Below, piece after piece: positions 1 through 64,000 of a stretch of DNA of 64,000 nucleotides. The translations under genes and the position numbers were made by a program. Each line of letters opens with the position of its first letter. The first letter of the stretch is position 1. The stretch lies in NCBI GenBank assembly GCA_015179025.1, contig WHUX01000027.1:186001-250000 (forward strand). The letters are read 5' to 3'. Below the pieces are notes generated by a model. The model made no database searches. It was not told the DNA's origin and worked only from the letters and a program-made list of their open reading frames with translations. The DNA comes from Terfezia claveryi (taxonomy: Eukaryota > Ascomycota > Pezizomycetes > Pezizales > Pezizaceae).

Positions 1-900
1 TCCAAAATTTGTTCCCATTTTCTGCCTCTGCCGTCCCCTACCACCTTGTACCTCAGGACGTGGGCTTCTTTCTGTGCTATCCCGCATATACAGGTGTCGT
101 TCTCTCATCTCCCGATGGATGTAAGTACTTGCGGCGAGCCTTCCGGACAACAGCGGAGTACATAGCTATGTCTAGAAATCATCGTGCAAATCAACAACCA
201 GCTCCTGCTGTCTAAGCTGTCTCAGTACTAACTCTGATCCATAGTGAAACAAATCCTGTTATGTGAGCATTGTTTTTTTAATCAAAATAGGGTCAGTTAG
301 TGCTAACGCAACCAGAGTTATCCAACGATGAGGTTTAATTGTCAGGCAATGGGATATCTACATGGCCAAAGATTCATGCAAGCTTAGCGATGGAGTAATG
401 AATATAAATAAAAAAGCAAAAGAAAAGTGAGCGCAGCGACTCGTTTTATGTAATTGTTCCTGAGTGTTGGGTATCTCTCTTCCATTCTCCGTGATTCTGA
501 AGCGACCCCTTCTGCAGAATTTCCTCTCTATCAGGCGGAAGATCGTATCTCCCTTTCTGTTTACAGACCCGAGGGGGTCATAGCATTTGCAAGGAGAACA
601 GTAGTGCTGAAACCGCCGGAGAAGCCATATATCAGACTCCATTGAGACAGTGCGTATCTTCAGGTTTCAGGGAATATTGAGACTTATAGTATGATGGCAG
701 TTGAGGGTTTCGACTTGGAGGAAAGTATTACTACACAAATTAATCTCGGATTGTACGTACATTGAAACTGCTTCATCTTTGCCGGTTTTTTTAGATTCAA
801 CTTCCGCAATCGTATTATGCCCCTCATTGAGTTACTTGGATGTGGTATGTTTTATTTGTTCATGTTGGCATGGTTTTAACGCTTCTCGAGGGTTTGCAAT
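1..900. other. Intergenic, no gene recognised
   Basis: Only short unsupported open frames occur here. I see no conserved motif, intron-bounded frame or recognisable repeat. Confidence 0.5.
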
Positions 901-928
901 GCATAGGTGTTGTGTGCAACCAGGCTAG

Positions 929-973
929 ACCGTGTCGCACAGGAGGGTGGTGCCAACCAGCCTAACCGTGTCG
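929..973. mobile_element. Partial TAGTCTGG mini-element with 9-bp target duplication
   Basis: The 9-mer accgtgtcg occurs at 929-937 and again at 965-973. Between them lie 27 nt (938-964) ending in the family terminus, here GTGCCAACCAGCCTA. One terminus is intact against one direct repeat and the other terminus is missing. A related fragment (gcaaccaggcta) lies just upstream at about 916-927. Confidence 0.75.
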
Positions 974-1091
974 GAAACTGTAGTGGTCTTAATGAGGAAG
1001 CCACTACTATAAGGAGACTAGCATAATCATAACTTGGCACCGGCGATCGCATTGCTACAGTTCTCTGCCACAATCTGCAAGCAAATAACAG

Positions 1092-1158
1092 GGGTATAAC
1101 TAGTCTGGTTGGCACAACACCAAAGGAGGGTGTTGTGCCAACCAGACTAGGTATATCG
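1092..1158. mobile_element. Complete hairpin member of the TAGTCTGG mini-element family
   Basis: Positions 1101-1149 form a near-perfect 49-nt inverted repeat. It begins TAGTCTGGTTGGCACAACAC, has a short AAAGGA loop, and returns as the reverse complement ending CCAACCAGACTA. Flanks ggtataac and ggtatatc resemble a decayed target duplication. It is one of the best full-length references for the fragments listed elsewhere. Confidence 0.75.
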
Positions 1159-1159
1159 A

Positions 1160-2380
1160 TGACTTATAACTAAGAGAAAAATCCACCGAAGTTACTTATC
1201 GCATGAGATTCAGTTAACTACGAAACGAATGCGATAAAACACATACGAGTGTGTTTTCGTTCCTGACTATTCATTCCCGGATACTGTAGGTCTGAATATG
1301 ATCTTACTACGGCTCGGATAGTAGAGATCCATCAGTACTCTATGGCTCAATTGATCCTAGAAAGAAATAAAAGTGGAAAATTTAGTGATAAGTCGAGTGG
1401 TGGGAGGGGAAGACTGGCATGTAGTGAGGTAATTTAAGAAGGTTCAGTGCCAAACTATCAATATAGGTGCTTATCTACTTCTCGAGACTGATTATCTACT
1501 AAACCTCCGGTTCCATTGTATTCATGTTGGGAGCTGGTTGGTTGATTGGTAGTGTAACAGCTTCTACAGACCCCTTGGCCTAGTCTGGTTTTGTGAGAGA
1601 AAACATATGAAGTGTAAAGCTGTACCTATTGTTCTAGCAAGATGTGCTTGTGAGCATTCGAGAAAATTGTGCATTTACCGTGAATCGCATATACATTCAC
1701 ATTAATCGTAATCATCTTAACACTCACCAGCATAGGCCTAATTGCACGTGTATTTACCCCCTTAAATTTAGAATGCATTGAATAGATAGATTGAGTTTTC
1801 TCCTGCTGTAAGTATAATGAGGTTTCATATTACTGCATATATAGTATGGTAGAGCTTCGCCCTCAAACTAAGTACATACTTTGATAACGTAACTTATTTA
1901 TGACGATTAATAATCAATTGAACCTTAGCTTAGCCGTTAATCTAATCTGGCTTCAATGCAAGCTAAGTAGGCACGATCCTACCTAAATACAGCATTGACT
2001 ACCGCAATAAGTCTGGTGCGGGTGATTGCATTAAGCTTGGCATTCGTTTACTCAACTAGGGCAGAGGCTGACATATCCATCTCGTGTTAGGGGGGCAAAG
2101 TTCAGTACATCGCGGCTTTTTTTTTTTTTTTCTTAAGAAATATGCGGCTCCAGTGACGAGCCAACCACGTACGTAGAAGTTAATCTGCGCGACCGATGGA
2201 AGAGAGAAATGAACGCTATGACCCCGATAAAACGTCTCGCAAGTGGGAAATGAAAGACAGCAAATGTGGAACATCCTCATCGGGAATGGGAAAATCCTCA
2301 ACAAAACTTATTGTGAAATAGGGGAAATACAAGCTTGCGTATACACAGTATTCTGTTGTGCGGAAGAAACGAGTTCACTT
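1160..2380. other. Intergenic, nothing recognised
   Basis: AT-leaning sequence without an open frame or repeat that I can support on either strand. Confidence 0.5.
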
Positions 2381-2600
2381 TGTTTTGAGGTCCATTTCTC
2401 TTGGGCGCGGTTCAGTCTCAGGCCCTCGGTCATGGGATCATACCCTTTAATGACAGCACGGTACCCCGCCCCCTCTTGAGTTATTTGTATCTAGCGCGGA
2501 TCTGGCATATTAACTTGCCTTTTCCCTGAATCCACCCGGATTTCCCGATGCTCCTCATGGCGGAGTAACAAGTATTTATTTTTTTTCTTTTATATATAAA
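2380..2600 (+). mobile_element. LINE-A 3' tail, 5'-truncated
   Basis: This matches the 3' untranslated tail of the LINE at 61357-64000. It has a 'ctcaggccctcggtcat...taatgacagca' segment, then 'ggcatattaacttgcc', the CCACCCGG...CCCGATG hairpin zone and 'gagtaacaagtattta' before an A/T-rich run. No coding part remains. The poly(A) is degraded to mixed T/A, so the insertion is old. Confidence 0.65.
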
Positions 2601-2617
2601 AAAAATGTGGGTAACGA

Positions 2618-2909
2618 CAGACTGTGATAAGGATTGATAGTGGCCGTGGTAGAATATCTTGGCATCACATGACCCACCGAGTGCAGTACACGGATTTGGC
2701 TCGCGTGGACATACGTAGAGACTCGAGTTATTCGGTAGCGCTATCACATACATACATATGCAACAGACTGTGATAAGGATTGATAGTGGCCGTGGTAGAA
2801 TATCTTGGCATCACATGACCCACCGAGTGCAGTACACGGATTTGGCTCGCGTGGACATACGTAGAGACTCGAGTTATTCGGTAGCGCTATCACATACATA
2901 CATATGCAA
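2618..2909 (+). repeat. Tandem duplication, 2 x 146 bp
   Basis: The unit starting cagactgtgataaggattg at 2618 is repeated at 2764. I see no difference over 146 bp, so the duplication is recent. The unit includes the left inverted repeat of the element at 2866-3320. Confidence 0.9.
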
Positions 2910-3320
2910 TGGGACGGTAGATCATAAGCCATGGCTGATGTGAATCATATCAATTTGAGCGCCAAGATCTATTCAACGGGTACAGTAAAAACTATTGAAT
3001 CTAGAATTCATGTAAGATATTATATATAATCACGCTTTACTGGGCCGGGACGGTGCTGGAACCTCTCTGAGCTAATGGCTTTGGTTTAGGCCCATACCGA
3101 GTTGTAGTTTTGGACCGGTGGAGGAAGTCTGCCTCTAGAAACCGCCTGGACATTTGAGCTATATTCAGGGACAGTACTTGTAGCGGCTTCCTTGATGGCA
3201 TTATGGATGATTGCGGTTTCAATCTCGGACGTTCATATAACAATGAGCACGGGCATGTCTCGTGAGATCCTGAAACCCGCATATGTATGTGATAGCGCTA
3301 CCGAATAACCCGAGTTCTCT
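2866..3320. mobile_element. Inverted-repeat (MITE-like) element
   Basis: About 40 bp at 2866-2906 (ctcgagttattcggtagcgc..., then tatcacatacatacatatg) reappears as its reverse complement at 3280-3320, with one 4-bp indel and one or two substitutions. The 370-bp interior has no convincing coding capacity. The size and terminal repeats fit a non-autonomous DNA transposon. I could not identify a target duplication because the left end was tandemly duplicated. Confidence 0.65.
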
Positions 3321-3430
3321 ATGGTATTTCCTTCTGTAGCCTATATTTTATAACCCCAAAGTTTAGGCCTATTTGGTCCAAAAATGGTTGATTTATGCTT
3401 GAAAACCTTTTTGAGTTGAAACTGGAGGGG

Positions 3431-3800
3431 GTGTCGATCTCGAGGAGGAATACGTCGACACGAAGGCATTTGTAGTGCACGGAATACCCTGCCACCTACG
3501 CATGGCAGACAAAATACAGGATGTGAAGATGACAGGAATGCGGGGGATCATGGGGCCACGTTGGCTCCTGGGAGGTCATAGGACAATGGGCAAGACGACC
3601 AGCCTTGGTAGTCATTTTCCCTAATAGTCCGGTCTCTTTTCATATACAGGGTGGTCAGTTGGGGATAAAGGTTAGAGGTCACTGGCTGCCTACGGAGGTA
3701 TATGAGTTGCAAATTCAAACTCGGGTTCTGGTAATTTGGGTCTTTCACAGCCGCTTCTTGTCCCGAAAGCATAGGTCGAACCTTTCAACGGGAGGCTTCG
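3431..3800 (+). pseudogene. Decayed LINE ORF1-like fragment
   Basis: Translation from about 3450 gives AFVVHGIPCHLRMADKIQDV, then PRWLLGG and TMGKTTS. After a stop or frame change it gives LGIKVRGHWLPTEVYE. This order (VHGxP, PRWL, GK, then a W...YEF segment) resembles the RNA-binding ORF1 protein of fungal Tad-type LINEs. Resemblance is from memory of the family. Stops and a frame change show it is dead. Confidence 0.45.
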
Positions 3801-3899
3801 GGCCCCGTCGTGAACTTAGGTCGATTGCGAGTATAGAACAAAAGAAAAAAAACAGGAGGGGTGGGGCGGTAATTCTATGCCCTTAAGCTTACAGCCACA

Positions 3900-5650
3900 A
3901 GTGAACCACACGCACACAAAATATTTCTGCAATTTTGTTATCATGCCGCCGCACACCAGATCCAGTCCCGACAAATGGATATGATGCAATTGTGACAATC
4001 GCCCCATAGAAATGAAATACTTCCGCTGTAACTCCGTCATATTCGTTCCCCCATCTTTGTCTGCTCTTGCCCAGTTGAACAATTTATGAAATACTCTAAT
4101 TTCTGGTTCTGTTTCGCAGAAGGTGCTCATATTAGTTGTTATATCAGGGAGGTTTATCGGACGCTGCACCGTTAATTGAAAGGGGATTTGCTCGCCAGGT
4201 ATTTGCAGAAGAAGTGGTGACTCAACGCTACCACTTTCAAAACCATTGTGCTACCGCATCCCAGCTATTTCGTCACGTACTGGCCGACAATCTCTATTCC
4301 GCTGATAATCCCGCAATCCAGTGTCAATTCCAGCTCGGTCTTACAGTCGTTAGGTCTGCAAGTACACGGATTGACTGCATTTGAGGATACGACGTGGGAT
4401 TTAAGAAGTCCCAACAGTAGTAGCCGATCATAAAAAATTATCAGCCAGGCAAGAGACCTAGGGCGATGGGAGGATGATGCCTTCAATTGTGTATGTCAGG
4501 GCTAATGCTTTGGGATTGGATCAAGGCAAGAAAAATAATCCCTCACCCTTACTCTGCAGGAAGTTGAGACAGCGTTCTGTAGTATTAGGTTAGCTACGTA
4601 AGAAGTTGCTTCTTCCGTAGGCATCACCCTGATTATTGCAGATTAGACGATGTTTATTTGCCCCCGTCTTCGGCGACTTCCGATCAGATGAGCGTGACCT
4701 TCGTTATGATATCGGCAAACGCCGAAGGTTTTTTGACACCTGCGATCATTGAGGGATAACTAGGATTTTGGCCAGATTTGGAACCAGACCAGACATGCAA
4801 GATTGCCATCTGGTGTTTACGGCAGATTTACCCGCAGTGAGCCTGACAAAAACAAACCAAAATTGTACTCGGTGTTTCAAGGATTTTCGAGCAAGATACT
4901 CAATAGTAGGTGTGAGACTGACGGCACCCTGAAAGTTTGCTATCAGAGAACCAATATACCATAACCTGACCGAAGACTTAACTGTACGTCTCTGAAGTAG
5001 ATTGTAGTGCTCAACTATGGTTGGAGTACCGATAATTACTAGTACTCAAAGTACCTAGTGGGTATGGTTTACATGTATGTTATCAGAGATCACTTAAGCA
5101 GCTAGTAGTCATGTAACATTGACCATCCCCTAAACTCTCGACGGGGTAACGAGGCTACGGGTTAAGAAGGCTACGGGTTAACGAGGCTACGAGGCTATGG
5201 AGTAGTGATTCATTTTAGGACGACATATTGAGTACTGAGTAGGTAAAAAAAAAAAAAATATAATAATTCGGAGTAGAGTCAGTGAGGCTGTGAAGCAAGG
5301 CTGCCAGGAAGCGAGGCTACCTTTGACTGGAAAAACCGTCAACAAACTACCGCAACAGCTTCGACATATTCGCACTCCTTTATAAAGGCACATTTTTAGC
5401 ATAGCATGACGTACTGGGTTTTTTGGTATATTTCATAGAATACCTTCATATCGTATAGGCAACTAATAGATAATATATGTATATAAGTAAAAATGATGTA
5501 GAAATGCCTAGAGGTATAGTATTCGGGATCTATAATTTGTCATTGTTACCTCGGTGTAACCTCCGCACCCTAGTGGTCTAGCGCTAGAGTTTCTTCGCAC
5601 GTGAACCGGCCCCCGCAGACCCCTTATCACATGACAGTGCCAATTGCAAC
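3900..5650. other. Intergenic, nothing recognised apart from a small tandem repeat
   Basis: No supported gene. At about 5137-5200 a short motif (aacgaggctacggg) is imperfectly repeated three times. Confidence 0.45.
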
Positions 5651-5671
5651 AAGATGTAGTCTCTTTACGAG

Positions 5672-5714
5672 TAGTCTGGTTGGTAAAGCCCCTCGAAAGG
5701 TTTGCCAACCAGCT
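5672..5714. mobile_element. Hairpin member of the TAGTCTGG mini-element family
   Basis: The sequence starts TAGTCTGGTTGGTAAAGCCC and returns as GGTTTGCCAACCAGCTA. It is a 43-nt foldback with both termini present. An agatgtagtct repeat lies on both sides (5652 and 5715), but it does not abut the element, so the target duplication is uncertain. Confidence 0.6.
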
Positions 5715-6293
5715 AGATGTAGTCTGAGAATAGTTTTTTCTGTTTCGAGTTAAGCACCATGACAGTGCCATACCGCTGTCTCGCAATCAGTCCTGCGATA
5801 GTACTGTACTGTCAGCTAACTGCAAGGGTCCAAGTCCCAGCACCCTCCCAGTGGAATTTTCAAGCAAGCTGCGTCGGTATCGAACCAATTCAAACTATCA
5901 AAATTTGAATCAAGCCCCTGCAGATGTGAGGCATCAAATATATATAAACTACCAGGAAATCCCATTTGCAAATATTCAGATCCTGTCCACATGTCTCAAT
6001 ACTTTGTTATCCAATAATCCCAGGAGTGCAACCTGATTCTCGAAGAAGAACATAATTATTCCGACCCTATCTGACCAGTATATTTAGTCATATACCAGAT
6101 ATTTTTTGTTTACTTCAAGCAAGTAGCGCCTTTGGATCTTAATTGTTGAATAGCTCATCACACCAAGTTCAGTCTCATATCCTTTCCAACCGGAGAATAA
6201 CCAATTCTGAGCTCAGCGTTAGTATTATACTTGAACTAACGAATAATACCGCTGTTACAACCTTGTCTCACATCATTTCCTAGCCATCAAGGC

Positions 6294-7037
6294 ATGAGGG
6301 GCAAAAAACATGGTCGCGCTTCCCCAGAGGCAGATCCCAAAAACGAGCCGAATCGAAAGGTCACCCGGTATCAAGAAAGTTACCCAATTGTGGGACCAAG
6401 TACTCCGAATACGACAAGACTCCAGTCAGCACGTATACCCGTACCAGCGCAACGATTACGACCTGTCCTGCCAAAGCCCAGGCCTGCCTTCACCCACGGG
6501 GAAGAGAATGTCCTTGTCAATGATGACCCAACCGGGGCACGAATGATCGACAACCAAGAACCACAGACCCCTCAACCCCTTACAGAGCAGCTTCCATGTA
6601 CCATGACGAGCCAGAGCACACTCCTGGGAGGCTTGGGAGTCACGCCGCACACCTTACGAGCAGACGCCAGTGGTTCGGTTAACCTTCAAGGCAACTCTAA
6701 TTTTGGTTCTACAACAATCACCCACGGCGCGGCATTTCAGCAGACAATGTTGGCACCTTATTCCAGTGCAGATACTGTCATGAGAGATCAAGGAACGTCT
6801 CTTGGCCTTTTTGGCCAAATCTCTACATATGATTTTACTCCATGGGGGTATTGTTTCTTTTGTGACAACTTATGGCGGAACCACAGGGAGAGTATGATGG
6901 GGTTGCTTCGTTGTCCGGGTGTAAGGATTAGTGACAATGCATTGAACGCAACTCCAGTTACTTGTAATATTTTCAGTAGCTATTTCGCTTTTCAAGATCA
7001 CGTTGCACGTTGTCATGGCTGGAGCCTCGGTGGATGA
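6294..7037 (+). CDS. CxxC...HxxxxH module protein, paralogue 1
   Basis: A 247-residue single-exon frame, function unknown. Residues 1 to about 180 are polar, Pro/Thr/Ser/Gln-rich and probably disordered, with a basic N-terminus (RGKKHGR) and a VGPSTP motif. The C-terminus carries C-F-F-C, then DNLWRNHRES, then SSYFAFQDHVARCH. This matches two other genes in the window (15112-15864, 20843-21676) in the order CxxC, (L/M)(W/L)xNxRE(S/C), SYF, HxxxxH. The Cys pair and His pair could bind one zinc ion, which is inference. No signal peptide or membrane segment is seen. The start is the first ATG, preceded by aaggc. This is the most diverged of the three copies, and its N-terminus aligns poorly with the others. 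Confidence 0.7.
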   Translation: MRGKKHGRASPEADPKNEPNRKVTRYQESYPIVGPSTPNTTRLQSARIPVPAQRLRPVLPKPRPAFTHGEENVLVNDDPTGARMIDNQEPQTPQPLTEQLPCTMTSQSTLLGGLGVTPHTLRADASGSVNLQGNSNFGSTTITHGAAFQQTMLAPYSSADTVMRDQGTSLGLFGQISTYDFTPWGYCFFCDNLWRNHRESMMGLLRCPGVRISDNALNATPVTCNIFSSYFAFQDHVARCHGWSLGG

Positions 7038-7039
7038 GA

Positions 7040-9200
7040 TCTATTCATTGTTTCTAAGCGATCCAGAAGAAGCAGTTATTCTTTGTGATTCGTTATGATA
7101 TTATTGTTTGAAAAGGAGAATTGAGAGGAATAGTAATTCCGCAATGACTCTATGCCAGGATGGCGCGCGATACGGGGGTCATAATGTTGATATATCATAT
7201 GTATATTCCCGAAATTCCGATAAGGTTCCTACTCATATTTACACGAACAAGTACTTCGTGTCTGGGGCTGTAGATGATTATAAATCCACATTCCAATCTC
7301 ACGAGAGTTTCCAGTCCAAAGGTTCGGCAACTAGACTGATGGACAATAGCTGGACACTAATGCTAATGGAGCATTTACAAGCCAATTAGCATATGGTTGG
7401 GAAAACTAATCAATCAACTTGACTGGTCTCTATTATGCACCAGGAACTGCCGATGAATACGTAGTCTGCACCGCTGCAAAACAAAGATTGCTATTACTAA
7501 TACACACTAGGTACTCGCTTGGTATATTATATATATGACCTTGACCTAAAACTCATCCAGATCAAGAAATGTTACACAGAAATATTTAGCGCAGCCAGAC
7601 ATCTTAGGATACAATCGGCTAGGTACCAGAAACCAATCAATCTGAGTTTTGCCTTCCCAACAAGGCAGTGACTACCTTATCAAGCCAAGGTAGGTAGGTA
7701 GGTCATATTCAAAGTGGTATGTACTTGGCATTCCTTGCACAGCGCGAATCCTGTGATTGGGCAAGAGTGATCTGTTTGGACCTTGGGATCATTGCGAGAT
7801 CAAGATCCTGATCTACAAGCCCAATTACAACTCTCGATGATGTTACTTGAGCCCACTCTCACATCATTCTGGTAAGACAGTAAATTTTATGCAGAGATAG
7901 ATAAGATCGATATAACACATCAAAGTAACAGACCAAAAAAAAAAAAAACTTTTTTGAATTATTGCTAGTGTCGCAAGACAACTTTCCATATTGCTCAGAA
8001 ATTAATTTCTACTCTCAATTTCTTTCACAACCTTGTATCCCTCTACTGTTCTCCATTGACAATTCCCTCATGCAAACAGAGGGGAAACTCGATATTTACC
8101 ATCAATCAACCTGAAGTTCCTATATATGAGAGGAGAATTACATGTCCACCTTTCAGCCCATTAAATTATAAAAGAAATCGTGACTCATGAAACGGAAGAA
8201 AAATCGGATAACATACCATCACTGCGACTCGAATGCTTCGTTGACAATATAAGACCCTAGCCTAAAGTTTACCGAGCACCCATATTCCAAGTTGAACCAT
8301 AATTCCCAAGTGCAAAACCTCTCATTCCCACCATACACCTCTCGGATGTGACTGTTCAAGATTATGAAACTCCCCCCTAAGTCAAGCTCAGATTCGGTAC
8401 TTCCTTCGTATTTACCCCCAGAAGCTTCAACTTAAAACTAATATAGAGGGCTTAGGCAGCTCTTGATCCCGATAAATGTACCTCAAGGATTTGTTCGCGT
8501 AGGCCTTCATAGCTTTTCATGAGATTGTACATTGCCTCCAGGCCCGTTTGATACAGATCGCAGCACATTATGAAGGAAAATTTCTCACAGCCACTAGCAT
8601 GAGATTGGGATGGTCCCTTATGGAGTATGGAATATGATCTATAGTTAGTCACTACACTTGTGTGGCATGAGGTTGATAGGGTGGATATGCAGGTCCTGTA
8701 CAGTCTATAGTTAAAAGGTGCTCAGGTATCTTTGCACCTCAACTACAACCCTGAGGCCAGTAATTTTTTGATTTTCGTTGATCAAGATCAAAGCCCACTC
8801 TAAGTGTTCCCATTGGTAAATAAGATATACATACAGATTTACCCCTGGGGATTCGATATCAATATGGGTGATGAACTTCCCAATGGCGAATGAGATATCA
8901 GTCTTACAATCAGCATGCACATTGAGCTATGCGGTGCTAGTAAGACTCATGTGTTGTGAACTTTGGGGCAATTCGAGAATCAGATATGAAAAGAATCGCG
9001 ATCCTGTCTTTTTACCAAGTCGCTCACAGAATGGGCAATATAATTTATTCCAGTGTCCGCTCCACTTGTTGATATAACTTTGGCCTGTCACCTGACCGTT
9101 ATATATATGCGGAAACTTTATAGTTACGGACCTCCGGTCATAAACAAATATGTGCGCGATACAGAGTTCACAACCACTAAGCCTCTATAGATAGCATAAT
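7040..9200. other. Intergenic, nothing recognised
   Basis: AT-rich, with a GTAG microsatellite near 7690 and poly(A) near 7935. No open frame has support from homology, paralogy or splicing. Confidence 0.5.
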
Positions 9201-9203
9201 GAT

Positions 9204-9405
9204 AACCTGCACGTTGACTATTTTATATGTGGGGAAGGGCCGGTAGGGGCGTGGTGGGAAGTGTGGTTATTTCGGTAGTATGGATCTCCTTGGTTCGGGA
9301 AGGCAGGGTGTTTACGCACTCCGTTGTTCCGTGGAGGTACTGAGCCTGTAAAGTTGAGGGAGCGGGGCCGCCTCATAGCCTTAGGCTCCACAGACGTATA
9401 GACTT

Positions 9406-9448
<43 letters not shown>

Positions 9449-9456
9449 CACGTTGA
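9204..9456 (+). mobile_element. LINE-B, 5'-truncated insertion with poly(A) and 14-bp target duplication
   Basis: The 14-mer aacctgcacgttga flanks the insert exactly (9204-9217 and 9443-9456). The insert ends in 38 A's (9407-9444). The body shares 'ggttcgggaaggcagggtgtttacg' (in part), 'ccgttgttccgtg' and 'gagggagcggggccg' with 49690-49800, which lies downstream of LINE-like zinc-knuckle coding sequence. This identifies it as a LINE 3' tail. A perfect target duplication and long A-run mark a young target-primed insertion. Confidence 0.85.
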
Positions 9457-9599
9457 AACCCTATCTAGAAAAAAGACGATTTCCTCGCGCTGGGTATGTC
9501 CCCCTAATTTCGTTCCGCGGTCCTTCGGTGGAATCCTGCCACACTGAAAAAGATTCCCTAACAGCCAAGGAGCATGGGTTTGTCCTAAGGAGGCTTCAC

Positions 9600-9895
9600 C
9601 GTGAAGTTCATGCTGAGACTAGTCCCAGATGGGCCTTGGTAGTGGAGGAATGGGAAAGGCAGTAGTCTGGAGGAATCAGGACAGACCAGGCATGGTGTGA
9701 GAAGGTGTGGAAGGGTGAGGTTGGAGGGAGCGGGTATTCGTTTATTTTTATTCAGTGTATCTACAGTAAAGGAGTTTTTGACGCATGGACCGGCCCCGGA
9801 TTGGATAAACCACAGAACTCCGCTCGTGGACATGGCGGTCTTTCGCCATGGGTTAGGATAACTTGAATATGAGTACTGAAGTACACCCCCTTAAA
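9600..9895 (+). repeat. Dispersed repeat C (probable LINE 3' end)
   Basis: It shares 'gccatgggttag' and 'tgaatatgagtactgaagtac' (in near form) followed by an A-rich end with 43650-43840. 47690-47800 is related to the same 43.65-kb copy. The arrangement suggests 3' ends of a third LINE-like family. No coding part is recognisable here. Confidence 0.4.
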
Positions 9896-9899
9896 AAAA

Positions 9900-10960
9900 G
9901 GATTCACCTATGGATAAAGGATTATGAGGGTGCTCTGGAAAGAATTTCGGAGACTCGCATGCGCCACGGGTGCTGCTTATGTGATACTGAGCTCCCACAT
10001 CCATCTAGCAAGGGAATGCCCTTTGAAACCCCCCCCCCCCCTCCCCCCACACACACAAAAAAAAGCGAAAAGTTACGTTTAATTAAGGCTGGGGACATCT
10101 TTTAAAAAAAAAAAAAATTCAATAATATATTGGGCAGGTGCGGACCTGGTAGCGGGCTGCATAATAGAGAGTTGCAGAATTTCCATGCATGATTAACCCT
10201 CGATTACATTACATTACCGAGTGAATACCTGTGAGTCATCTGATCGAGACAGGGCTACATAATTGAGTTTTTGCTTACTTGAAGTGGCAGTGACTACCAA
10301 AAGCATACCTCCACCAATCCCGCTGCTCATGAGTAGCCGTACGTATGGCATGCTCCGATTTTCACATCGACACATCGGGCAGTTTCAATGGAGTTAGGGT
10401 ATATGTTTGCTGCTGATGATGTCGAATAGACACGCTTCCTGATGGAGGTTAATTAGTGAGTTTCATGTCTAGATCCCATGCTCTGAAAGTCAATTAGGAC
10501 TTTTTACTGACTAGGAAAAGTGTGGGGACACTTCCTGAGGGGATCGCATAGCAGAACAAGCATTTAAAAAAAAAAAAAAACGTTAGGGACACTTGGCCTC
10601 GGTTGTAATTATTCTGCTTAGAAGAGAGGGATGATGCTATGTTGGTGGTATTATCCGTACTTGCTATGTCAGAATTTTTCTTTCACAAACCCGTCCTCAA
10701 TCAGATCGCAGTTACTAGTCTGCTTTGATTAACAGCACAATCCCATTGTACAGTACAGAGCTTGTTCTACTCCTCTGTAACAAGAAGCTACCACCACACC
10801 TGCCGCAGAAGGCGCGCAAACAGCAGATAGACGCGCAGCTGGCGCAACCACCTAGTGGGTGTCCCGAAGGAACATCGGGACCTCGCCATAGCTTAAGGCT
10901 GAATGCGAGTATAGGTTTAAAAGAAAGATATTCTACTCCGTATAGTACTAAGTATTAACT
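9900..10960. other. Intergenic with simple repeats
   Basis: Holds a C-run with CA repeat (about 10028-10058), an A-run (10105) and another A-run (10567). No gene recognised. Confidence 0.45.
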
Positions 10961-10961
10961 T

Positions 10962-10994
10962 GTGAACATGGTGCCAACCAGACTAGTGAACACG
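10962..10994. mobile_element. 15-nt footprint of the TAGTCTGG mini-element
   Basis: GTGCCAACCAGACTA (10971-10985) lies between gtgaacatg and gtgaacacg, an 8/9 match. Confidence 0.65.
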
Positions 10995-11052
10995 AACATT
11001 GGAAAATACTGGAATAGTTCTAGTTTCTATTTACAAGCTCTAACTTTAATTG

Positions 11053-11200
11053 TAGTCTGGTTGGCACGTGCTGGTGTCAATTTGCCGATTGGCTAATTGC
11101 CAATCTAGTCCGGTTTCACTGACAATACCACTTGTGCCAACCAGATTAGACTTTGTGGAGACCTGCATTTGCACTAGTCACTAGTCTGGTTGCCGTGCTC
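11053..11200. mobile_element. Cluster of TAGTCTGG mini-element ends
   Basis: TAGTCTGGTTGGCACGTGCT at 11053, CTTGTGCCAACCAGATTA at about 11133-11150 and TAGTCTGGTTGCC at about 11182 lie within 150 bp in both orientations. They are probably two or three nested or adjacent copies. Confidence 0.5.
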
Positions 11201-11504
11201 GGAGTACCGTCTGTACACGTCTGATGAAAAATGCCGATTCTTTCTAGTCTCGACCGAGACTAGATTCTTTCTAAATTTAACGCCATTTGTTTCAGCCATG
11301 TAAATTTACCTCCCGAAAACAAATTATATATTCATTCGACTTCCCCCCAGCTCCGTAAGCTTATGAAATTCACACCACAACAACTTCACGCCGTCGCGAT
11401 TGCGCAAGGTCAACCATTACATGTTGGACGAGTCTTCGTAAACTAACCAATCAGCGCAGCGAAACCAGGTTGCCTCAACACCGCCACTATTGATGGAAGT
11501 GGGA

Positions 11505-11871
11505 TATCTCAACAACAGACCGACAAAATTTCATGAGAATTAAACTGAAGCTATAAGGCATATAGGAGAAGCTACAGATCAAAGAAGACAATATTTAAAT
11601 ATAAATTGGTGGAGTACTAAGTATTAGTAGTGAGTGTACCAGCCAGCAGCAACCTGGTCCGCCAGAGGGGCTCAAAAACATCAGGCCCACAGGAGTCCCA
11701 AACGCCCGGTAGTATCTCTGCCATACGCTCTCGAACAGCGTCTAGCCGCCTAGGATAAGTAGCAAGGTCAGGATAACGCTGGGCAAGTCGCTTTTTGAGG
11801 CTGAACCAAACATGCTTAATGGGGTTTAGGTCAGGAGAGTAAGGAGGGTGTTCAGTAAGCTTAACTTGCTA
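11505..11871 (-). pseudogene. Tc1/mariner (DDE) transposase C-terminal relic
   Basis: The minus strand at about 11640-11871 encodes HPPYSPDLNPIKHVWFSLKK, then RLAQRYPDLATYPRRLDAVR and a PLW tail. SPDLNPIEHVW is the hallmark around the third catalytic acidic residue of Tc1/mariner transposases; here that residue is Lys instead of Glu or Asp. The frame begins abruptly at 11871, so the first two catalytic residues are missing. Downstream of the relic (11505-11640) is the element's 3' flank. The same flank occurs inverted at 22900-23030. The copy is inactive by truncation and by the substituted residue. Confidence 0.8.
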
Positions 11872-11999
11872 TCACCAATTCATCTATCTATGGCCTAGTA
11901 CTTGGTGTAAGTACCAGTTGGTAACATGTATAGAACCCAACTCTGGTACCAGTAAATATGCAATCCCGAAACGCAAGCTTTTGCACGGACATGTCTTAG

Positions 12000-12570
12000 A
12001 ATCAATCATCGCCTCCTCTGCGACAGTTGATAGGCCAAAGTAATGTTACGGAATGGTTTTCCTATAGGTAAAGCAAAGCTGTGAATAGCATATAATGCTG
12101 CCAGCACTTTGAAATTATTGGTCAGCTGTAGCGCATTAAGCAAGCTACCACCACTAGATTATCTGAAATAGTGAACCTGGCCAGTTATTAGGGTCAAAGA
12201 CAAACTGGCAGTAATTATGAGGGAGTTTCTAAGAGCAAGATATTGGCTACGTTGTATTTACAGCCAGAGAGAGCAGATATAAAGTGATCTCGGGCTACAA
12301 AGCGTGTTAACAAGGGGAGTTTAGGCAAACTGAGTCGCTTAACTATGGACCCAATGGTTACAACTTAATCCCAACTACACGTTGAGATATGTCATAATCA
12401 TTTGGGGCCATGGGATCCATATCTGAGCAGCTTATCACTTACTAACTCACCTAGTCTATCATCCGTGTGGTGGCCCCATCCCCCCCCCCTTCCAGCGGGT
12501 GCCCGCAATCGGCAGACAAGGTCAAGAATGCCTAGTATCTATATAATTGATACAGACTAGTTCGGGTACC
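12000..12570. other. Intergenic, nothing recognised
   Basis: No supported frame. A C-run lies at about 12480. Confidence 0.45.
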
Positions 12571-12574
12571 CTCA

Positions 12575-13118
12575 GAAGCAGAGTCTCGCTCAATCAAACT
12601 AGGTCCCGGTTCGATGTTTCATCTTATTTCGCCCGTATCTTCAAGTTCTACCAACCTCAAAGATCCAGTTACACGTTTCTATTATCGGAAATTATAGGAC
12701 TCACTTTATAACGGGTTTTCATAGTCTTGTTGGAGTTTTCATACAGTTTAGGATAAAAGTTATCTTTCATCGTTTTCTAGATTTTCGTTTATAAGCAATA
12801 GCGGATGGCCTTGCAGTGCCAATTAGACAAATTATGGTGCTGAATTGACTCCTTCTACAGACCACATAGCCCCTCTCATGATCAGTCAAGCACGAGTGTT
12901 TTCCTAGTTATGAGTATGGGGACATAGAAACCAGGTATAAGGTTGAATGGAATAGCAGTTAGTTGTATAGGGAACATCAACATATTTCTTTTGGAATGGC
13001 ATTCGCATTGATGTAGGATATGGTATTCATGCTGATAGTTATTTGCCTTGATATGCGTGCTCGCATCGCGTATTAACATTGTTATGTTTAAGAATAATAA
13101 GCTCGTCATGACGAGCCC
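12575..13118. repeat. Dispersed 0.55-kb repeat, copy 1
   Basis: Aligns in the same orientation with 23599-24163 over its full length, with scattered substitutions and small indels. Landmarks shared are gcagagtct, catcttatttcgcccgtatc, agttttcatatagttta-like sequence, cacgagtgttttcctagtta and the palindrome GCTCGTCATGACGAGC at 13101-13116. No clear product is encoded. It could be an LTR or a non-autonomous element. It carries an internal TAGTCTGG-family footprint at 12715-12743. Confidence 0.7.
12715..12743. mobile_element. Footprint inside dispersed repeat copy 1
   Basis: gttttcata is repeated on both sides of GTCTTGTTGGA, a degenerate piece of TAGTCTGGTTGGCAC. The same event sits at the equivalent site in copy 2 (about 23760-23785), so it is older than the duplication. 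Confidence 0.6.
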
Positions 13119-13189
13119 CTTGCTACGTCCGAAAACAGGGTAGCTATCTAAGGTGCCTTTATAGGATGGTAAAATTATTAGCGTGTTGC

Positions 13190-13960
13190 TTGAATGCCCC
13201 CCCCCCTCCAATCATATACTGTGGTGCAGAAGAGTCTCCTTCCCATGCGCAGCCCTTGGTCAAGGTTGATACTCTCTTTCATGTGGATGACCAGCGATGA
13301 CGTCAGCTTTCCAGCTCTCCTGTGTTCTTGCATTAACAGCGAATTCCCGAGATTTGAACTCCAATTGCTTTCGATCCAGCGTCGCATTTGGCCTGGCTTG
13401 AATTTTGTAGGTGCTGCATGTAGGACCAGGGTTCTTGCTAATATGGGAGGTGATGTTGATCTCGTGTGAACTCCTTGTATCCGGGTGGTGGATTGGGTTG
13501 TTGGTTCTTGTGAGTTTGCCTTGGAGCGTTTTTTCGGATTGTTCGGAGGGTTCGGAGGTTATGCCGCTGCCGCCAGGCTTTTACCCTTTACCTCTAAAAC
13601 CGACTGTTTCTTTGCGGATCCGGTCGCTGCCTCTGCGTATGTAGGTGCCGGTGGTGTCCGTGTTAGTGGAAATGCTGTTAGTCTGTGCTGTGGTCGGAGG
13701 TGTGGTCTGGATGCTAGTATCTATGGTGGTCTGTAGTGGTGGCATTTGTTCAGCCCTGTCATCCTTCTCTCCAGCAACTTAACCACCTCATTCCTCAGCC
13801 GGTCATTTTCCCTCTCTACTCGTTCCCGTTCTCCCTTCGCTTCTGTGACCTCGTCAGTTGAGGGGGGATGCACATCGCCGACTATTACAATCGAATAGCC
13901 TGGTTGGCACCCAATCGAACCCTCATTTATTGGTCCTGCGGCTTGTGCCAACCAGACCAA
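13190..13960 (-). pseudogene. Possible decayed coding region, coiled-coil type
   Basis: On the minus strand a segment near 13850-13750 reads GERERVERENDRLRNEVVKL, a clear coiled coil. It is followed by Thr/Gln-rich sequence and, in another frame after a stop, a longer polar stretch to about 13200. No catalytic motif is seen. The layout could be a LINE ORF1 remnant, but I did not recognise it. A footprint of the mini-element (13887-13919) interrupts its start. Confidence 0.3.
13887..13919. mobile_element. 15-nt footprint of the TAGTCTGG mini-element
   Basis: TAGCCTGGTTGGCAC (13896-13910) lies between acaatcgaa and ccaatcgaa, an 8/9 match. More family ends follow at 13945-14012, including TAGTCTGGTTGGCACATGCG...GCAACCAGACTA. 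Confidence 0.65.
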
Positions 13961-14019
13961 GTATGGACCAATAGTCTGGTTGGCACATGCGGTACAGCAA
14001 GCAACCAGACTACGGTAAC

Positions 14020-15110
14020 GGTAACATCCGACCAGCTTCCAGAGGGGCTGTTCAAGCCAGTCTACGACCAGCTATGGGTCCCGAGACTCGGGTTATTCGC
14101 TGGCATAATTTAACCAGACTAGCGTAATTTCAATTTGAGTCCCGACACAACCTCGCCTCCAGTTCTCATCCAAACCTAGATCCAAACCTACCTATTAGAG
14201 AGGTTTTGGTCCCCTGTAAGAGTGACGGTTACTAGCACACACTAAATGCAACTGCTGGGCAGGGGTAAAAGATATCAATACGATATCTTTTGCTATGTCA
14301 GATGTCAATGGAATATCTTTTGTGCTTCTTGGTGTTATCTTTAATAGCGAATCCCTTTATAGGGTTAGATCGTTCACTTGGCCTCAGATATTCTCCTATT
14401 CGGGCGGCAATCATTGTCAGAAACATATATGCCTATCATATCGTAGGTATTCAAGGCATTCAAGTATCCCCTATCCCTCATCTACCTTTTCTTCTCGTAT
14501 GCAATTGGAGCTCGATATTGTGGTACGACATCATCATCACCGGAGATATCTGCTGCCGACACTGGTATACTGAGATTAGCACTACCCCACATGACCATAG
14601 TATCCGTAGTTTGGATCCGCCATATCTGCGTATTTTTGTTGCACGTTGATGATTACTAAAGGAGAAGGCAACAAGAGATATCATGGAATTCCAAAACCTC
14701 TTTTTTTGGCAATTTGGTGCCTACTGGAGTCTAAGTGTTGCGACATGGGTTGAAGAGTTGTCATTCTTACAGGGGACCAAAACCTCTCTATTATTGGCGT
14801 GCCAACCAGACTACCTATTGGATAGTCACTAGCCCCTCCTCGTTCCGAGGGGTTGTGCAACCACTGATCGAGACTGGTTCCAATCAGACTAGAAGCCAAC
14901 TCAATAACATTTCCCAGTTTTTGCTTTTGGCACATCGCCATTATCTTCGGATCTCGATCACGATGCGAAACAATCATCGCACAATCTGAATTTTATTACG
15001 TATATAGTTAGCGTACGTACAAGCTTGGCATGCCTCCTTAAGTATTTAAACAATAGAGTTAAGAAATACGACCTTAACCAACATACCTTAATTCGCCGCG
15101 ACCTTTTGAG
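14020..15110. other. Intergenic with mini-element ends
   Basis: GTGCCAACCAGACTA occurs at about 14799-14813, and further family-like ends lie at 14850-14892. No gene recognised. Confidence 0.45.
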
Positions 15111-15111
15111 A

Positions 15112-15864
15112 ATGAACGGCAGTTCGAAATATTCCGGCCTCTCCGCTGCGGAAAAAGGGAAAAGAAAAGCGCCTTCTGATGGCCACAACCCCACACCAGG
15201 ACCAAGCAGCCAGCCCGGCATGATAGCCCCTTCTCGACGGGTAGGACGATTAATCGCTGCGAAGCCTTCGACCATCTTCGCTGACCCCAAAAGTGCCCCC
15301 ATTGTGGGGAGCGAGCCTCCACAACTACACAAGCGAACGTGTTTTGATCATGATTCTCAACCTGCGTCAGAATTGCTCCCTGGACCAGAGGTGGCACCTA
15401 CGTCGGAACAATCAATGAACCTCACTAATTATGATACCTTGTCCCAGAGCGCCTTTCGGCATACCGATACTACCCTCGGATGCTCCATCACTCAAGCCTT
15501 TGAGAATGACTACGATTGCCAAACCCTTGGAACATTTAATCCCTCCCCCGATCTTCCAAAGACCACACATGCAGAGGCAGCATATTCCTCCTTGCCACCA
15601 CTATTCCAGACAACAACGATGAATTCTGGGGATTTCCAAATCCCAATCACTCAGGCGTCAGTGGGATGTTGTCCTCGATGTCGTGCTCTGTTGAGGAACC
15701 TCCGGGAGAGTATCCTTACAATCACATGTGGCGATGGCGAAGGACTACCAAGTAGTGGTGGAGCAATGCGGGATCTTTGGAAAAGTTATTTTAGTTTGGA
15801 AGGCCACTGGAGCGAGGGACATGTGTTCGGAGGCACATGGTTACCGGCAGGTGTTGAAGTTTAG
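15112..15864 (+). CDS. CxxC...HxxxxH module protein, paralogue 2
   Basis: I start the gene at the ATG at 15112, giving 250 residues. An upstream extension to 15025 lacks an ATG, and the ATG at 15112 aligns with the start of paralogue 3. The N-terminus shares KGK(R)KAPSDGHNPTPGPSS with paralogue 3's KGKAPCGNHDNVTPGPSS. The middle is Pro/Ser/Thr-rich and likely disordered. The C-terminal module is CPRC, ALLRNLRESI, then LWKSYFSLEGHWSEGH. The conserved Cys pair and HxxxxH could form a zinc site (inference). Single exon, no signal peptide, no known domain recognised. Confidence 0.72.
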   Translation: MNGSSKYSGLSAAEKGKRKAPSDGHNPTPGPSSQPGMIAPSRRVGRLIAAKPSTIFADPKSAPIVGSEPPQLHKRTCFDHDSQPASELLPGPEVAPTSEQSMNLTNYDTLSQSAFRHTDTTLGCSITQAFENDYDCQTLGTFNPSPDLPKTTHAEAAYSSLPPLFQTTTMNSGDFQIPITQASVGCCPRCRALLRNLRESILTITCGDGEGLPSSGGAMRDLWKSYFSLEGHWSEGHVFGGTWLPAGVEV

Positions 15865-17300
15865 CAGGCTGAGTTGAGAATGAGCTGAAGGTTTGTTAGA
15901 TTTTGTCTTCCGGGTTGGGCAACCTGATGGGATTGCTAACAGAGTATGATAGCACTGGAGGCTTTAGGTGCGTTGGTGAATATGGCTACCACGGGATGCG
16001 GAGGGCTAATCGGAGGGCATCCCCTTTCATGGTACCCGGGGGTGTGAGTGCAACATGCAGGACATGTTAGGTCTCGGGAGGTGTGGATTAGAGAGGGATC
16101 CGGAATGGACATGAAGGGGTGTCTCCTTTTGTTTTTAAGATGAACTTCAGAGAAAGATACCAGGCATTGAGCAGCGTGTTTATGTTTTCATGTTTATATT
16201 TGCTTCGCGATATTAGTTTGAAAAGAAAATGGAAAAGTTATATCAATAACCTCGGCATGTGGAAGGTTGTAGAGGAAATACTCTCGCATCATCCCGGCCC
16301 AAGTAGGGCATAGGCATACCCCATATAGGAACCTTAGTTGGGCAGAAAACTAACGCACCACTGACGTATGAAATGACGTAATATACTCGAAATTGGGTAT
16401 ATGAGGCAAAGCATATCCTGTACATCGATCAAAATGTCGAAACAAGCCGTATAACAGCGAAAGATAGATACAATGTAGTTAGCACATATACGCCGTAAGT
16501 GAGATACCTATGAGCCTGCCGCTGAACCAAATAGCCTTGTGGATCTTAATCGGTTGGTGTTGAGCGCTGCGGGGAAGTTTTTTTTTTAAAAAAAAAGGAA
16601 GAGGCAGTGGCTGCTCCGCTTGGGAAGAAAAAGAACTGCCTTAGCTGGTAAAATAAGCGCTACCTCTCTTTATTTTTACCCTCTGTTTCTTCTTTCTACC
16701 GAAAGAAGAAGAAGAAAGTAAAAAAAAAGGTAAGGTGACTGCAGGGACCATTCAGGAAAAGACGCAGTAGCTGGGAAAGAGACCAAAGCCTCTTGAGTAG
16801 GTCGCTTGTCAATGTTTACCCTCTTTCACCGCACCTAACCAACCGTACGAGAAGAAGGGTGAGAATTCTCCGAATCCGCAGGAGAGTAGTCATGTAGGCA
16901 GGTGTATCCCTTGTTCCAACCCCGTTAGCTCTTTCCCGCAAGTAAGATGCAGCTATATGAAATATGCCACCTAGGTTGCTCACGGTGCTATAGTCAAATA
17001 CGGCGCTATAGCGATGTGCTTCCTCCCATTCCCCGGTTAAGTCTGACAATCCCATAACAGCAAAAATGGTCATCCTCAAGATGTAGCTTTCTGTGACCGT
17101 GAAAACTTAGTTCAACGACTGGGTGATCCAACGCTCCTCTCACATCGGATCGATCTTGTAAACCCGCTGTTTGCCGCATTTGAGGTTGTACATCTTGGGA
17201 ATTTCTTTTTCTCCACTGTTATGGAGTTTGGGATAACGATATAAGTTTCGGCAATTCCCATTTGTGAAAAGGTCAAGTGTCGCAGGTAGGGTGGGTGATT
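15865..17300. other. Intergenic, nothing recognised
   Basis: Contains purine/pyrimidine-rich stretches at 16575-16740 (GAA and A runs). No gene supported. Confidence 0.45.
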
Positions 17301-17308
17301 TTGTTGGC

Positions 17309-17459
17309 TACCGGGAAAACTGGTGAATAAGACTCCTTGTTCATACTCTCAAAATCCGAGTCAAGAACGCTAATCTGCCCACAACTAGTAACGCCCATAC
17401 CACAAAAAGGAAAGGGCAAAGATACAGACAAGGAATCTTATTCACCAGTTTTCCCGGTA
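17309..17459. mobile_element. MITE with 30-bp terminal inverted repeats and TA target site
   Basis: Element 17311-17457 begins CCGGGAAAACTGGTGAATAA and ends with the reverse complement (30 bp, one mismatch). It is flanked by TA on both sides. TA duplication is typical of Tc1/mariner-type MITEs. A homologous copy lies at 18006-18178. Confidence 0.8.
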
Positions 17460-18003
17460 TTCGGAGTATTCGGAGCTATGGCTGCTAGCGTTATGAGGCA
17501 GATATAGATGAATCGCCCCAGACCGTGCCAATAATATCCAGGGCGCATGAAATTACCGAAACTACCTATAGTGGTGCAAAGGCCTGGAATGAGAACCAAA
17601 ATATAAGTAAAAATAGTACTAGAACCCCTTCCGCCATTCTCATAACAATGTCATGTAAGACCTCTTGATTGGGATGTTCTTTCAAAACCCTCTTGTCAGT
17701 TTCTGAGTGTTTTTGACTCTGGATTGCCCGGAACTTAGTTCCATTTCGCATCGTGCTTCACCACTGTCGGTTGGTTTCGATAAATCTGTCGGTTCGGTTC
17801 CTGGGTACGATTTCGATGTGTTTTCTGTGTTTTCTCTGGCGATGTCCTGTGTCGCTTCTGTCTCGAACAAAACTCCCGCGAGTGGCAGAACAGGCCTTTT
17901 AATCTGACTTTAGCAACGAGTTAATTTTGACCAATCACGGATTCCCACACCTTTTCAAATCTGCCTTTAAACTAGATCTGGTGTAATGTCGCAGCTTTGA
18001 AGG

Positions 18004-18180
18004 TACCGGGAAAACTCTTGAATAGGAGCCCTTGTCAAAAAGTAGAATCAGTGGCCATCGGTAAAGTAAGTCACAATCGTGTAGCCAGTCTGCCAATCTT
18101 GCCACAAGTAGTAACGCTGCTACCATTAAAGGGAAGATCAAAATATTGACAAGGGCTTCTATTCACCAGTTTTCCCGGTA
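18004..18180. mobile_element. Second copy of the CCGGGAAAAC MITE
   Basis: Element 18006-18178 has inverted repeats of about 33 bp starting CCGGGAAAACTCTTGAATAG, with TA on both sides. The interior (ccacaagtagtaacgc, aaagggaagatc) matches the copy at 17311-17457, so the two are one family. This copy is more diverged and slightly longer. Confidence 0.8.
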
Positions 18181-18354
18181 GGGGTTGGGTAATTTGCTCA
18201 AACTTCTCAAAAAAAGAAAAAAACCGCATGATCTGAGAATGCAGTAGAGAGACAGGGGTCTTCATCTTCAGATAGGTACCGGTACTCTCACTAACTACTT
18301 AAGTAAGGATCGGCTATATAGTAAAGATCGATGCAACCAGTTATGGTTCATCCG

Positions 18355-19808
18355 CGAAGACTTCACGATATGGTTTCTGTATTATAAAACGGCAACGCCT
18401 ATAGGATAATTGCAGTCTGTGAATTCGATTATCAGATCAACAGAGCTCTCAGTGTGGCCCTGAACTCGCTATAGCACTCACAACCTCAGCAGCGCCTGCA
18501 CACCTCTTCCACCGTACAGCTCATGACCACTCTCCACCATATATGGCTGTTCACATTATGGATAGACTCCCTATGGGGCTCTTCTATAACTGTCATAAGC
18601 ATAGAGCCTAAGCCACTTTCGTGGATTTGCTAGATGTACTGTATTTCAAAGGGTCAAAAATAATAGTACATGCTTAAGCAGCTTCCTCGGAATGGCATTT
18701 GCTGTATTGTAAGAGCCCCAACTGTGCTATTTTCATGCAATAATGTCCTTGAAACCCTCTAAGTACACCTTTGCATGTTTTCGGAGGCCTTAGCAGCCCC
18801 AACAGTCTTTACCGCCCCCAGCTCTTTGGAGAACCTATATGGGAGCCCCGTCAGCTTCCGTAACTCCAGCCCATGCAATTCAACCTTTCTCATGGCCAAT
18901 ATGGGCTTGATTTCACAGTCTTGATTTGCAAGGACTCGTCAGGTAACCCTACTTTGACCCCTCCCTCCCCCAAAAAAAGCCGTCAAAAGCCCCTGCCTTC
19001 AGGCGACCAAGGTGACCTATAAGCATAGTTAAGCATGATGAGGGCTAGCTTTAAGTATAGTAAAAAGGGCCTTAAGCATGGTATAGCTACCCGAATTTAA
19101 TCGCTTTTGGAAGCTTGAGCTGAGCCAAGCAAATATCAAGAAGGGTTTTGACGGGAAAGGAAGGGATCGAAGAAGTGGATACGCCCAGAATGCTAGAAAT
19201 CGCACTTGCAAAACGTTTAAAAGGCATCCTAAATTCTCAATCAATCCCATATTGGCCATGGGAAAGGTTGAATTGCATGGGCTGGAGTTACGGAAGCTCA
19301 CGGGGCTCCCATATAGGTTCTCCAAAGAGCTGGGGGCGGTAAAAACTGTTGGGGCTGCTAAGGCCTCCGAAAACATGCAAAGGTGTACTTAGAGGGCTTC
19401 AAGGACATTATTGCATGAAAATAGCACAGTTGGGGCTCTTACAATACAGCAAATACCATTCCGAGGAAGCTGCTTAAGCATGTACTATTATTTTTGACCC
19501 TTTGAAATACATCTAGCAAATCCATGAAAGTGGCTTAGGCTCTATGCTTATGACAGTTATATAAGAGCCCCATAGGGAGTCTATCCATAATGTGAACAGC
19601 CATATATGGTGGAGAGTGGTCATGGCCTGGGAGCTCTACGGTAGAAGAGGCGTTGCAAGCGCTGCAATCGCTGCTGAGGTTGTGAGTGCTATAGCGAGTT
19701 CAGGGCCATACTGAGAGAGCTGTCGATCTGATAATAGAATTCAGCGACTGCAATTACCCTATAGGCATTGCCGTTTTATAATACAGAAACCATATCGTGA
19801 AGTCTTCG
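18355..19808. mobile_element. Large palindromic (foldback) element
   Basis: A left arm (18355-18912) and right arm (19239-19808) are reverse complements over about 560 bp, with a small minority of positions differing, around a 326-bp spacer. The outermost sequence is cgaagacttcacgatatgg and its complement. No matching direct repeat flanks the arms. The spacer-right-arm junction gives a plausible but broken frame on the plus strand near 19180-19390. I recognise no transposase. It may be a foldback transposon or an inverted duplication. Confidence 0.75.
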
Positions 19809-19809
19809 C

Positions 19810-20840
19810 TCACTGTAATTGTAATGAATGGTACTAGACAGTATTCATTCGGTACCGTTTATACAATCTATATCCGTTGGCACGGACGTTTGTGTATTTC
19901 GGTTCTGCTGAGGTAAGACCTCAGAAGGGTAAGGAGATTACTATGTGGGACGTTCCGCAAAGGAACAGTAATTAACTGGTGTAATCTATCTTCTATAAAT
20001 TTGTGCTATCTAAGCTATAGGATCTTGATCTGATCGGTATATAGGCTTGCTTGCTGGTGCTTGTCTGCTTCTTCGATTCTTGTGGATTCCAGAGGGAATC
20101 CAGCGCCTATTTATACTCGATGACTAAAGAAAATACAATACAATAAAGGGTGGCACACCAGGTGAGCTGGTGCGCTGTATAATGAGGGTGTGCTCGTATG
20201 GCAAGTTCCACGGCATTTCCCATGGCAAATTCCGCTAGCTATGGACGCTTATAAAGCAGTAGGAAATAGTAGAAGGCTAGTCCTTCAACCGAGAGGCTTA
20301 GTTACATAACATAGTAGTAATACAACCAGAAAAAAGCAAGATGGCCCTTTAGTCTCATGCCAAGACCTGAAAGTTGAACCAAGAATTGACATCGACGCTA
20401 GTCGACGCTAGTAATTGTACATATACAGGAGGAAGAAAACTATAAATATTGCTTCCATTCTCCAGCTCTTTCGCTAACTCATATCAGAACAACAAGGTAG
20501 AGCAAGGGAGAAGTGCCCAGTACACTCCGATACTTCGAGTGGAATCAATATTTTAAGCAGACAAGTTCTGTGAGTGTTTGTGAGACGTGACCGGCTTACC
20601 TGAAATTTGCTAACTTAACAACATCAGAGCAACAATACACCCACAGCAAGGGGAAGCAACACTATACTTAGCAACTTCATCCCATCGAAATTAGAGATCA
20701 CCTTGTACAAGTTCAGGATTCATACTGGACCTCCCCACATCTGGCGTCAACATACTTTCACATCTCCGCCGTGGGTGTTATTCTCTAGACCGAAACTTAT
20801 CGATATCCATCATTACCATTGCTCTGGACTATATATATAT
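19810..20840. other. Intergenic, nothing recognised
   Basis: AT-leaning. A short direct repeat (gtcgacgctagt) lies near 20398. The end acts as upstream region of the gene at 20843. Confidence 0.45.
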
Positions 20841-20842
20841 AA
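20829..20842 (+). promoter_or_regulatory. TATA-like tract just before paralogue 3
   Basis: A (TA)n tract, tatatatatataa, ends directly at the ATG. It is too close for a standard TATA box acting on this ATG, so it may be a leader tract or a sign that the true start differs. Confidence 0.3.
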
Positions 20843-21676
20843 ATGTCGGACATTAATCCCGCCTCTCCAGCTGTATCAGCAGGCATAAAACATAAAGGGA
20901 AAGCCCCATGTGGTAACCACGACAATGTAACACCGGGACCGAGCAGCTTCCGTGATGGACTAAAATTTGCAAAAATAGCCCCAAAGCTCGGCATGATGCA
21001 CCCCAAACCTACAATCATCCCCGAAAGCCCCTACCTTATGGTTAGGGAGGCCCAACGCAAACGAGTCCGAGTCCAAGAAGATCCTCAACATTCGTCTCAC
21101 TTAGTGCAACCTATGGTGGCACCATTACCAGCTGAGGATTCTCGACAACGGCACAACAGGCCCCATGTACACAATAATATCCCCGAATCAAATGGTTTGG
21201 TCGGTGGAATGAACATTCCCATGGAGGATGTGGAGATCATGCAACGTTCCGCCTTCCAAGCCCCAGCAACGCCGCTTCACCCTCCACCCGAGGCTGATGC
21301 CAAACTTCAAACGCAGACACCGCTGTCCTTTCACTTGCCATTTACACTCTACTCCCCTCCAATGGTTCCCGAGAACCCACAGATACTCAATCCGCAGGCA
21401 CCAGAAGGGGGATTTTGCCCCACCTGCCATGCGATGTGGAACAACCTCCGAGAATGTATCATGGCATTTACTTTTAGTCAGGGCTTACCGCATGGTACTA
21501 ATGTTTCCGGAGAGCTTTTGAAGAGTTATTTCGGCTTGGACTACCACTGGAGACAGGGTCATGTGGTCGGACTGAACCATAGCGAGCCCGAAACCGGTAC
21601 CGGGGGTGTGAGGTTCGGGAAGCGGTGCGATTTTGACGTTATGCAGCCACATAACTTCCCGGGCTCCTTCCAGTGA
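20843..21676 (+). CDS. CxxC...HxxxxH module protein, paralogue 3
   Basis: A 277-residue single-exon frame, function unknown. It starts MSDINPASPAVSAGIKHKGK and shares a KGKAP...TPGPSS block with paralogue 2, then a long Pro-rich polar middle. The C-terminal module reads CPTCHAMWNNLRECI, then LLKSYFGLDYHWRQGHVVGL. The spacing Cys-x2-Cys to the SYF motif and HxxxxH is conserved with the other two copies, while the middle is very divergent; that suggests selection on the C-terminal module. A 15-residue extension rich in Gly/Thr follows the module. Likely intracellular, since no signal peptide or transmembrane segment is seen. A metal-binding role is inferred only from the Cys/His pattern. Confidence 0.73.
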   Translation: MSDINPASPAVSAGIKHKGKAPCGNHDNVTPGPSSFRDGLKFAKIAPKLGMMHPKPTIIPESPYLMVREAQRKRVRVQEDPQHSSHLVQPMVAPLPAEDSRQRHNRPHVHNNIPESNGLVGGMNIPMEDVEIMQRSAFQAPATPLHPPPEADAKLQTQTPLSFHLPFTLYSPPMVPENPQILNPQAPEGGFCPTCHAMWNNLRECIMAFTFSQGLPHGTNVSGELLKSYFGLDYHWRQGHVVGLNHSEPETGTGGVRFGKRCDFDVMQPHNFPGSFQ

Positions 21677-21679
21677 CTG

Positions 21680-22190
21680 GAGCAGAAGGCGACCTTGAAT
21701 TATCAATGTGGATATGGAGTATACCGGTGCGCGCGGATGGGCCTAGATCAAAACCAAGGGAATTCGGATGTGGTTGACACTGATGGAGTTGGGACCTGGA
21801 TGTTCAAGAATCTTTTTTTTATTTTTTTTTTATTTTCCCATTTTCATCCAGTTTTTTCTGTTGTGGCGTGAGCGCAGATGCTTGAGGCGTCCGTATTTTC
21901 TTTGATCTTGAAGTTAATTGTGGAACTGGCCGAACCTTTAAAGGGGATGGCTGGTCATGGTCTTAAGTCGACTCGGTTACTAGCCATTAAAAAAAAAAAA
22001 AATTACTAAGCCGTAGATTGTTCCACTGAGCGACTCAACCATCCAATGTGTAAACCGACAGCAGTGGTACATTCTTACTTTACGGTCATGTTTAATTTAT
22101 TGAGGCCCGAAGGTTCATTCCAGGATATGCTGTCACATTGGATAAAAATTTTTTGGGAAAAAAAAAAAAAAAAGATAGGTGGTTACGATT
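21680..22190. other. 3' flank and intergenic, A/T runs
   Basis: T-rich tract at 21812-21850 and A-runs at about 21990 and 22158. No gene. Confidence 0.45.
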
Positions 22191-22195
22191 CGCCA

Positions 22196-22227
22196 TCGAG
22201 CAAAGTGCCAACCAGACTTCGAGCAAA
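22196..22227. mobile_element. 14-nt footprint of the TAGTCTGG mini-element
   Basis: GTGCCAACCAGACT (22205-22218) is flanked by a perfect 9-bp direct repeat, tcgagcaaa. Confidence 0.8.
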
Positions 22228-22308
22228 GGCCCCAGACATTGTCCCGAAGTCTGCTAGTGTCAACTGCAGCTGCCAATTAGGTCTCTAAGAGAGGCTTGTG
22301 CCAACTAG

Positions 22309-22339
22309 CAATCAGGGTGCCAACCAGACTACAATCAGG
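22309..22339. mobile_element. 15-nt footprint of the TAGTCTGG mini-element
   Basis: GTGCCAACCAGACTA (22317-22331) is flanked by the perfect 8-mer caatcagg. A longer half-element (ctctaagagaggcttgtgccaac) lies immediately upstream at about 22283-22305. Confidence 0.75.
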
Positions 22340-22889
22340 TAGGGAGTAGTGTTCCCAACGAGACCAAGGTGATGAAGTTACCCAAGGTTTACAGCGTTTG
22401 GCAGTGCAACCGGACAGCTAACCTGACAAGGTTAACTAACTCACCTGCGCTTGACTCAATGTTGCTCACATTCCTCAGTTTCCTAGCATACAGAGCTTTA
22501 CTATTAAATCCATTTAGACCTTGCGCTCACTGTAAGATAAGTGTACATGTCTAGAATATTCACTGTACGTTCCTTTCTTCATTTCTTCTACGTAACTTAC
22601 CATTCTGACCGCCAACGCCCCACCCAGGTTAGCTGTCCGGTTGGTGCCTGTATCGCAGCAATTGCAACACACTATGTAGTCGGCACCGTCCCTCACGAAT
22701 GAGAACGGGGCCTACATCATAATATGCTAGCGGTGTAAAAAAACAATCCACGCTTCCGCATTGCCTTTTGGATACATTGTCTATGTAGTATTCAAAATCT
22801 CAATACAATGCTAATGCTGTTCGAGAACGAATAGCAGGTGGGGCTGCCAAGCTCTTGACTCTCCTGTGGTAAAATATACCTGACTTAAG

Positions 22890-23030
22890 CGCTGGTACAC
22901 TCTTACTACTCCACCATTCTATATTTAAATCATCCTTCTTTCGATGTGTAGCTTCTCCTATATGCTCTATAGCTTTAGTTTTATTCTCATAATTTTCTGT
23001 CGGTTTGTTGTTGATATCCCACTGCTAATG
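22890..23030 (+). mobile_element. 3' flank of a Tc1/mariner relic, second copy
   Basis: ctggtacactcttactactccacc, tgtagcttctcctatatgc and ttgttgttgatatcccac follow one another here. They are the reverse complement of 11505-11640, the non-coding flank of the Tc1/mariner relic. No transposase remains. Confidence 0.6.
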
Positions 23031-23598
23031 AAGTCGTTCGCTACATACGCCAATTTGGAAGGCGCGCAAAGCAGAACACGCTAAAAGTCTGACTATGGAA
23101 AAGTAGTGCTGGCTCTGTTGCAGAAAGGGTTTCGTCATGACGAGTTATCTACTGTACATAGGCTATTCGTACAACTCCCATGACCGCACCCTTTCCAAAC
23201 CATCCAATTTTGCTCCAATTATATGGGTAGTTTAATTCACGCCCACCGATCCATTCTACAACATCTAGCTCAATCTCAACCTAAACCATACCGAAACCTC
23301 CATACCATACTCTTCTAACATCAGGAATAGGGCCTTGGACGCTTATTTTGTTTGTTTAGAGTGAAGGAGCGTCGGAACTAAGAAGGTAATCTTACTAGTC
23401 AAGGAAAACGCGAGTGCATTTCGTCACTATTGGGAAATCTCTCTTAAGCAATGTAGATTTTAGCAATATATTTCTCTTTTCACGCTTTCGCAAAAAATTA
23501 GTCACAGGACAAGAACACGCGTAACAGCTCTATTAGCTAAGCCTACACAAGTCTATTATATCAATCAGTTATATGACGACTGGATTAAGAAGCCAGGC

Positions 23599-24163
23599 GA
23601 AGCAGAGTCTCTCTCAACTCAAACTATGTCCCGCTTCTTTACTCGATTCTTTAATATTTCATCTTATTTCGCCCGTATCTTCAAGTTCTACCAACCTCAA
23701 AGACCTCCGGTAATTCAGTCACATGTTAGATATTATACAGTTCACTTTATAATAGGTTTTCATAGTCTGGTTGGCGCTTTCATATAGTTTAGGATAAGAG
23801 CTATCTCTCATCGTTTTCTAGAATTTTGGTTTATAGGCGATAGTAGATAGCTTTGCAGTGCCAATTAGACTAATTATGGTGCTGAATTGCACTCCCTTCT
23901 ACAACCCGCATAGCTCCTCTCATGATCAGTCATGCACGAGTGTTTTCCTAGTTATGAGTATGGGGACATAGAAACTAGGTATGAGGTTGAGTGGTATAAC
24001 ATAGTAGTGGTGTAGAGAACCTCAGTACATATTCTTTTGGAATGGCATTCGCGTTGATGTAGGCTGTGGTATTCGGCGCTGATAGATTTGCGTTGATTTG
24101 CGTGCTCGCGTCGCATATTAACATTGTTATGTTTGGGAATAAAAATCTCGTCATGACGAGCCC
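23599..24163. repeat. Dispersed 0.55-kb repeat, copy 2
   Basis: Same repeat as 12575-13118, same orientation. The footprint TAGTCTGGTTGGCG at about 23772-23785 occupies the same site as in copy 1. The near-palindrome CTCGTCATGACGAG lies at 24147-24160. A third TCGTCATGACGA occurs upstream at 23132-23143. Confidence 0.7.
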
Positions 24164-24264
24164 TCTCAAAACAGCTAGATATCTGAGCTATTATTAGCGT
24201 GTTCTGCTTGATCGCCCTTCCGCTAATTTTGGTCTAGGGACTGTAGGTACACAATATTCGTGCA

Positions 24265-25507
24265 TACACTCAAATGTTGCTATACCGGAGTATACCGGAC
24301 GGCTCAAGTCAAAATTTTCCATTTCTAACCATTTAAGTGAGGCATCTACTTGCTATACCGGACAGGATGGGTTACAGGGCTTGTTACAGGGATTATTACA
24401 GGTGTATGTGATTGCTATAACGGAATGGTAAGGCCTCAAAACAGCAGAATAGCATAGAAAAGAATACAAAATAGCCAAACCACAAAATGGAACAGTTACA
24501 GAACAAAACAGTAGAACATAATCCACACTTATAGACGTTGAGATGAAGATACAACTGGTGAAAACCAATCAGTAATAGAGCGCTGATAACGAGTCTCATG
24601 CATATTGCGAGTAAGAGCTTACTCGAGATGATGCAAGATAGTATAAAGATCAGGCTTCCTCCACCAGGAAGTTCTGAAACTGTAAGAACTTCCAAATGCC
24701 GAATAAGCTCAGTAATATGAGAGCGTGCTTGAGCAGTTGTAATTAGAGGTATAGAAAGTGGTGCATAAAGGTCCTCAAGATCTTCCTCCTCGCTTCTCAG
24801 TATCTAAAACCCTTTAGATCATGAATAATCTCTTCAATGTTAATGACCTCTGGAGATATAGTAGTATTCACTGCATCTTCATTATAGTCAAGATACTCTT
24901 CAACTAGAGTATTAACTTGTTGAGAGATGGTTCCAGTGGTGATAAGTTAGCTTATGGAACGGTTGTATAGGTAAGGTAAACATCTCTGCAAGCACTCTAG
25001 TTCTATCGAAGATAGATACGAGGCCACCGAGGCCTTTTTCGGGTTATTATATGGAGAGTTAATCTAAGTTCAGATATATTTTCGTCATACGGATACCTGT
25101 TACCACGAGTTCCCTTTGTTTTATGTTTTAAGTCCATAAGTTATTTTTCTTGTCTAGTCCTTCCAGTTCTGCGGATTATTGGGGTCGAGGCTCAGTCAGG
25201 CTCCCGAGTCATCGGCCAGTCCGTTAATGACAGCAGGGGGCCTCGCTCCTTTATATGTATTTATTTTGCGCGGGATTGGCAGATTAACTTGCCTCTCCCT
25301 TGAATCCACCGGGCTTCCGCGTGGCTCCTCATAGCTCCTCGTTGGAGCTGCATAGGAGTATTAAGTTTTTTAAAAAATAAAAAAAAAAAACTCTAGTTCT
25401 ATCCTTATACCCCCTAGAACGGCCCCCACGCTATTTGCTATAACGGATATTAGCTATACCGGACAGAAGCAGATTTATGCAGTCCGGTATAGCAAGGTTT
25501 GAGTGTA
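24265..25507 (-). mobile_element. pogo/Tigger-like DNA transposon relic, split by a LINE
   Basis: The ends are inverted repeats: CACTCAAATGTTGCTATACC at 24267 and, at the right end, the complement of CACTCAAACCTTGCTATACC ending at 25505. TA flanks both sides. CACTC-type ends with TA duplication fit pogo/Tigger elements. The minus strand at about 25020-24690 encodes a decayed acidic segment (SQQVNTLVEEYLDYNEDAVN and SPEVINIEEIIHDL) like a transposase C-terminus, with stops. Only 860 bp remain without the LINE, so the DDE core is deleted. Confidence 0.65.
24995..25403 (+). mobile_element. LINE-A tail inserted in the pogo-like relic, 13-bp target duplication
   Basis: The insert 25008-25390 is flanked by ctctagttctatc (24995-25007 and 25391-25403). 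It contains the LINE-A 3' tail: ttaatgacagca, ggcagattaacttgcc, ccaccgggcttccgcgtgg and gcataggagtattaag, ending in an A-rich run. It is 5'-truncated and non-coding. Confidence 0.85.
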
Positions 25508-25594
25508 TTTGAACAGTATGTAACTACCGGTAAAGGAAGTGATTGGTCGAGATTCCCCTGTATATCCTGGGAGTCTCATCACCGAAATTCTGGG

Positions 25595-25722
25595 TTGGCT
25601 GCAATGGCATGGGTGGGCTGCGGCAATGACATGGGTGGGCTGCTGCTGCAATGACATGGGTAGGCTGCAATGACATGGGTGGGCTGCAATGACATGGGTG
25701 GGGCTTGGGTGCGCTTGGTTGC
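25595..25722. repeat. Minisatellite, about 20-bp unit
   Basis: About six imperfect copies of gggctgcaatgacatgggt in tandem. Frames through it are low-complexity artefacts. Confidence 0.8.
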
Positions 25723-25739
25723 GTTGCGTCCAATCGGTT

Positions 25740-27120
25740 GAATGCGCCTAAAATAAAGTTCTCAGCACACCAAGATTAGACTTCCCGCAATAGCCTACTA
25801 GAACTATTCGAGTATTTTCCAACCTCTGCCTTACCAAAGCAACCTAAGCCCGAAGTGAAACTCGGTAGTCGGTTGGAGGTAGTCTCGGCCCAGACCTCTG
25901 TTAAGGGTTGGAGGTTCTAGCTGTCTTACATTTCATAAAAGCCGAATCCCCTCCAAACACCCCAGTTACAAAGCCGACGCAAGCACGAGCCACACAGCTT
26001 CAACAAAGTGCAAGCCTGGTCAGATGTGCTGCTGGATCGAGGAAGATAAACAACGGGAGAGCCCAAATCCTGGGAAGAACCTCTAAGAACTCGAGCATTT
26101 AATTTGTACTTTTCAACTTCAGTATTGTAAATAAATTTACATCCGCGTCGTTTTATTTCTTGGAAGTAGCATTTATTTTTCTCTGCCGACCGTGCAGATT
26201 AAACATACGAGCAATGAGTATTTTAGTAGGATGTTTTTTTCTTTTGTTTAAAAAAAAAAAAAGATTAGCCGGAAGCGGACACACGGTAAGCTGACCTAAA
26301 GTCCGATTGAATCTAATATATAAATAAACACATAATATGAACACAAATTCAAGGTAACGGGTATAGTGAATGTGCATTTCAACATTACCACTATGTTACC
26401 GGTAATCTCTAGAGCATGTTACCGGTAATCTCTAGAGCTTTAAATTATAGATTTTCTTTCATATACCTCGATTCCACTGACAAACAACACAGTACTGGTA
26501 TTTATATTTAAGCTAAAAGGATTACAAAAAAATGATGAAAAGGAATCTCAGGAATATGCATGTTCCAGCTTTCTTGAGAGGTTCTTCTCCTATCTCTTTT
26601 TCCACCTCAATAGAACCCTCAGCCCCCTACGAATTAATGGGGCCTGCTAAAGAGGATTTAAGAACTAAACCAAATCCACAGGCTGTGTAAACACAATATT
26701 ATCTAGAACTATCACACCATACCGGTAGTGATACAGAGATGCGAACCTGAAGTAACTCTAGAGCTGGATCATATAGTAGGAACTAATGTGGATTTTAGAG
26801 ATTTCGGAGGAATTTAGTACCGGACCTTGGCTCCAAGGGCGTCTCTTTAAGCGCATTTTTTGTTTCTATTTGTTTTTGAAAATATATATTCACTAAGCAT
26901 ACTTCGTGCCTATATAATAAGCATATGCAAACTGAAATGACCAAATTGCTTGAGACATGCTCAAGTAGTTTCGTTGACTTAGATAGTAAGACAGGCTTTT
27001 GTTCCTTTAGTTTGTCTCGACCGTCTTGTAGTAGGATCAAGAATGTACAGGTAAGTCTATGGAAAGTTACATTTGTGTGGCGGTCTGTAATGTGCGAAGC
27101 AGGCTCAATAGCTATCAGAA
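25740..27120. other. Intergenic with a small direct repeat
   Basis: atgttaccggtaatctctag... is repeated with a 23-bp period at 26393-26438. No gene recognised. Confidence 0.5.
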
Positions 27121-27309
27121 TCGTTAACTGATAGTACCATCTTATTAGGAAGGTTAGACTCTGAGTGACGTCTTTAGGCTTAGACTCTATCTAGGGAGAA
27201 GGCTTCTCCTCCCCCCGAGATCCTTAGAGGAATGAACATCGTTGACACATTCCATCAGGTTATGACCCTCGGTTGCTATTGAAGAAATTTTCTTTTCCGA
27301 CCGATCACG

Positions 27310-28005
27310 ATGCCCGTTACTATGGAAGACTTCTCCCTACCCTCGAAATTCGATAGAGGAAATGCAAATATACCTCCTCTAGATGACACGAACTACTGTA
27401 CATGGAAAAAAGCGATGAGAGTTCTCTTTATGAGAGTAGGGGTGCTACAGATAATAGACCTCGAAAGACCGGTGGATGCGGATCATGACTGGGCTAGATG
27501 TGATAGGTGGACTTTTCGGAGATCTTTTTCGGTTGTAGCTCGATGACACAAGCATCCTTATCAGACGAGATGACAGCAAGAGAAGCCTGGAGGACACTCG
27601 CAAATCAATATCACCATAGGAAATATCTTCAGACTGACTCAAGAATTCAACTCAATAAGACAAAAAGACGGCTAACCACCAATCCAGTTTATCAATATGG
27701 TCACAGCCACAGCAAGCGAACTGAAGATACTATGGGAAGAGATAAGTGACCAGAAGATAAAGTGGCAGTTACTGGGAAACCTTCTTCCGGAATACGGTCC
27801 CCTAGTCACAACGCTATCAAACATGGATACCGAACGATCACCCCTGGAGATCCAAACGGTGAAGGAAGCTATTATAAGAGAAGAGAAGTCTATCAATATG
27901 AATGCAGAAAGGAGAAGAGAGGCAACAAAGACAACACTACCGTCAAACTTACCAATTCATTCGGCTACAAAAGCAACAATGACCAATGAACCATCAGAGT
28001 GGTGA
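27310..28005 (+). pseudogene. Copia-type gag pseudogene
   Basis: The ATG at 27310 gives FDRGNANIPPLDDTNYCTWK, then KAMRVLFMRVG, IIDLERPVDADHDWARCDRW. A frame change leads to LSDEMTAREAWRTLANQY. Another leads to KWQLLGNLLPEYGPLVTTLS and TVKEAIIREEKS. NYxxWKxxM, the W near residue 50 and the TAxEAWxTL block are the usual order of Ty1/copia Gag. At least two frameshifts disable it. The zinc knuckle is not visible. Confidence 0.75.
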
Positions 28006-28061
28006 CAAATGTTGGCATGAACATCCGGAGAAAGCACCCGGCTATGATATGTCTAAGTGAT

Positions 28062-28320
28062 GATAAGATCTGTGATGAGAAAGAGGATATTCTGATGATT
28101 ATGGAATGCTTAGAGGATGATCACATTCTGATGATTATGGAATGAGGATAACGGCAATAACAATTATTATGAGATACCCCGATGATTATAGGAGAATGAT
28201 TACATTCCGATGATTATGGAATGAGGATAACAGCAATAACAATTATTATGAGACACCCGGATGATTATGGGAGAATGATCACATTCCGATGATTATGGAA
28301 TGAGGATAATAGTGAGTCCA
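28062..28320. repeat. Tandem repeat, 79-bp period, inside the LTR element
   Basis: aatgaggataac(a/g)(g)caata recurs at 28141, 28220 and 28299, each with the preceding cattccgatgattatgg. Shorter tgatgacctatgccgat units follow to 28600. Confidence 0.75.
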
Positions 28321-28753
28321 CAGATTACAGTGGAATGAATAACTCACTAAAAGATACTTGGCGATATAAGCAACAATAAGACCTATGCCGACGATGAAGA
28401 TGTTCCAATAATCACGGAATGTTGACAATGTCCAATGATCATGAACAAGAAGGATATGATAAGACCTATGCCGATAAATTCCAAGAATCATGGAATAACA
28501 TGGAATATGAATAAGAAGGGCGATATACAGTAGGAAATGATGACCTATGCCGATAAAATAAATGATGACTTATGTCAATGAATTCCAATGATGACGGAAT
28601 ATTGGCATCACAATTATGAATGATGGCAAGGGACAATAAACACAATGTAATATAATAACTATACTTATCATTACTTTGCTTCTTGTTGATGGAGAGAAGG
28701 ATACCTCAATATATCATGTACTAAGGGAGAAGACTGCTAAAGACGAGGGGGGT

Positions 28754-28882
28754 TGATAGTACCATCTTATTAGCAAGGTTAGACTCTGAGTGACGTCCTT
28801 AGGCTTAGACTCTATCTAGGTAGAAGGCTTCTCCTTCCCTCGAGATCCTTAGAGGAATGAACATTGTTGACACATTCCATCA
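28754..28882 (+). repeat. Right LTR
   Basis: It matches 27129-27257 and starts TG and ends CA. Confidence 0.8.
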
Positions 28883-28980
28883 GCCTCTTGCCATGCAGTC
28901 AAAAATAATGCACCATTGCACATGCGAGATAAAATTATGTACATATTTGGTTTAGGTACTTTCCATTATTGGGCAAAACT

Positions 28981-29291
28981 AGTTGGCTTTTAAGGAGTTC
29001 CAGTTCACGGTTTATTATCCTTTACGAATCTCCTTCGGTCTATTCTGTATTTTAGTTCACAAGTTTAGTTCATGGCTTAGTCCGTTATTTCTCACGAATT
29101 TCCTTCGTTCTAGTCCTCATATTAGTTCAGTCTGACAATTATCTTTGTACCTACTTTGTTTGGGTCTGGCCGATTAACTGGCCTTACCCTTGAATCCACC
29201 GGGTTTCCGTGTGGCTCCTCATAGCCTCCCTGTTGGGGCTGCATAGGAGTACTAAGTATTTAAAAAAAAAATAAAAAAAGTTGGCTTTTAA
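28981..29291 (+). mobile_element. LINE-A tail with 13-bp target duplication
   Basis: agttggcttttaa occurs at 28981-28993 and 29279-29291. The insert ends with the LINE-A tail (ccaccgggtttccgtgtgg, gcataggagtactaag) and an A-rich run. 5'-truncated. Confidence 0.85.
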
Positions 29292-29299
29292 CTAAATTT

Positions 29300-29890
29300 A
29301 CTCACTAAGAAGGAGGGAAATGTGCCTGAAGCTTTGGAAGTTTATTTATTGAATCAAAGCTATTGGGTAAGGGAAAAGTAAATAATCTCTCCTACGGAGT
29401 GGGATATGCGGAGTAAAGTAGTTGAACTACCGGAGTTGAACAGTCACTAACTATAAACTGCCATGCTTTTTAAGGAGGGACATCTTTGTAACTTATATTA
29501 GGGTTTACTTTTGTAAGTTTCGCAAGTATGGAGTAGATCTAGTGAACTAATTCATCTCGTCTATATTACCTCCGCTTGTTTTGGGGGTTCCTAATGCCTC
29601 AAGTCTGGCCCCGGTATCAATTTACAAGACCAAATACCCCCCCCCCCCGCCTGAAGAATCAACCAATTAAGAACAGTAGAACACCAACTTTTCAACTCAG
29701 GTGGATAAAGATTCCCATCTCCCAGGTGACGTCAATCTCACAACGGCCAGAGATCTGCGGATAGTTCACCCAGATCCCAGTTGGCACGCAGAGACGTGTC
29801 CCATTTGATGGGTGGTCTCATGCGTACTTGGTGGTGAGGAACAGCCACCTTCCCATTATCAATTTTAAACACCTATCTCCTCTGTAAATT
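29300..29890. other. Intergenic, nothing recognised
   Basis: C-run at about 29638. No gene. Confidence 0.45.
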
Positions 29891-29899
29891 TCATTTAGA

Positions 29900-31010
29900 T
29901 GACAACGGAGGATGCCTGTTTTCCCAGCCGATTCTCCTTCAATTACCACAGGATGCCCCTATAATCATCCTCACCCATGGTTCCTACTTTGTAGTGGAGG
30001 AGAGCGGCGTGTATCATCACTACCATTTTCGGAACTGGTTGTGCTTGTTCCAGTGATCGACTTGCCTTCACATTTCCTATGCCACTGTCTTGTGCCTTCT
30101 TCTTCCATACCTTTCCAGCCCCCAACGGCAACTGCAAAGTCCATTGACTCTTTGGTGATGACATGCCACTCTCGAATCCACTTTCGAGTTCAGGTTCCAT
30201 CTCATACTTCAGCATAACCTCATAATACTACTCTTGTGGTGCTGATGCCTGGAAGTCTCTAGCTTCTACCACTGTTATTGATTGTTACCTATTGTGTTGC
30301 CTGTGTCGCCACCTCCGCATATGTCCGATCTGCCTGAAAAGAAGCCCCGTAATCCTCGTAATTCTGTGGGGGACTGTTGTAACCTACCGCAATTGTGCTA
30401 TGTGAAGCTTCCTCCTGGGTCTATGAGTCTTTGAAGATGGATTAGAAAAGCTGTATCGTCCTTGTAAGACGGCGAGGGTTTCAAGGTCATGGCTTTTTAC
30501 TTTCCCTCCTCATCCACATCATTGAAAATCGCGAAGAGTTACTAGGGCTAAGGTTTGCTGCATTCCAAGGACCTCCTGCGTCTGCTTAGAGATGGGTTCT
30601 TGTCCTCCAGCTCTTCCGTGGGTGGAGTTTGCGTGCTCGTTGTTGTGGTGGGAACTTGCTTCCTTCTCCTCCCATCCCTACGGTATTGCTTTCTCAAAAT
30701 CTTGGGTATTATGTTTCCCTGTCGCATTTCCTTCAAGGGTGTGGAGTAAGAGTCTCGTTGCCCTTGCCTACTGATGCCCTAGTCAACTTATTCACACCCC
30801 TCTTATCCATATCCAAATCCCCAATCCTCTCATCAGCTGTTCCGTTGCCTTTCACAAACATTCTCCAGATAGCGACCAGTGGACACCGTACCGTGGACCA
30901 CAGACCCTAATAATCTGAAGTGCATGGCAGTCTGAGATCAACGGTATTGTTGGTGCCGCTGCTGCCTTTTTTCCAAACCGTTTACTTTTCTTCGGCATCA
31001 TAAAGCAAAC
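29900..31010 (-). pseudogene. Possible decayed gene or transposon ORF
   Basis: The minus strand has coding-like segments in shifting frames. From about 31000 it reads MPKKSKRFGKKAAAAPTIPL; a basic Thr-rich segment (RRRKQVPTTTTSTQTPP) lies at about 30700-30560; and an 86-residue stretch starting MEPELESGFESG begins at 30203. No splice arrangement that I tried joins them, and no domain is recognised. It may be an ancient LINE ORF1 or a dead host gene. Confidence 0.25.
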
Positions 31011-31447
31011 ATCTATCACTGGCAGTTGAGGTCTTCGTTTTGGTCCGGATGTTGCGCCTTGTGCCTAACAACTATCCTTCCCTTTGATTGGTCGTGCTCT
31101 ATTGCTATGCAACGGAGTTCAGGGTAATGGATAGTTGTCACGCTCGGAAGGAACCTAAATGTGATGGATCCGTTGCAATTGAATTTTGATCTGCGATAAC
31201 TCGGTGTTTTGATTTATTGATTGGCTCGATCGCTGTAATGCCAAAATGGGCGAAGTGTGGTAGTTTCGCTGTTGTTTGTTGGCTGGTGGTTCCGATGTTC
31301 CTCTAGAGTGTGTTCTGCATATGCTAAACGCATATAACCGGGGGGGAAGCAAGAGAGTAAAAGCGCGGGGGGGGGGGGGGGGACAATATGGATGTATATA
31401 TATACACCATATAGGATCCCTCCCTCTCCCTCACACATATATTTCAA

Positions 31448-31480
31448 TCTATCAAAATCAAGTAATTTGATTTTGATAGA
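31448..31480. repeat. Perfect 13-bp hairpin
   Basis: tctatcaaaatca (31448-31460) and its exact complement (31468-31480) flank a 7-nt loop. Confidence 0.85.
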
Positions 31481-31499
31481 ATAAAAATATTAGTGGGTA

Positions 31500-32260
31500 G
31501 AGCTGAGAGGGAGGGGTGGGTTCCCCATCCCGGTTTTTTAAAAAACCTGCCGCGAGGCTGGAGAGGGGGAGGGTAAAAAAAAAGAAAGTAAAAGAAAAAG
31601 TAGAGGAAGAAAGAAGAAAGTAAATACCCCTTAAAAAAAAAAAAAGACAAAGGGCACTCCTGTTCGGAAGCGTGGATGCCACCCGTGTTTGCCAGCGACA
31701 CACTTGGCAGGAAGAATAGCTCTAAAAAGGAACGGTTTGCTAAAACGAGTGTCGCTCGCGATGGAGATGATGGGGTGTTCCAAGTCGATATTATTATTGT
31801 GCCACCCGAGTTGTTGTCCGAAATCTGGTGCTCGAGTTTGCGAAGGTGGGTGGTCGCTAGTCCTAGTATTGTCAACAACGAACGCTTCGCTCGGAGAAAA
31901 TTTCCTTGTGGTCAGAATTGTCATTCTTAACACATAGCCTATTCGACTATATCCCATGCTCCCTCCCATAGGAGCAACCTCGCAAAAGTTGCTCTCCCGA
32001 GTTGTCTTGTTCATATTTTCCTAACACTTTCTCCCATGTAAGAGGATAGATACATAACTCTGCAAACCGATGCTGTATATCCCGTTTGCTCAGCGAAGGC
32101 AGATCAGCCTCGTAAACGATTGTTGAGAAATTTGCTGGTTCGTTGTGTTGATTTCGCTGAATTTTCGCTGAATTTTCGCTGAATTTTCGCTGTAGTTCCC
32201 TGGAGCAGAAAACCTGGAATCTCGGGGGTGGGAAGGTTTTAAACTGAGGTCGAGTTGAAC
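31500..32260. other. Purine-rich and simple-repeat intergenic DNA
   Basis: A/G-rich tract 31560-31650, a tandem cgctgaattttcgctgaatttt repeat at 32153-32192. No gene recognised. Confidence 0.45.
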
Positions 32261-32394
32261 GGCAAATAGTCTGGTTGGCACACCGGGTAATTTGGCAAAT
32301 TAGTCCTCAACAAGGTTTTTTCCCGCATGTGCTTGAAACTGGTGTGGGTCTCTACCACAAGAGGCATGTGCCAACAAGACTAGGTCCTGTACCC

Positions 32395-32423
32395 CCTGAA
32401 GCATAACCAGACTACCTGAAGCA
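32395..32423. mobile_element. 11-nt footprint of the TAGTCTGG mini-element
   Basis: TAACCAGACTA (32404-32414) lies between two perfect copies of cctgaagca. Other family ends are at 32269 and about 32366-32382. Confidence 0.8.
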
Positions 32424-32602
32424 CTTATCTTACTCGTACAGGCTTGGACTAGAGATCTACTAGCCATTCAACATGCTTTGTCTTTGATGTACACACAAAG
32501 CTAATCATATCGTACATAAAACGTTTTCACGTTTAAGTCCGATCATTGGCAGCCAGATCGTGCCACCACGATCGGAAAATTCAGGCCGCATCTAGAGACC
32601 AA

Positions 32603-32631
32603 GGTGTGGTGTAGTCTGGTTGGGTGTGGTG
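32603..32631. mobile_element. 11-nt footprint of the TAGTCTGG mini-element
   Basis: TAGTCTGGTTG (32612-32622) lies between two perfect copies of ggtgtggtg. Confidence 0.75.
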
Positions 32632-32639
32632 GTGTTGCA

Positions 32640-33590
32640 CCAAACCATTACATAGCGTGACAACGGAGCCTTACAACAAAAATCTTTGCACCTACCTAAA
32701 ATGCGTGCATATGCTGCCAAGACCTGTTTCCCAAATAGGAAGGTGCAAAGGCTTTTTGTTGTGTGCCTCGTTGCGCATGCAGCTTAGACAACGGTGAAGC
32801 AGTGATGAAAAAAAGAAAAGGGCCAAATGCACATTTGCAGAAGGAAGCCTCTCACAGAACATCGGCAATAGACAAGTTGCATAGAGGGGGTCAACACAGC
32901 ACTCACAAAATACCACGTCGGCTCATACTTATCAGGGACTGTGGTTGTTTGTACTTGCCCACCGATTGTTTGATTCATCCAAATTACTTATCCTTTACTC
33001 CATTCTTAGCCTCGATCAAACCCTCGTAGTCCCTTCCCTTCTCTGTGCTTGTTGCTGGGGTAATTTCATTACCGTGCAACAGCGGGAAGAAAATAACCGT
33101 TCGCCCCGAGCAAGGGATGAGACTTCCTACAACAATGAAAACAACAGCTGGACGTCTCTACATCAAGATTTAGGCATGACGTTGCTCTCTGAGCCCCACG
33201 AACTCCCTTCGTTGCTATAAGCATTCAGGCTACAAGATATACCCCGCCTTTTTTTGGTGAATGCAAATGAACCCGCAAGGGGGAGAAAATAACAGCGGAA
33301 CAAATAACCTCACGAATGATACCAGATCCGACACAAACGATATTAATTTATTGGATTGATTGGTGGATCCCGTATTCAGTCCGAAAAGATTCCGGACCAT
33401 GATACCTCAACAGTCACCCTCCTACCGATGGGCGTCTGGCTGACAGGAAACACACGAACGGTACGGAGAACGCTTCGTGAGACCGACTCGGAGGATTCAC
33501 TGCATTATCAATTGCGACTGTTATTCAAGTCACCGAACCTCAAATCTCAGGATGGCTATTTGATTCGTTCTCCGGTCTTCAAGATACATT
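32640..33590. other. Intergenic, nothing firm
   Basis: Several short frames, none with support. An 82-codon frame at 33356-33604 lacks an ATG at its start and homology. Confidence 0.4.
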
Positions 33591-33599
33591 ACAAACAGG

Positions 33600-33790
33600 G
33601 CTAGCATGCTCTTCCGACTCCCAGTGAGTATTCCGGCCCTCTCCAATTACTTAAATTAATCAGGCATCAGTTATAGAGTGCTACCCTCGACATCATGCGG
33701 TGTTGAGGACATTCCAGGTCGGTATCATTGCAATCACGTGTCGTCAAAGCTATTTTACCAGGTGTTGCGCCGGGGGGTTAACTGGATGGG
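33600..33790 (+). pseudogene. Dead fourth copy of the CxxC...HxxxxH gene family
   Basis: gagtattccggccctctcc (33627) matches the start region of paralogue 2, then an internal deletion joins to atcaggcatcagttatagag and tgctaccctcgacatcatgc with tgttgaggac. These align with 15640-15720 of paralogue 2, which encodes the CPRCRALLRNL module. It ends with agctattttaccaggtg near 33760. Frames are broken, so it is a remnant. Confidence 0.6.
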
Positions 33791-33999
33791 TTGATTTTAG
33801 TTTGTCTAGGGAGTTTTTAGGCTCTATGCACAGTACATGACGCAACTGAAAAAATTTTTGTGTGTGATGAGGGTATGCCTAGTGGGAAATGCTGCGGATC
33901 TAGCTGAGAATTTTCTCTCTGTTTCATGTTACCGGGGGTAGGCTACCTCCACAGTCGGTGGGTCGTGCAACCAGACTAGAAGTACAGGTCACAGTCTAT

Positions 34000-34340
34000 T
34001 AGAGAAGGTAGGCTTCGGGTTCAGGATGATGGAGAAATAGGGATAAGGTAGTCTCCTATGTTATTGTTGAAGTACTCATTTCCCTTACGCTTGAACTTCC
34101 GATTTCAAAGTCTAGTGTGGGATGGAGAGATAGTTAGGCCCTGAGAGTTGAATTTCTGCACTGCGATTTCTCTGGTTCTGGCTCCCTCCCCTGTGAGCGA
34201 GATTCGAAGCCATTTGGTGATGATTCGATTTCAGTGGGTGAGCCCAGGCTGGGGTTAACCACGAAAATCATAGAAAGCTAGCCTACTAGCCATTGTTCCA
34301 CCAAATAAACTTAGACAGACTTACACTTCACGATGCATAA
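34000..34340. other. Intergenic, nothing recognised
   Basis: Between the dead gene copy and the footprint at 34345. No frame supported. Confidence 0.4.
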
Positions 34341-34344
34341 ATTC

Positions 34345-34377
34345 AAGAATCCCTAGTCTGGTTGGCACAAGAATCCC
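34345..34377. mobile_element. 15-nt footprint of the TAGTCTGG mini-element
   Basis: TAGTCTGGTTGGCAC (34354-34368) lies between two perfect copies of aagaatccc. Confidence 0.85.
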
Positions 34378-34498
34378 TAGATTCCGATTGGCTGCAGCCA
34401 GTGTTTTTATTCAAACCTAAATAGCACAGATGCGGGAGAAAAATCTTTTCTATCGGTAGCAAAAAAAAAAAAGTAAAAGGCTATACTCCGAAAACAAG

Positions 34499-34505
34499 TA
34501 TAAAA
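34499..34505 (+). promoter_or_regulatory. TATA box candidate
   Basis: TATAAAA, about 100 bp before the ATG at 34601 and 68 bp before another ATG at 34567. Confidence 0.4.
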
Positions 34506-34600
34506 CCCCCAGCGTAAAAATACCCACAGGTTATGATTCTCTATTTTACATCCAACAAGAATCGGAATGTCTCGACAAATACCTGTCCGCCGTCGCTATT

Positions 34601-35064
34601 ATGGCAATATTTCGAACCAGGAACACGTGCAACACTAAGATTGGATTTGTACAAAATACAACAGATATTCGTGGACGTGGGAAGCTGATAATTCAGCGGA
34701 GGCATGGCAGCCGCTATGCGAAGTGTCTAGATTTGGAGGTTGGAGAATTCTGGATCAAGCGAGGTAATCGCAAAAAATTCTTGGGCGCTTATTTCTGACA
34801 AACTACGAGGTCATACGGAATGGTGAAGTGCAGGGAAATGAGCTATCGGTCGACGCTGATGCATTTGTCGATAATGACTTTCATCACCATCTGTGCTTCA
34901 GGCTGGTTGGCGGAGAATCGGACCCTGTAGAACCTCCTGATGGAATCCAACGCAATACCCCCCCCTCCCCGGCGTATGTCGACGCATTGCATAGTCACAT
35001 GCTCCACATGCGCTCTCTCGGTTGGGTAGCCTCTCACCCACGCCGCATAATTAATTCTCACTGA
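34601..35064 (+). CDS. Possible small two-exon gene, unknown function
   Basis: Exon 1 (34601-34763) and exon 2 (34829-35064) join in frame if the 65-nt segment 34764-34828 is an intron (GTAATC donor, ctgac branch-like site, AAG acceptor). The product would be 132 residues: a basic N-terminal half (RGRGKLIIQRRHGSRY) and an acidic, His-containing second half (DADAFVDNDFHHHLCF). A TATA box lies at a suitable distance upstream. The acceptor is not a preferred CAG/TAG, and no paralogue or domain supports it, so this is tentative. Confidence 0.35.
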
Positions 35065-35857
35065 TAGAAGTACTGGGTATTTAAAAAAGGGTAGGCAGTT
35101 TCAGTACTGCCTACACCTCTCCCGTTCCTCATGGCCTTCTTACGGAGACCGAAGAGGGGTATTTTCGGTTTTTTTTTTAAAAAAAAAAAAAAAAACACCT
35201 CCCGTTATACCCCCAGGATCCTCTCCCTTGCACCACAATAAGTCTCTCTATTCCCTTCCAGGACCTCGCCTTGGCTGACATCGGGAGTTGGTTGTGGGTT
35301 TCTTTAGCTTGAGACTATTAGCTTTTTTTAAATTCTTTTTTTGTTGTAAATCAGTACTCGTATTTGGGCTAAGTACCTATTACGAGGCGCGCATCCCCCT
35401 GCGGTACTCTCGTACCCAGACCCTCGGCCTGCGGAGGCAGAGCTGGATGATCCCTCCCCGGGCTGCACCAGCCCTATCCTTCCCTTATTTATTTACAAAG
35501 GTAAGTGAGCATGAAAAATCAATGTAGGTACTTATAGACCTCCGCGTACCATTCCGAGTTATCCCAGATTCCATCCCATCTCCTGTCTTTCACATCCCTA
35601 ACCCTCTCGCGCCTTAAGACGTGTGCTGCATTTTGCGCCTCCCCGCAGACGCTTGTTCGGTTGTTTGCTTTGGATGCGGTTGTTTGCTTTGGTTGCAGCG
35701 GAGCGCGTGCTCCGATATCGATCGCTGGTACGCGAATGCGCAGCTAGGGCCGTAATTACCTTGGCTAATCGCTTGCTGAAATGTAGTGGTCACTTCCTTT
35801 GTTGTGGCATTAGAAGGGGAAGAGGGATTATAAGTTGGTACCTATAGCTCGAGGAAT

Positions 35858-35945
35858 TTCGATCTTTGCTTACGGTAGTCCTGAATCCACTCGGGCTCAC
35901 GGTGGCTCATCATGGTCCACTGAGTTTTTTTTTTTAAAAAAAAAA
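35858..35945 (+). mobile_element. LINE-A tail fragment
   Basis: tcctgaatccactcgggctcacggtggctcatcatgg (in part) followed by an A/T run. Only the last 85 bp of the tail remain. Confidence 0.6.
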
Positions 35946-35949
35946 GCTC

Positions 35950-36700
35950 GTCTGGTTGTGGCCTTTTACGGTCGATCCTTGTATTCTGATTTGCCCTGGC
36001 TGTAGCTGCGTGGAGTAGGCTGTAGCGGAGTTGGTAGCAACAGCCAAAGTGGAGCTCTGTCCTCGGAAAGTAAGTACAAGTAAGTACATTTAAGGCCCTA
36101 ATCCTCATGGTCAAAGTGTTGGTTTCTGGGTTGCCATTGATGGGGACTGCTTCTGCGTCTTCACGCTGTCCTGAATACAGTTTCTGTATCTTCCAGCTGG
36201 GCTCCATTTCCATTGGTTTGGGCAAGGCCAAGCTTATAGTTGTGCCTCTCATTCCGGGCTTGGGCTGTTGGGTATCAGATATTTGTACAAGGGCATAGGT
36301 ATTCGGTTAAATTGCATCCAGAAGAACTTGGTAATCCTTTTATCTCAGTGCGGTTTACTGGCTATGGACCCAGCCTGCTCTGATGTATGACAAGGACCTC
36401 AGACAGGACCCATAGAGCAAGGCATGCTCAAACATAAAGGGCATGTTTTCGGTGTGTTGCGACGCCACCAAGTTTGTTGTCAAGGCCGGTACGAGCACTA
36501 GCACAGCCAAATCTGTGCTTGTGCAACAAGTATAAGCATATATTCTGTAGAAGTCCAACAAACGTCAGGGAAGGCTAATAGGTAACATACCTCGACTCTA
36601 CCAGTAGCCATGCAGTAAGGCATGTTCCACTGAATACGAGGTCTGCAATTTGATCAGCGTCGGTGTGGTACTCGTATCCCACTGTGCTCGCGGCAAGGTG
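35950..36700. other. Intergenic, nothing firm
   Basis: A 136-codon minus-strand frame at 35842-36252 runs partly through the LINE tail and lacks support. Confidence 0.4.
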
Positions 36701-36708
36701 AAGTACAG

Positions 36709-36765
36709 CCGTGTGGGTAGTCTGGCTTTAAGGAGGGGCTAGTGCAAGCCAGACTACCGTGTGGG
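36709..36765. mobile_element. Complete 39-nt mini-element with perfect 9-bp target duplication
   Basis: The element 36718-36756 begins TAGTCTGGCTT and ends AAGCCAGACTA, a perfect 11-bp inverted repeat. Perfect ccgtgtggg copies abut it on both sides. It shows that the family inserts with a 9-bp duplication. Confidence 0.9.
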
Positions 36766-36768
36766 AGG

Positions 36769-36798
36769 GTTCTGAATTAGTCTGGTTGGGTTCTGAAT
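36769..36798. mobile_element. 12-nt footprint of the TAGTCTGG mini-element
   Basis: TAGTCTGGTTGG (36778-36789) lies between two perfect copies of gttctgaat. It begins only four bases after the complete element. Confidence 0.8.
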
Positions 36799-36926
36799 AT
36801 GAGTTAGTCATGTGTATGGAGACCTTATATATGGTATTACTAACACGAAGTGGTTGGATGGCAGTGGTGCTTGTACTTCTGCGGCCTCTTGGCCGTGTCT
36901 AAAGTCTGGTGGCCTTGGGAAATCTA

Positions 36927-36959
36927 GTTACCCTCTAGTCTGGTTGGCACGTTACCCTC
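36927..36959. mobile_element. 15-nt footprint of the TAGTCTGG mini-element
   Basis: TAGTCTGGTTGGCAC (36936-36950) lies between two perfect copies of gttaccctc. Confidence 0.85.
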
Positions 36960-37069
36960 TCCGTTTGCTGGTTTGCCTTGCCAAGCCCCGTGCCACTCCG
37001 CTTCTCAAGCTGATGTGGAGATATAGATGTATACAGATTGGCAAAGCAGGAAATAGGAGTACGGCGAGG

Positions 37070-37163
37070 GGTTGTGCCAACCAGACTAAGATATACTTAG
37101 TCTGGTTGGCATAGTCTGGTTGGCACAACACCCTCGTAGGTATATACCAGACTAGGTATATAC
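37070..37163. mobile_element. Nested mini-element cluster ending in a 7-nt footprint
   Basis: GTTGTGCCAACCAGACTA, then two head-to-tail TAGTCTGGTTGGCA units, then CAGACTA (37148-37154) between two perfect copies of ggtatatac (37139-37147, 37155-37163). Confidence 0.75.
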
Positions 37164-37375
37164 CAATTGTGCCAGTCCGGATGCGAGATCGTGTCATTCA
37201 TGATAGTCTCGTGCCCAGACCCTATTCATGATGGACTCACGTAAGCCGCTCAATCTCGTCTCGGCAAGCCCTTATCGAACAAAATCCAGCAGTCTCGTGG
37301 GCAGCAGTTCGGAAGTGTTAGGGCTACAACCCTGCCCTGTGACGCACCAAAGGCGATTGCTTGGCACCACATAGA

Positions 37376-37382
37376 TATAAAT
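37376..37382 (+). promoter_or_regulatory. TATA box candidate for the repeat-exon gene
   Basis: TATAAAT about 240 bp before the ATG, followed by a C/T-rich leader (ccacccttcccctccacctt), a common fungal promoter arrangement. Confidence 0.4.
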
Positions 37383-37615
37383 CGGTTTCCACAACATTCC
37401 ACCCTTCCCCTCCACCTTCCTCCCGACACAGACAAAACAAACCAAAACACACCGAACTCGAACCCCCCACTGCTTTCTCACAACTCTACAATCTTTCGTC
37501 TGCCCGATCTACCTCCAGATCTAAATCTCTTCTTTCTACAGCTTCTGCTCTCCCCATACTTTCCCTTCGCAAAACACACTCCTCCACGTCGACTGTTTCT
37601 TGAAACAAGTCTCAA

Positions 37616-40600
37616 ATGTCTACTATGCCAGGAGACGGCATTTTACCGTTCGTCCAATACATCCTCCGCATGCGTGCGGATCTGGATAGGATTATCAATG
37701 CGCTTCAGAAGCAAGGTTTGCTCGATGAAATGCCGACGACTCTGTCCCAGACTCCCCAGCAGTCAATGTTTGTTATCCCCACTCCTAGCCTCAGCTATTG
37801 CTAATATTAATGCATCGAACAGTGATACGGGTGCGATGAACATTGAAACTGTCCCAGGCACAATCGAAGCCTCTATCGAAGCCTCTATTAAAGTGGCTGA
37901 ACAGATCGCCCAGGTGTCAATGTTTGTTATCCCCAACTCCTAGCCTCAGCTATTGCTAACATCGGAGCATCGAACAGCGACATGGGTGCGATGAACATGG
38001 AAACTGTCCCAGGCGCAATCGAAGCCTCCGTCAAAGTGGCTGAACAGATCCCCCAGGCGTCAATGTTTGTTATCCGCAACTCCAAGCATCAGCCTATTGC
38101 TAACATCAATGCATCGTATAGCGACGCGGGTGCGATGTCCAAGGAGACTTTCTCAGGTGCAATCGAGGACTCCATTAAGGCCGAACAGAGCCCCGAGCAG
38201 TCAATGTTTGTTATCCCTAACTCCTAGCCTCAGCTATTGCTAACATCGATGCATCGAACAGCAACATGGGTGCGGTCACCATGGAAAGTGTCCCAGGCGC
38301 AATTGAAGCCTCTATTAAAGTGGCTGAACAGATCCCCCAGGGGTCAATGTTTGTTATCCCCAACTCCTAGCCTCAGCTATTGCTAATATCAATGCATCGA
38401 ATAGCGACGCGGGTGCGATGATCAAGGAGACTTTCCCAGGTGCAATCGGGGACTCCATTAAGGCCGAACAGATCCCTGAGCAGTCAATGTTTGTTATACC
38501 CAACTCCTAGCTTTAGCTGTTGCTAACATCAATGCATCGAACAGCAACATGGGTGCGGTCAACAAGGAAACTGTCCCAGGCGCAATCGAAGCCTCCGTTA
38601 AAGTGGCTGAACAGATCTCCCAGGTGTCAATGTTTGTCTCCCCAACTCCTACCTCAGCTATTGCTAATATTAATGCATCGATCAGTGATACGGGTGCGGT
38701 CAACAAGGAAACTATCCCAGGCGCAATCGAAGCCTTCATTAATGTGGTTGAGCCAACCGCTCAGCAGTCACTGTTAGTAGCCCCAACCCGGAGCGTCCTT
38801 CTGAGTGTCTAAGATTTTTACTAATACCAATGCATCTAATAGCTACTCAAGTGATATGAATATCCAGCCTGCCCCTGGCGCAATCAGAGACTCCATTAAA
38901 GTGGCTGAGGAGTTTGTCACTCCATCTGTCCAACAACTCCCCGTTGTAGACGGCGAAATCATTGGAGACCTTGCCATGCCATTGGCTTCGTCTTTGACCA
39001 TTGGCGAGGCTTTTCACTCTCAAACAGAGGCGGTTGATTCTCAAATTGCACTTACCATGGCAAAGAGCAATGCCGCAAATTCAATCAGCGGAATCGGTAT
39101 TACGAACGACAAGTTCAAAATCTTGCCTACTTCGGCTCCCCAACTTGAATCGGCTACTGCGCACTTGCAAATCTTGGAAACAAATAGCACAGTCCCATCT
39201 GGAGCACCTATTGCAGATCAAATGCCATCTGGAGTTGGCTCTTTTACCGCGTCTGGCACTCCGCTTACTGCTTTGCCTCCTTCCATTCAATCTCAAAGCG
39301 CTATGACCAAGGAGCAGATGTTCCTTGAGTCAGAAGAATTCAAGAAGCTACCACCTCATCTGAAGGCGATTCATAGAAAGAAGGCAGCTGAATCACGACA
39401 GGGATCAGGGGATGTGACTCCGCAAAGTGGATCTGTTCCTGGATCTAATGCTTCTTCCCCGGAAATGAAGCCACAGTATCAAACCTCTATGACTAAGGAG
39501 CAAATGTTCCTTGAGTCGGAAGACTTCAAGAAGCTACCACCTCATCTGAAGGCGATTCACAGAAAGAAGGCAGCTGATTCACAACTGGGATCTGGGGATG
39601 TGACTCCGCAAAGTGGATCTGTTTCCGGATCTAATGCTTCTTCCCCGGACATGAAGCCACAGTATCAAACCTCTATGACTAAGGAGCAAATGTTCCTTGA
39701 GTCGGAAGACTTCAAGAAGCTACCACCTCATCTGAAGGCGATTCGCAGAAAGAAGGCAGCTGAATCACAAATGGGATCTGGGGATGTGACTCCGCAAAGT
39801 GGATCTGTTTCCGGATCTAATGCTTCTTCCCCGGACATGAAGCCACAATCTCAAATCGCTATGGCCAAGGAGCAAATGTTTCTTGAATCGGAGGACTTCA
39901 AGAAGCTACCACCTCATCTGAAATCGATTCACAGGAAGAAGGCAGCTGAATCGCAGCCGAGTTCTGGGCCTGCATCTCCGGAAAGAGGATCTGCCTCCGG
40001 ATCTAATATTTCTTCCCCTAACATGGTGCCACATGTCTCCACCTTTCAGGTACAAACACAATCCGCATCGACCACGATTAGAAGAAAATTCCCCACGTTA
40101 CAACTCTATACTCCCCCACACTTGAGAGGTCCAAAGGCGAACATAGCTGACGGTTTGGGGGAGCTGCCATTGGCTAATGCCATTATTTCCCCAACCCCAC
40201 CTGTTCCCGAGTCTAACGGTTCCAGCCTTGGATCCCAGGAGAGAGAGATATCCGACATCGATATTACCAATATCCCTCCACACTTGAGGCATAAGTACTT
40301 CAAGAAAGCGACCCCACCGGAAAAACCTCAACTAACCAAGGTGCCATTGGTAGGTGGCAATGCCTCACCACCTGCTATGGATTCCAATAATCCCACCTCT
40401 AGGTCGTATTTGCGGCCAATTTCCCCACTCACTCTGAATGGACAAACGTCTACCGTGCTTGGGAATGTCTTGGATCCCAATGATTGTCAACCTGGATTAT
40501 CATCTTCCTCTGCATCCTCTATCCAAAAACCCCACAATAGTGGCACTGATTCTAGCGTTAAAGTGGTATCAGCTGCGGTTTACCCTCGTGGTTTCTTCAG

Positions 40601-42296
40601 TCAGCAACCCCCTCCAACAGATGGGCGTCCTGTGAGAACCTTGTGGGAAGAGACCTGTTCCTTCATTATTCCCGAATCCAAGGAACCAAAGAAAGCCCAA
40701 TCGATGTCACCACTGGATGTTCCCTCCACTGATCAGATTGCGAGAGCAGTCGACATCGGTGCGATTTACTCTGCTACTGCCAGGGCGAAACGGACTGGCG
40801 TTGCGGCCGATGATATCGCTGCATTAATTGGAGCACGAGAGCAGTAAGTAGCTTTCTCACACTAAGAACTATTAGACTTTCAGACTGACCTGGTGTTTTG
40901 CAGTGCCAACGAATGGCTTCCGAAATCCTCTCCCGATAGCGATAGCAGTGACACCGCTAGTTCAGTGAGTGATGGGTCAAACCAGAAGAATACCCCTGGA
41001 GATACTTGGCAGGAATTCGTTAAAGACATTAATGGGCCAAACCCACGTCGAGGACGAGATCTGAGGCGGTCACCTGCCAACCAGCTTGCAGCCCAAAAGT
41101 CTTCTCCAACCCAAAAGCCTAGGCCAATTCAGAACTCTAGCCCAGTTCAAAAGTCTACCCCAATTCAAATCTCAACCTCAGTCCAAAAGTTTATCTCAGT
41201 CCAAAAGTCTACCCCAATTGAAAATTCTCATCCAGTTCAGGTGTATGAAGGGAAAGGTTTCCCGTCAGTTGAAGGAAAAGTCTCTGGCACTCCTAAGGGA
41301 TGGGGTGTTGGAACTGCATTGAGCACCATTGTTCCAAAAGCACAAATTCAAAAAACTACCACTTCCATTAACACGCATGCCGCGACTCCCGTTGAACCAA
41401 GCGCCAGTGCCAAATTGGTGCAAAGCATTATCCCCACCATACTTACAGCTCCTAATACAACATCCCCTATCGGAAATGCGGATGTTGTTTTTCCGACTGC
41501 CCCTAACACGGTATCTCGCCAAAAAGCAGCCGATATGGAAATCAATCTAAGAGCTTGCGGAGGTTTGACACAATATCGAACAGTCAATCCCTCTCTTAGA
41601 GATAACCTTGTTATAGATGCTTCCGTCAGGGCCCCGCATAACACGTATCACAAATTTCAATACAACGAACAATCTCATAAAAAGTACCAGAAAAATCAAT
41701 ACAATGGACAATCGTATGAAAAGGAGACTTACCCTTCGATTTCCGGATATGTTCCTGATGCTGTGGATTTTGTTGAAAGAAATCCTATCAATGAACCTAG
41801 TATCGCAGTCACCACCAATGCCAATAGGAACACGAAGCCAACAATAAACCAGGTCGAAAGTGCAGTGTTAATCGAGACAAAGGGAAAATTGGCCACGACT
41901 GCCGCGGTCGTAGCTATATGCAAGTCAAATAATCTAACCCTCAATCCTACGATGCTTATTCGGTCGATTCCATCCTACGATGACAATCACATCGAGGAAA
42001 CCCTGAAACAGAGGCCTCGTGTCCGAATCCCACAGACAGCACCTTTCCCAGCCCCAAAGTTGAATACTCAAGGATATTTTATTGAGTCGCAGGCCCAGCC
42101 TTCACACTTTGCGCGGGTAAACCATATGATGGTGCAGGTACCACCTCATATGAGAGCCCGAGCAAATTTGGAGCACGGATATGTTGACGGTGACTATCAG
42201 TTGGTGAATTCTAATGCTGGGGTTGCAGGACCTAAGCTGGATGGAGCAAATTGGGAGTTTGCTCAAACCAGGGATAGTATGATGGCAGTTGCATAA
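37616..42296 (+). CDS. Ten-exon gene with tandemly duplicated exons, 1386-residue repeat protein
   Basis: Exons: 37616-37767, 37823-37921, 37978-38064, 38122-38205, 38262-38348, 38405-38488, 38545-38631, 38686-38772, 38843-40843, 40904-42296. All nine introns (54-70 nt) are phase 2. Introns 1-7 have a GTTTGT donor, intron 8 GTTAGT, intron 9 GTAAGT; branch sites are gctaac, gctaat, actaat or ctgac. Spliced length is 4161 nt, with no stop before the end. Exon 1 encodes a helical 50-residue N-terminus. Exons 2-8 encode 28-33 residue repeats of the form GAxxxETVPGAIEASIKVAEQ. Exon 9 holds four 62-residue repeats (MTKEQMFLESEDFKKLPPHL), then PPHLR motifs; exon 10 has QKSxPI repeats and a PPHMR. 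The protein is mostly polar and probably disordered, with no known domain, signal peptide or membrane segment. Function unknown. Confidence 0.82.
37768..38842 (+). repeat. Tandem exon-plus-intron repeats of about 140 bp
   Basis: Seven intron-exon units plus a diverged eighth, each starting at caatgtttgtta and containing tcagctattgctaa, gcatcga and gaaactgtcccagg. Exon lengths alternate 87/84 in units 3-6, and unit types alternate (NMGA.../DAGA...), so pairs of units were copied together. Confidence 0.88.
39303..40046 (+). repeat. Four 186-bp coding repeats
   Basis: Units start at ATG codons 39303, 39489, 39675 and 39861, exactly 186 bp (62 codons) apart. Units 2 and 3 are nearly identical; unit 4 is the most diverged in its second half. 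Confidence 0.9.
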
Positions 42297-42299
42297 GTT

Positions 42300-44420
42300 T
42301 CCGTGGAAGCTGTTGGGGTCCTGCTTTATATTTTCTTTCAATATCTTACTCATTTTGAATTCAGTATCTTTTGTTACTTTGGGCAGGATAGGTGACTGCG
42401 GTTAATCAACCAGAGTACCGCTTAAAGGTCAGGTTGCAGTTGTGGGAATCTTTTTCTTTGTGAGGATTGGGTGGATGAATTGGCCCCATGAATTGTGTTG
42501 ATATTTTGTATGTTGTGGTTGGAGGTTATCTTGTTGTGCTATAGGAAACATGAATAAGAGTACTAGCTTCTCGAAAAAAATCACCAAGTACCAAGTGCGT
42601 ACAGTACTGGATTTTGGGTCAACGACACGGAGGTACTTTCCGTGCGAGTGAAATAATTGAAACGTCGGAAGAAATGGAGCAGAGGCACCAACCGCCACCT
42701 TCCTCACAAGACTAGCTGTTTATAAGACCCATTCATCCACGAGTGATACCGCCGAACGCAGTTTTCTCAACTCTTGGAACTTGCGTTGGCTGCAAATGTC
42801 TGGTGCCCATATGCTCGGGCTTGTTCGATGGAAACGAACAGGGCTATTTGTATCTGGGGAGATGGCATGGAGAGGTCTGGTGGAGGAGCCCCACTCAGCC
42901 TGGGGGTGCAGGGAGAGAGCAAGAAGGTATAAACCGGTCGACTGTAATGAGTGAACTGCATGCGGGAATGACTTGGGGAGGAAAATACAGCGACTATATA
43001 TATAGGAGTTCACAACAAGGTTCACATTAACGTCCCGATCATGAGCACGTATGTCGGTAGTAACATTACCCTTTCCAGGTTAGGCGTATGAGACTACCTA
43101 ATACCAGGTGAATAGGATCGATGACGGCAGAGCGAGGACTAGCTTATACCATACATCACTGGTTTTCGATACTTCAGAGCTTAATACATAATAAACTCAA
43201 ATGTTGGGATTGTAGTGTGCTTTTAAATAAGATTTATAGTTTTAAGAATAAATAAGATGTATAGGACTTCTTTATTAAATAAAGCATAGAAGGGGTAAAG
43301 TTGGGTTACTGCTCGCAAAAACTGGCAGGCGTTTCATTGGCCGTAAGATATGTCAGTAGACTGTGAGGGCTTAAATTTTCAAGGGGATTCTAGTTCTTGT
43401 GCATTCTCACATGTTATACATACATGGAGGGGGTCTAAATGAGATCTTCCGTATTATAACTGAACCAAACGCCCACACGATTAATTTAAACCAAATAAGT
43501 TGTGCAACAAGTTCAAAAGCGTATATTATATTTTTGGGCTATTGGGTTGCTTGATATCACTTTCTTTGGATAGAGCTAAGCTTAACATTTACCCTCCCCT
43601 CCCCTTAAAAGTTTACCGTCCCCTCCCCATTAAAATGACTTCGCTGAATTTTAATTACGGTAGATAGGCGTGGTTTTTTGGGGACCCTTCCTTTTGTGCG
43701 TTTAGTTTTTGGTGTGTTTGTGTGTTTGCCTTTGTACGTATGGGGCAGGCTAACTGACCCTGGGGTTGGGGATGCGGTCTCCTGCCATGGGTTAGACCAA
43801 CCATGAATATGAGTAATGAACTACATTTAAAAGCATTTCTAATTTTCTAATAACCAGTGAGACCCCGAGATGACCACTGGCGCCCTTCCCCTCACCACCC
43901 CTGCTTACGTCTCGGTAACCCTCCCCTGCGGACACAGAACTCGCCTCCCACATGCACCCTGCCTCTGTAGTAAGTGACACCTGCGTCTCTGTGACCCCCG
44001 ACACTAAGTAAAACCCTGGATTGAGCAATACCTCACTAATGAGATCTCTACCACACTTAGACATATGGGCTTTGATAGATACGATGCATGAGTGTAATGG
44101 GGAATTCATGGCGGGAAAAGTAAGTCATATATATATAAGTTACCTTGAACTCCCTCTGGCTTTTCCGGTGTTTATATTTTCCAGAATATACAGCCGTTCA
44201 GCCGTACTTGCGTATAGATTTTGCAGTCACTTTCGTCTTGCTTCCGATTGGCTGACTATCAGATTCCTGCACGCTGTATTAGCCTGATATTCCAAGTATA
44301 TAGGAATGGACCCGTCCATTACGGAATTGAAACCAACACAGCAATATCCTGTTCAACGCAACATAGCTGAAGGAGAAGCATTCCGTTTGGCACTTGAGAT
44401 TCGATAGTTCGTCGTTGTAC
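42300..44420. other. 3' flank and intergenic, nothing recognised
   Basis: Gene-free as far as I can see. Dispersed repeat C covers about 43650-43840. Confidence 0.45.
43650..43840 (+). repeat. Dispersed repeat C, copy 2
   Basis: Shares 'ccttccttttgtgcgtt', 'agtttttggtgt', 'cgtatggggcag' with 47690-47800 and 'gccatgggttag...tgaatatgagta' with 9830-9870. Confidence 0.5.
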
Positions 44421-44423
44421 ATG

Positions 44424-44690
44424 TCCGCCGGATCTGGCAGATTAACTTGCCTTGTCCTGAATCCACCTGGGTTTCCGGGTGGCTCATCATGGTCAACTTA
44501 CTGGGACATTTTTTTCTTTTTTTTTAACTACTCGTTACTCTTATTCGGCCCCAGTAGGGGGACCATGAAGAGCCACCGGGAAACCCGGGTGGATTCAGGA
44601 CAAGGAAAGTTAATCTTCCAGGTCCGGAACTTACTGGGACAGCATAGGAGTAATGAGTATAAAAAATAAATAAAAATAAAAATAAAATAT
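44424..44690 (+). mobile_element. LINE-A tail, interrupted by a second LINE-A tail
   Basis: Left part 44424-44508 (ggcagattaacttgcc, ccacctgggtttccgggtgg) and right part from 44641 (gcataggagtaatgagtat plus A-rich end) are one plus-strand tail. They are separated by the minus-strand insert at 44509-44626. Confidence 0.85.
44495..44640 (-). mobile_element. Nested LINE-A tail with 14-bp target duplication
   Basis: The 118-bp insert 44509-44626 begins with a T-run and continues actcttattcggccccagta, ccatgaagagccacc, ggttaatct-like sequence. It is in the opposite orientation to its host. aacttactgggaca flanks it exactly (44495-44508, 44627-44640). Confidence 0.9.
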
Positions 44691-44982
44691 TGTTTTTCAC
44701 AAATACATAGTAATAGACACACCGAGGGGATTTAGGCACTGGTAGAATGATATGTAGATGCCGTCGTAGCATACTGTGTTATGCGAAGAGTATGGCCGGT
44801 TTGGAAGTTCGGCTACCGCTACCCTGATCGTTAATGCCAGTCATGTTAACCCTTGGCACTACCAATCGTACTCACGTGCGCACGTAACTGTGATCGTTAT
44901 AGTAATTATATGGTGATTGTTTGTTGTGGTTGTTGTCAACAGATGACAAAGCGTCACTAGACTCCGCACCATGAGAACTAGG

Positions 44983-44990
44983 TATATAAA
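44983..44990 (+). promoter_or_regulatory. TATA box
   Basis: TATATAAA, 99 bp upstream of the ATG at 45089, with a C/T-rich leader between. Position and leader fit a fungal polymerase II promoter. Confidence 0.6.
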
Positions 44991-45088
44991 CCACTTGGCC
45001 CCACTCTGTGGTCCTTTCCTTCTTTCCTCTCCAGTGTTCTCACTACCCCCTCATTGCCTCCATACCCCCCTGCTTCAAACTCGTTTCA

Positions 45089-45688
45089 ATGTCTTACTTC
45101 TCAGGACGTATCCCTCCTTTGGCGAAAGCCGCACTGACTCCCCTTCGCTCGGGAGGGACAACTATGATCAGCAAAGCCACTCGTGACTCTGCTGCCCGAC
45201 GACAACTGGCCATCGCCAACTCCAGGAGCACCCCAAGGACATTCAACCAGGCTCTGCTTGGTTTCGAGAATGTCGTCATCTCTCGCCGTGGTAAGTCAAC
45301 TCAAGCCCCCGTGCTTGCTAACCACCGAGCCTCACAGGTTCCTTCGACCAAGACCCAAAAGGAGTCTCTCATCCGGCAACAACTTGCGGAAGCCAAATGC
45401 GAGTTTGGTAAGAGCACATTCACTCAGGCACTTGCTGGGTTCGAGAATGTGACCATCTCGCGACGAGGTAAGCTTCCCAAGAAAACTGACAATGAGCTGG
45501 AGCAGGCACTCCGAGGGTCCGACAGGAGGATCAAGGTGAGTATGGTGGTCTTGCCAAAGCCAAAGACGGTGTTGGAGTCCATTGCTGAGGAGGTGACTCT
45601 GCTGCTTGCGGCTTTCCCGCCCGTCAGACCACCTAAGAGCAATGCTCCATGGGATGTAAAGGGGAAGTTCCTTGTTTATCGTGATTGA
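45089..45688 (+). CDS. Small protein with duplicated GFENVxISRRGK motif
   Basis: 199 residues from the first ATG in this frame (tcaATGtct); function unknown. Two related blocks of about 33 residues occur: RRQLAIANSRSTPRTFNQAL followed by LGFENVVISRRGK, and IRQQLAEAKCEFGKSTFTQA followed by LAGFENVTISRRGK. It is basic, with no signal peptide or membrane segment. Each SRRGK is encoded over a splice-donor-like GGTAAG. A 47-nt segment (45291-45337) with gctaac and CACAG looks like an intron, but removing it would destroy the second repeat and cause an early stop. The unspliced reading is therefore preferred, and intron retention could regulate it. TATA box at 44983. Confidence 0.65.
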   Translation: MSYFSGRIPPLAKAALTPLRSGGTTMISKATRDSAARRQLAIANSRSTPRTFNQALLGFENVVISRRGKSTQAPVLANHRASQVPSTKTQKESLIRQQLAEAKCEFGKSTFTQALAGFENVTISRRGKLPKKTDNELEQALRGSDRRIKVSMVVLPKPKTVLESIAEEVTLLLAAFPPVRPPKSNAPWDVKGKFLVYRD

Positions 45689-45699
45689 TTTCTTTTCGC

Positions 45700-45830
45700 A
45701 TTTCTGCGTGTTTTTCATTATTATTTCATTCATTTCTTTTATTTCCTTCATTTCCTTTATTTCCTTTATTTCCTTTATTTCCTTGATTTCCTTGATTTCC
45801 TTGATTTCCTTGATTTCCCGAGTTTCTTGA
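45700..45830. repeat. 9-bp microsatellite after the 45089 gene
   Basis: TTTCCTTTA units change to TTTCCTTGA units, about 12 in all. Confidence 0.9.
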
Positions 45831-45839
45831 GATTTTCAT

Positions 45840-46430
45840 TTTTTGATTAGGAGGCCTTCATGATGATTCCCAGGTGCATTCTACACTTCCCCCTCACGCT
45901 CGTACACACCTGGGTCATGTCTCTCAGTCTGAGGCTTGGTTCGGGTAGGAACCGGCTACTGGTTAGAATAATTGAATCTGATTGGCAAACTCGAATACAC
46001 ACAATTGTCATGTTTTACCCTGATATCCTTCGCCTCTTTGTCATTCCTTCTGCACTAGTTCTTCTAACAGATTTTTTTCATATACTACCGCAATAGGAGT
46101 CAATAAACACCTTGCCCCAAATGTGTCCCAAACAAACCCTACTCATTTGCCGTACATAAGTATTCCCACCAGAGGCTTCCAGCTCATGTTTCATGAGTTT
46201 GGTGTTCACGTGTCCAATGAAACGTAAAGAAGGGATATCAGCAGCTATTTTGGCTAACGTTATGGTTCATGTAGGATCGACGGTTGACTCCGACATATGG
46301 GCATCAACGGTTGTGAAAACAATTGCAAGGCAACCCATAGAACCAGAAAAGAAATATTAGTACATTCATGGGTATACATGAGTAATCGTACTAATTTCCC
46401 TGCCTCAACTATGCTAAGACGACGGAAACC
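45840..46430. other. Intergenic, nothing recognised
   Basis: No frame with support. Confidence 0.45.
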
Positions 46431-46439
46431 AAACTCAGC

Positions 46440-47000
46440 CTTTTTTTTAAAATACTCATTACTCCTATGCGGTTTCGTTAGGGGGACCATGAGGAGCCAC
46501 CAAGAAACCAGGGTGGATTCAGGGACAACGCAAGTTCATTGCCAGGTCCGGCGCTAAGTACATAAACTGGGATCGGGTCCAAGCTGTCATTAACGGACTA
46601 TGTCCGATGACCCCAGATTGAGGGCCTCACTGAGCCTTGACCCCGGGGAAACGGAAAGCTTGAAAACTCGGACTCGTAAAGAGTACTTATTTAAAAGAAC
46701 TCGTGAAAAGGTATAACCCAAAGATCCCAAGAACTCATGACATTCTCAACAAAGGAGTGAATCAAGGTCCCATGCTGTCATTAACTACTGAGACTAGTCC
46801 CGAATGGGCCTTGGTAATGGAGGATGGGGTGCGCTCTGAATCCACCCGGTTTCGGGTGGCTCCTCATGGCCCCCCTAATGGGGCCGCATAGGAGTAACTA
46901 AGTATTTAAAAAAAAAAAACATGCTGTCATTAACGGTCTAGCCCCGATAACCCTGGGGGCCTGACTGAACCTCGATCCCAACAGGAAAAACAAAACTCAT
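46440..47000 (-). mobile_element. LINE-A tails, minus strand, with a plus-strand tail nested inside
   Basis: A minus-strand tail starts at the T-run 46440 (actcattactcctatgcgg, gctgtcattaacgg, gaggcc). A second piece (46690-46785 plus 46935-47000) is interrupted by a plus-strand tail at 46786-46919. catgctgtcattaac flanks the inner insert (46771-46785 and 46920-46934), a 15-bp target duplication. Confidence 0.8.
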
Positions 47001-47009
47001 TGTTAAGTT

Positions 47010-47520
47010 GCTAATAACATATACGTCAATTTCCCAAGAAATACATACAATGGAAATCCTGTCGCCAAAAAAAGCTCAGCACGACTCGTTTACCCGACAT
47101 GCATATGGGAGGATTGATCTCACCAAATTGTGCCCCAAGACACTCCTTCTAGTTCCGGGTCTGCCAATTAACCAACACCAAAGGATGGCCAAGATACGCA
47201 CGAACAGTGTGATCCGGCAGACCAATGGAATGAACGATTGCCAGTCTCGTCGACGAACCATGTATATGACATTACATAGGTATGGTTTTGTCTAAGAATA
47301 GGACCAGGACGAGCAGGAAATTGAAGGACCTTAGTTAAGCCATATTTCAGGCATCCGTTAGTAGCTGGTGAGGGAGTGAACGTGGTTGAGGTAGGAGATC
47401 AAGTCGGGACAGCAAACATCCCGAATATCCATGGACACATAGCTACACATAATGTACACTGCATCTCCATGTCGAGCCTAGTAGATTCTATAGGCCCTAC
47501 CCACCTTCCTACCCCTACAT
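47010..47520. other. Intergenic, nothing recognised
   Basis: No supported gene. Confidence 0.4.
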
Positions 47521-47559
47521 AGGCCAAGGTCTTGGGTTGAACAGCTCAGGCTCACCAAA

Positions 47560-47800
47560 GTGGAGCCTGACGTGGGGTCAAGAAGGCACTGGAGAGTGGA
47601 ATGGAATGGATTGGGGAGAAGCTGCATCGAGGTGGATGTGGATTAGGAGTGATGTGAAAAGATGTGGGAGGCTTTGCGAATTAGTGAAGGCGTGGTATTT
47701 GGGGCTCCTTCCTTTTGTGCGTTCAGTTTTTGGTGTCCTGTGTATTTGCTTCTGCACGTATGGGGCAGTTACATATCATGGGTAAGGTACTCAGAAGAGT
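47560..47800 (+). repeat. Dispersed repeat C, copy 3
   Basis: Homologous to 43650-43840 over the tail part. The preceding 130 bp read as a Trp-rich frame (EWNGMDWGEAASRWMWIRSD) that could be the end of a LINE protein. Confidence 0.4.
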
Positions 47801-47849
47801 CTTTCTTTCACAGTATACATTTTTCTAGAGCTAAATATGTAACAATTTA

Positions 47850-48340
47850 TTTGGAGTTCCCATGACTGATATTCCGAGATATTATCAACCCCCCCCCCCC
47901 CCCATCAATCATTACTTACACTCGGGAACACAGCTTCTGCATAAAAAAATTCCACACCCAGTTTGCTTCAACCTCAAATAATAAGTTAGAGTAATGATAC
48001 CCACCCAAAGCTTTTATATGACTCTCCTGTCCATCGACCCCCCAAAAACACTCCTGATCTGCGAAAGTAGATTTTTATTCCATACAAGCTCACCTCCATT
48101 CCCAAGACTATACTCGCTTTAAAACACCATTCGTATATATAAGATTCATTTTAAGCTCCCTGCTGTGATGCTTGCATTCGAATTCATCGAGAAACTAGAA
48201 AAGATCACTTTGTTCCACTACCTAATGTTAGTGCACTACCCCATGATATCAGGGTGAGGATGATCGGTGACGTGTTTGCACGATGGCCTAACTCTCAGCT
48301 CATAGCCCACACAATAGGGCCGGCATAATAGAACCTAAGG
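47850..48340. other. Intergenic with C-run
   Basis: Poly(C) at 47890-47905. No gene seen. Confidence 0.4.
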
Positions 48341-48344
48341 TCTC

Positions 48345-48400
48345 CGAGTGCAAACTTCCCAGGGACCGAATAGGTGTAATGAGTATAATAAAAAAAGAGT
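48345..48400 (+). mobile_element. Last 45 bp of a LINE-A tail
   Basis: cagggaccgaataggtgtaatgagtat followed by an A-rich run matches the extreme 3' end of the family. Confidence 0.55.
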
Positions 48401-48834
48401 GTACCCTACTGCGAGGAAAGGCTACTACACGGCTGTAAGTGCGGGAGTCAACCGGACTAGTCTTGTAGTAGCCTCTGGCAAGGAGCATTAAGTTGGGAGG
48501 CAAATCCCGATTCTGGGAGGGGTGTGTGTATGGGATCACGGATACGAAGGGGACGGTGGTCGAGAGACCTACTGTGAAGTGGTTAGTCTGCCTGCTCATG
48601 TAGAAGGTGGGTCTGGGGATTTAGGATCCAACTTGCGGTGCAAAAGCTATTGGTTTTTGTTTCTTTTGGTGAATCATTGATCCTAATTAGGAGCTTACTA
48701 GTGTGCGATCGTTGATAAACATCGGAGAGAAAATTGCTACTCTATTGCTCGGGAGATGGTTTAGATTGGTAAAGACCTGGTACTTTTAGGAAGGCAGCAC
48801 AAGATTATGAGTTGCAATTTATTATCATACAAAA

Positions 48835-48929
48835 GGCACAGTGGTCTAATGGTATGACAACTACTATGTAGGTACCTCCTGATTTCAGGCAGAGGGTGGG
48901 TGATCTGGGTTCGATTCCCAGCTGGGCCA
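48835..48929 (+). tRNA. tRNA-like sequence 1, anticodon unclear
   Basis: GGCACAG pairs with 3' CTGGGCC with one mismatch, followed by a discriminator A. The D-arm/A box (GTGGTCTAATGGTATGA) and T-arm/B box (CTGGG-TTCGATT-CCCAG) are well formed. At 95 nt it is too long for an intronless tRNA, and the anticodon stem and loop do not fold cleanly. It could be an intron-containing or degenerate tRNA, or a tRNA-derived repeat. The 75 bp upstream match those of copy 2. Confidence 0.5.
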
Positions 48930-49189
48930 ATCAATATATTTTACTTTTGTTGAGCGTAGAAATTCTAGCTCGCTGTTGCCATGGCCTGCCCTATCTATAT
49001 TTTTTTGCTACAGATCCGCACTAGATAACTATTACGACTCTTCTGCTCTACCTAACCATAGTTCCATTCCAAATACTTTGTTATGGTAGAGTTCATATAG
49101 ATATAATATAACCATCTCCTAACTTGCGAATCGATAATTGACTAACACTATGTTAGAGCACGTCTCGTGCGCAGATGTCCTAAGCGGAG

Positions 49190-49860
49190 CAGCCATACCC
49201 TACGGAACCCATAACAACTGAAGCGGGACTGAAGCAGGGGTGGAAAAGAAGACAAGAGGCAGAGAGAAGAGTAGTTTGAGCAGGCGGGGGAAGGGTGGGA
49301 AAGGTGGGAAGATGGGAGAGAAAGGCTCGGGTTAACTACATCCACTGCAGGACCGGGAAACGGAACCTCCAATGCTGGCGCAGTAAGCTGGACGATAAAG
49401 TGGACCCGACATGCCGAACATGTGGTGAAGACAGGAAGGCACATAGCCCTGGTGTGTCCATGCGGAGAAGAAATGGGCAGAAGGTGGAGCAATTGGGAGG
49501 AAATGGTGGAGCGGGGAAGAAAGTGGCGGATGGCGGGAGGGAATATACAGTGGATCTGGTTGAGAAGTTTTTCCCTAACTTAGATCTGGTTTGAGCACGG
49601 GTTCCACAGAGAGGGGCAATGTTTATCCTTTTGTTATTTATGACGGGGTTGCTGGCCGGTAAGGTATGGCGGAGAGGAGGTAGGGGTTTATTTCCTAGGA
49701 CATTTCTTTGGCTCGGAAGGCAGGGCATCTATGTAGTCCATTGTTCCGTGAGGGTACCAAGTCTTCTAAGATGAGGGAACGGGGCCGTCTTTACTCCTTG
49801 GAAAGCAAATGTAAGGTAGACAAAATTCAAATAGTAGTATCGAAAAAATGTACAAGTAGT
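49190..49860 (+). pseudogene. LINE-B 3' region with zinc-knuckle relic
   Basis: The plus strand at 49370-49470 reads CWRSKLDDKVDPTCRTCGED; after a frameshift it reads as HLALVCPCGEEMG-like sequence. WRxxLDxxVDPTCRxCGE...H...CP is the C-terminal Cys/His segment of fungal LINE proteins. Its untranslated tail (49690-49800) is shared with the insertion at 9204-9456. Confidence 0.6.
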
Positions 49861-49869
49861 TTGGTTGGC

Positions 49870-50680
49870 AGGATGTCTCCTACGGAGGGTATACAGGAGA
49901 CTAGGAAGATAATGTGGGTCAAGGTGACATAGTGGTGTAAATGGAAATGAATAGGCAGACTATAAATTCAAGAAAGACTGATAAGTAAGTCTAGCGTAGC
50001 GACACCGGCGGGCCTTCAAGATCCACCAGGGAAGCAAGCAGTGACAGAGTCCGTGAAGGATCTGATCTAAATTATAACGGACAAAGGGCTACTCAAATAC
50101 TAGCTACATAGATTAGGGAATTCCGGGAGGCGGGGAGGGGAGTTGGGAGTACATCGGTGGCATGGCACAAAACGCGGCGCAATCACTACAGTACAAGGAG
50201 GTAGGGGAGAGCAGGGGGAGATAATGGGAGGACATTGGGAGGACGAGAAGTGGTTTAGGGAATTTCTAAGCTGAAAATGTGGGGGGAGGGGACTCGGAGA
50301 TGAGGTTGGATAATCTGTACCAGAATATGCATGCTTTTGTCACATTCTCGATAGTATGAATACCAGTACTAATTTATACCCTAAAAGTCGTACAGGTTGC
50401 GGGTAATAATATTTGAATTTCCAGCAGTATGATTTATATAGAAATTTAAAGCTCGATGCCAGCTTTTCCCAAGATATTCTGCCTTAGATTGGCGCTCTTT
50501 AGGCTGAGAACACGTTTTCGGCTGGTGTTTTAGGGTACGGAGCTTTTTTCCCCCCCACCAAAAAAAGGAAAAAGTTTTCAGCTAATAGCGGAGGGAGTAT
50601 TATAACTAGTCTCGATCAGACCCCGTAACATTTGTGAAACTGCTACAAAGGGATACCGCGGTTTGGAGTTATGCGATGTG
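49870..50680. other. Intergenic, nothing recognised
   Basis: G-rich and AT-rich stretches without a gene. A degenerate family end (TAGTTTGGTTGGCA) lies at 49857. Confidence 0.45.
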
Positions 50681-50960
50681 TGTCTAACTTAGTCTGGTTG
50701 GCACAAGCCGCTCGTAGTGTCTGACTAGTGCTTTTATGTTGCGAAGTAGGTAAGTCGTGTTGGAGGGGGGGGGAATGAGGGATATGCCAAGATTTAATGC
50801 GCTACAGAATCAGATAAGAGCATAGATGTGGTATGAATAGGCAGATACTTCGAGAACAATGCCGGACTCAAACGTATCTAGAGATACACTGTAGTCTGGT
50901 TGGCACAAGCCTCTCGTAGAGAAGAATGAGGGTACTCTGGTTGGCACGACCCTTGGTAGA
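50681..50960. mobile_element. Three partial TAGTCTGG mini-elements
   Basis: At 50690-50717 a 28-nt left half (TAGTCTGGTTGGCACAAGCC...) lies between tgtctaact and tgtctgact (8/9). Two more left halves start at 50892 and 50934 (ACTCTGGTTGGCACGACCC). Confidence 0.6.
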
Positions 50961-51093
50961 GGTGAGGGGAGTAGCTAGCAGAGTAACTTAGAGACGGGTC
51001 CTATCCAATATACTAACCTATTTCAAGACTTAGGCTTGGTACTTCTAGAAAGGCAGCACAAGTTTATGAGTTGCAAAGTTTTATTTTAAAAAA

Positions 51094-51187
51094 GGCACAG
51101 TGGTCTAATAGTATGATTCCTGCTATGTAGGTTCCTGCTGATTCAAGTAGAGGGCAGGTGATCTGGGTTCAATTCCCAGCTGGGCCA
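51094..51187 (+). tRNA. tRNA-like sequence 2, anticodon unclear
   Basis: Same family as 48835-48929, with an altered A box (taatagtat). The upstream 75 bp (ggtactt...aggcagcacaag.ttatgagttgca) are shared with copy 1, so a larger unit was duplicated. Probably a pseudogene. Confidence 0.45.
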
Positions 51188-51325
51188 TTATATTTTTTAT
51201 TTTTTCCCGTTGCGATAACTGACCTGACTTTTACATAGCTTCATGTGTTAATTACTACTAGTTGTTGAAATGCGTATTATACCGTAAGTATACAGTATGC
51301 ACTATTATGATGCTGTCATAAAAAA

Positions 51326-51420
51326 GGCACAGTGGTCTAATGGTATGATTCCTGCTATGTAGGTTCCTGCTGATTTCAAGCAGAGGGTGGGTGATCTGGG
51401 TTCAATTCCCAGCTGGGCCA
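51326..51420 (+). tRNA. tRNA-like sequence 3, anticodon unclear
   Basis: Nearly identical to copy 2 but with the intact A box (taatggtat). A T-run follows at 51424-51433, which would act as a polymerase III terminator. It lacks the shared upstream flank. Confidence 0.5.
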
Positions 51421-51423
51421 ATA

Positions 51424-51433
51424 TTTTTTTTTT
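51424..51433 (+). terminator. Possible polymerase III T-run terminator
   Basis: A T-run begins 4 bp after the third tRNA-like sequence. Confidence 0.4.
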
Positions 51434-51721
51434 GTGGAGGCCAAGAATGCTGATAGCAATACCGTACGGATATCACTAGGAGAACCTGTCAGAATTTGTC
51501 AGTTCCAGAACAACTCCTGTCATCTAAAACACCTTCCACAATCCTATAACAGCCTCGGCCGCCCCTTGCCGCATCTATATACAAATAATCTATGTTGCTA
51601 CTTCATCAACCATCGCATCCTGCGTTCTACGATGCCACTTCCTTGCCTTTGTTAATATCAATACAGCATCGCCTAACTAACAGCATTCACAACCGACAAC
51701 TCCAGCGCCACAATTCAGTCC

Positions 51722-52420
51722 TGTTTTTTTTTTTTTTTTTTTTTATATACTCATTACTCTTATTCGGTCCCAGTAAAGGGACCATGAAGAGCCACCCGGA
51801 AACCCGGGTGGATTCAGGACAAGGCAAGTTAATCTGCCAGGTCCGGCGCGCAGAAAGCAATGAAGATAGATACATGTGTGAAGAAAAAGTGAGCAGAGAG
51901 CCTCCATACTGTCATTAACCGCCAATGGCAGATGACCCCGAAGGGCCTCACTGAGGCAAGAAAAGAACGAGATGTGTGAAAAGAGCAAACGAAAAATGCG
52001 AGACGAAAGCTTGTGTAAGGAGACTCGTGAAAATGCTACCGACCAGCTAAGGTCAGCCCATCCTAGCGTGAATGGATATTCTGCCAGCTCCCGACGGCGA
52101 CGGCATCTCCTGTATGTCCGTCTCATCTGCCGCCTCCTCTCCCGACCAACCATCTATATACGAAGCTGAAGAAAGCTTCCACTGCGTCCCAATCGTCCCC
52201 GTCCTTCTCTTCTACCCATATTTGGGAATCTAGATCTTCCCAGTCTTTGATGCTACCCAAGGCCTGTCGTTGAGCTGAGAGAAGGGGGCAATTGAACGTT
52301 ATATGTACCCCGTCTTGTGTGTGATGTCCGCATGGGCAGCTGCTTGAGTCTGCTTTACCGATCTTGTGGAGCCAGGAACGCTGGGGGCTTCAGTCCTGGG
52401 GTGACTGCTGCCAAACTCCG
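51722..52420 (-). mobile_element. LINE-A, 5'-truncated copy with protein C-terminus
   Basis: The T-run at 51725-51744 is the poly(A) of the minus strand. Next come the tail with its hairpin (51775-51810) and coding sequence to about 52400. That sequence reads PQRSWLHKIGKADSSSCPCG, then HHTQDGVHITFNCP, matching PQRSWLHHIGKAESAACTCG...HIVFDCP in the copy at 61729-63015. It is therefore an independent copy of the same LINE. Confidence 0.8.
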
Positions 52421-52429
52421 CGAGAGGCC

Positions 52430-52840
52430 AAACAGCTCCTGTGACACAGCTTCTAACCTTAACAAAGAGGCAGGGAGAGTAATGCGGGTGATACCGACAG
52501 CAACGAAGGGTTGCCATTGCCCTAAGGTGCTGGGGGTAAGATACTGGGAATCTCGCCTCCAACTGAGCTTTCGCCTACATATCTACGAGCGTATTAGGAA
52601 GGCTGCTACCGTTGCTGACTTACTCAGGAGTCTGGCTCACAGCAGGGGCGGAACCGGTCCCAATGCTGCCTGTGCCCTATACACAGGCATAATATCCATC
52701 TTGACTTTGGGAGTGGAACCATGGCACGGTCAAACACAAACGCCTCGAAAACAAGATATAAGACTAGCACGCATAAGGAGAGTCGAATAACAGGTCCTGC
52801 GAAGAATTACAGGTGCATATCATGGTAGCAGACACTTTAA
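52430..52840 (+). pseudogene. Fragment of a different LINE reverse transcriptase (thumb region)
   Basis: The plus strand reads LGVRYWESRLQLSFRLHIYE, RIRKAATVADLLRSLAHSRG, then ALYTGIISILTLGVEPWHG and, after a frame change, ITGAYHGS. The order LGVxxDSRLxFxxHI...LYxxxxxxLxxGxExW is the thumb region of fungal LINE reverse transcriptases. It lies head-to-head with the LINE-A copy. The catalytic core is absent. Confidence 0.6.
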
Positions 52841-52849
52841 GCTAAGCTA

Positions 52850-53750
52850 CATCGCGGGAGTTGGACTTCTGGAGGGCAAATTGGACAACATATCTTCCTG
52901 TTGGGTACCCAGTGAAGAATTATGTTCTTCGTGTGTTCGCGGGTGAAAGAGTAGTACTTATATTCGTATACTGTAAGAGAAGCCGCTTGCTTGGTTATTA
53001 CATGAAAGTAAGGAAATCCGTCCGTCTTAAATACCCTACTGACCATTCCAAACATCCAAGCATAGAAACCCTTAACCGCCCACATCTCACGTCAGCTTAT
53101 CCTGCCGTCAGCCTATTACCCTTTCTCCAACACCCAGCGTAATCAAAAAGAAGAACCCGGTAATAAAGGGCCTCATTCACACAGGCTTCCAAGAGAACTT
53201 TCCAATTAGCAAGTGTCATACCGAGCGAGTTATCCTACGGGGATGGCTTATGTTACCGACAAGCGACAAGCGAATCTGCAAGATGTCAGCCTGTTCGACC
53301 CACAGATGATTGTTCGAACCACAAAGTATTTGGCCACCAAGATCCTCGAACGCTTTGAAGAGGGTTGTAGAGTGGTATATACTCTGTACAGGTGGTAGCG
53401 GCAGAGGCAATCAGATGGCGGTAGACCTGGGCATGAGATAAGATGAAAATCTTTCATTGGCTGAGACATGGAGATACATATCTGGGATAGGATAGCGAGT
53501 TAGAGTATGGTTATGATTGTGTTGGGTGCTCGATGTCCAAATATGTTATTCATGGAGTCTCAGTTTCTAGAACTCTCCCGTATTTTGCCTGTCAACCCGT
53601 ATGTGGGGGTGGGATAGCTTTTTGAGGGAGACCCCTGCCAGCCCAACCGTTCAGTACAATTGCATAATAGAAGAATAATGGACCTACTATGTCTCCATAA
53701 AAACCAGGTGATAAAGTAGAAAGACAAAGGAGGTCTTAACCCGATCTGGT
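52850..53750. other. Intergenic, nothing recognised
   Basis: No supported frame. The sequence of short minus-strand frames near 53216-53469 has no support. Confidence 0.4.
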
Positions 53751-53758
53751 GATCAGTT

Positions 53759-53791
53759 CATACCCTGTAGTCTGGTTGGCACCATACCCTG
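53759..53791. mobile_element. 15-nt footprint of the TAGTCTGG mini-element
   Basis: TAGTCTGGTTGGCAC (53768-53782) lies between two perfect copies of cataccctg. Confidence 0.85.
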
Positions 53792-53954
53792 CATAAAATA
53801 CTGCGAACTGCGAACGGGCCTGGCCATTACCCACACCGGTATCCACCTACGACATAACGATATGAGGTGAATCGTCTTCTGCTAACGGAATTTCCGGCCA
53901 TAAGGCAGCTGACTTCAATACCTCAAGAATGAAGTCGTTTATAAAGCCCCCTTT

Positions 53955-54310
53955 CTTGTTTTTAGATACTTGTTACTCCTATGTGGTCCCGTCAGGGGGG
54001 ACCAGAGGAGCCACCCAGAAACCTGGGTGGATCCAGGGGTAAGGCAAGTTAATCTGCCAGACCCGTGCGAGCTAAATACAAATAAATAAATGGACAGGAC
54101 AAGGCCCCATGCTGTTATTAACGGGCGAACGGATGGCCCGATGGGCCTGTCTGGGCCTTGACCGCAAACTGAACTCGTGAGAAGTGAGAAATAATGATAT
54201 AATGAACTGGTGGAAGACTCGTAAATGGTGAGGTCTGGAAATAAAAGCTAGTAATGAGACTCGTGAAGAAAAAAGAATAGTGAGCTGGAAAGGAAACTCG
54301 TGAAAATGAA
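53955..54310 (-). mobile_element. LINE-A tail, minus strand
   Basis: tacttgttactcctatgtgg, ccacccagaaacctgggtgg, ggcaagttaatctgcc, and gctgttattaacggg follow one another. The poly(A) is lost. The upstream half includes repeated gaaactcgtga units. Confidence 0.75.
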
Positions 54311-54450
54311 AGTGAACTCGAGACGGCCTCCGTAGCCTCGTTTACAAAGCCAAAGCCCTGACTCTGATCATCGACAATTGTAAAGCGATATGTATATCAA
54401 GATCTTAAGTCCTGGTTTGAAAAGAAATATCCGGCCAGAACCATCGAAGT

Positions 54451-56519
54451 CCATACATCACGGGGATACGGCTCATCACCGGGAAATGGCGCACAAACCG
54501 GTACATTGATTTAGGTCCCGATCTTGATCTAAGTACACGAGTAGAAGAAGGAACAGGCAAGGTAGAAGTTTGGGATGTACTTGCAGAGCGATAGGAAACT
54601 CGTTTGAGAGGGGAGAGTGGGGTAGAGGGTCCCAGGGCTTGCGAATGACGGGGACGAGGGGTTGAAACAATGATACATGATTCTATAGAAGAGTCTGACT
54701 CAATATCTGTACTATCCCAACCTTCTATTAACATAAAAGAATCTTCACTACTAGCAATAGTAATAGGACTAGCAAACTGAACTCAAGATTTCTTATATTT
54801 CGGGGTGGATTGTTGATGTGTAGCCTTCTTTGCAGCCTTCTGCGCACAGACCTCTCATTCATGGTATAGCTTTGCTAGAACAGCCCTATCCAAAACAATA
54901 TCTAAATCAGTACCAAGCTCTCAATAATCTAGTTTTGCTTGCATCTTTGGTGCTTCCTGCTATTTTCAAGTAGTGTCTTACTTAACTAAAGATCTGTATT
55001 ATATAAGATTGCAAATCATTGTAAGGAGTCAATAAGATTTAGAAGTTTAGTATATAGCAGGTCCACAGTTGAGTTAAGAAGGAGCTTGGCTTGTCAAACT
55101 TGTCTGTATAGACTGAAAGTATCTTTTGGGGTTGGTAGAGGACTGTCTATTAGAGGGAGGGGTACTTTTTGTGGCTCTTAACTAGGCTCTTACAGAAGTT
55201 TGCTAAAAACATGATAGAGGTTAAATGATATTAATCCTACTCTCTACTATGTCTTACCAATATTAGATTTAATGAATGTCTAATATTATACTTCAATCAA
55301 CATTAGTAGAAAGTTTCCCTTAGTGACTGACATATTCACAAATCATATAATTTGATTTATCTATTTCTTATAATACTTCTGTAATAGACTAAATAAACCA
55401 ATATCCAATAGCTGAAGAAGATGTATTAAGTAAGAGGGTAGGTAATAGGTAATAATTTTCAAAGCAAGACAAAACTTAATAAACTTGATATTAATATAAA
55501 AATTATAACTATCTATAATAAGTAATTAATACTTCTCTTTTGCTTCTTTAACTGTATGTTCATAAAAATGCTTAATCTATTCCAACCCTAATACTTAATT
55601 AGTCTAACTCAAAGAAGTATAAACAAACTTATAATTTCTAATAATATTTACATTCAAGTGTTGATACCATCCCAATTAGTGACTAGCACCTTTGTAAATA
55701 ATTATTGGAGGAAGTATTTATCTATTGCTAGAAATATACTTAATAACTGTAATGAACTTATGCTTGCTATCTGTTGTTATCTTTACTATCATACTTCTTT
55801 CTCTCTACCTAACAATAACTAAATTTTACAAGATTAGGGTGCCTATTGAGAAAGTGTGTAATCTAGTTCTTTCCTACTTGATTGTCTTTATCCTATTCCT
55901 TAGATTTTATCAAAGCAACAGCCTCCTTAATATGCTGAATTCGAGGTAGAAATCCCCACTCCTCTAAATAATATATCTAATGCACAATAGCTTTCTCTTC
56001 TGCAGGTGTAAGAAGTTGTTGAGCTACATGTGCTAGAACATGCATAGTACCACCAGTGAGCTGTCTGTGTAGAGTTGTTAAAGATATATCATATGCCTCG
56101 GCTGTGTATCTAAGACTTGGAAAATCGCCTGCTCATGCAGCTCTAATTGGTTGCTGCAGCCGGACCTCCTTCTGCTGTTTTTTTAACAATGTTCGCTTTT
56201 TAATCCTCAGCATTTTCTAGGCTTCTCCGATGGCTAGTTAGTTTTCAATCCCCACTCTAATGATACAGCTTTTGGAACATCTAAAATATTGGGTTTATTT
56301 TTCTCACCTATGTTACCAAGCGGAAGGTATAAATGGGATAGCCTTGGTAGCTTGTAAATACACCTTCGAGATCCGAGGAATCGGTAACAGCTTTCCTCGT
56401 GGGATTTGGTTGTCGGGTTGTTGTTTTATCAACCTGCAATTACCCCGCTATGCATCCCTGTCGCTTGCGTGGGGGCTGCGCCATATCCCTGTGATGAGCC
56501 ACATCCCCGTGATGTATGG
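54451..56519 (-). mobile_element. pogo/Fot-like DNA transposon relic with RIP-like decay
   Basis: Inverted ends: ccatacatcacggggatacg at 54451 and its near complement ending at 56519 (about 40 bp with several mismatches). The length of 2.07 kb is usual for fungal pogo/Fot elements. The minus strand from about 56200 encodes a psq-type helix-turn-helix (PSLRYTAEAYDISLTTLHRQ), then LTPAEEKAIVH, a Tc5-type segment (YYLEEWGFLPRIQHIKEAVA) and GKN-stop-ITHFLNRHPNLV. The stop stands where Trp is expected, a G-to-A change on the coding strand. The DDE part (55700-54800) is AT-rich and full of stops. Confidence 0.75.
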
Positions 56520-56545
56520 TACAAAATTGACTGAATTAAAAAGTA

Positions 56546-57345
56546 TTGTTTAAGTGGCGTCAAACCTTAGAGTGGAGGAATGTGGCTGTTAGTGAATATA
56601 TGATACAGCTTAAAGCAATTGCGAAACTTAAACATTTGAACAAGCTTCCAAATGTTCAAGTCTTTTGGCTTCATCCGAATACAACCTCCCGATTTCGGCC
56701 TATGGATCAAGGAATTATTCGAACATTTATGGCCTATTATCGGCGTGAGCTCATGGAGCATGTTATCAAGCATGTAGAATCAACTCCAGAGGTGATGAAA
56801 GATGATCCATATAGAACTGTGAATGTGTTACATGCTGCACGCTGCGTGGTTGATGCATGGAAACATGGGATGGGGGCCATCTACACTTGTTCATTGTTTT
56901 CAACACAATCAAGTACCTAAAGGTTCATGGCCCTGCACTCATGGATGTTGATATTGATCTCACAGAAGTTGAGGTCAGAGATATATGACTGTATTCATGT
57001 TGCCCATCCTGTTTTCCAGTCTTTCCGAGTTTTGTTGATGAAGTTGTCCAGAACTCGGTGGAAGAGGAGAAGCAACGTATTTTAGATACATATGAGTCTA
57101 TTTTACTTCAGGATTCTGATTCCGATCCGCAAGGCATACAAGATGTACCAATTATTTCCTATCAAGGTGCACTTGAAGGTCTTGAAGCCCTACGTTTCTT
57201 TCCTCTTCAAAATCCCCATGTCAATTCACAGCGAGGAGAGAAGGTGGAGGCAGTTCTGTATCGAGAAAAGCGGGATATTGAGACTCTACAAGGCATAGCT
57301 CGGGAGGCACACCATCAGACTGCTGTCACGAGTGTTTCTAAGCCT
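56546..57345 (+). pseudogene. Tigger-like DDE transposase relic
   Basis: The plus strand reads NVQVFWLHPNTTSRFRPMDQ, GIIRTFMAYYRRELMEH, then DAWK; the motif PNTTS...MDQGIIRTFK surrounds the third catalytic Asp of Tigger/pogo transposases. After stops and a frame change, 57058-57340 encodes the acidic C-terminal segment (SYQGALEGLEALRFF) typical of the family. The N-terminal DNA-binding and first two catalytic Asp regions are missing. It starts within 30 bp of the end of the pogo relic, so one may have inserted next to or into the other. Confidence 0.75.
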
Positions 57346-57449
57346 TTCCGGGACATTTCCTGGTTTTTGTTTGTATCTCTCGTTACAAGAAAACTCGCCT
57401 TATATGGAACCTTTCCCCGGTTCCCAGGAGTAGCTCATACCGCGAGTTG

Positions 57450-58059
57450 ACTGTATCTAGCAGTGGCCTTTAAGGTGTGCTCATTTCCTATATATTGAAG
57501 GATTGGATTCGGAAAGATCTACTAATTCATCTTCATTACCCGGTCCACTTTCACTGGTTCAAGGTAGTAGCTTCGCTAGTTGAGGGTAACAATTCTGCGC
57601 TTGCCTGGAACGATATTGAGGATTCTTGAAACTTCACGTCCTTAGCAAAAGCACCACAGGTTCCTTACCCCCTCCTTACCAACGTAGTTACCTATGAGTA
57701 GATGATATTTTAGCGAGGAAATATTGCATAGAGCTTAGGTAGGCTATCAGGATAGATTTGACACAGAAGCCTCGATGGTCTAGTACGAGCCGCCGAGGAA
57801 CTTTCATATAACCAGTGTGGTAAGATACGTTCCCTCGGCACAAACTATATAGTTTAAATAGGAGTACTAAAGGATGGTCTGACTGAGTCGTCAATCTTCA
57901 TCACTGTAGACGAACTTCAATCCGTTCTTGTACCCCACCGTCGTCCACACTCTACCACAACTATACCAACATACTATAGGGCAAACGAGCCTCGCATTGT
58001 ATATCCCCCAGCTAAACGCAAAGAAGGGTTCTTGTTGGCTAATGTATGTGTGACATTAG
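57450..58059. other. Upstream region of the 58060 gene
   Basis: No gene. Just before the ATG, gctaatgtatgtgtgacattag has a branch-like GCTAAT and an AG directly at the ATG. An upstream non-coding exon is possible. Confidence 0.4.
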
Positions 58060-59391
58060 ATGAACCCACAACAGGATTTGCAGTCCGATGTGGACACAGT
58101 GCACAGAAACACCTACAATCTCAAACATGACCTCCGCGACCAGGAGGAGAAAATGAACGAGTACAACGAACTGCTAAAACGCCTTTTTGGTGGCATTAGA
58201 GATTCTGTCGAGCAAGTTCAGACAACTTATGAGAAGTTCCAATCGTCACAAATGCCAGCAGCAGGAGACTTGGAGGGAGAGGAAAATAGGAAATCTCAGT
58301 GGGAAATGTTCATGCAGGACGTTAGAACTTGTATATTGCTCATTGAATCCTCCTATAAAGCCCTCAAGGAAGCTCAGAAAAATGTCGCCAAGGCGAACAC
58401 GGACCTCAGCTGGGGACTGCGGGTCATGAAGAGCATTGAAGGAAAGCCTCAACCTGAGAATCCTGCCGGCAGGCACTTGGCGGGCAGTTCCCGCCAAGTA
58501 ATGGGCCAGGCTGGGAATTCTATCCTCGGAACGCTAGATCAACAGATGTTGCAAAAGCTCAACTTATCAACCCCACAGACAGAATCGAATAAAGACACCG
58601 TCAAGACTGTAACGATGGATGAGCTGAACATGTTTAATGCGGGCGTCAATGCACCAACAGCGGAGGGGCTGGCAGGCCTCGGCAGGCAGATTGAGGCAGA
58701 GATTGGTCAGGGAGCTGGGGACACGCAAAAGCAGAACCCCACAAACAAAAAAGTCCCAAAACCATCCGCAAAGCGACATCGAGCAAGAAATTCGAAGAAG
58801 AAAGAGGGAGCTGCAAGAGATGTCAAAAAGACCAAGCTTTCACCCGAACCAGCTGCGGGGCCTGGAGAACCACCGATCTTGCCCCAAGAATCATCGATCT
58901 TGCCCCAAGGATCATCGATCTTGCCTCAAGGATCATCGATCTTGCCCCAGGAATCACCATTCTTTCCCCAGGAATCACCATTCTTTCCCCAAGAATCACT
59001 GATCTTGCCCCAACAATCAATGATCTTGCCCCAGGAATCACCAATCTTGTCCCAAGAATTGCATCCTATCTTCCCCCAGGAATCACCCATCTTGCCCCAA
59101 GAATTGCCAATCTTCCCCCAGCAATCACCAACTTGGCTCCAAGAATTGCCGATCTTCCCCCAGGAAAGACCAATCTCGCCCCAACAATTGCCTATCGTGC
59201 CCGTGGGATCACCAATCTTTCCCCGCGAAACACTGAGGTTGCCCTACAATTCATATATCTTGCCCGACGACCCGGAACTTAGCACGCAATTGCTCATGGA
59301 CGAAGAGTGGCTCAATGATGATTCAATTTCAATGCAGTGGATCGAGTCAATTGGCGAGGATGACCACAATGCGGGCGATGAAGGAAATTAA
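58060..59391 (+). CDS. Coiled-coil, basic and heptad-repeat protein with acidic tail
   Basis: 443 residues, single exon from the ATG at 58060; function unknown. Residues 1 to about 125 are predicted coiled coil (NLKHDLRDQEEKMNEYNELL, then VEQVQTTYEKF). Residues about 225-265 are strongly basic (KKVPKPSAKRHRARNSKKK), a likely nuclear localisation signal. Residues about 270-400 are about 17 copies of a seven-residue unit, I(L/F)PQ(E/G)S(S/P). The last 40 residues are acidic with bulky hydrophobics (LLMDEEWLNDDSISMQWIES), like a transcription activation region. The arrangement suggests a nuclear regulator or scaffold, but that is inference. The repeat number is likely variable between strains because the 21-bp units are nearly identical. 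Confidence 0.7.
   Translation: MNPQQDLQSDVDTVHRNTYNLKHDLRDQEEKMNEYNELLKRLFGGIRDSVEQVQTTYEKFQSSQMPAAGDLEGEENRKSQWEMFMQDVRTCILLIESSYKALKEAQKNVAKANTDLSWGLRVMKSIEGKPQPENPAGRHLAGSSRQVMGQAGNSILGTLDQQMLQKLNLSTPQTESNKDTVKTVTMDELNMFNAGVNAPTAEGLAGLGRQIEAEIGQGAGDTQKQNPTNKKVPKPSAKRHRARNSKKKEGAARDVKKTKLSPEPAAGPGEPPILPQESSILPQGSSILPQGSSILPQESPFFPQESPFFPQESLILPQQSMILPQESPILSQELHPIFPQESPILPQELPIFPQQSPTWLQELPIFPQERPISPQQLPIVPVGSPIFPRETLRLPYNSYILPDDPELSTQLLMDEEWLNDDSISMQWIESIGEDDHNAGDEGN
58870..59230 (+). repeat. 21-bp coding minisatellite
   Basis: atcttgccccaagaatcacc-type units, mostly 21 bp with one 27-bp variant, encode the heptad repeats of the 58060 gene. The frame is preserved throughout. Confidence 0.9.
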
Positions 59392-59394
59392 TTG

Positions 59395-61350
59395 CCTTAT
59401 TAAGATGGTGGGACCGAGCCTCTGGAGCAACTGGTGTTTCTCCTCAAGCCAACCTCTTTTTTTTTTTTTCTCTTTGACGAATGGTGGGATCCAAACGATG
59501 GCTGGGTGGGAGGTGAGCTGTTGAGGGTTGCATCGAGTCAAAGACTGGGTTTCTTGGGTGTTGGATTTTTCTTTTTTTTTTTTTTTTTGTAGAAAGTGAC
59601 GGATTCACTCTACTGGGGAATGGGTGGGATTTAGGTGGGAGAGCTTGGATTTCGATATTTTCATACATTTGTTCTGGATTCAAAGTCCATTCCAGTTTAG
59701 TGTGCGTTGAGCATACTGGGGTTTTCTCACGTTTCATGTACTGGGAAGGATACTTTGCCTCTCCTGCTTGGAGTATCAATTACATTTGTATTGGCAACAC
59801 GACGGGTAATTGACTCCTAAAGTCAGGATTTTAATATGCACGATTTTAACCAAGGTCCACTGAGAGTGCGTAAAAAGGTGATGTTTTTTTATTTCTATTC
59901 TAAAGGAAATGTTAATCTTACAACCAGAGACTGCACTTATACGTCAGACTGGGTCGATTATCCAACTACTGGGCTAGTCCTTGCCCTACACTATTACATA
60001 CACATGGGAAGGCGGGTATAGCGTATGCTCCTCCTCCTCGGCGGTTGTCATAGACGTCAAATGGGTTATATGTTATTGATTCTGTAGTCTCCAGAATCGT
60101 AAATACATTCTTGCACCCTTGGCCTTGCTGCAATGTCTGATTCCCTTTAATAATCCTGCCGTAGAAGTTGTGATTCCGCAGAATTCTCTCCTCTGACATT
60201 ATCCTAACTACTTACCCCAATATATTGTAGACCGACCCTTCTAGTTTCATAACAGCCTACAAGGGAGACTGCCAAATGCACTGTCAATACTTTGGAGGAG
60301 TATTCAATGGGCACAGACCCTCTTTCTGTAAAGGTTGTTAACTGTGATAGTATCTAAAAGGGACTAACTTGGAAGGAGGCTCACTATAGTAAAGTTGGAG
60401 TTTTATAGAGTAGCAAGGGTTCAAGACATATCACGGAGTGCTCTGGGGGGGTTCGCGGAGATTATTTAATTTTAATATCCCTGAAGCGGCGAGCCTAGGT
60501 GCACATCTGCTTCGTCTCCGTTAGATAAAATCTAGCGAAGAAAGTGATAGTATTACGCCCCGAAAAGGCCGTAGGAGCTGGAGTGGGGGTGGGAGGGCTG
60601 GGGGCACAATCTTATAAAACAAAACAAAAAGGAAATCCACAGAGCGGGAAAACAAAGACGGACGTATAGGACTTCGGTAGCCGGGGACCTAGGTACCTAC
60701 ATAGTATCCGTTCATAAAAGAGATGGCTCATAAAAGAGATGGCGGAGGAGGTGGGGAGGGGGGGAGATACCACTGGGTACAGGCAGCTTTGTGAAGGCTT
60801 TGGAGAGGGGGGGTGAAAAGGAGAATAACCAAGACGATAAATAGGAAATAAAGTATGGATATTACTTCAAACTGGAGGAAGCTAGGTATCCACTTAGTAG
60901 AATCGGGTCGACAAATTATAGGGCAGGGTAGATAAACCATTCTGTCTGCGAGAGCTTTGGAGAGAGGAGATAGGTGTGAACCGATGTCATGGCAAGCACG
61001 GACAAGCCACGAACACGAAGTAAGTGTGGTTTAGAGACTCTCCCGTTGGAAACCTATCGAACTCTGGAATTTTAATAACAAAATACAGTGGTCAGTTAGA
61101 TTGAGCTAAAAGGAAGGTGCAAAATCACCTTGTCCAATAGACCAGGATATCCATCCCTTAGGCCGGTTCACAGCTATTTCATGCGGGCACAAAATACAAA
61201 GTATTTAATTTGTAGAATGTTGCAATAGGAGGAGGAGTGGAGAAAAAATATAACCGAGGAAAGTGAATGATGCAATATACAACAAGGATTGACCCCACTC
61301 AGCATATTAATAGATAATAACAATCCCGCCTCAACCTCATTATCCGAAAA
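59395..61350. other. 3' flank and intergenic, nothing recognised
   Basis: T-runs at 59458 and 59571, G-rich tract at 60740-60765. No gene supported. Confidence 0.5.
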
Positions 61351-61728
61351 GAACCTTTTTTTTTTTTTTTTTTTTTAAATACTCAGTACTCCTATGCAGC
61401 CCCGTTAGGGGGGCTATGAGGAGCCACGCGGAAACCCGGTGGATTCAAGGGAGAGGCAAGTTAATCTGCCAACCCCACGCAAACTTAAATACACGAAATT
61501 GCAGAAGGACCCGTGCTGTCATTAACGGACCTAGCCGATGACCCGGAGGCCTGACTGGTACTCGACTGCGAAAAGATAAACTTGAAGGACTAGAAGCTGA
61601 GATAAACTGGAAATGTGAACTGACAGAACTGAGATAAATGAGGCTGAAGCGTAAGGAAACTCGTGAAAAATCGTAACTCTCTCTCTTCATCACCAACTCC
61701 CGACGGAAACGGCATTCCCGGCGGCTCA

Positions 61729-63015
61729 CTACATAAGCTCATGGTATAGGAGGTTGAAGAAGGCCTCTGTAGCTTCGTATCTCTCTTCTCCTTCCCCTTC
61801 TTTCCTCCAATCCACTTCGTCGAGCTCCTCCCAGCTCCTCCTCCCCCTCAATAAACCGCTGCGTATCCGGTTGAAGCGTGGGCAATCGAAGACGATATGC
61901 TCTCCGGTCTCAGTGGGGTGACCGCATGTGCATGCTGCTGATTCCGCCTTGCCGATATGGTGAAGCCAGCTCCGTTGCGGGCCTCTGTTAGTTCTTAGCC
62001 AAGTGTAGGCTGACAGGGCTTGTCGATTCCACTCTACCCTTCTTACCCCAAAGCCCACCTTTGTTCTAGCTTCTTTTCGACTCGCCCTGGAGGCTGCGCG
62101 TAGCCCTCCTTCTGTTGTTGTCTGTTCCTGGCCTGTGAATTCCCCCAGGTGGGACTGAAGGTTAGCGAGCCGGTCCGCCTTTTCGTTGCCTGGGATGCCT
62201 AAATGGCCTCTGACCCACGAGATCTGGAGGTCCCTCTGCGGGTTCGAGGTGATAAGAGACTTGATGCCTGTTTCGATCCCGGATCTGGGTGGGGAGCCTG
62301 AGCTCATATTGATGACTGCCTGGATCGCGGCCTGGGAGTCCGAGAGGATCGATAACATGAGTGAGTCTTCGTTGAGTAATGCCAGTTGCATCGCGAATAA
62401 TTCGCCATCTGCTACTGTGGCATGATCTCCCAGATAGCCCCCGTAGTCCTTAGGGATGCCTCCTGTTTGATCCTCACTGTGGATTCCACTAGCTACCACC
62501 CCTTTTCGTCCCGTGTCATCGGTGTAACAGACTCTCCATCCTTCTTCTCGTATCGAGCCTATGCCTGCTGCCCAGTGACCTAGGTGCTTAGAAAGCTCGG
62601 ATTTGGGGTCTATAATTACCCTGTAGATCAGTGGGAAGGGTGTTGTGTCCTCCCTGTTACCCCATGATAGTTCTGTGGGGTCTGCCCCGCTTAGATGGAA
62701 GGCTTCTGATATTGGAGTCCTTGTCCGGTGTAGGTCCCTGCTGGCCAGCCATGATGTGTCGTCCTCGATATAGGCTCTTACCTGCTGGTCCCCTGTTCTA
62801 ATTGCTCTTGCCACCCAGCAGCGCTTCATATCCTCTATCTTGTCTTGGAGGGGTTCGACATTTGCGATCCAGCCTAGCGCTTGATGGCTTGAGCCGTGGT
62901 AACCTCCTGTATCTTCCGTAGGGCTTGGTACTCGAGGCATTGCATAGGCTGTAGGAGTTTTTGATCTTGTGAATTCCAGAGCTCCGCTCCCCATGTAAAG
63001 ATGCTTCGTATACAT
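61729..63015 (-). pseudogene. LINE-A protein, RNase H and zinc-knuckle part
   Basis: From the N-terminal side: HQALGWIANVEPLQDKIEDM (connection region), then RNase H motifs YTDDTGRKG, GELFAMQ, LSDSQAAI and WVRGHLGIPGNEKADRLA. These include the acidic catalytic residues (D, E, D) and the GNEKAD aspartate. Next is CTCGHPTETGEHIVFDCP, a Cys/His segment common at LINE C-termini. RNase H-bearing fungal LINEs are known from the Tad and I groups. This part is open to the stop but is separated from the reverse transcriptase by a one-base frameshift near 62918. Confidence 0.85.
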
Positions 63016-64000
63016 CCTGTGTAAAGGGATCTGAGGCTTGTTGGGCTTAACCCTCCTTTCTGGTTGCCTAAGCTGATTAGTACCTTTAACATGCTAGATG
63101 CCTTGAGTGTCCTTTGTTTGATATGGCTTTTCCATGAGAAGTTACTAGCTACCGTGATTCCTAGAGTCTTGCAGTAACCGATCTTGCCTTTGTTGTGGAA
63201 GTCGAGCCTGGATTCCTTGTTTGGATCCCATTGGAGTTCATCCTCTTTTACTACTGAGTCTAGTATGTTGGTGACTTGCTTGACTAGCTCGTTGTGTGCT
63301 CTAGTGCTAAAGCTGCTTGTGATCAGAGGGTTTATGTCATCCACGTATGAGAAAAGCTGGATGCTATAGGGTGTCGGCTTTGGGATCCTTGCCAATGTCG
63401 TACTTGCTCTGGTACTTCTGGGGTGGCCCAAAGGAGAGCTTGAGTGTGCAAGTGTAGCTCTGTTGAGGGTGTTGCCTATGTATATAAGCCAGAGGACTGG
63501 TGAAAGCGGACTGCCCTGGGGGCCCCTTGATCCATCCTCCTTCTCCTCTGATACGGCCATCCAGAGCACTGGAAAGGATCGAGGTTGTAGGAACCTGTTG
63601 ATGAACTGTACCATCCTGTGTGGGATATTGTTTTTAACCAGGATATCCAGAAGTTTGCTAGTTCTTATGTTATTGAATGCCGAAACTATGTCTTTTCCTA
63701 GTAGCGTGGCTTTCTTCTTATCTTGAATAGCCTTTTCAGCTGTTGAGATGGTGAGCATCATTGCATCGACAGCTGATCTGCCTTTGCGTGAGCCATATTG
63801 TAGAGGATGGAATAGGTTTGTTGTGTGTTGGAGCTCGTCAGCTATTAGTTTCTCTGGATCTTGCCTATAGTATTGGAAAGGACTATTGGCCTCCATCCTT
63901 TTACCTTCGAGTGGTTCTTCCCTGGCTTTGGGATCATTATCATAGAGAGGTTTCTCCACGGTAGTGGGGGAGACACTTTGCCTTCTGCTACTCTGGCTAT
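62880..64000 (-). pseudogene. LINE-A protein, reverse transcriptase part (partial)
   Basis: Motifs in order: IPKPGK...KGWRPIVLSNTIGK (from the window edge), GSRKGRSAVDAMM, GKDIVSAFNNI, RGPQGSPLSPVLW and the catalytic FSYVDD, then the thumb (LGITVASNFSWKSHI) and LYTGCIRSIFTWGAELWN. All expected catalytic aspartates are present. One frameshift near 63860 separates NTIGK from EKLIADELQ, and a second near 62918 precedes the RNase H part, so this copy is dead. Confidence 0.85.

What the first reader, a model, noticed from the sequence alone, without database searches (positions are those of the whole stretch)
929..53791. Uniform 7-28 nt footprints of a mini-transposon, each between 8-9 bp direct repeats
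TAGTCTGGTTGGCAC or its complement occurs over 30 times. At 36718-36756 a complete 39-nt element has perfect 9-bp target duplications. At about 14 other loci (929, 10962, 12715, 13887, 22196, 22309, 32395, 32603, 34345, 36769, 36927, 37139, 50681, 53759) only one terminal piece remains, still bracketed by the 9-bp (once 8-bp) repeat. Six pieces are exactly the terminal 15 nt. Ordinary excision leaves a few bases, and ordinary decay would not stop at the same base. This suggests either a fixed cleavage within the element or hairpin-mediated deletion. A 9-bp duplication points to Mutator-type transposases (established for that superfamily; assignment here is inference).
Basis: partly seen in the sequence, partly recalled or inferred. 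Interest (0 to 1): 0.88.

Follow-up and report, generated by a model that had tools for sequence, protein, structure and literature searches.

The report
One-ended scars of palindromic mini-transposons
A desert truffle genome carries thousands of copies of the end of a tiny hairpin-shaped jumping gene, many of them scraps of 6 to 34 bases still between the 9-base repeat made on landing, and the scraps come in two preferred lengths that may show how broken ends are cut and repaired.

Summary
All 14 listed loci hold a terminal piece between direct repeats: 10 perfect 9-mers, 4 with one mismatch. 'Over 30 times' holds only for the 8-mer TAGTCTGG; the exact 15-mer occurs 15 times in the window and 2,885 times in the genome, reversed control 0. 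The host is Terfezia claveryi or very close. The duplication is fixed at 9 bp. Lengths are bimodal: on contig C1, 45 of 92 readable TAGTCTGGTT sites keep a duplication; 21 enclose 6-15 nt, 0 enclose 16-24, 24 enclose 25-40, 16 of these one-ended. The short class stops at base 15; where it could be placed (29 pieces), the long class ends near the hairpin loop, mostly 0-6 nt past it. Two-ended forms look like two pieces joined. Best reading: excision and repair scars of 34-53 nt palindromic elements moved by a 9-bp-duplicating, probably Mutator-type, transposase. One-ended insertion is not excluded. Mutator transposases occur here and two complete elements make 9-bp duplications, but none seen has these termini.

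The parts
929..973 (-). 27-nt one-ended piece 938-964 (TAGGCTGGTTGGCAC...), duplication ACCGTGTCG
   Evidence: perfect 9-bp repeat
1093..1157 (.). 49-nt two-ended palindromic element 1101-1149; imperfect 8-bp duplication; same 49-nt element at another place (L155) with perfect ATGTGTGCC
10962..10994 (-). 15-nt piece 10971-10985
   Evidence: 9-bp repeat, 1 mismatch
11236..11271 (.). 18-nt perfect palindrome TAGTCTCGACCGAGACTA 11245-11262, duplication GATTCTTTC
12715..12743 (+). 11-nt piece with the terminus TAGTCTTG; register ambiguous by 2
13887..13919 (+). 15-nt piece 13896-13910
   Evidence: 1 mismatch
14029..14073 (-). 27-nt piece 14038-14064 of another subfamily (TAGACTGGCTTG...), duplication CGACCAGCT
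14103..14130 (-). 10-nt piece 14112-14121
   Evidence: 1 mismatch
22196..22228 (-). 14-nt piece about 22206-22219 (register ambiguous by 1)
   Evidence: perfect repeat
22309..22340 (-). 14-nt piece 22318-22331
   Evidence: 1 mismatch
25871..25914 (+). 26-nt piece 25880-25905 of the TAGTCTCG subfamily, duplication GGTTGGAGG
32395..32423 (-). 11-nt piece 32404-32414
   Evidence: perfect repeat
32603..32631 (+). 11-nt piece 32612-32622
   Evidence: perfect repeat
34345..34377 (+). 15-nt piece 34354-34368
   Evidence: perfect repeat
36709..36765 (.). 39-nt two-ended element 36718-36756 (11-bp inverted repeats), duplication CCGTGTGGG
   Evidence: matches of 31-33 nt elsewhere
36769..36798 (+). 12-nt piece 36778-36789
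   Evidence: perfect repeat
36927..36959 (+). 15-nt piece 36936-36950
   Evidence: perfect repeat
37074..37163 (.). cluster: reverse piece ending 37088, then 9 bp, then 14-nt and 28-nt forward pieces in tandem, then 7-nt reverse piece 37148-37154 between GTATATACC repeats
37195..37231 (+). 19-nt piece 37204-37222 of the TAGTCTCG subfamily
   Evidence: 1 mismatch
50681..50726 (+). 28-nt piece 50690-50717, ending one base past the loop GTA
   Evidence: 1 mismatch
53759..53791 (+). 15-nt piece 53768-53782
   Evidence: perfect repeat

Best explanation
The source elements are tiny palindromic DNA transposons (34-53 nt; subfamilies share TAGTCT at both ends and differ in the hairpin core) inserted by a transposase that duplicates 9 bp, most likely Mutator-type. 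The one-ended pieces are scars left when such an element is cut out and the break is repaired. Each broken end ends up in one of three states: cut exactly at the element boundary (0), or still carrying up to 15 nt (class 1), or carrying one hairpin arm plus loop (25-34 nt, class 2). If both ends are in state 0 the two 9-bp copies can anneal and the site is restored without trace; if one end keeps a piece, a one-ended scar results; if both do, a two-ended, internally altered element results. Shown: 9-bp duplication, one exact boundary, two length classes, two-ended forms whose lengths fit joined class 1 and 2 pieces. Inferred: that full elements preceded the scars, that a Mutator-type enzyme did it, that most state-0 breaks are restored, that class 1 marks a fixed cut or a transposase-covered end, and that class 2 marks opening of a fold-back hairpin at or just 3' of its loop.
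For: Duplication length: of 340 TAGTCT sites, 62 have an exact repeat of exactly 9, against 13 of 8 and 15 of 10, the latter about what chance extension of 9 gives; four shifted controls give 1-3 of length 9. Enrichment: 73 of 137 exact 15-mers have the repeat (two of these, with 3 and 5 nt between, are overlaps), shifted controls 6-9 of 137; wider set 181 of 372, controls 10-20. Lengths on C1: 21 of 45 at 6-15, 0 of 45 at 16-24, 24 of 45 at 25-40; of the 24, 16 are one-ended, 7 rows two-ended, 1 composite. In the wider set 23 pieces are exactly 15, 8 are 14, 1 each 16 and 17. Class 2 ends: of 21 one-ended GGCAC-family pieces whose 5' arm could be placed by my motif rule, 19 end 3-9 nt after the arm, that is about 0-6 nt past a loop of 3-4 nt; 5 of 6 TAGTCTCG pieces could be placed and end 6-9 nt after the arm; 1 piece of the 34-mer and 2 of the 39-mer subfamily, with loops of 10 and 17 nt, end 0-3 nt past the loop. 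Two-ended elements of 30-60 nt: 27 of 44 distinct ones have an 8-10 bp duplication with up to one mismatch. Mutator genes, and two complete elements with 9-bp duplications, exist here. In yeast, Mutator-like Muta1 excises precisely in about 90% of cases when 8-9 bp duplications flank it, and without them occasionally leaves up to 13 bp of terminal repeat (PMC5225508, passages), which would explain why exact empty 9-bp duplications are only 2 in 158 kb.
Against: Two-ended survivors are few: 46 with both exact 15-mers and spacer up to 30 against 2,885 15-mers, so nearly every insertion must have been scarred. No full and scarred versions of one site were found; the one old piece that could be followed is one-ended in all 11 aligned copies of a repeat, two of which (C615, C773) are a recent duplication. 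No transposase gene with these termini was found. 43 of 92 C1 sites show no duplication at all. The sharp stop at 15 is not explained by the hairpin. Placement at the loop covers 29 of 67 rows; 34 rows could not be placed and at least one of them (24 nt, L183) ends before the loop, as does one placed piece. A direct test for a 3' fold-back stem was negative.
Confidence: 0.5

Rival explanations
1. One-ended insertion: the piece never was a full element. A transposase opens the target with a 9-bp stagger and only one terminus is joined or copied in, with the inner end set by where the template or donor hairpin stops.
For: Each validated one-ended piece has one intact terminus (the search anchor) and one truncated end abutting the duplication, like 5'-truncated retroelements; few two-ended forms; no excess of exact empty 9-bp duplications; a tandem 14-nt plus 28-nt pair in the same direction at 37098-37139 looks like restarting at a terminus.
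Against: Two-ended elements with clean 9-bp duplications exist, and the same asymmetric 40-nt element sits at two unrelated places with different duplications (L160, L161), so two-ended units may insert. A strictly fixed duplication length is typical of paired-end attack. A modest excess of near-exact empty duplications is possible. I recall no eukaryotic enzyme that does this.
Confidence: 0.25
2. Interrupted gap repair: after excision one broken end copies the sister element; copying stops at 15 nt or when the new strand folds back after passing the loop; end joining closes the gap.
For: Class 2 ends about 0-6 nt past the loop fit fold-back of a growing strand; two-ended forms with shortened or altered middles resemble internal deletions explained in this way for maize Mutator elements (recalled).
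Against: Does not explain the sharp stop at 15 nor why stops at 16-24 are missing (0 of 45). Pieces do not end in a fold-back stem more often than shortened ones.
Confidence: 0.2
3. Long staggered cut, as in P elements: the second strand is cut 14-15 nt inside the element, and the resulting overhangs are filled (15) or trimmed (0).
For: P element transposase cuts 17 bp inside its repeat (PMC7776569, passages); 15 is a sharp edge; a 15+15 element with perfect duplication exists (L009).
Against: Does not give the 25-34 nt class; P elements duplicate 8 bp (recalled), here 9; no P-type transposase domain found, though that search had no working control.
Confidence: 0.15
4. Chance or unrelated microsatellite-like decay.
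For: None beyond the 64 of 137 exact 15-mers without a duplication.
Against: Controls.
Confidence: 0.01

Closest known systems
Mutator-like elements (MULEs) and their miniature derivatives
   Same: 9-bp duplication; MULE transposase genes present in this genome, two complete elements with 9-bp duplications; partial terminal repeat occasionally left (Muta1, PMC5225508, passages).
   Different: No MULE with TAGTCTGG termini found; elements are only 34-53 nt; most copies are one-ended.
P element excision products (P superfamily)
   Same: A long stretch of the terminal repeat can stay behind because the second cut is 17 bp inside (PMC7776569, passages).
   Different: 8-bp duplication (recalled), no P-type transposase found here, no second length class (recalled).
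Stowaway/mariner footprints
   Same: Short sequence from the element's end left with the duplication (PMC4561436, abstract).
   Different: A short end remnant, against up to 15 or 34 nt here; target TA (recalled).
V(D)J coding-end or Mre11-Sae2 hairpin opening (recalled)
   Same: Break end placed a few bases off the hairpin tip.
   Different: Here the hairpin would be the transposon itself; no enzyme was tested.

Membership tests
Mutator-like element (MULE) superfamily | target duplication of about 9 bp | tested here: met
   62 exact 9-bp repeats, longer classes about as expected by chance
Mutator-like element (MULE) superfamily | termini shared with a gene for a MULE transposase | tested here: not met
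   21 PF10551 loci of about 3 kb and five extended to 7-8 kb; none seen with TAGTCTGG at its ends. Two with clear ends have other termini. For most of the 21 the ends were not reached or not recognised. One of the five (C20) was laid together in the wrong orientation and does not count.
Mutator-like element (MULE) superfamily | DDE transposase with MULE domain active on these ends | not testable with these tools
   needs an excision assay
MITE (miniature inverted-repeat element) | short, non-coding, inverted termini, target duplication | tested here: met
   two-ended forms only: 27 of 44 with 8-10 bp duplication, up to one mismatch
MITE (miniature inverted-repeat element) | both termini present in most copies | tested here: not met
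   46 with both exact 15-mers and spacer up to 30 and 18 with spacer 31-61 against 2,885 exact 15-mers
P superfamily | 8-bp duplication | tested here: not met
P superfamily | P-type transposase in the genome | tested here: inconclusive
   PF21787: no match, but none in the control genomes either
hAT superfamily | 8-bp duplication | tested here: not met
   no hAT domain search was made
SINE/LINE-type retroelement | duplication of variable length | tested here: not met
   fixed 9 bp
Interrupted gap repair product | full element at the same site in a sister strain | not testable with these tools
   no second strain held; one repeat family with 11 aligned copies gave no full form

The most novel reading that the evidence does not exclude
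The 6-34 nt pieces are inserted one-ended in a single step: a transposase opens the target with a fixed 9-bp stagger and a single terminus is joined or copied from a hairpin template, stopping either at the edge of the 15-base terminal motif or just past the loop. This would be a eukaryotic transposition mode in which only one end is needed and the products are dead on arrival.
Probability: 0.22. Interest if true: 0.88.

Novelty: new variant of a known kind. Interest (0 to 1): 0.62.

Why it matters
Thousands of terminal copies, about half of those sampled still with a clear duplication, with one fixed edge and two preferred inner edges, amount to a natural cleavage and repair map of a transposon in a fungus. 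They would let one ask from sequence alone where a Mutator-type or related transposase cuts, how hairpin-forming ends are opened, and how often both, one or no ends keep a remnant. Such short pieces are easily missed by repeat finders, so hidden insertion and excision activity may be common elsewhere (inference). With strains of Terfezia claveryi the question of scar versus one-ended insertion can be settled directly.

Tried and rejected
Search for the partner transposon: 21 Mutator-domain loci, five extended, P-type domain: none found with these termini at its ends. Of 9 KDZ-domain matches four loci were fetched; two of the four hold a single CCAGACTA and two none; their ends were not determined. 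One Mutator-like element (L029) has TAGTCTGGTTGG inside both long inverted repeats but facing outward; left as a coincidence or a distant link. Pairing of outer 9-mers over any distance among 304 termini found short elements already known, back-to-back ends, and a few matches between unrelated loci that I take as chance; no long element.

Search for full, empty and scarred versions of one site in repeated DNA: window 30500-38000 showed no long second copy of its element-bearing part (40 of 71 candidates scored; the nearby matches are a tandem repeat at its end); indel comparison of fetched copies gave tandem-repeat noise in the part of the output that was shown (output cut; one search printed a count of 0, probably wrong settings); one old piece in a repeat family is present in 11 of 11 aligned copies (two further weak matches, L207 and L208, were not aligned).

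Empty duplications: exact 9-bp tandem duplications are 2 in 158 kb, like neighbouring offsets. But repeats of 8-12 bp at a spacing of 9 number 19, against 3-12 at each other spacing from 5 to 15; at least six of the 19 are visible tandem or low-complexity repeats, so a small excess of imperfect empty duplications cannot be excluded. I had first overlooked this row; it does not change my odds, since it would if anything favour scars. Direct 9-10 bp repeats in general: 123 of 170 rows did not pass a strict TAGTCT-at-the-edge filter; some of these are the same pieces in a shifted register, the rest look like chance or nested repeats.

A test that class 2 pieces end in a fold-back stem more often than artificially shortened ones gave no advantage (23 of 55 with a stem of 3 or more; shortening by 10 nt gave 36 of 55); the loop-based measure was used instead, with arm ends placed by my own motif rule. 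Of the 67 rows, 29 were placed as one-ended pieces; 4 placed rows are two-ended elements caught one or a few bases off, and 34 rows could not be placed.

Rows dropped or biased: L024-L054 left out (tandem-rich Mutator loci); L197-L206 left out (copies of one old piece); low-complexity flanks left out. 15 of the 125 rows called one-ended are 17 nt, 19 nt or 45 nt and longer, most of the last being two-ended elements caught a few bases off; a few of the 55 rows of 22-40 nt are also two-ended. Two-ended elements were fetched on purpose, so their share is no estimate; for proportions I used C1 only. 8 of the 100 listed C1 sites were not readable.
Full report
What is there. The window is part of a 72.6 Mb genome (contig C190); a 680-aa open frame at 38805-40844 is 100% identical to a Terfezia claveryi protein, so the host is that desert truffle or a very close relative. 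The 39-nt element at 36718 has perfect repeats. The exact 15-mer occurs 15 times in the window, not over 30; the 8-mer TAGTCTGG does so 30 times.

Genome scale. TAGTCTGGTTGGCAC occurs 2,885 times and the reversed control 0 times; TAGTCTGGTT 7,569 times against 161. Of 137 distinct exact 15-mers in the window and the loci fetched by then, 73 have a 9-bp repeat with at most one mismatch within 110 nt, against 6-9 in four shifted controls. Among 340 TAGTCT sites the longest exact repeat is exactly 9 in 62 cases, 10 in 15, 11 in 5, 8 in 13 and 7 in 13, with 4 longer. The duplication is therefore fixed at 9, as expected from a paired-end attack by a DDE transposase.

Two length classes. The first 100 listed TAGTCTGGTT sites all lie on contig C1 (beyond 206 kb only the plus strand is listed); 92 were readable. 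45 have a full duplication: 21 enclose 6-15 nt (8 of them 15), none 16-24, 24 enclose 25-40; 4 more have a shortened right copy and 43 have none. Of the 24 long rows, 16 are one-ended, 7 belong to 6 two-ended elements and 1 is composite. In the wider set (372 sites, 181 with a duplication, controls 10-20) 125 rows were called one-ended; 55 are up to 16 nt and 55 are 22-40 nt, and single rows at 16, 17, 19 and 24 are about what chance gives. The related TAGTCTCG subfamily shows a similar split in 16 of 49 TAGTCTC sites: 7 of 10-14 nt and 6 of 25-30 nt, with two 18-nt rows (one palindrome read from both strands) and one of 19 between.

Where the inner ends lie. Two-ended elements show the source shape: a palindrome such as TAGTCTGGTTGGCACAAGCCCCTC-TAC-GAGGGGCTTGTGCCAACCAGACTA (51 nt, L162). 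Class 2 pieces end near the loop: of 21 placeable one-ended GGCAC-family pieces, 19 end about 0-6 nt past a loop of 3-4 nt; subfamilies with longer loops (10 and 17 nt, three pieces) also end 0-3 nt past theirs. 34 of 67 rows could not be placed. Class 1 is measured from the terminus instead: most often 15 in the GGCAC family, 10-14 in TAGTCTCG. Thus there seem to be two rulers. A simpler fold-back-stem test gave no support.

Two-ended forms. 46 elements have both exact 15-mers with a spacer up to 30; leaving out two that are copies of others, 44 were read and 27 have a duplication of 8-10 bp with up to one mismatch. Their lengths fit 15+15 (30), 15 plus 22-29 (37-44) and longer joins; this splitting is my reading. 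The same 40-nt asymmetric element lies at two unrelated places with different duplications (L160, L161), and the same 49-nt element in the window and in L155. Patterns with spacer 31-61 add 18, several of them visibly nested or composite and two pairs apparently copies. No long element with these ends was seen.

Mechanism. I favour scars of excision. Each broken end behaves as if it were cut at the boundary or kept up to 15 nt or one hairpin arm. If the two ends are treated independently, the C1 counts (37 one-ended, 6 distinct two-ended, corrected for the plus-only listing) suggest that about one sixth of ends keep a piece and about two thirds of events keep none; those would have to be repaired without trace through the 9-bp copies. 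This calculation is mine and rough. It fits the rarity of exact empty 9-bp duplications (2 in 158 kb), although a small excess of imperfect ones at spacing 9 is possible (19 against 3-12 at other spacings). It also fits the yeast result that Muta1 excises precisely in about 90% of cases when duplications are present and otherwise occasionally leaves up to 13 bp of terminal repeat (PMC5225508, passages). mPing shows the same use of the duplication in repair (PMC4561436, abstract). The 15-base edge may be a second-strand cut inside the element, as P element transposase makes at 17 (PMC7776569, passages), or the edge of a transposase-covered end. The loop edge suggests opening of a fold-back hairpin at or just 3' of its loop, or fold-back of a growing strand.

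What speaks against it. Few two-ended forms survive; no site was found in both full and scarred form; one old piece is one-ended in all 11 aligned copies of the repeat that carries it, which suggests that such pieces are inert but not how they arose. One-ended insertion explains the data almost as well.

The enzyme. Mutator-type transposases are present (21 matches). Two complete elements have perfect 9-bp duplications (L024 103-2738; C62 79709-82573) but termini CGGACTGACTC and CGGGATGCTTCC. KDZ transposases are present (9 matches). No P-type domain was found, without a working control. The link to Mutator therefore rests on the 9-bp duplication and on presence in the same genome.

Literature. 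Ten searches of the held library listed no paper, by title and abstract start, on these elements or on one-ended scars of this kind in truffles; subscription journals are mostly not held, so this is not proof that nothing is in print.

Noticed in passing
L183 1-251: Three copies of the same 9-mer CTCTATCAC with a 15-nt forward piece and a 24-nt reverse piece between them: two pieces at exactly the same target. L069, L181, L186 and L095 show second pieces overlapping the first duplication. More than random insertion would give by my rough estimate.
   Followed up: partly
window 37074-37163; L089 111-145: Back-to-back termini facing away from each other, exactly 9 bp apart (the test itself selects this spacing).
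   Followed up: no
L029 and L040: A Mutator-like element with a 575-aa open frame (L029) has TAGTCTGGTTGG in both long inverted repeats, facing outward; a 90-96% identical copy (L040) has it too.
   Followed up: partly
L024 103-207; L025 541-645: Inverted repeats of a Mutator-like element are themselves built of small palindromes such as GGACAGGTACTTTCTACCTGTCC.
   Followed up: no
L007 2418-2628; window 9287-9439: A repeat of about 200 bp with many copies (323 first-look candidates for the whole query, 40 scored), possibly a SINE.
   Followed up: no
L196 (C408) against C3: A 2.55 kb insertion present in C408 and absent in the C3 copy of a repeat with about 20 copies at 95-97% identity.
   Followed up: no
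window 51094-51187 +: tRNA gene reported by Rfam but not by ARAGORN.
   Followed up: no
C170:7489, C781:209779, C264:9744: Near-identical 82-85 nt composites, probably copies of one repeat; C264 differs by a few bases at a piece junction.
   Followed up: no
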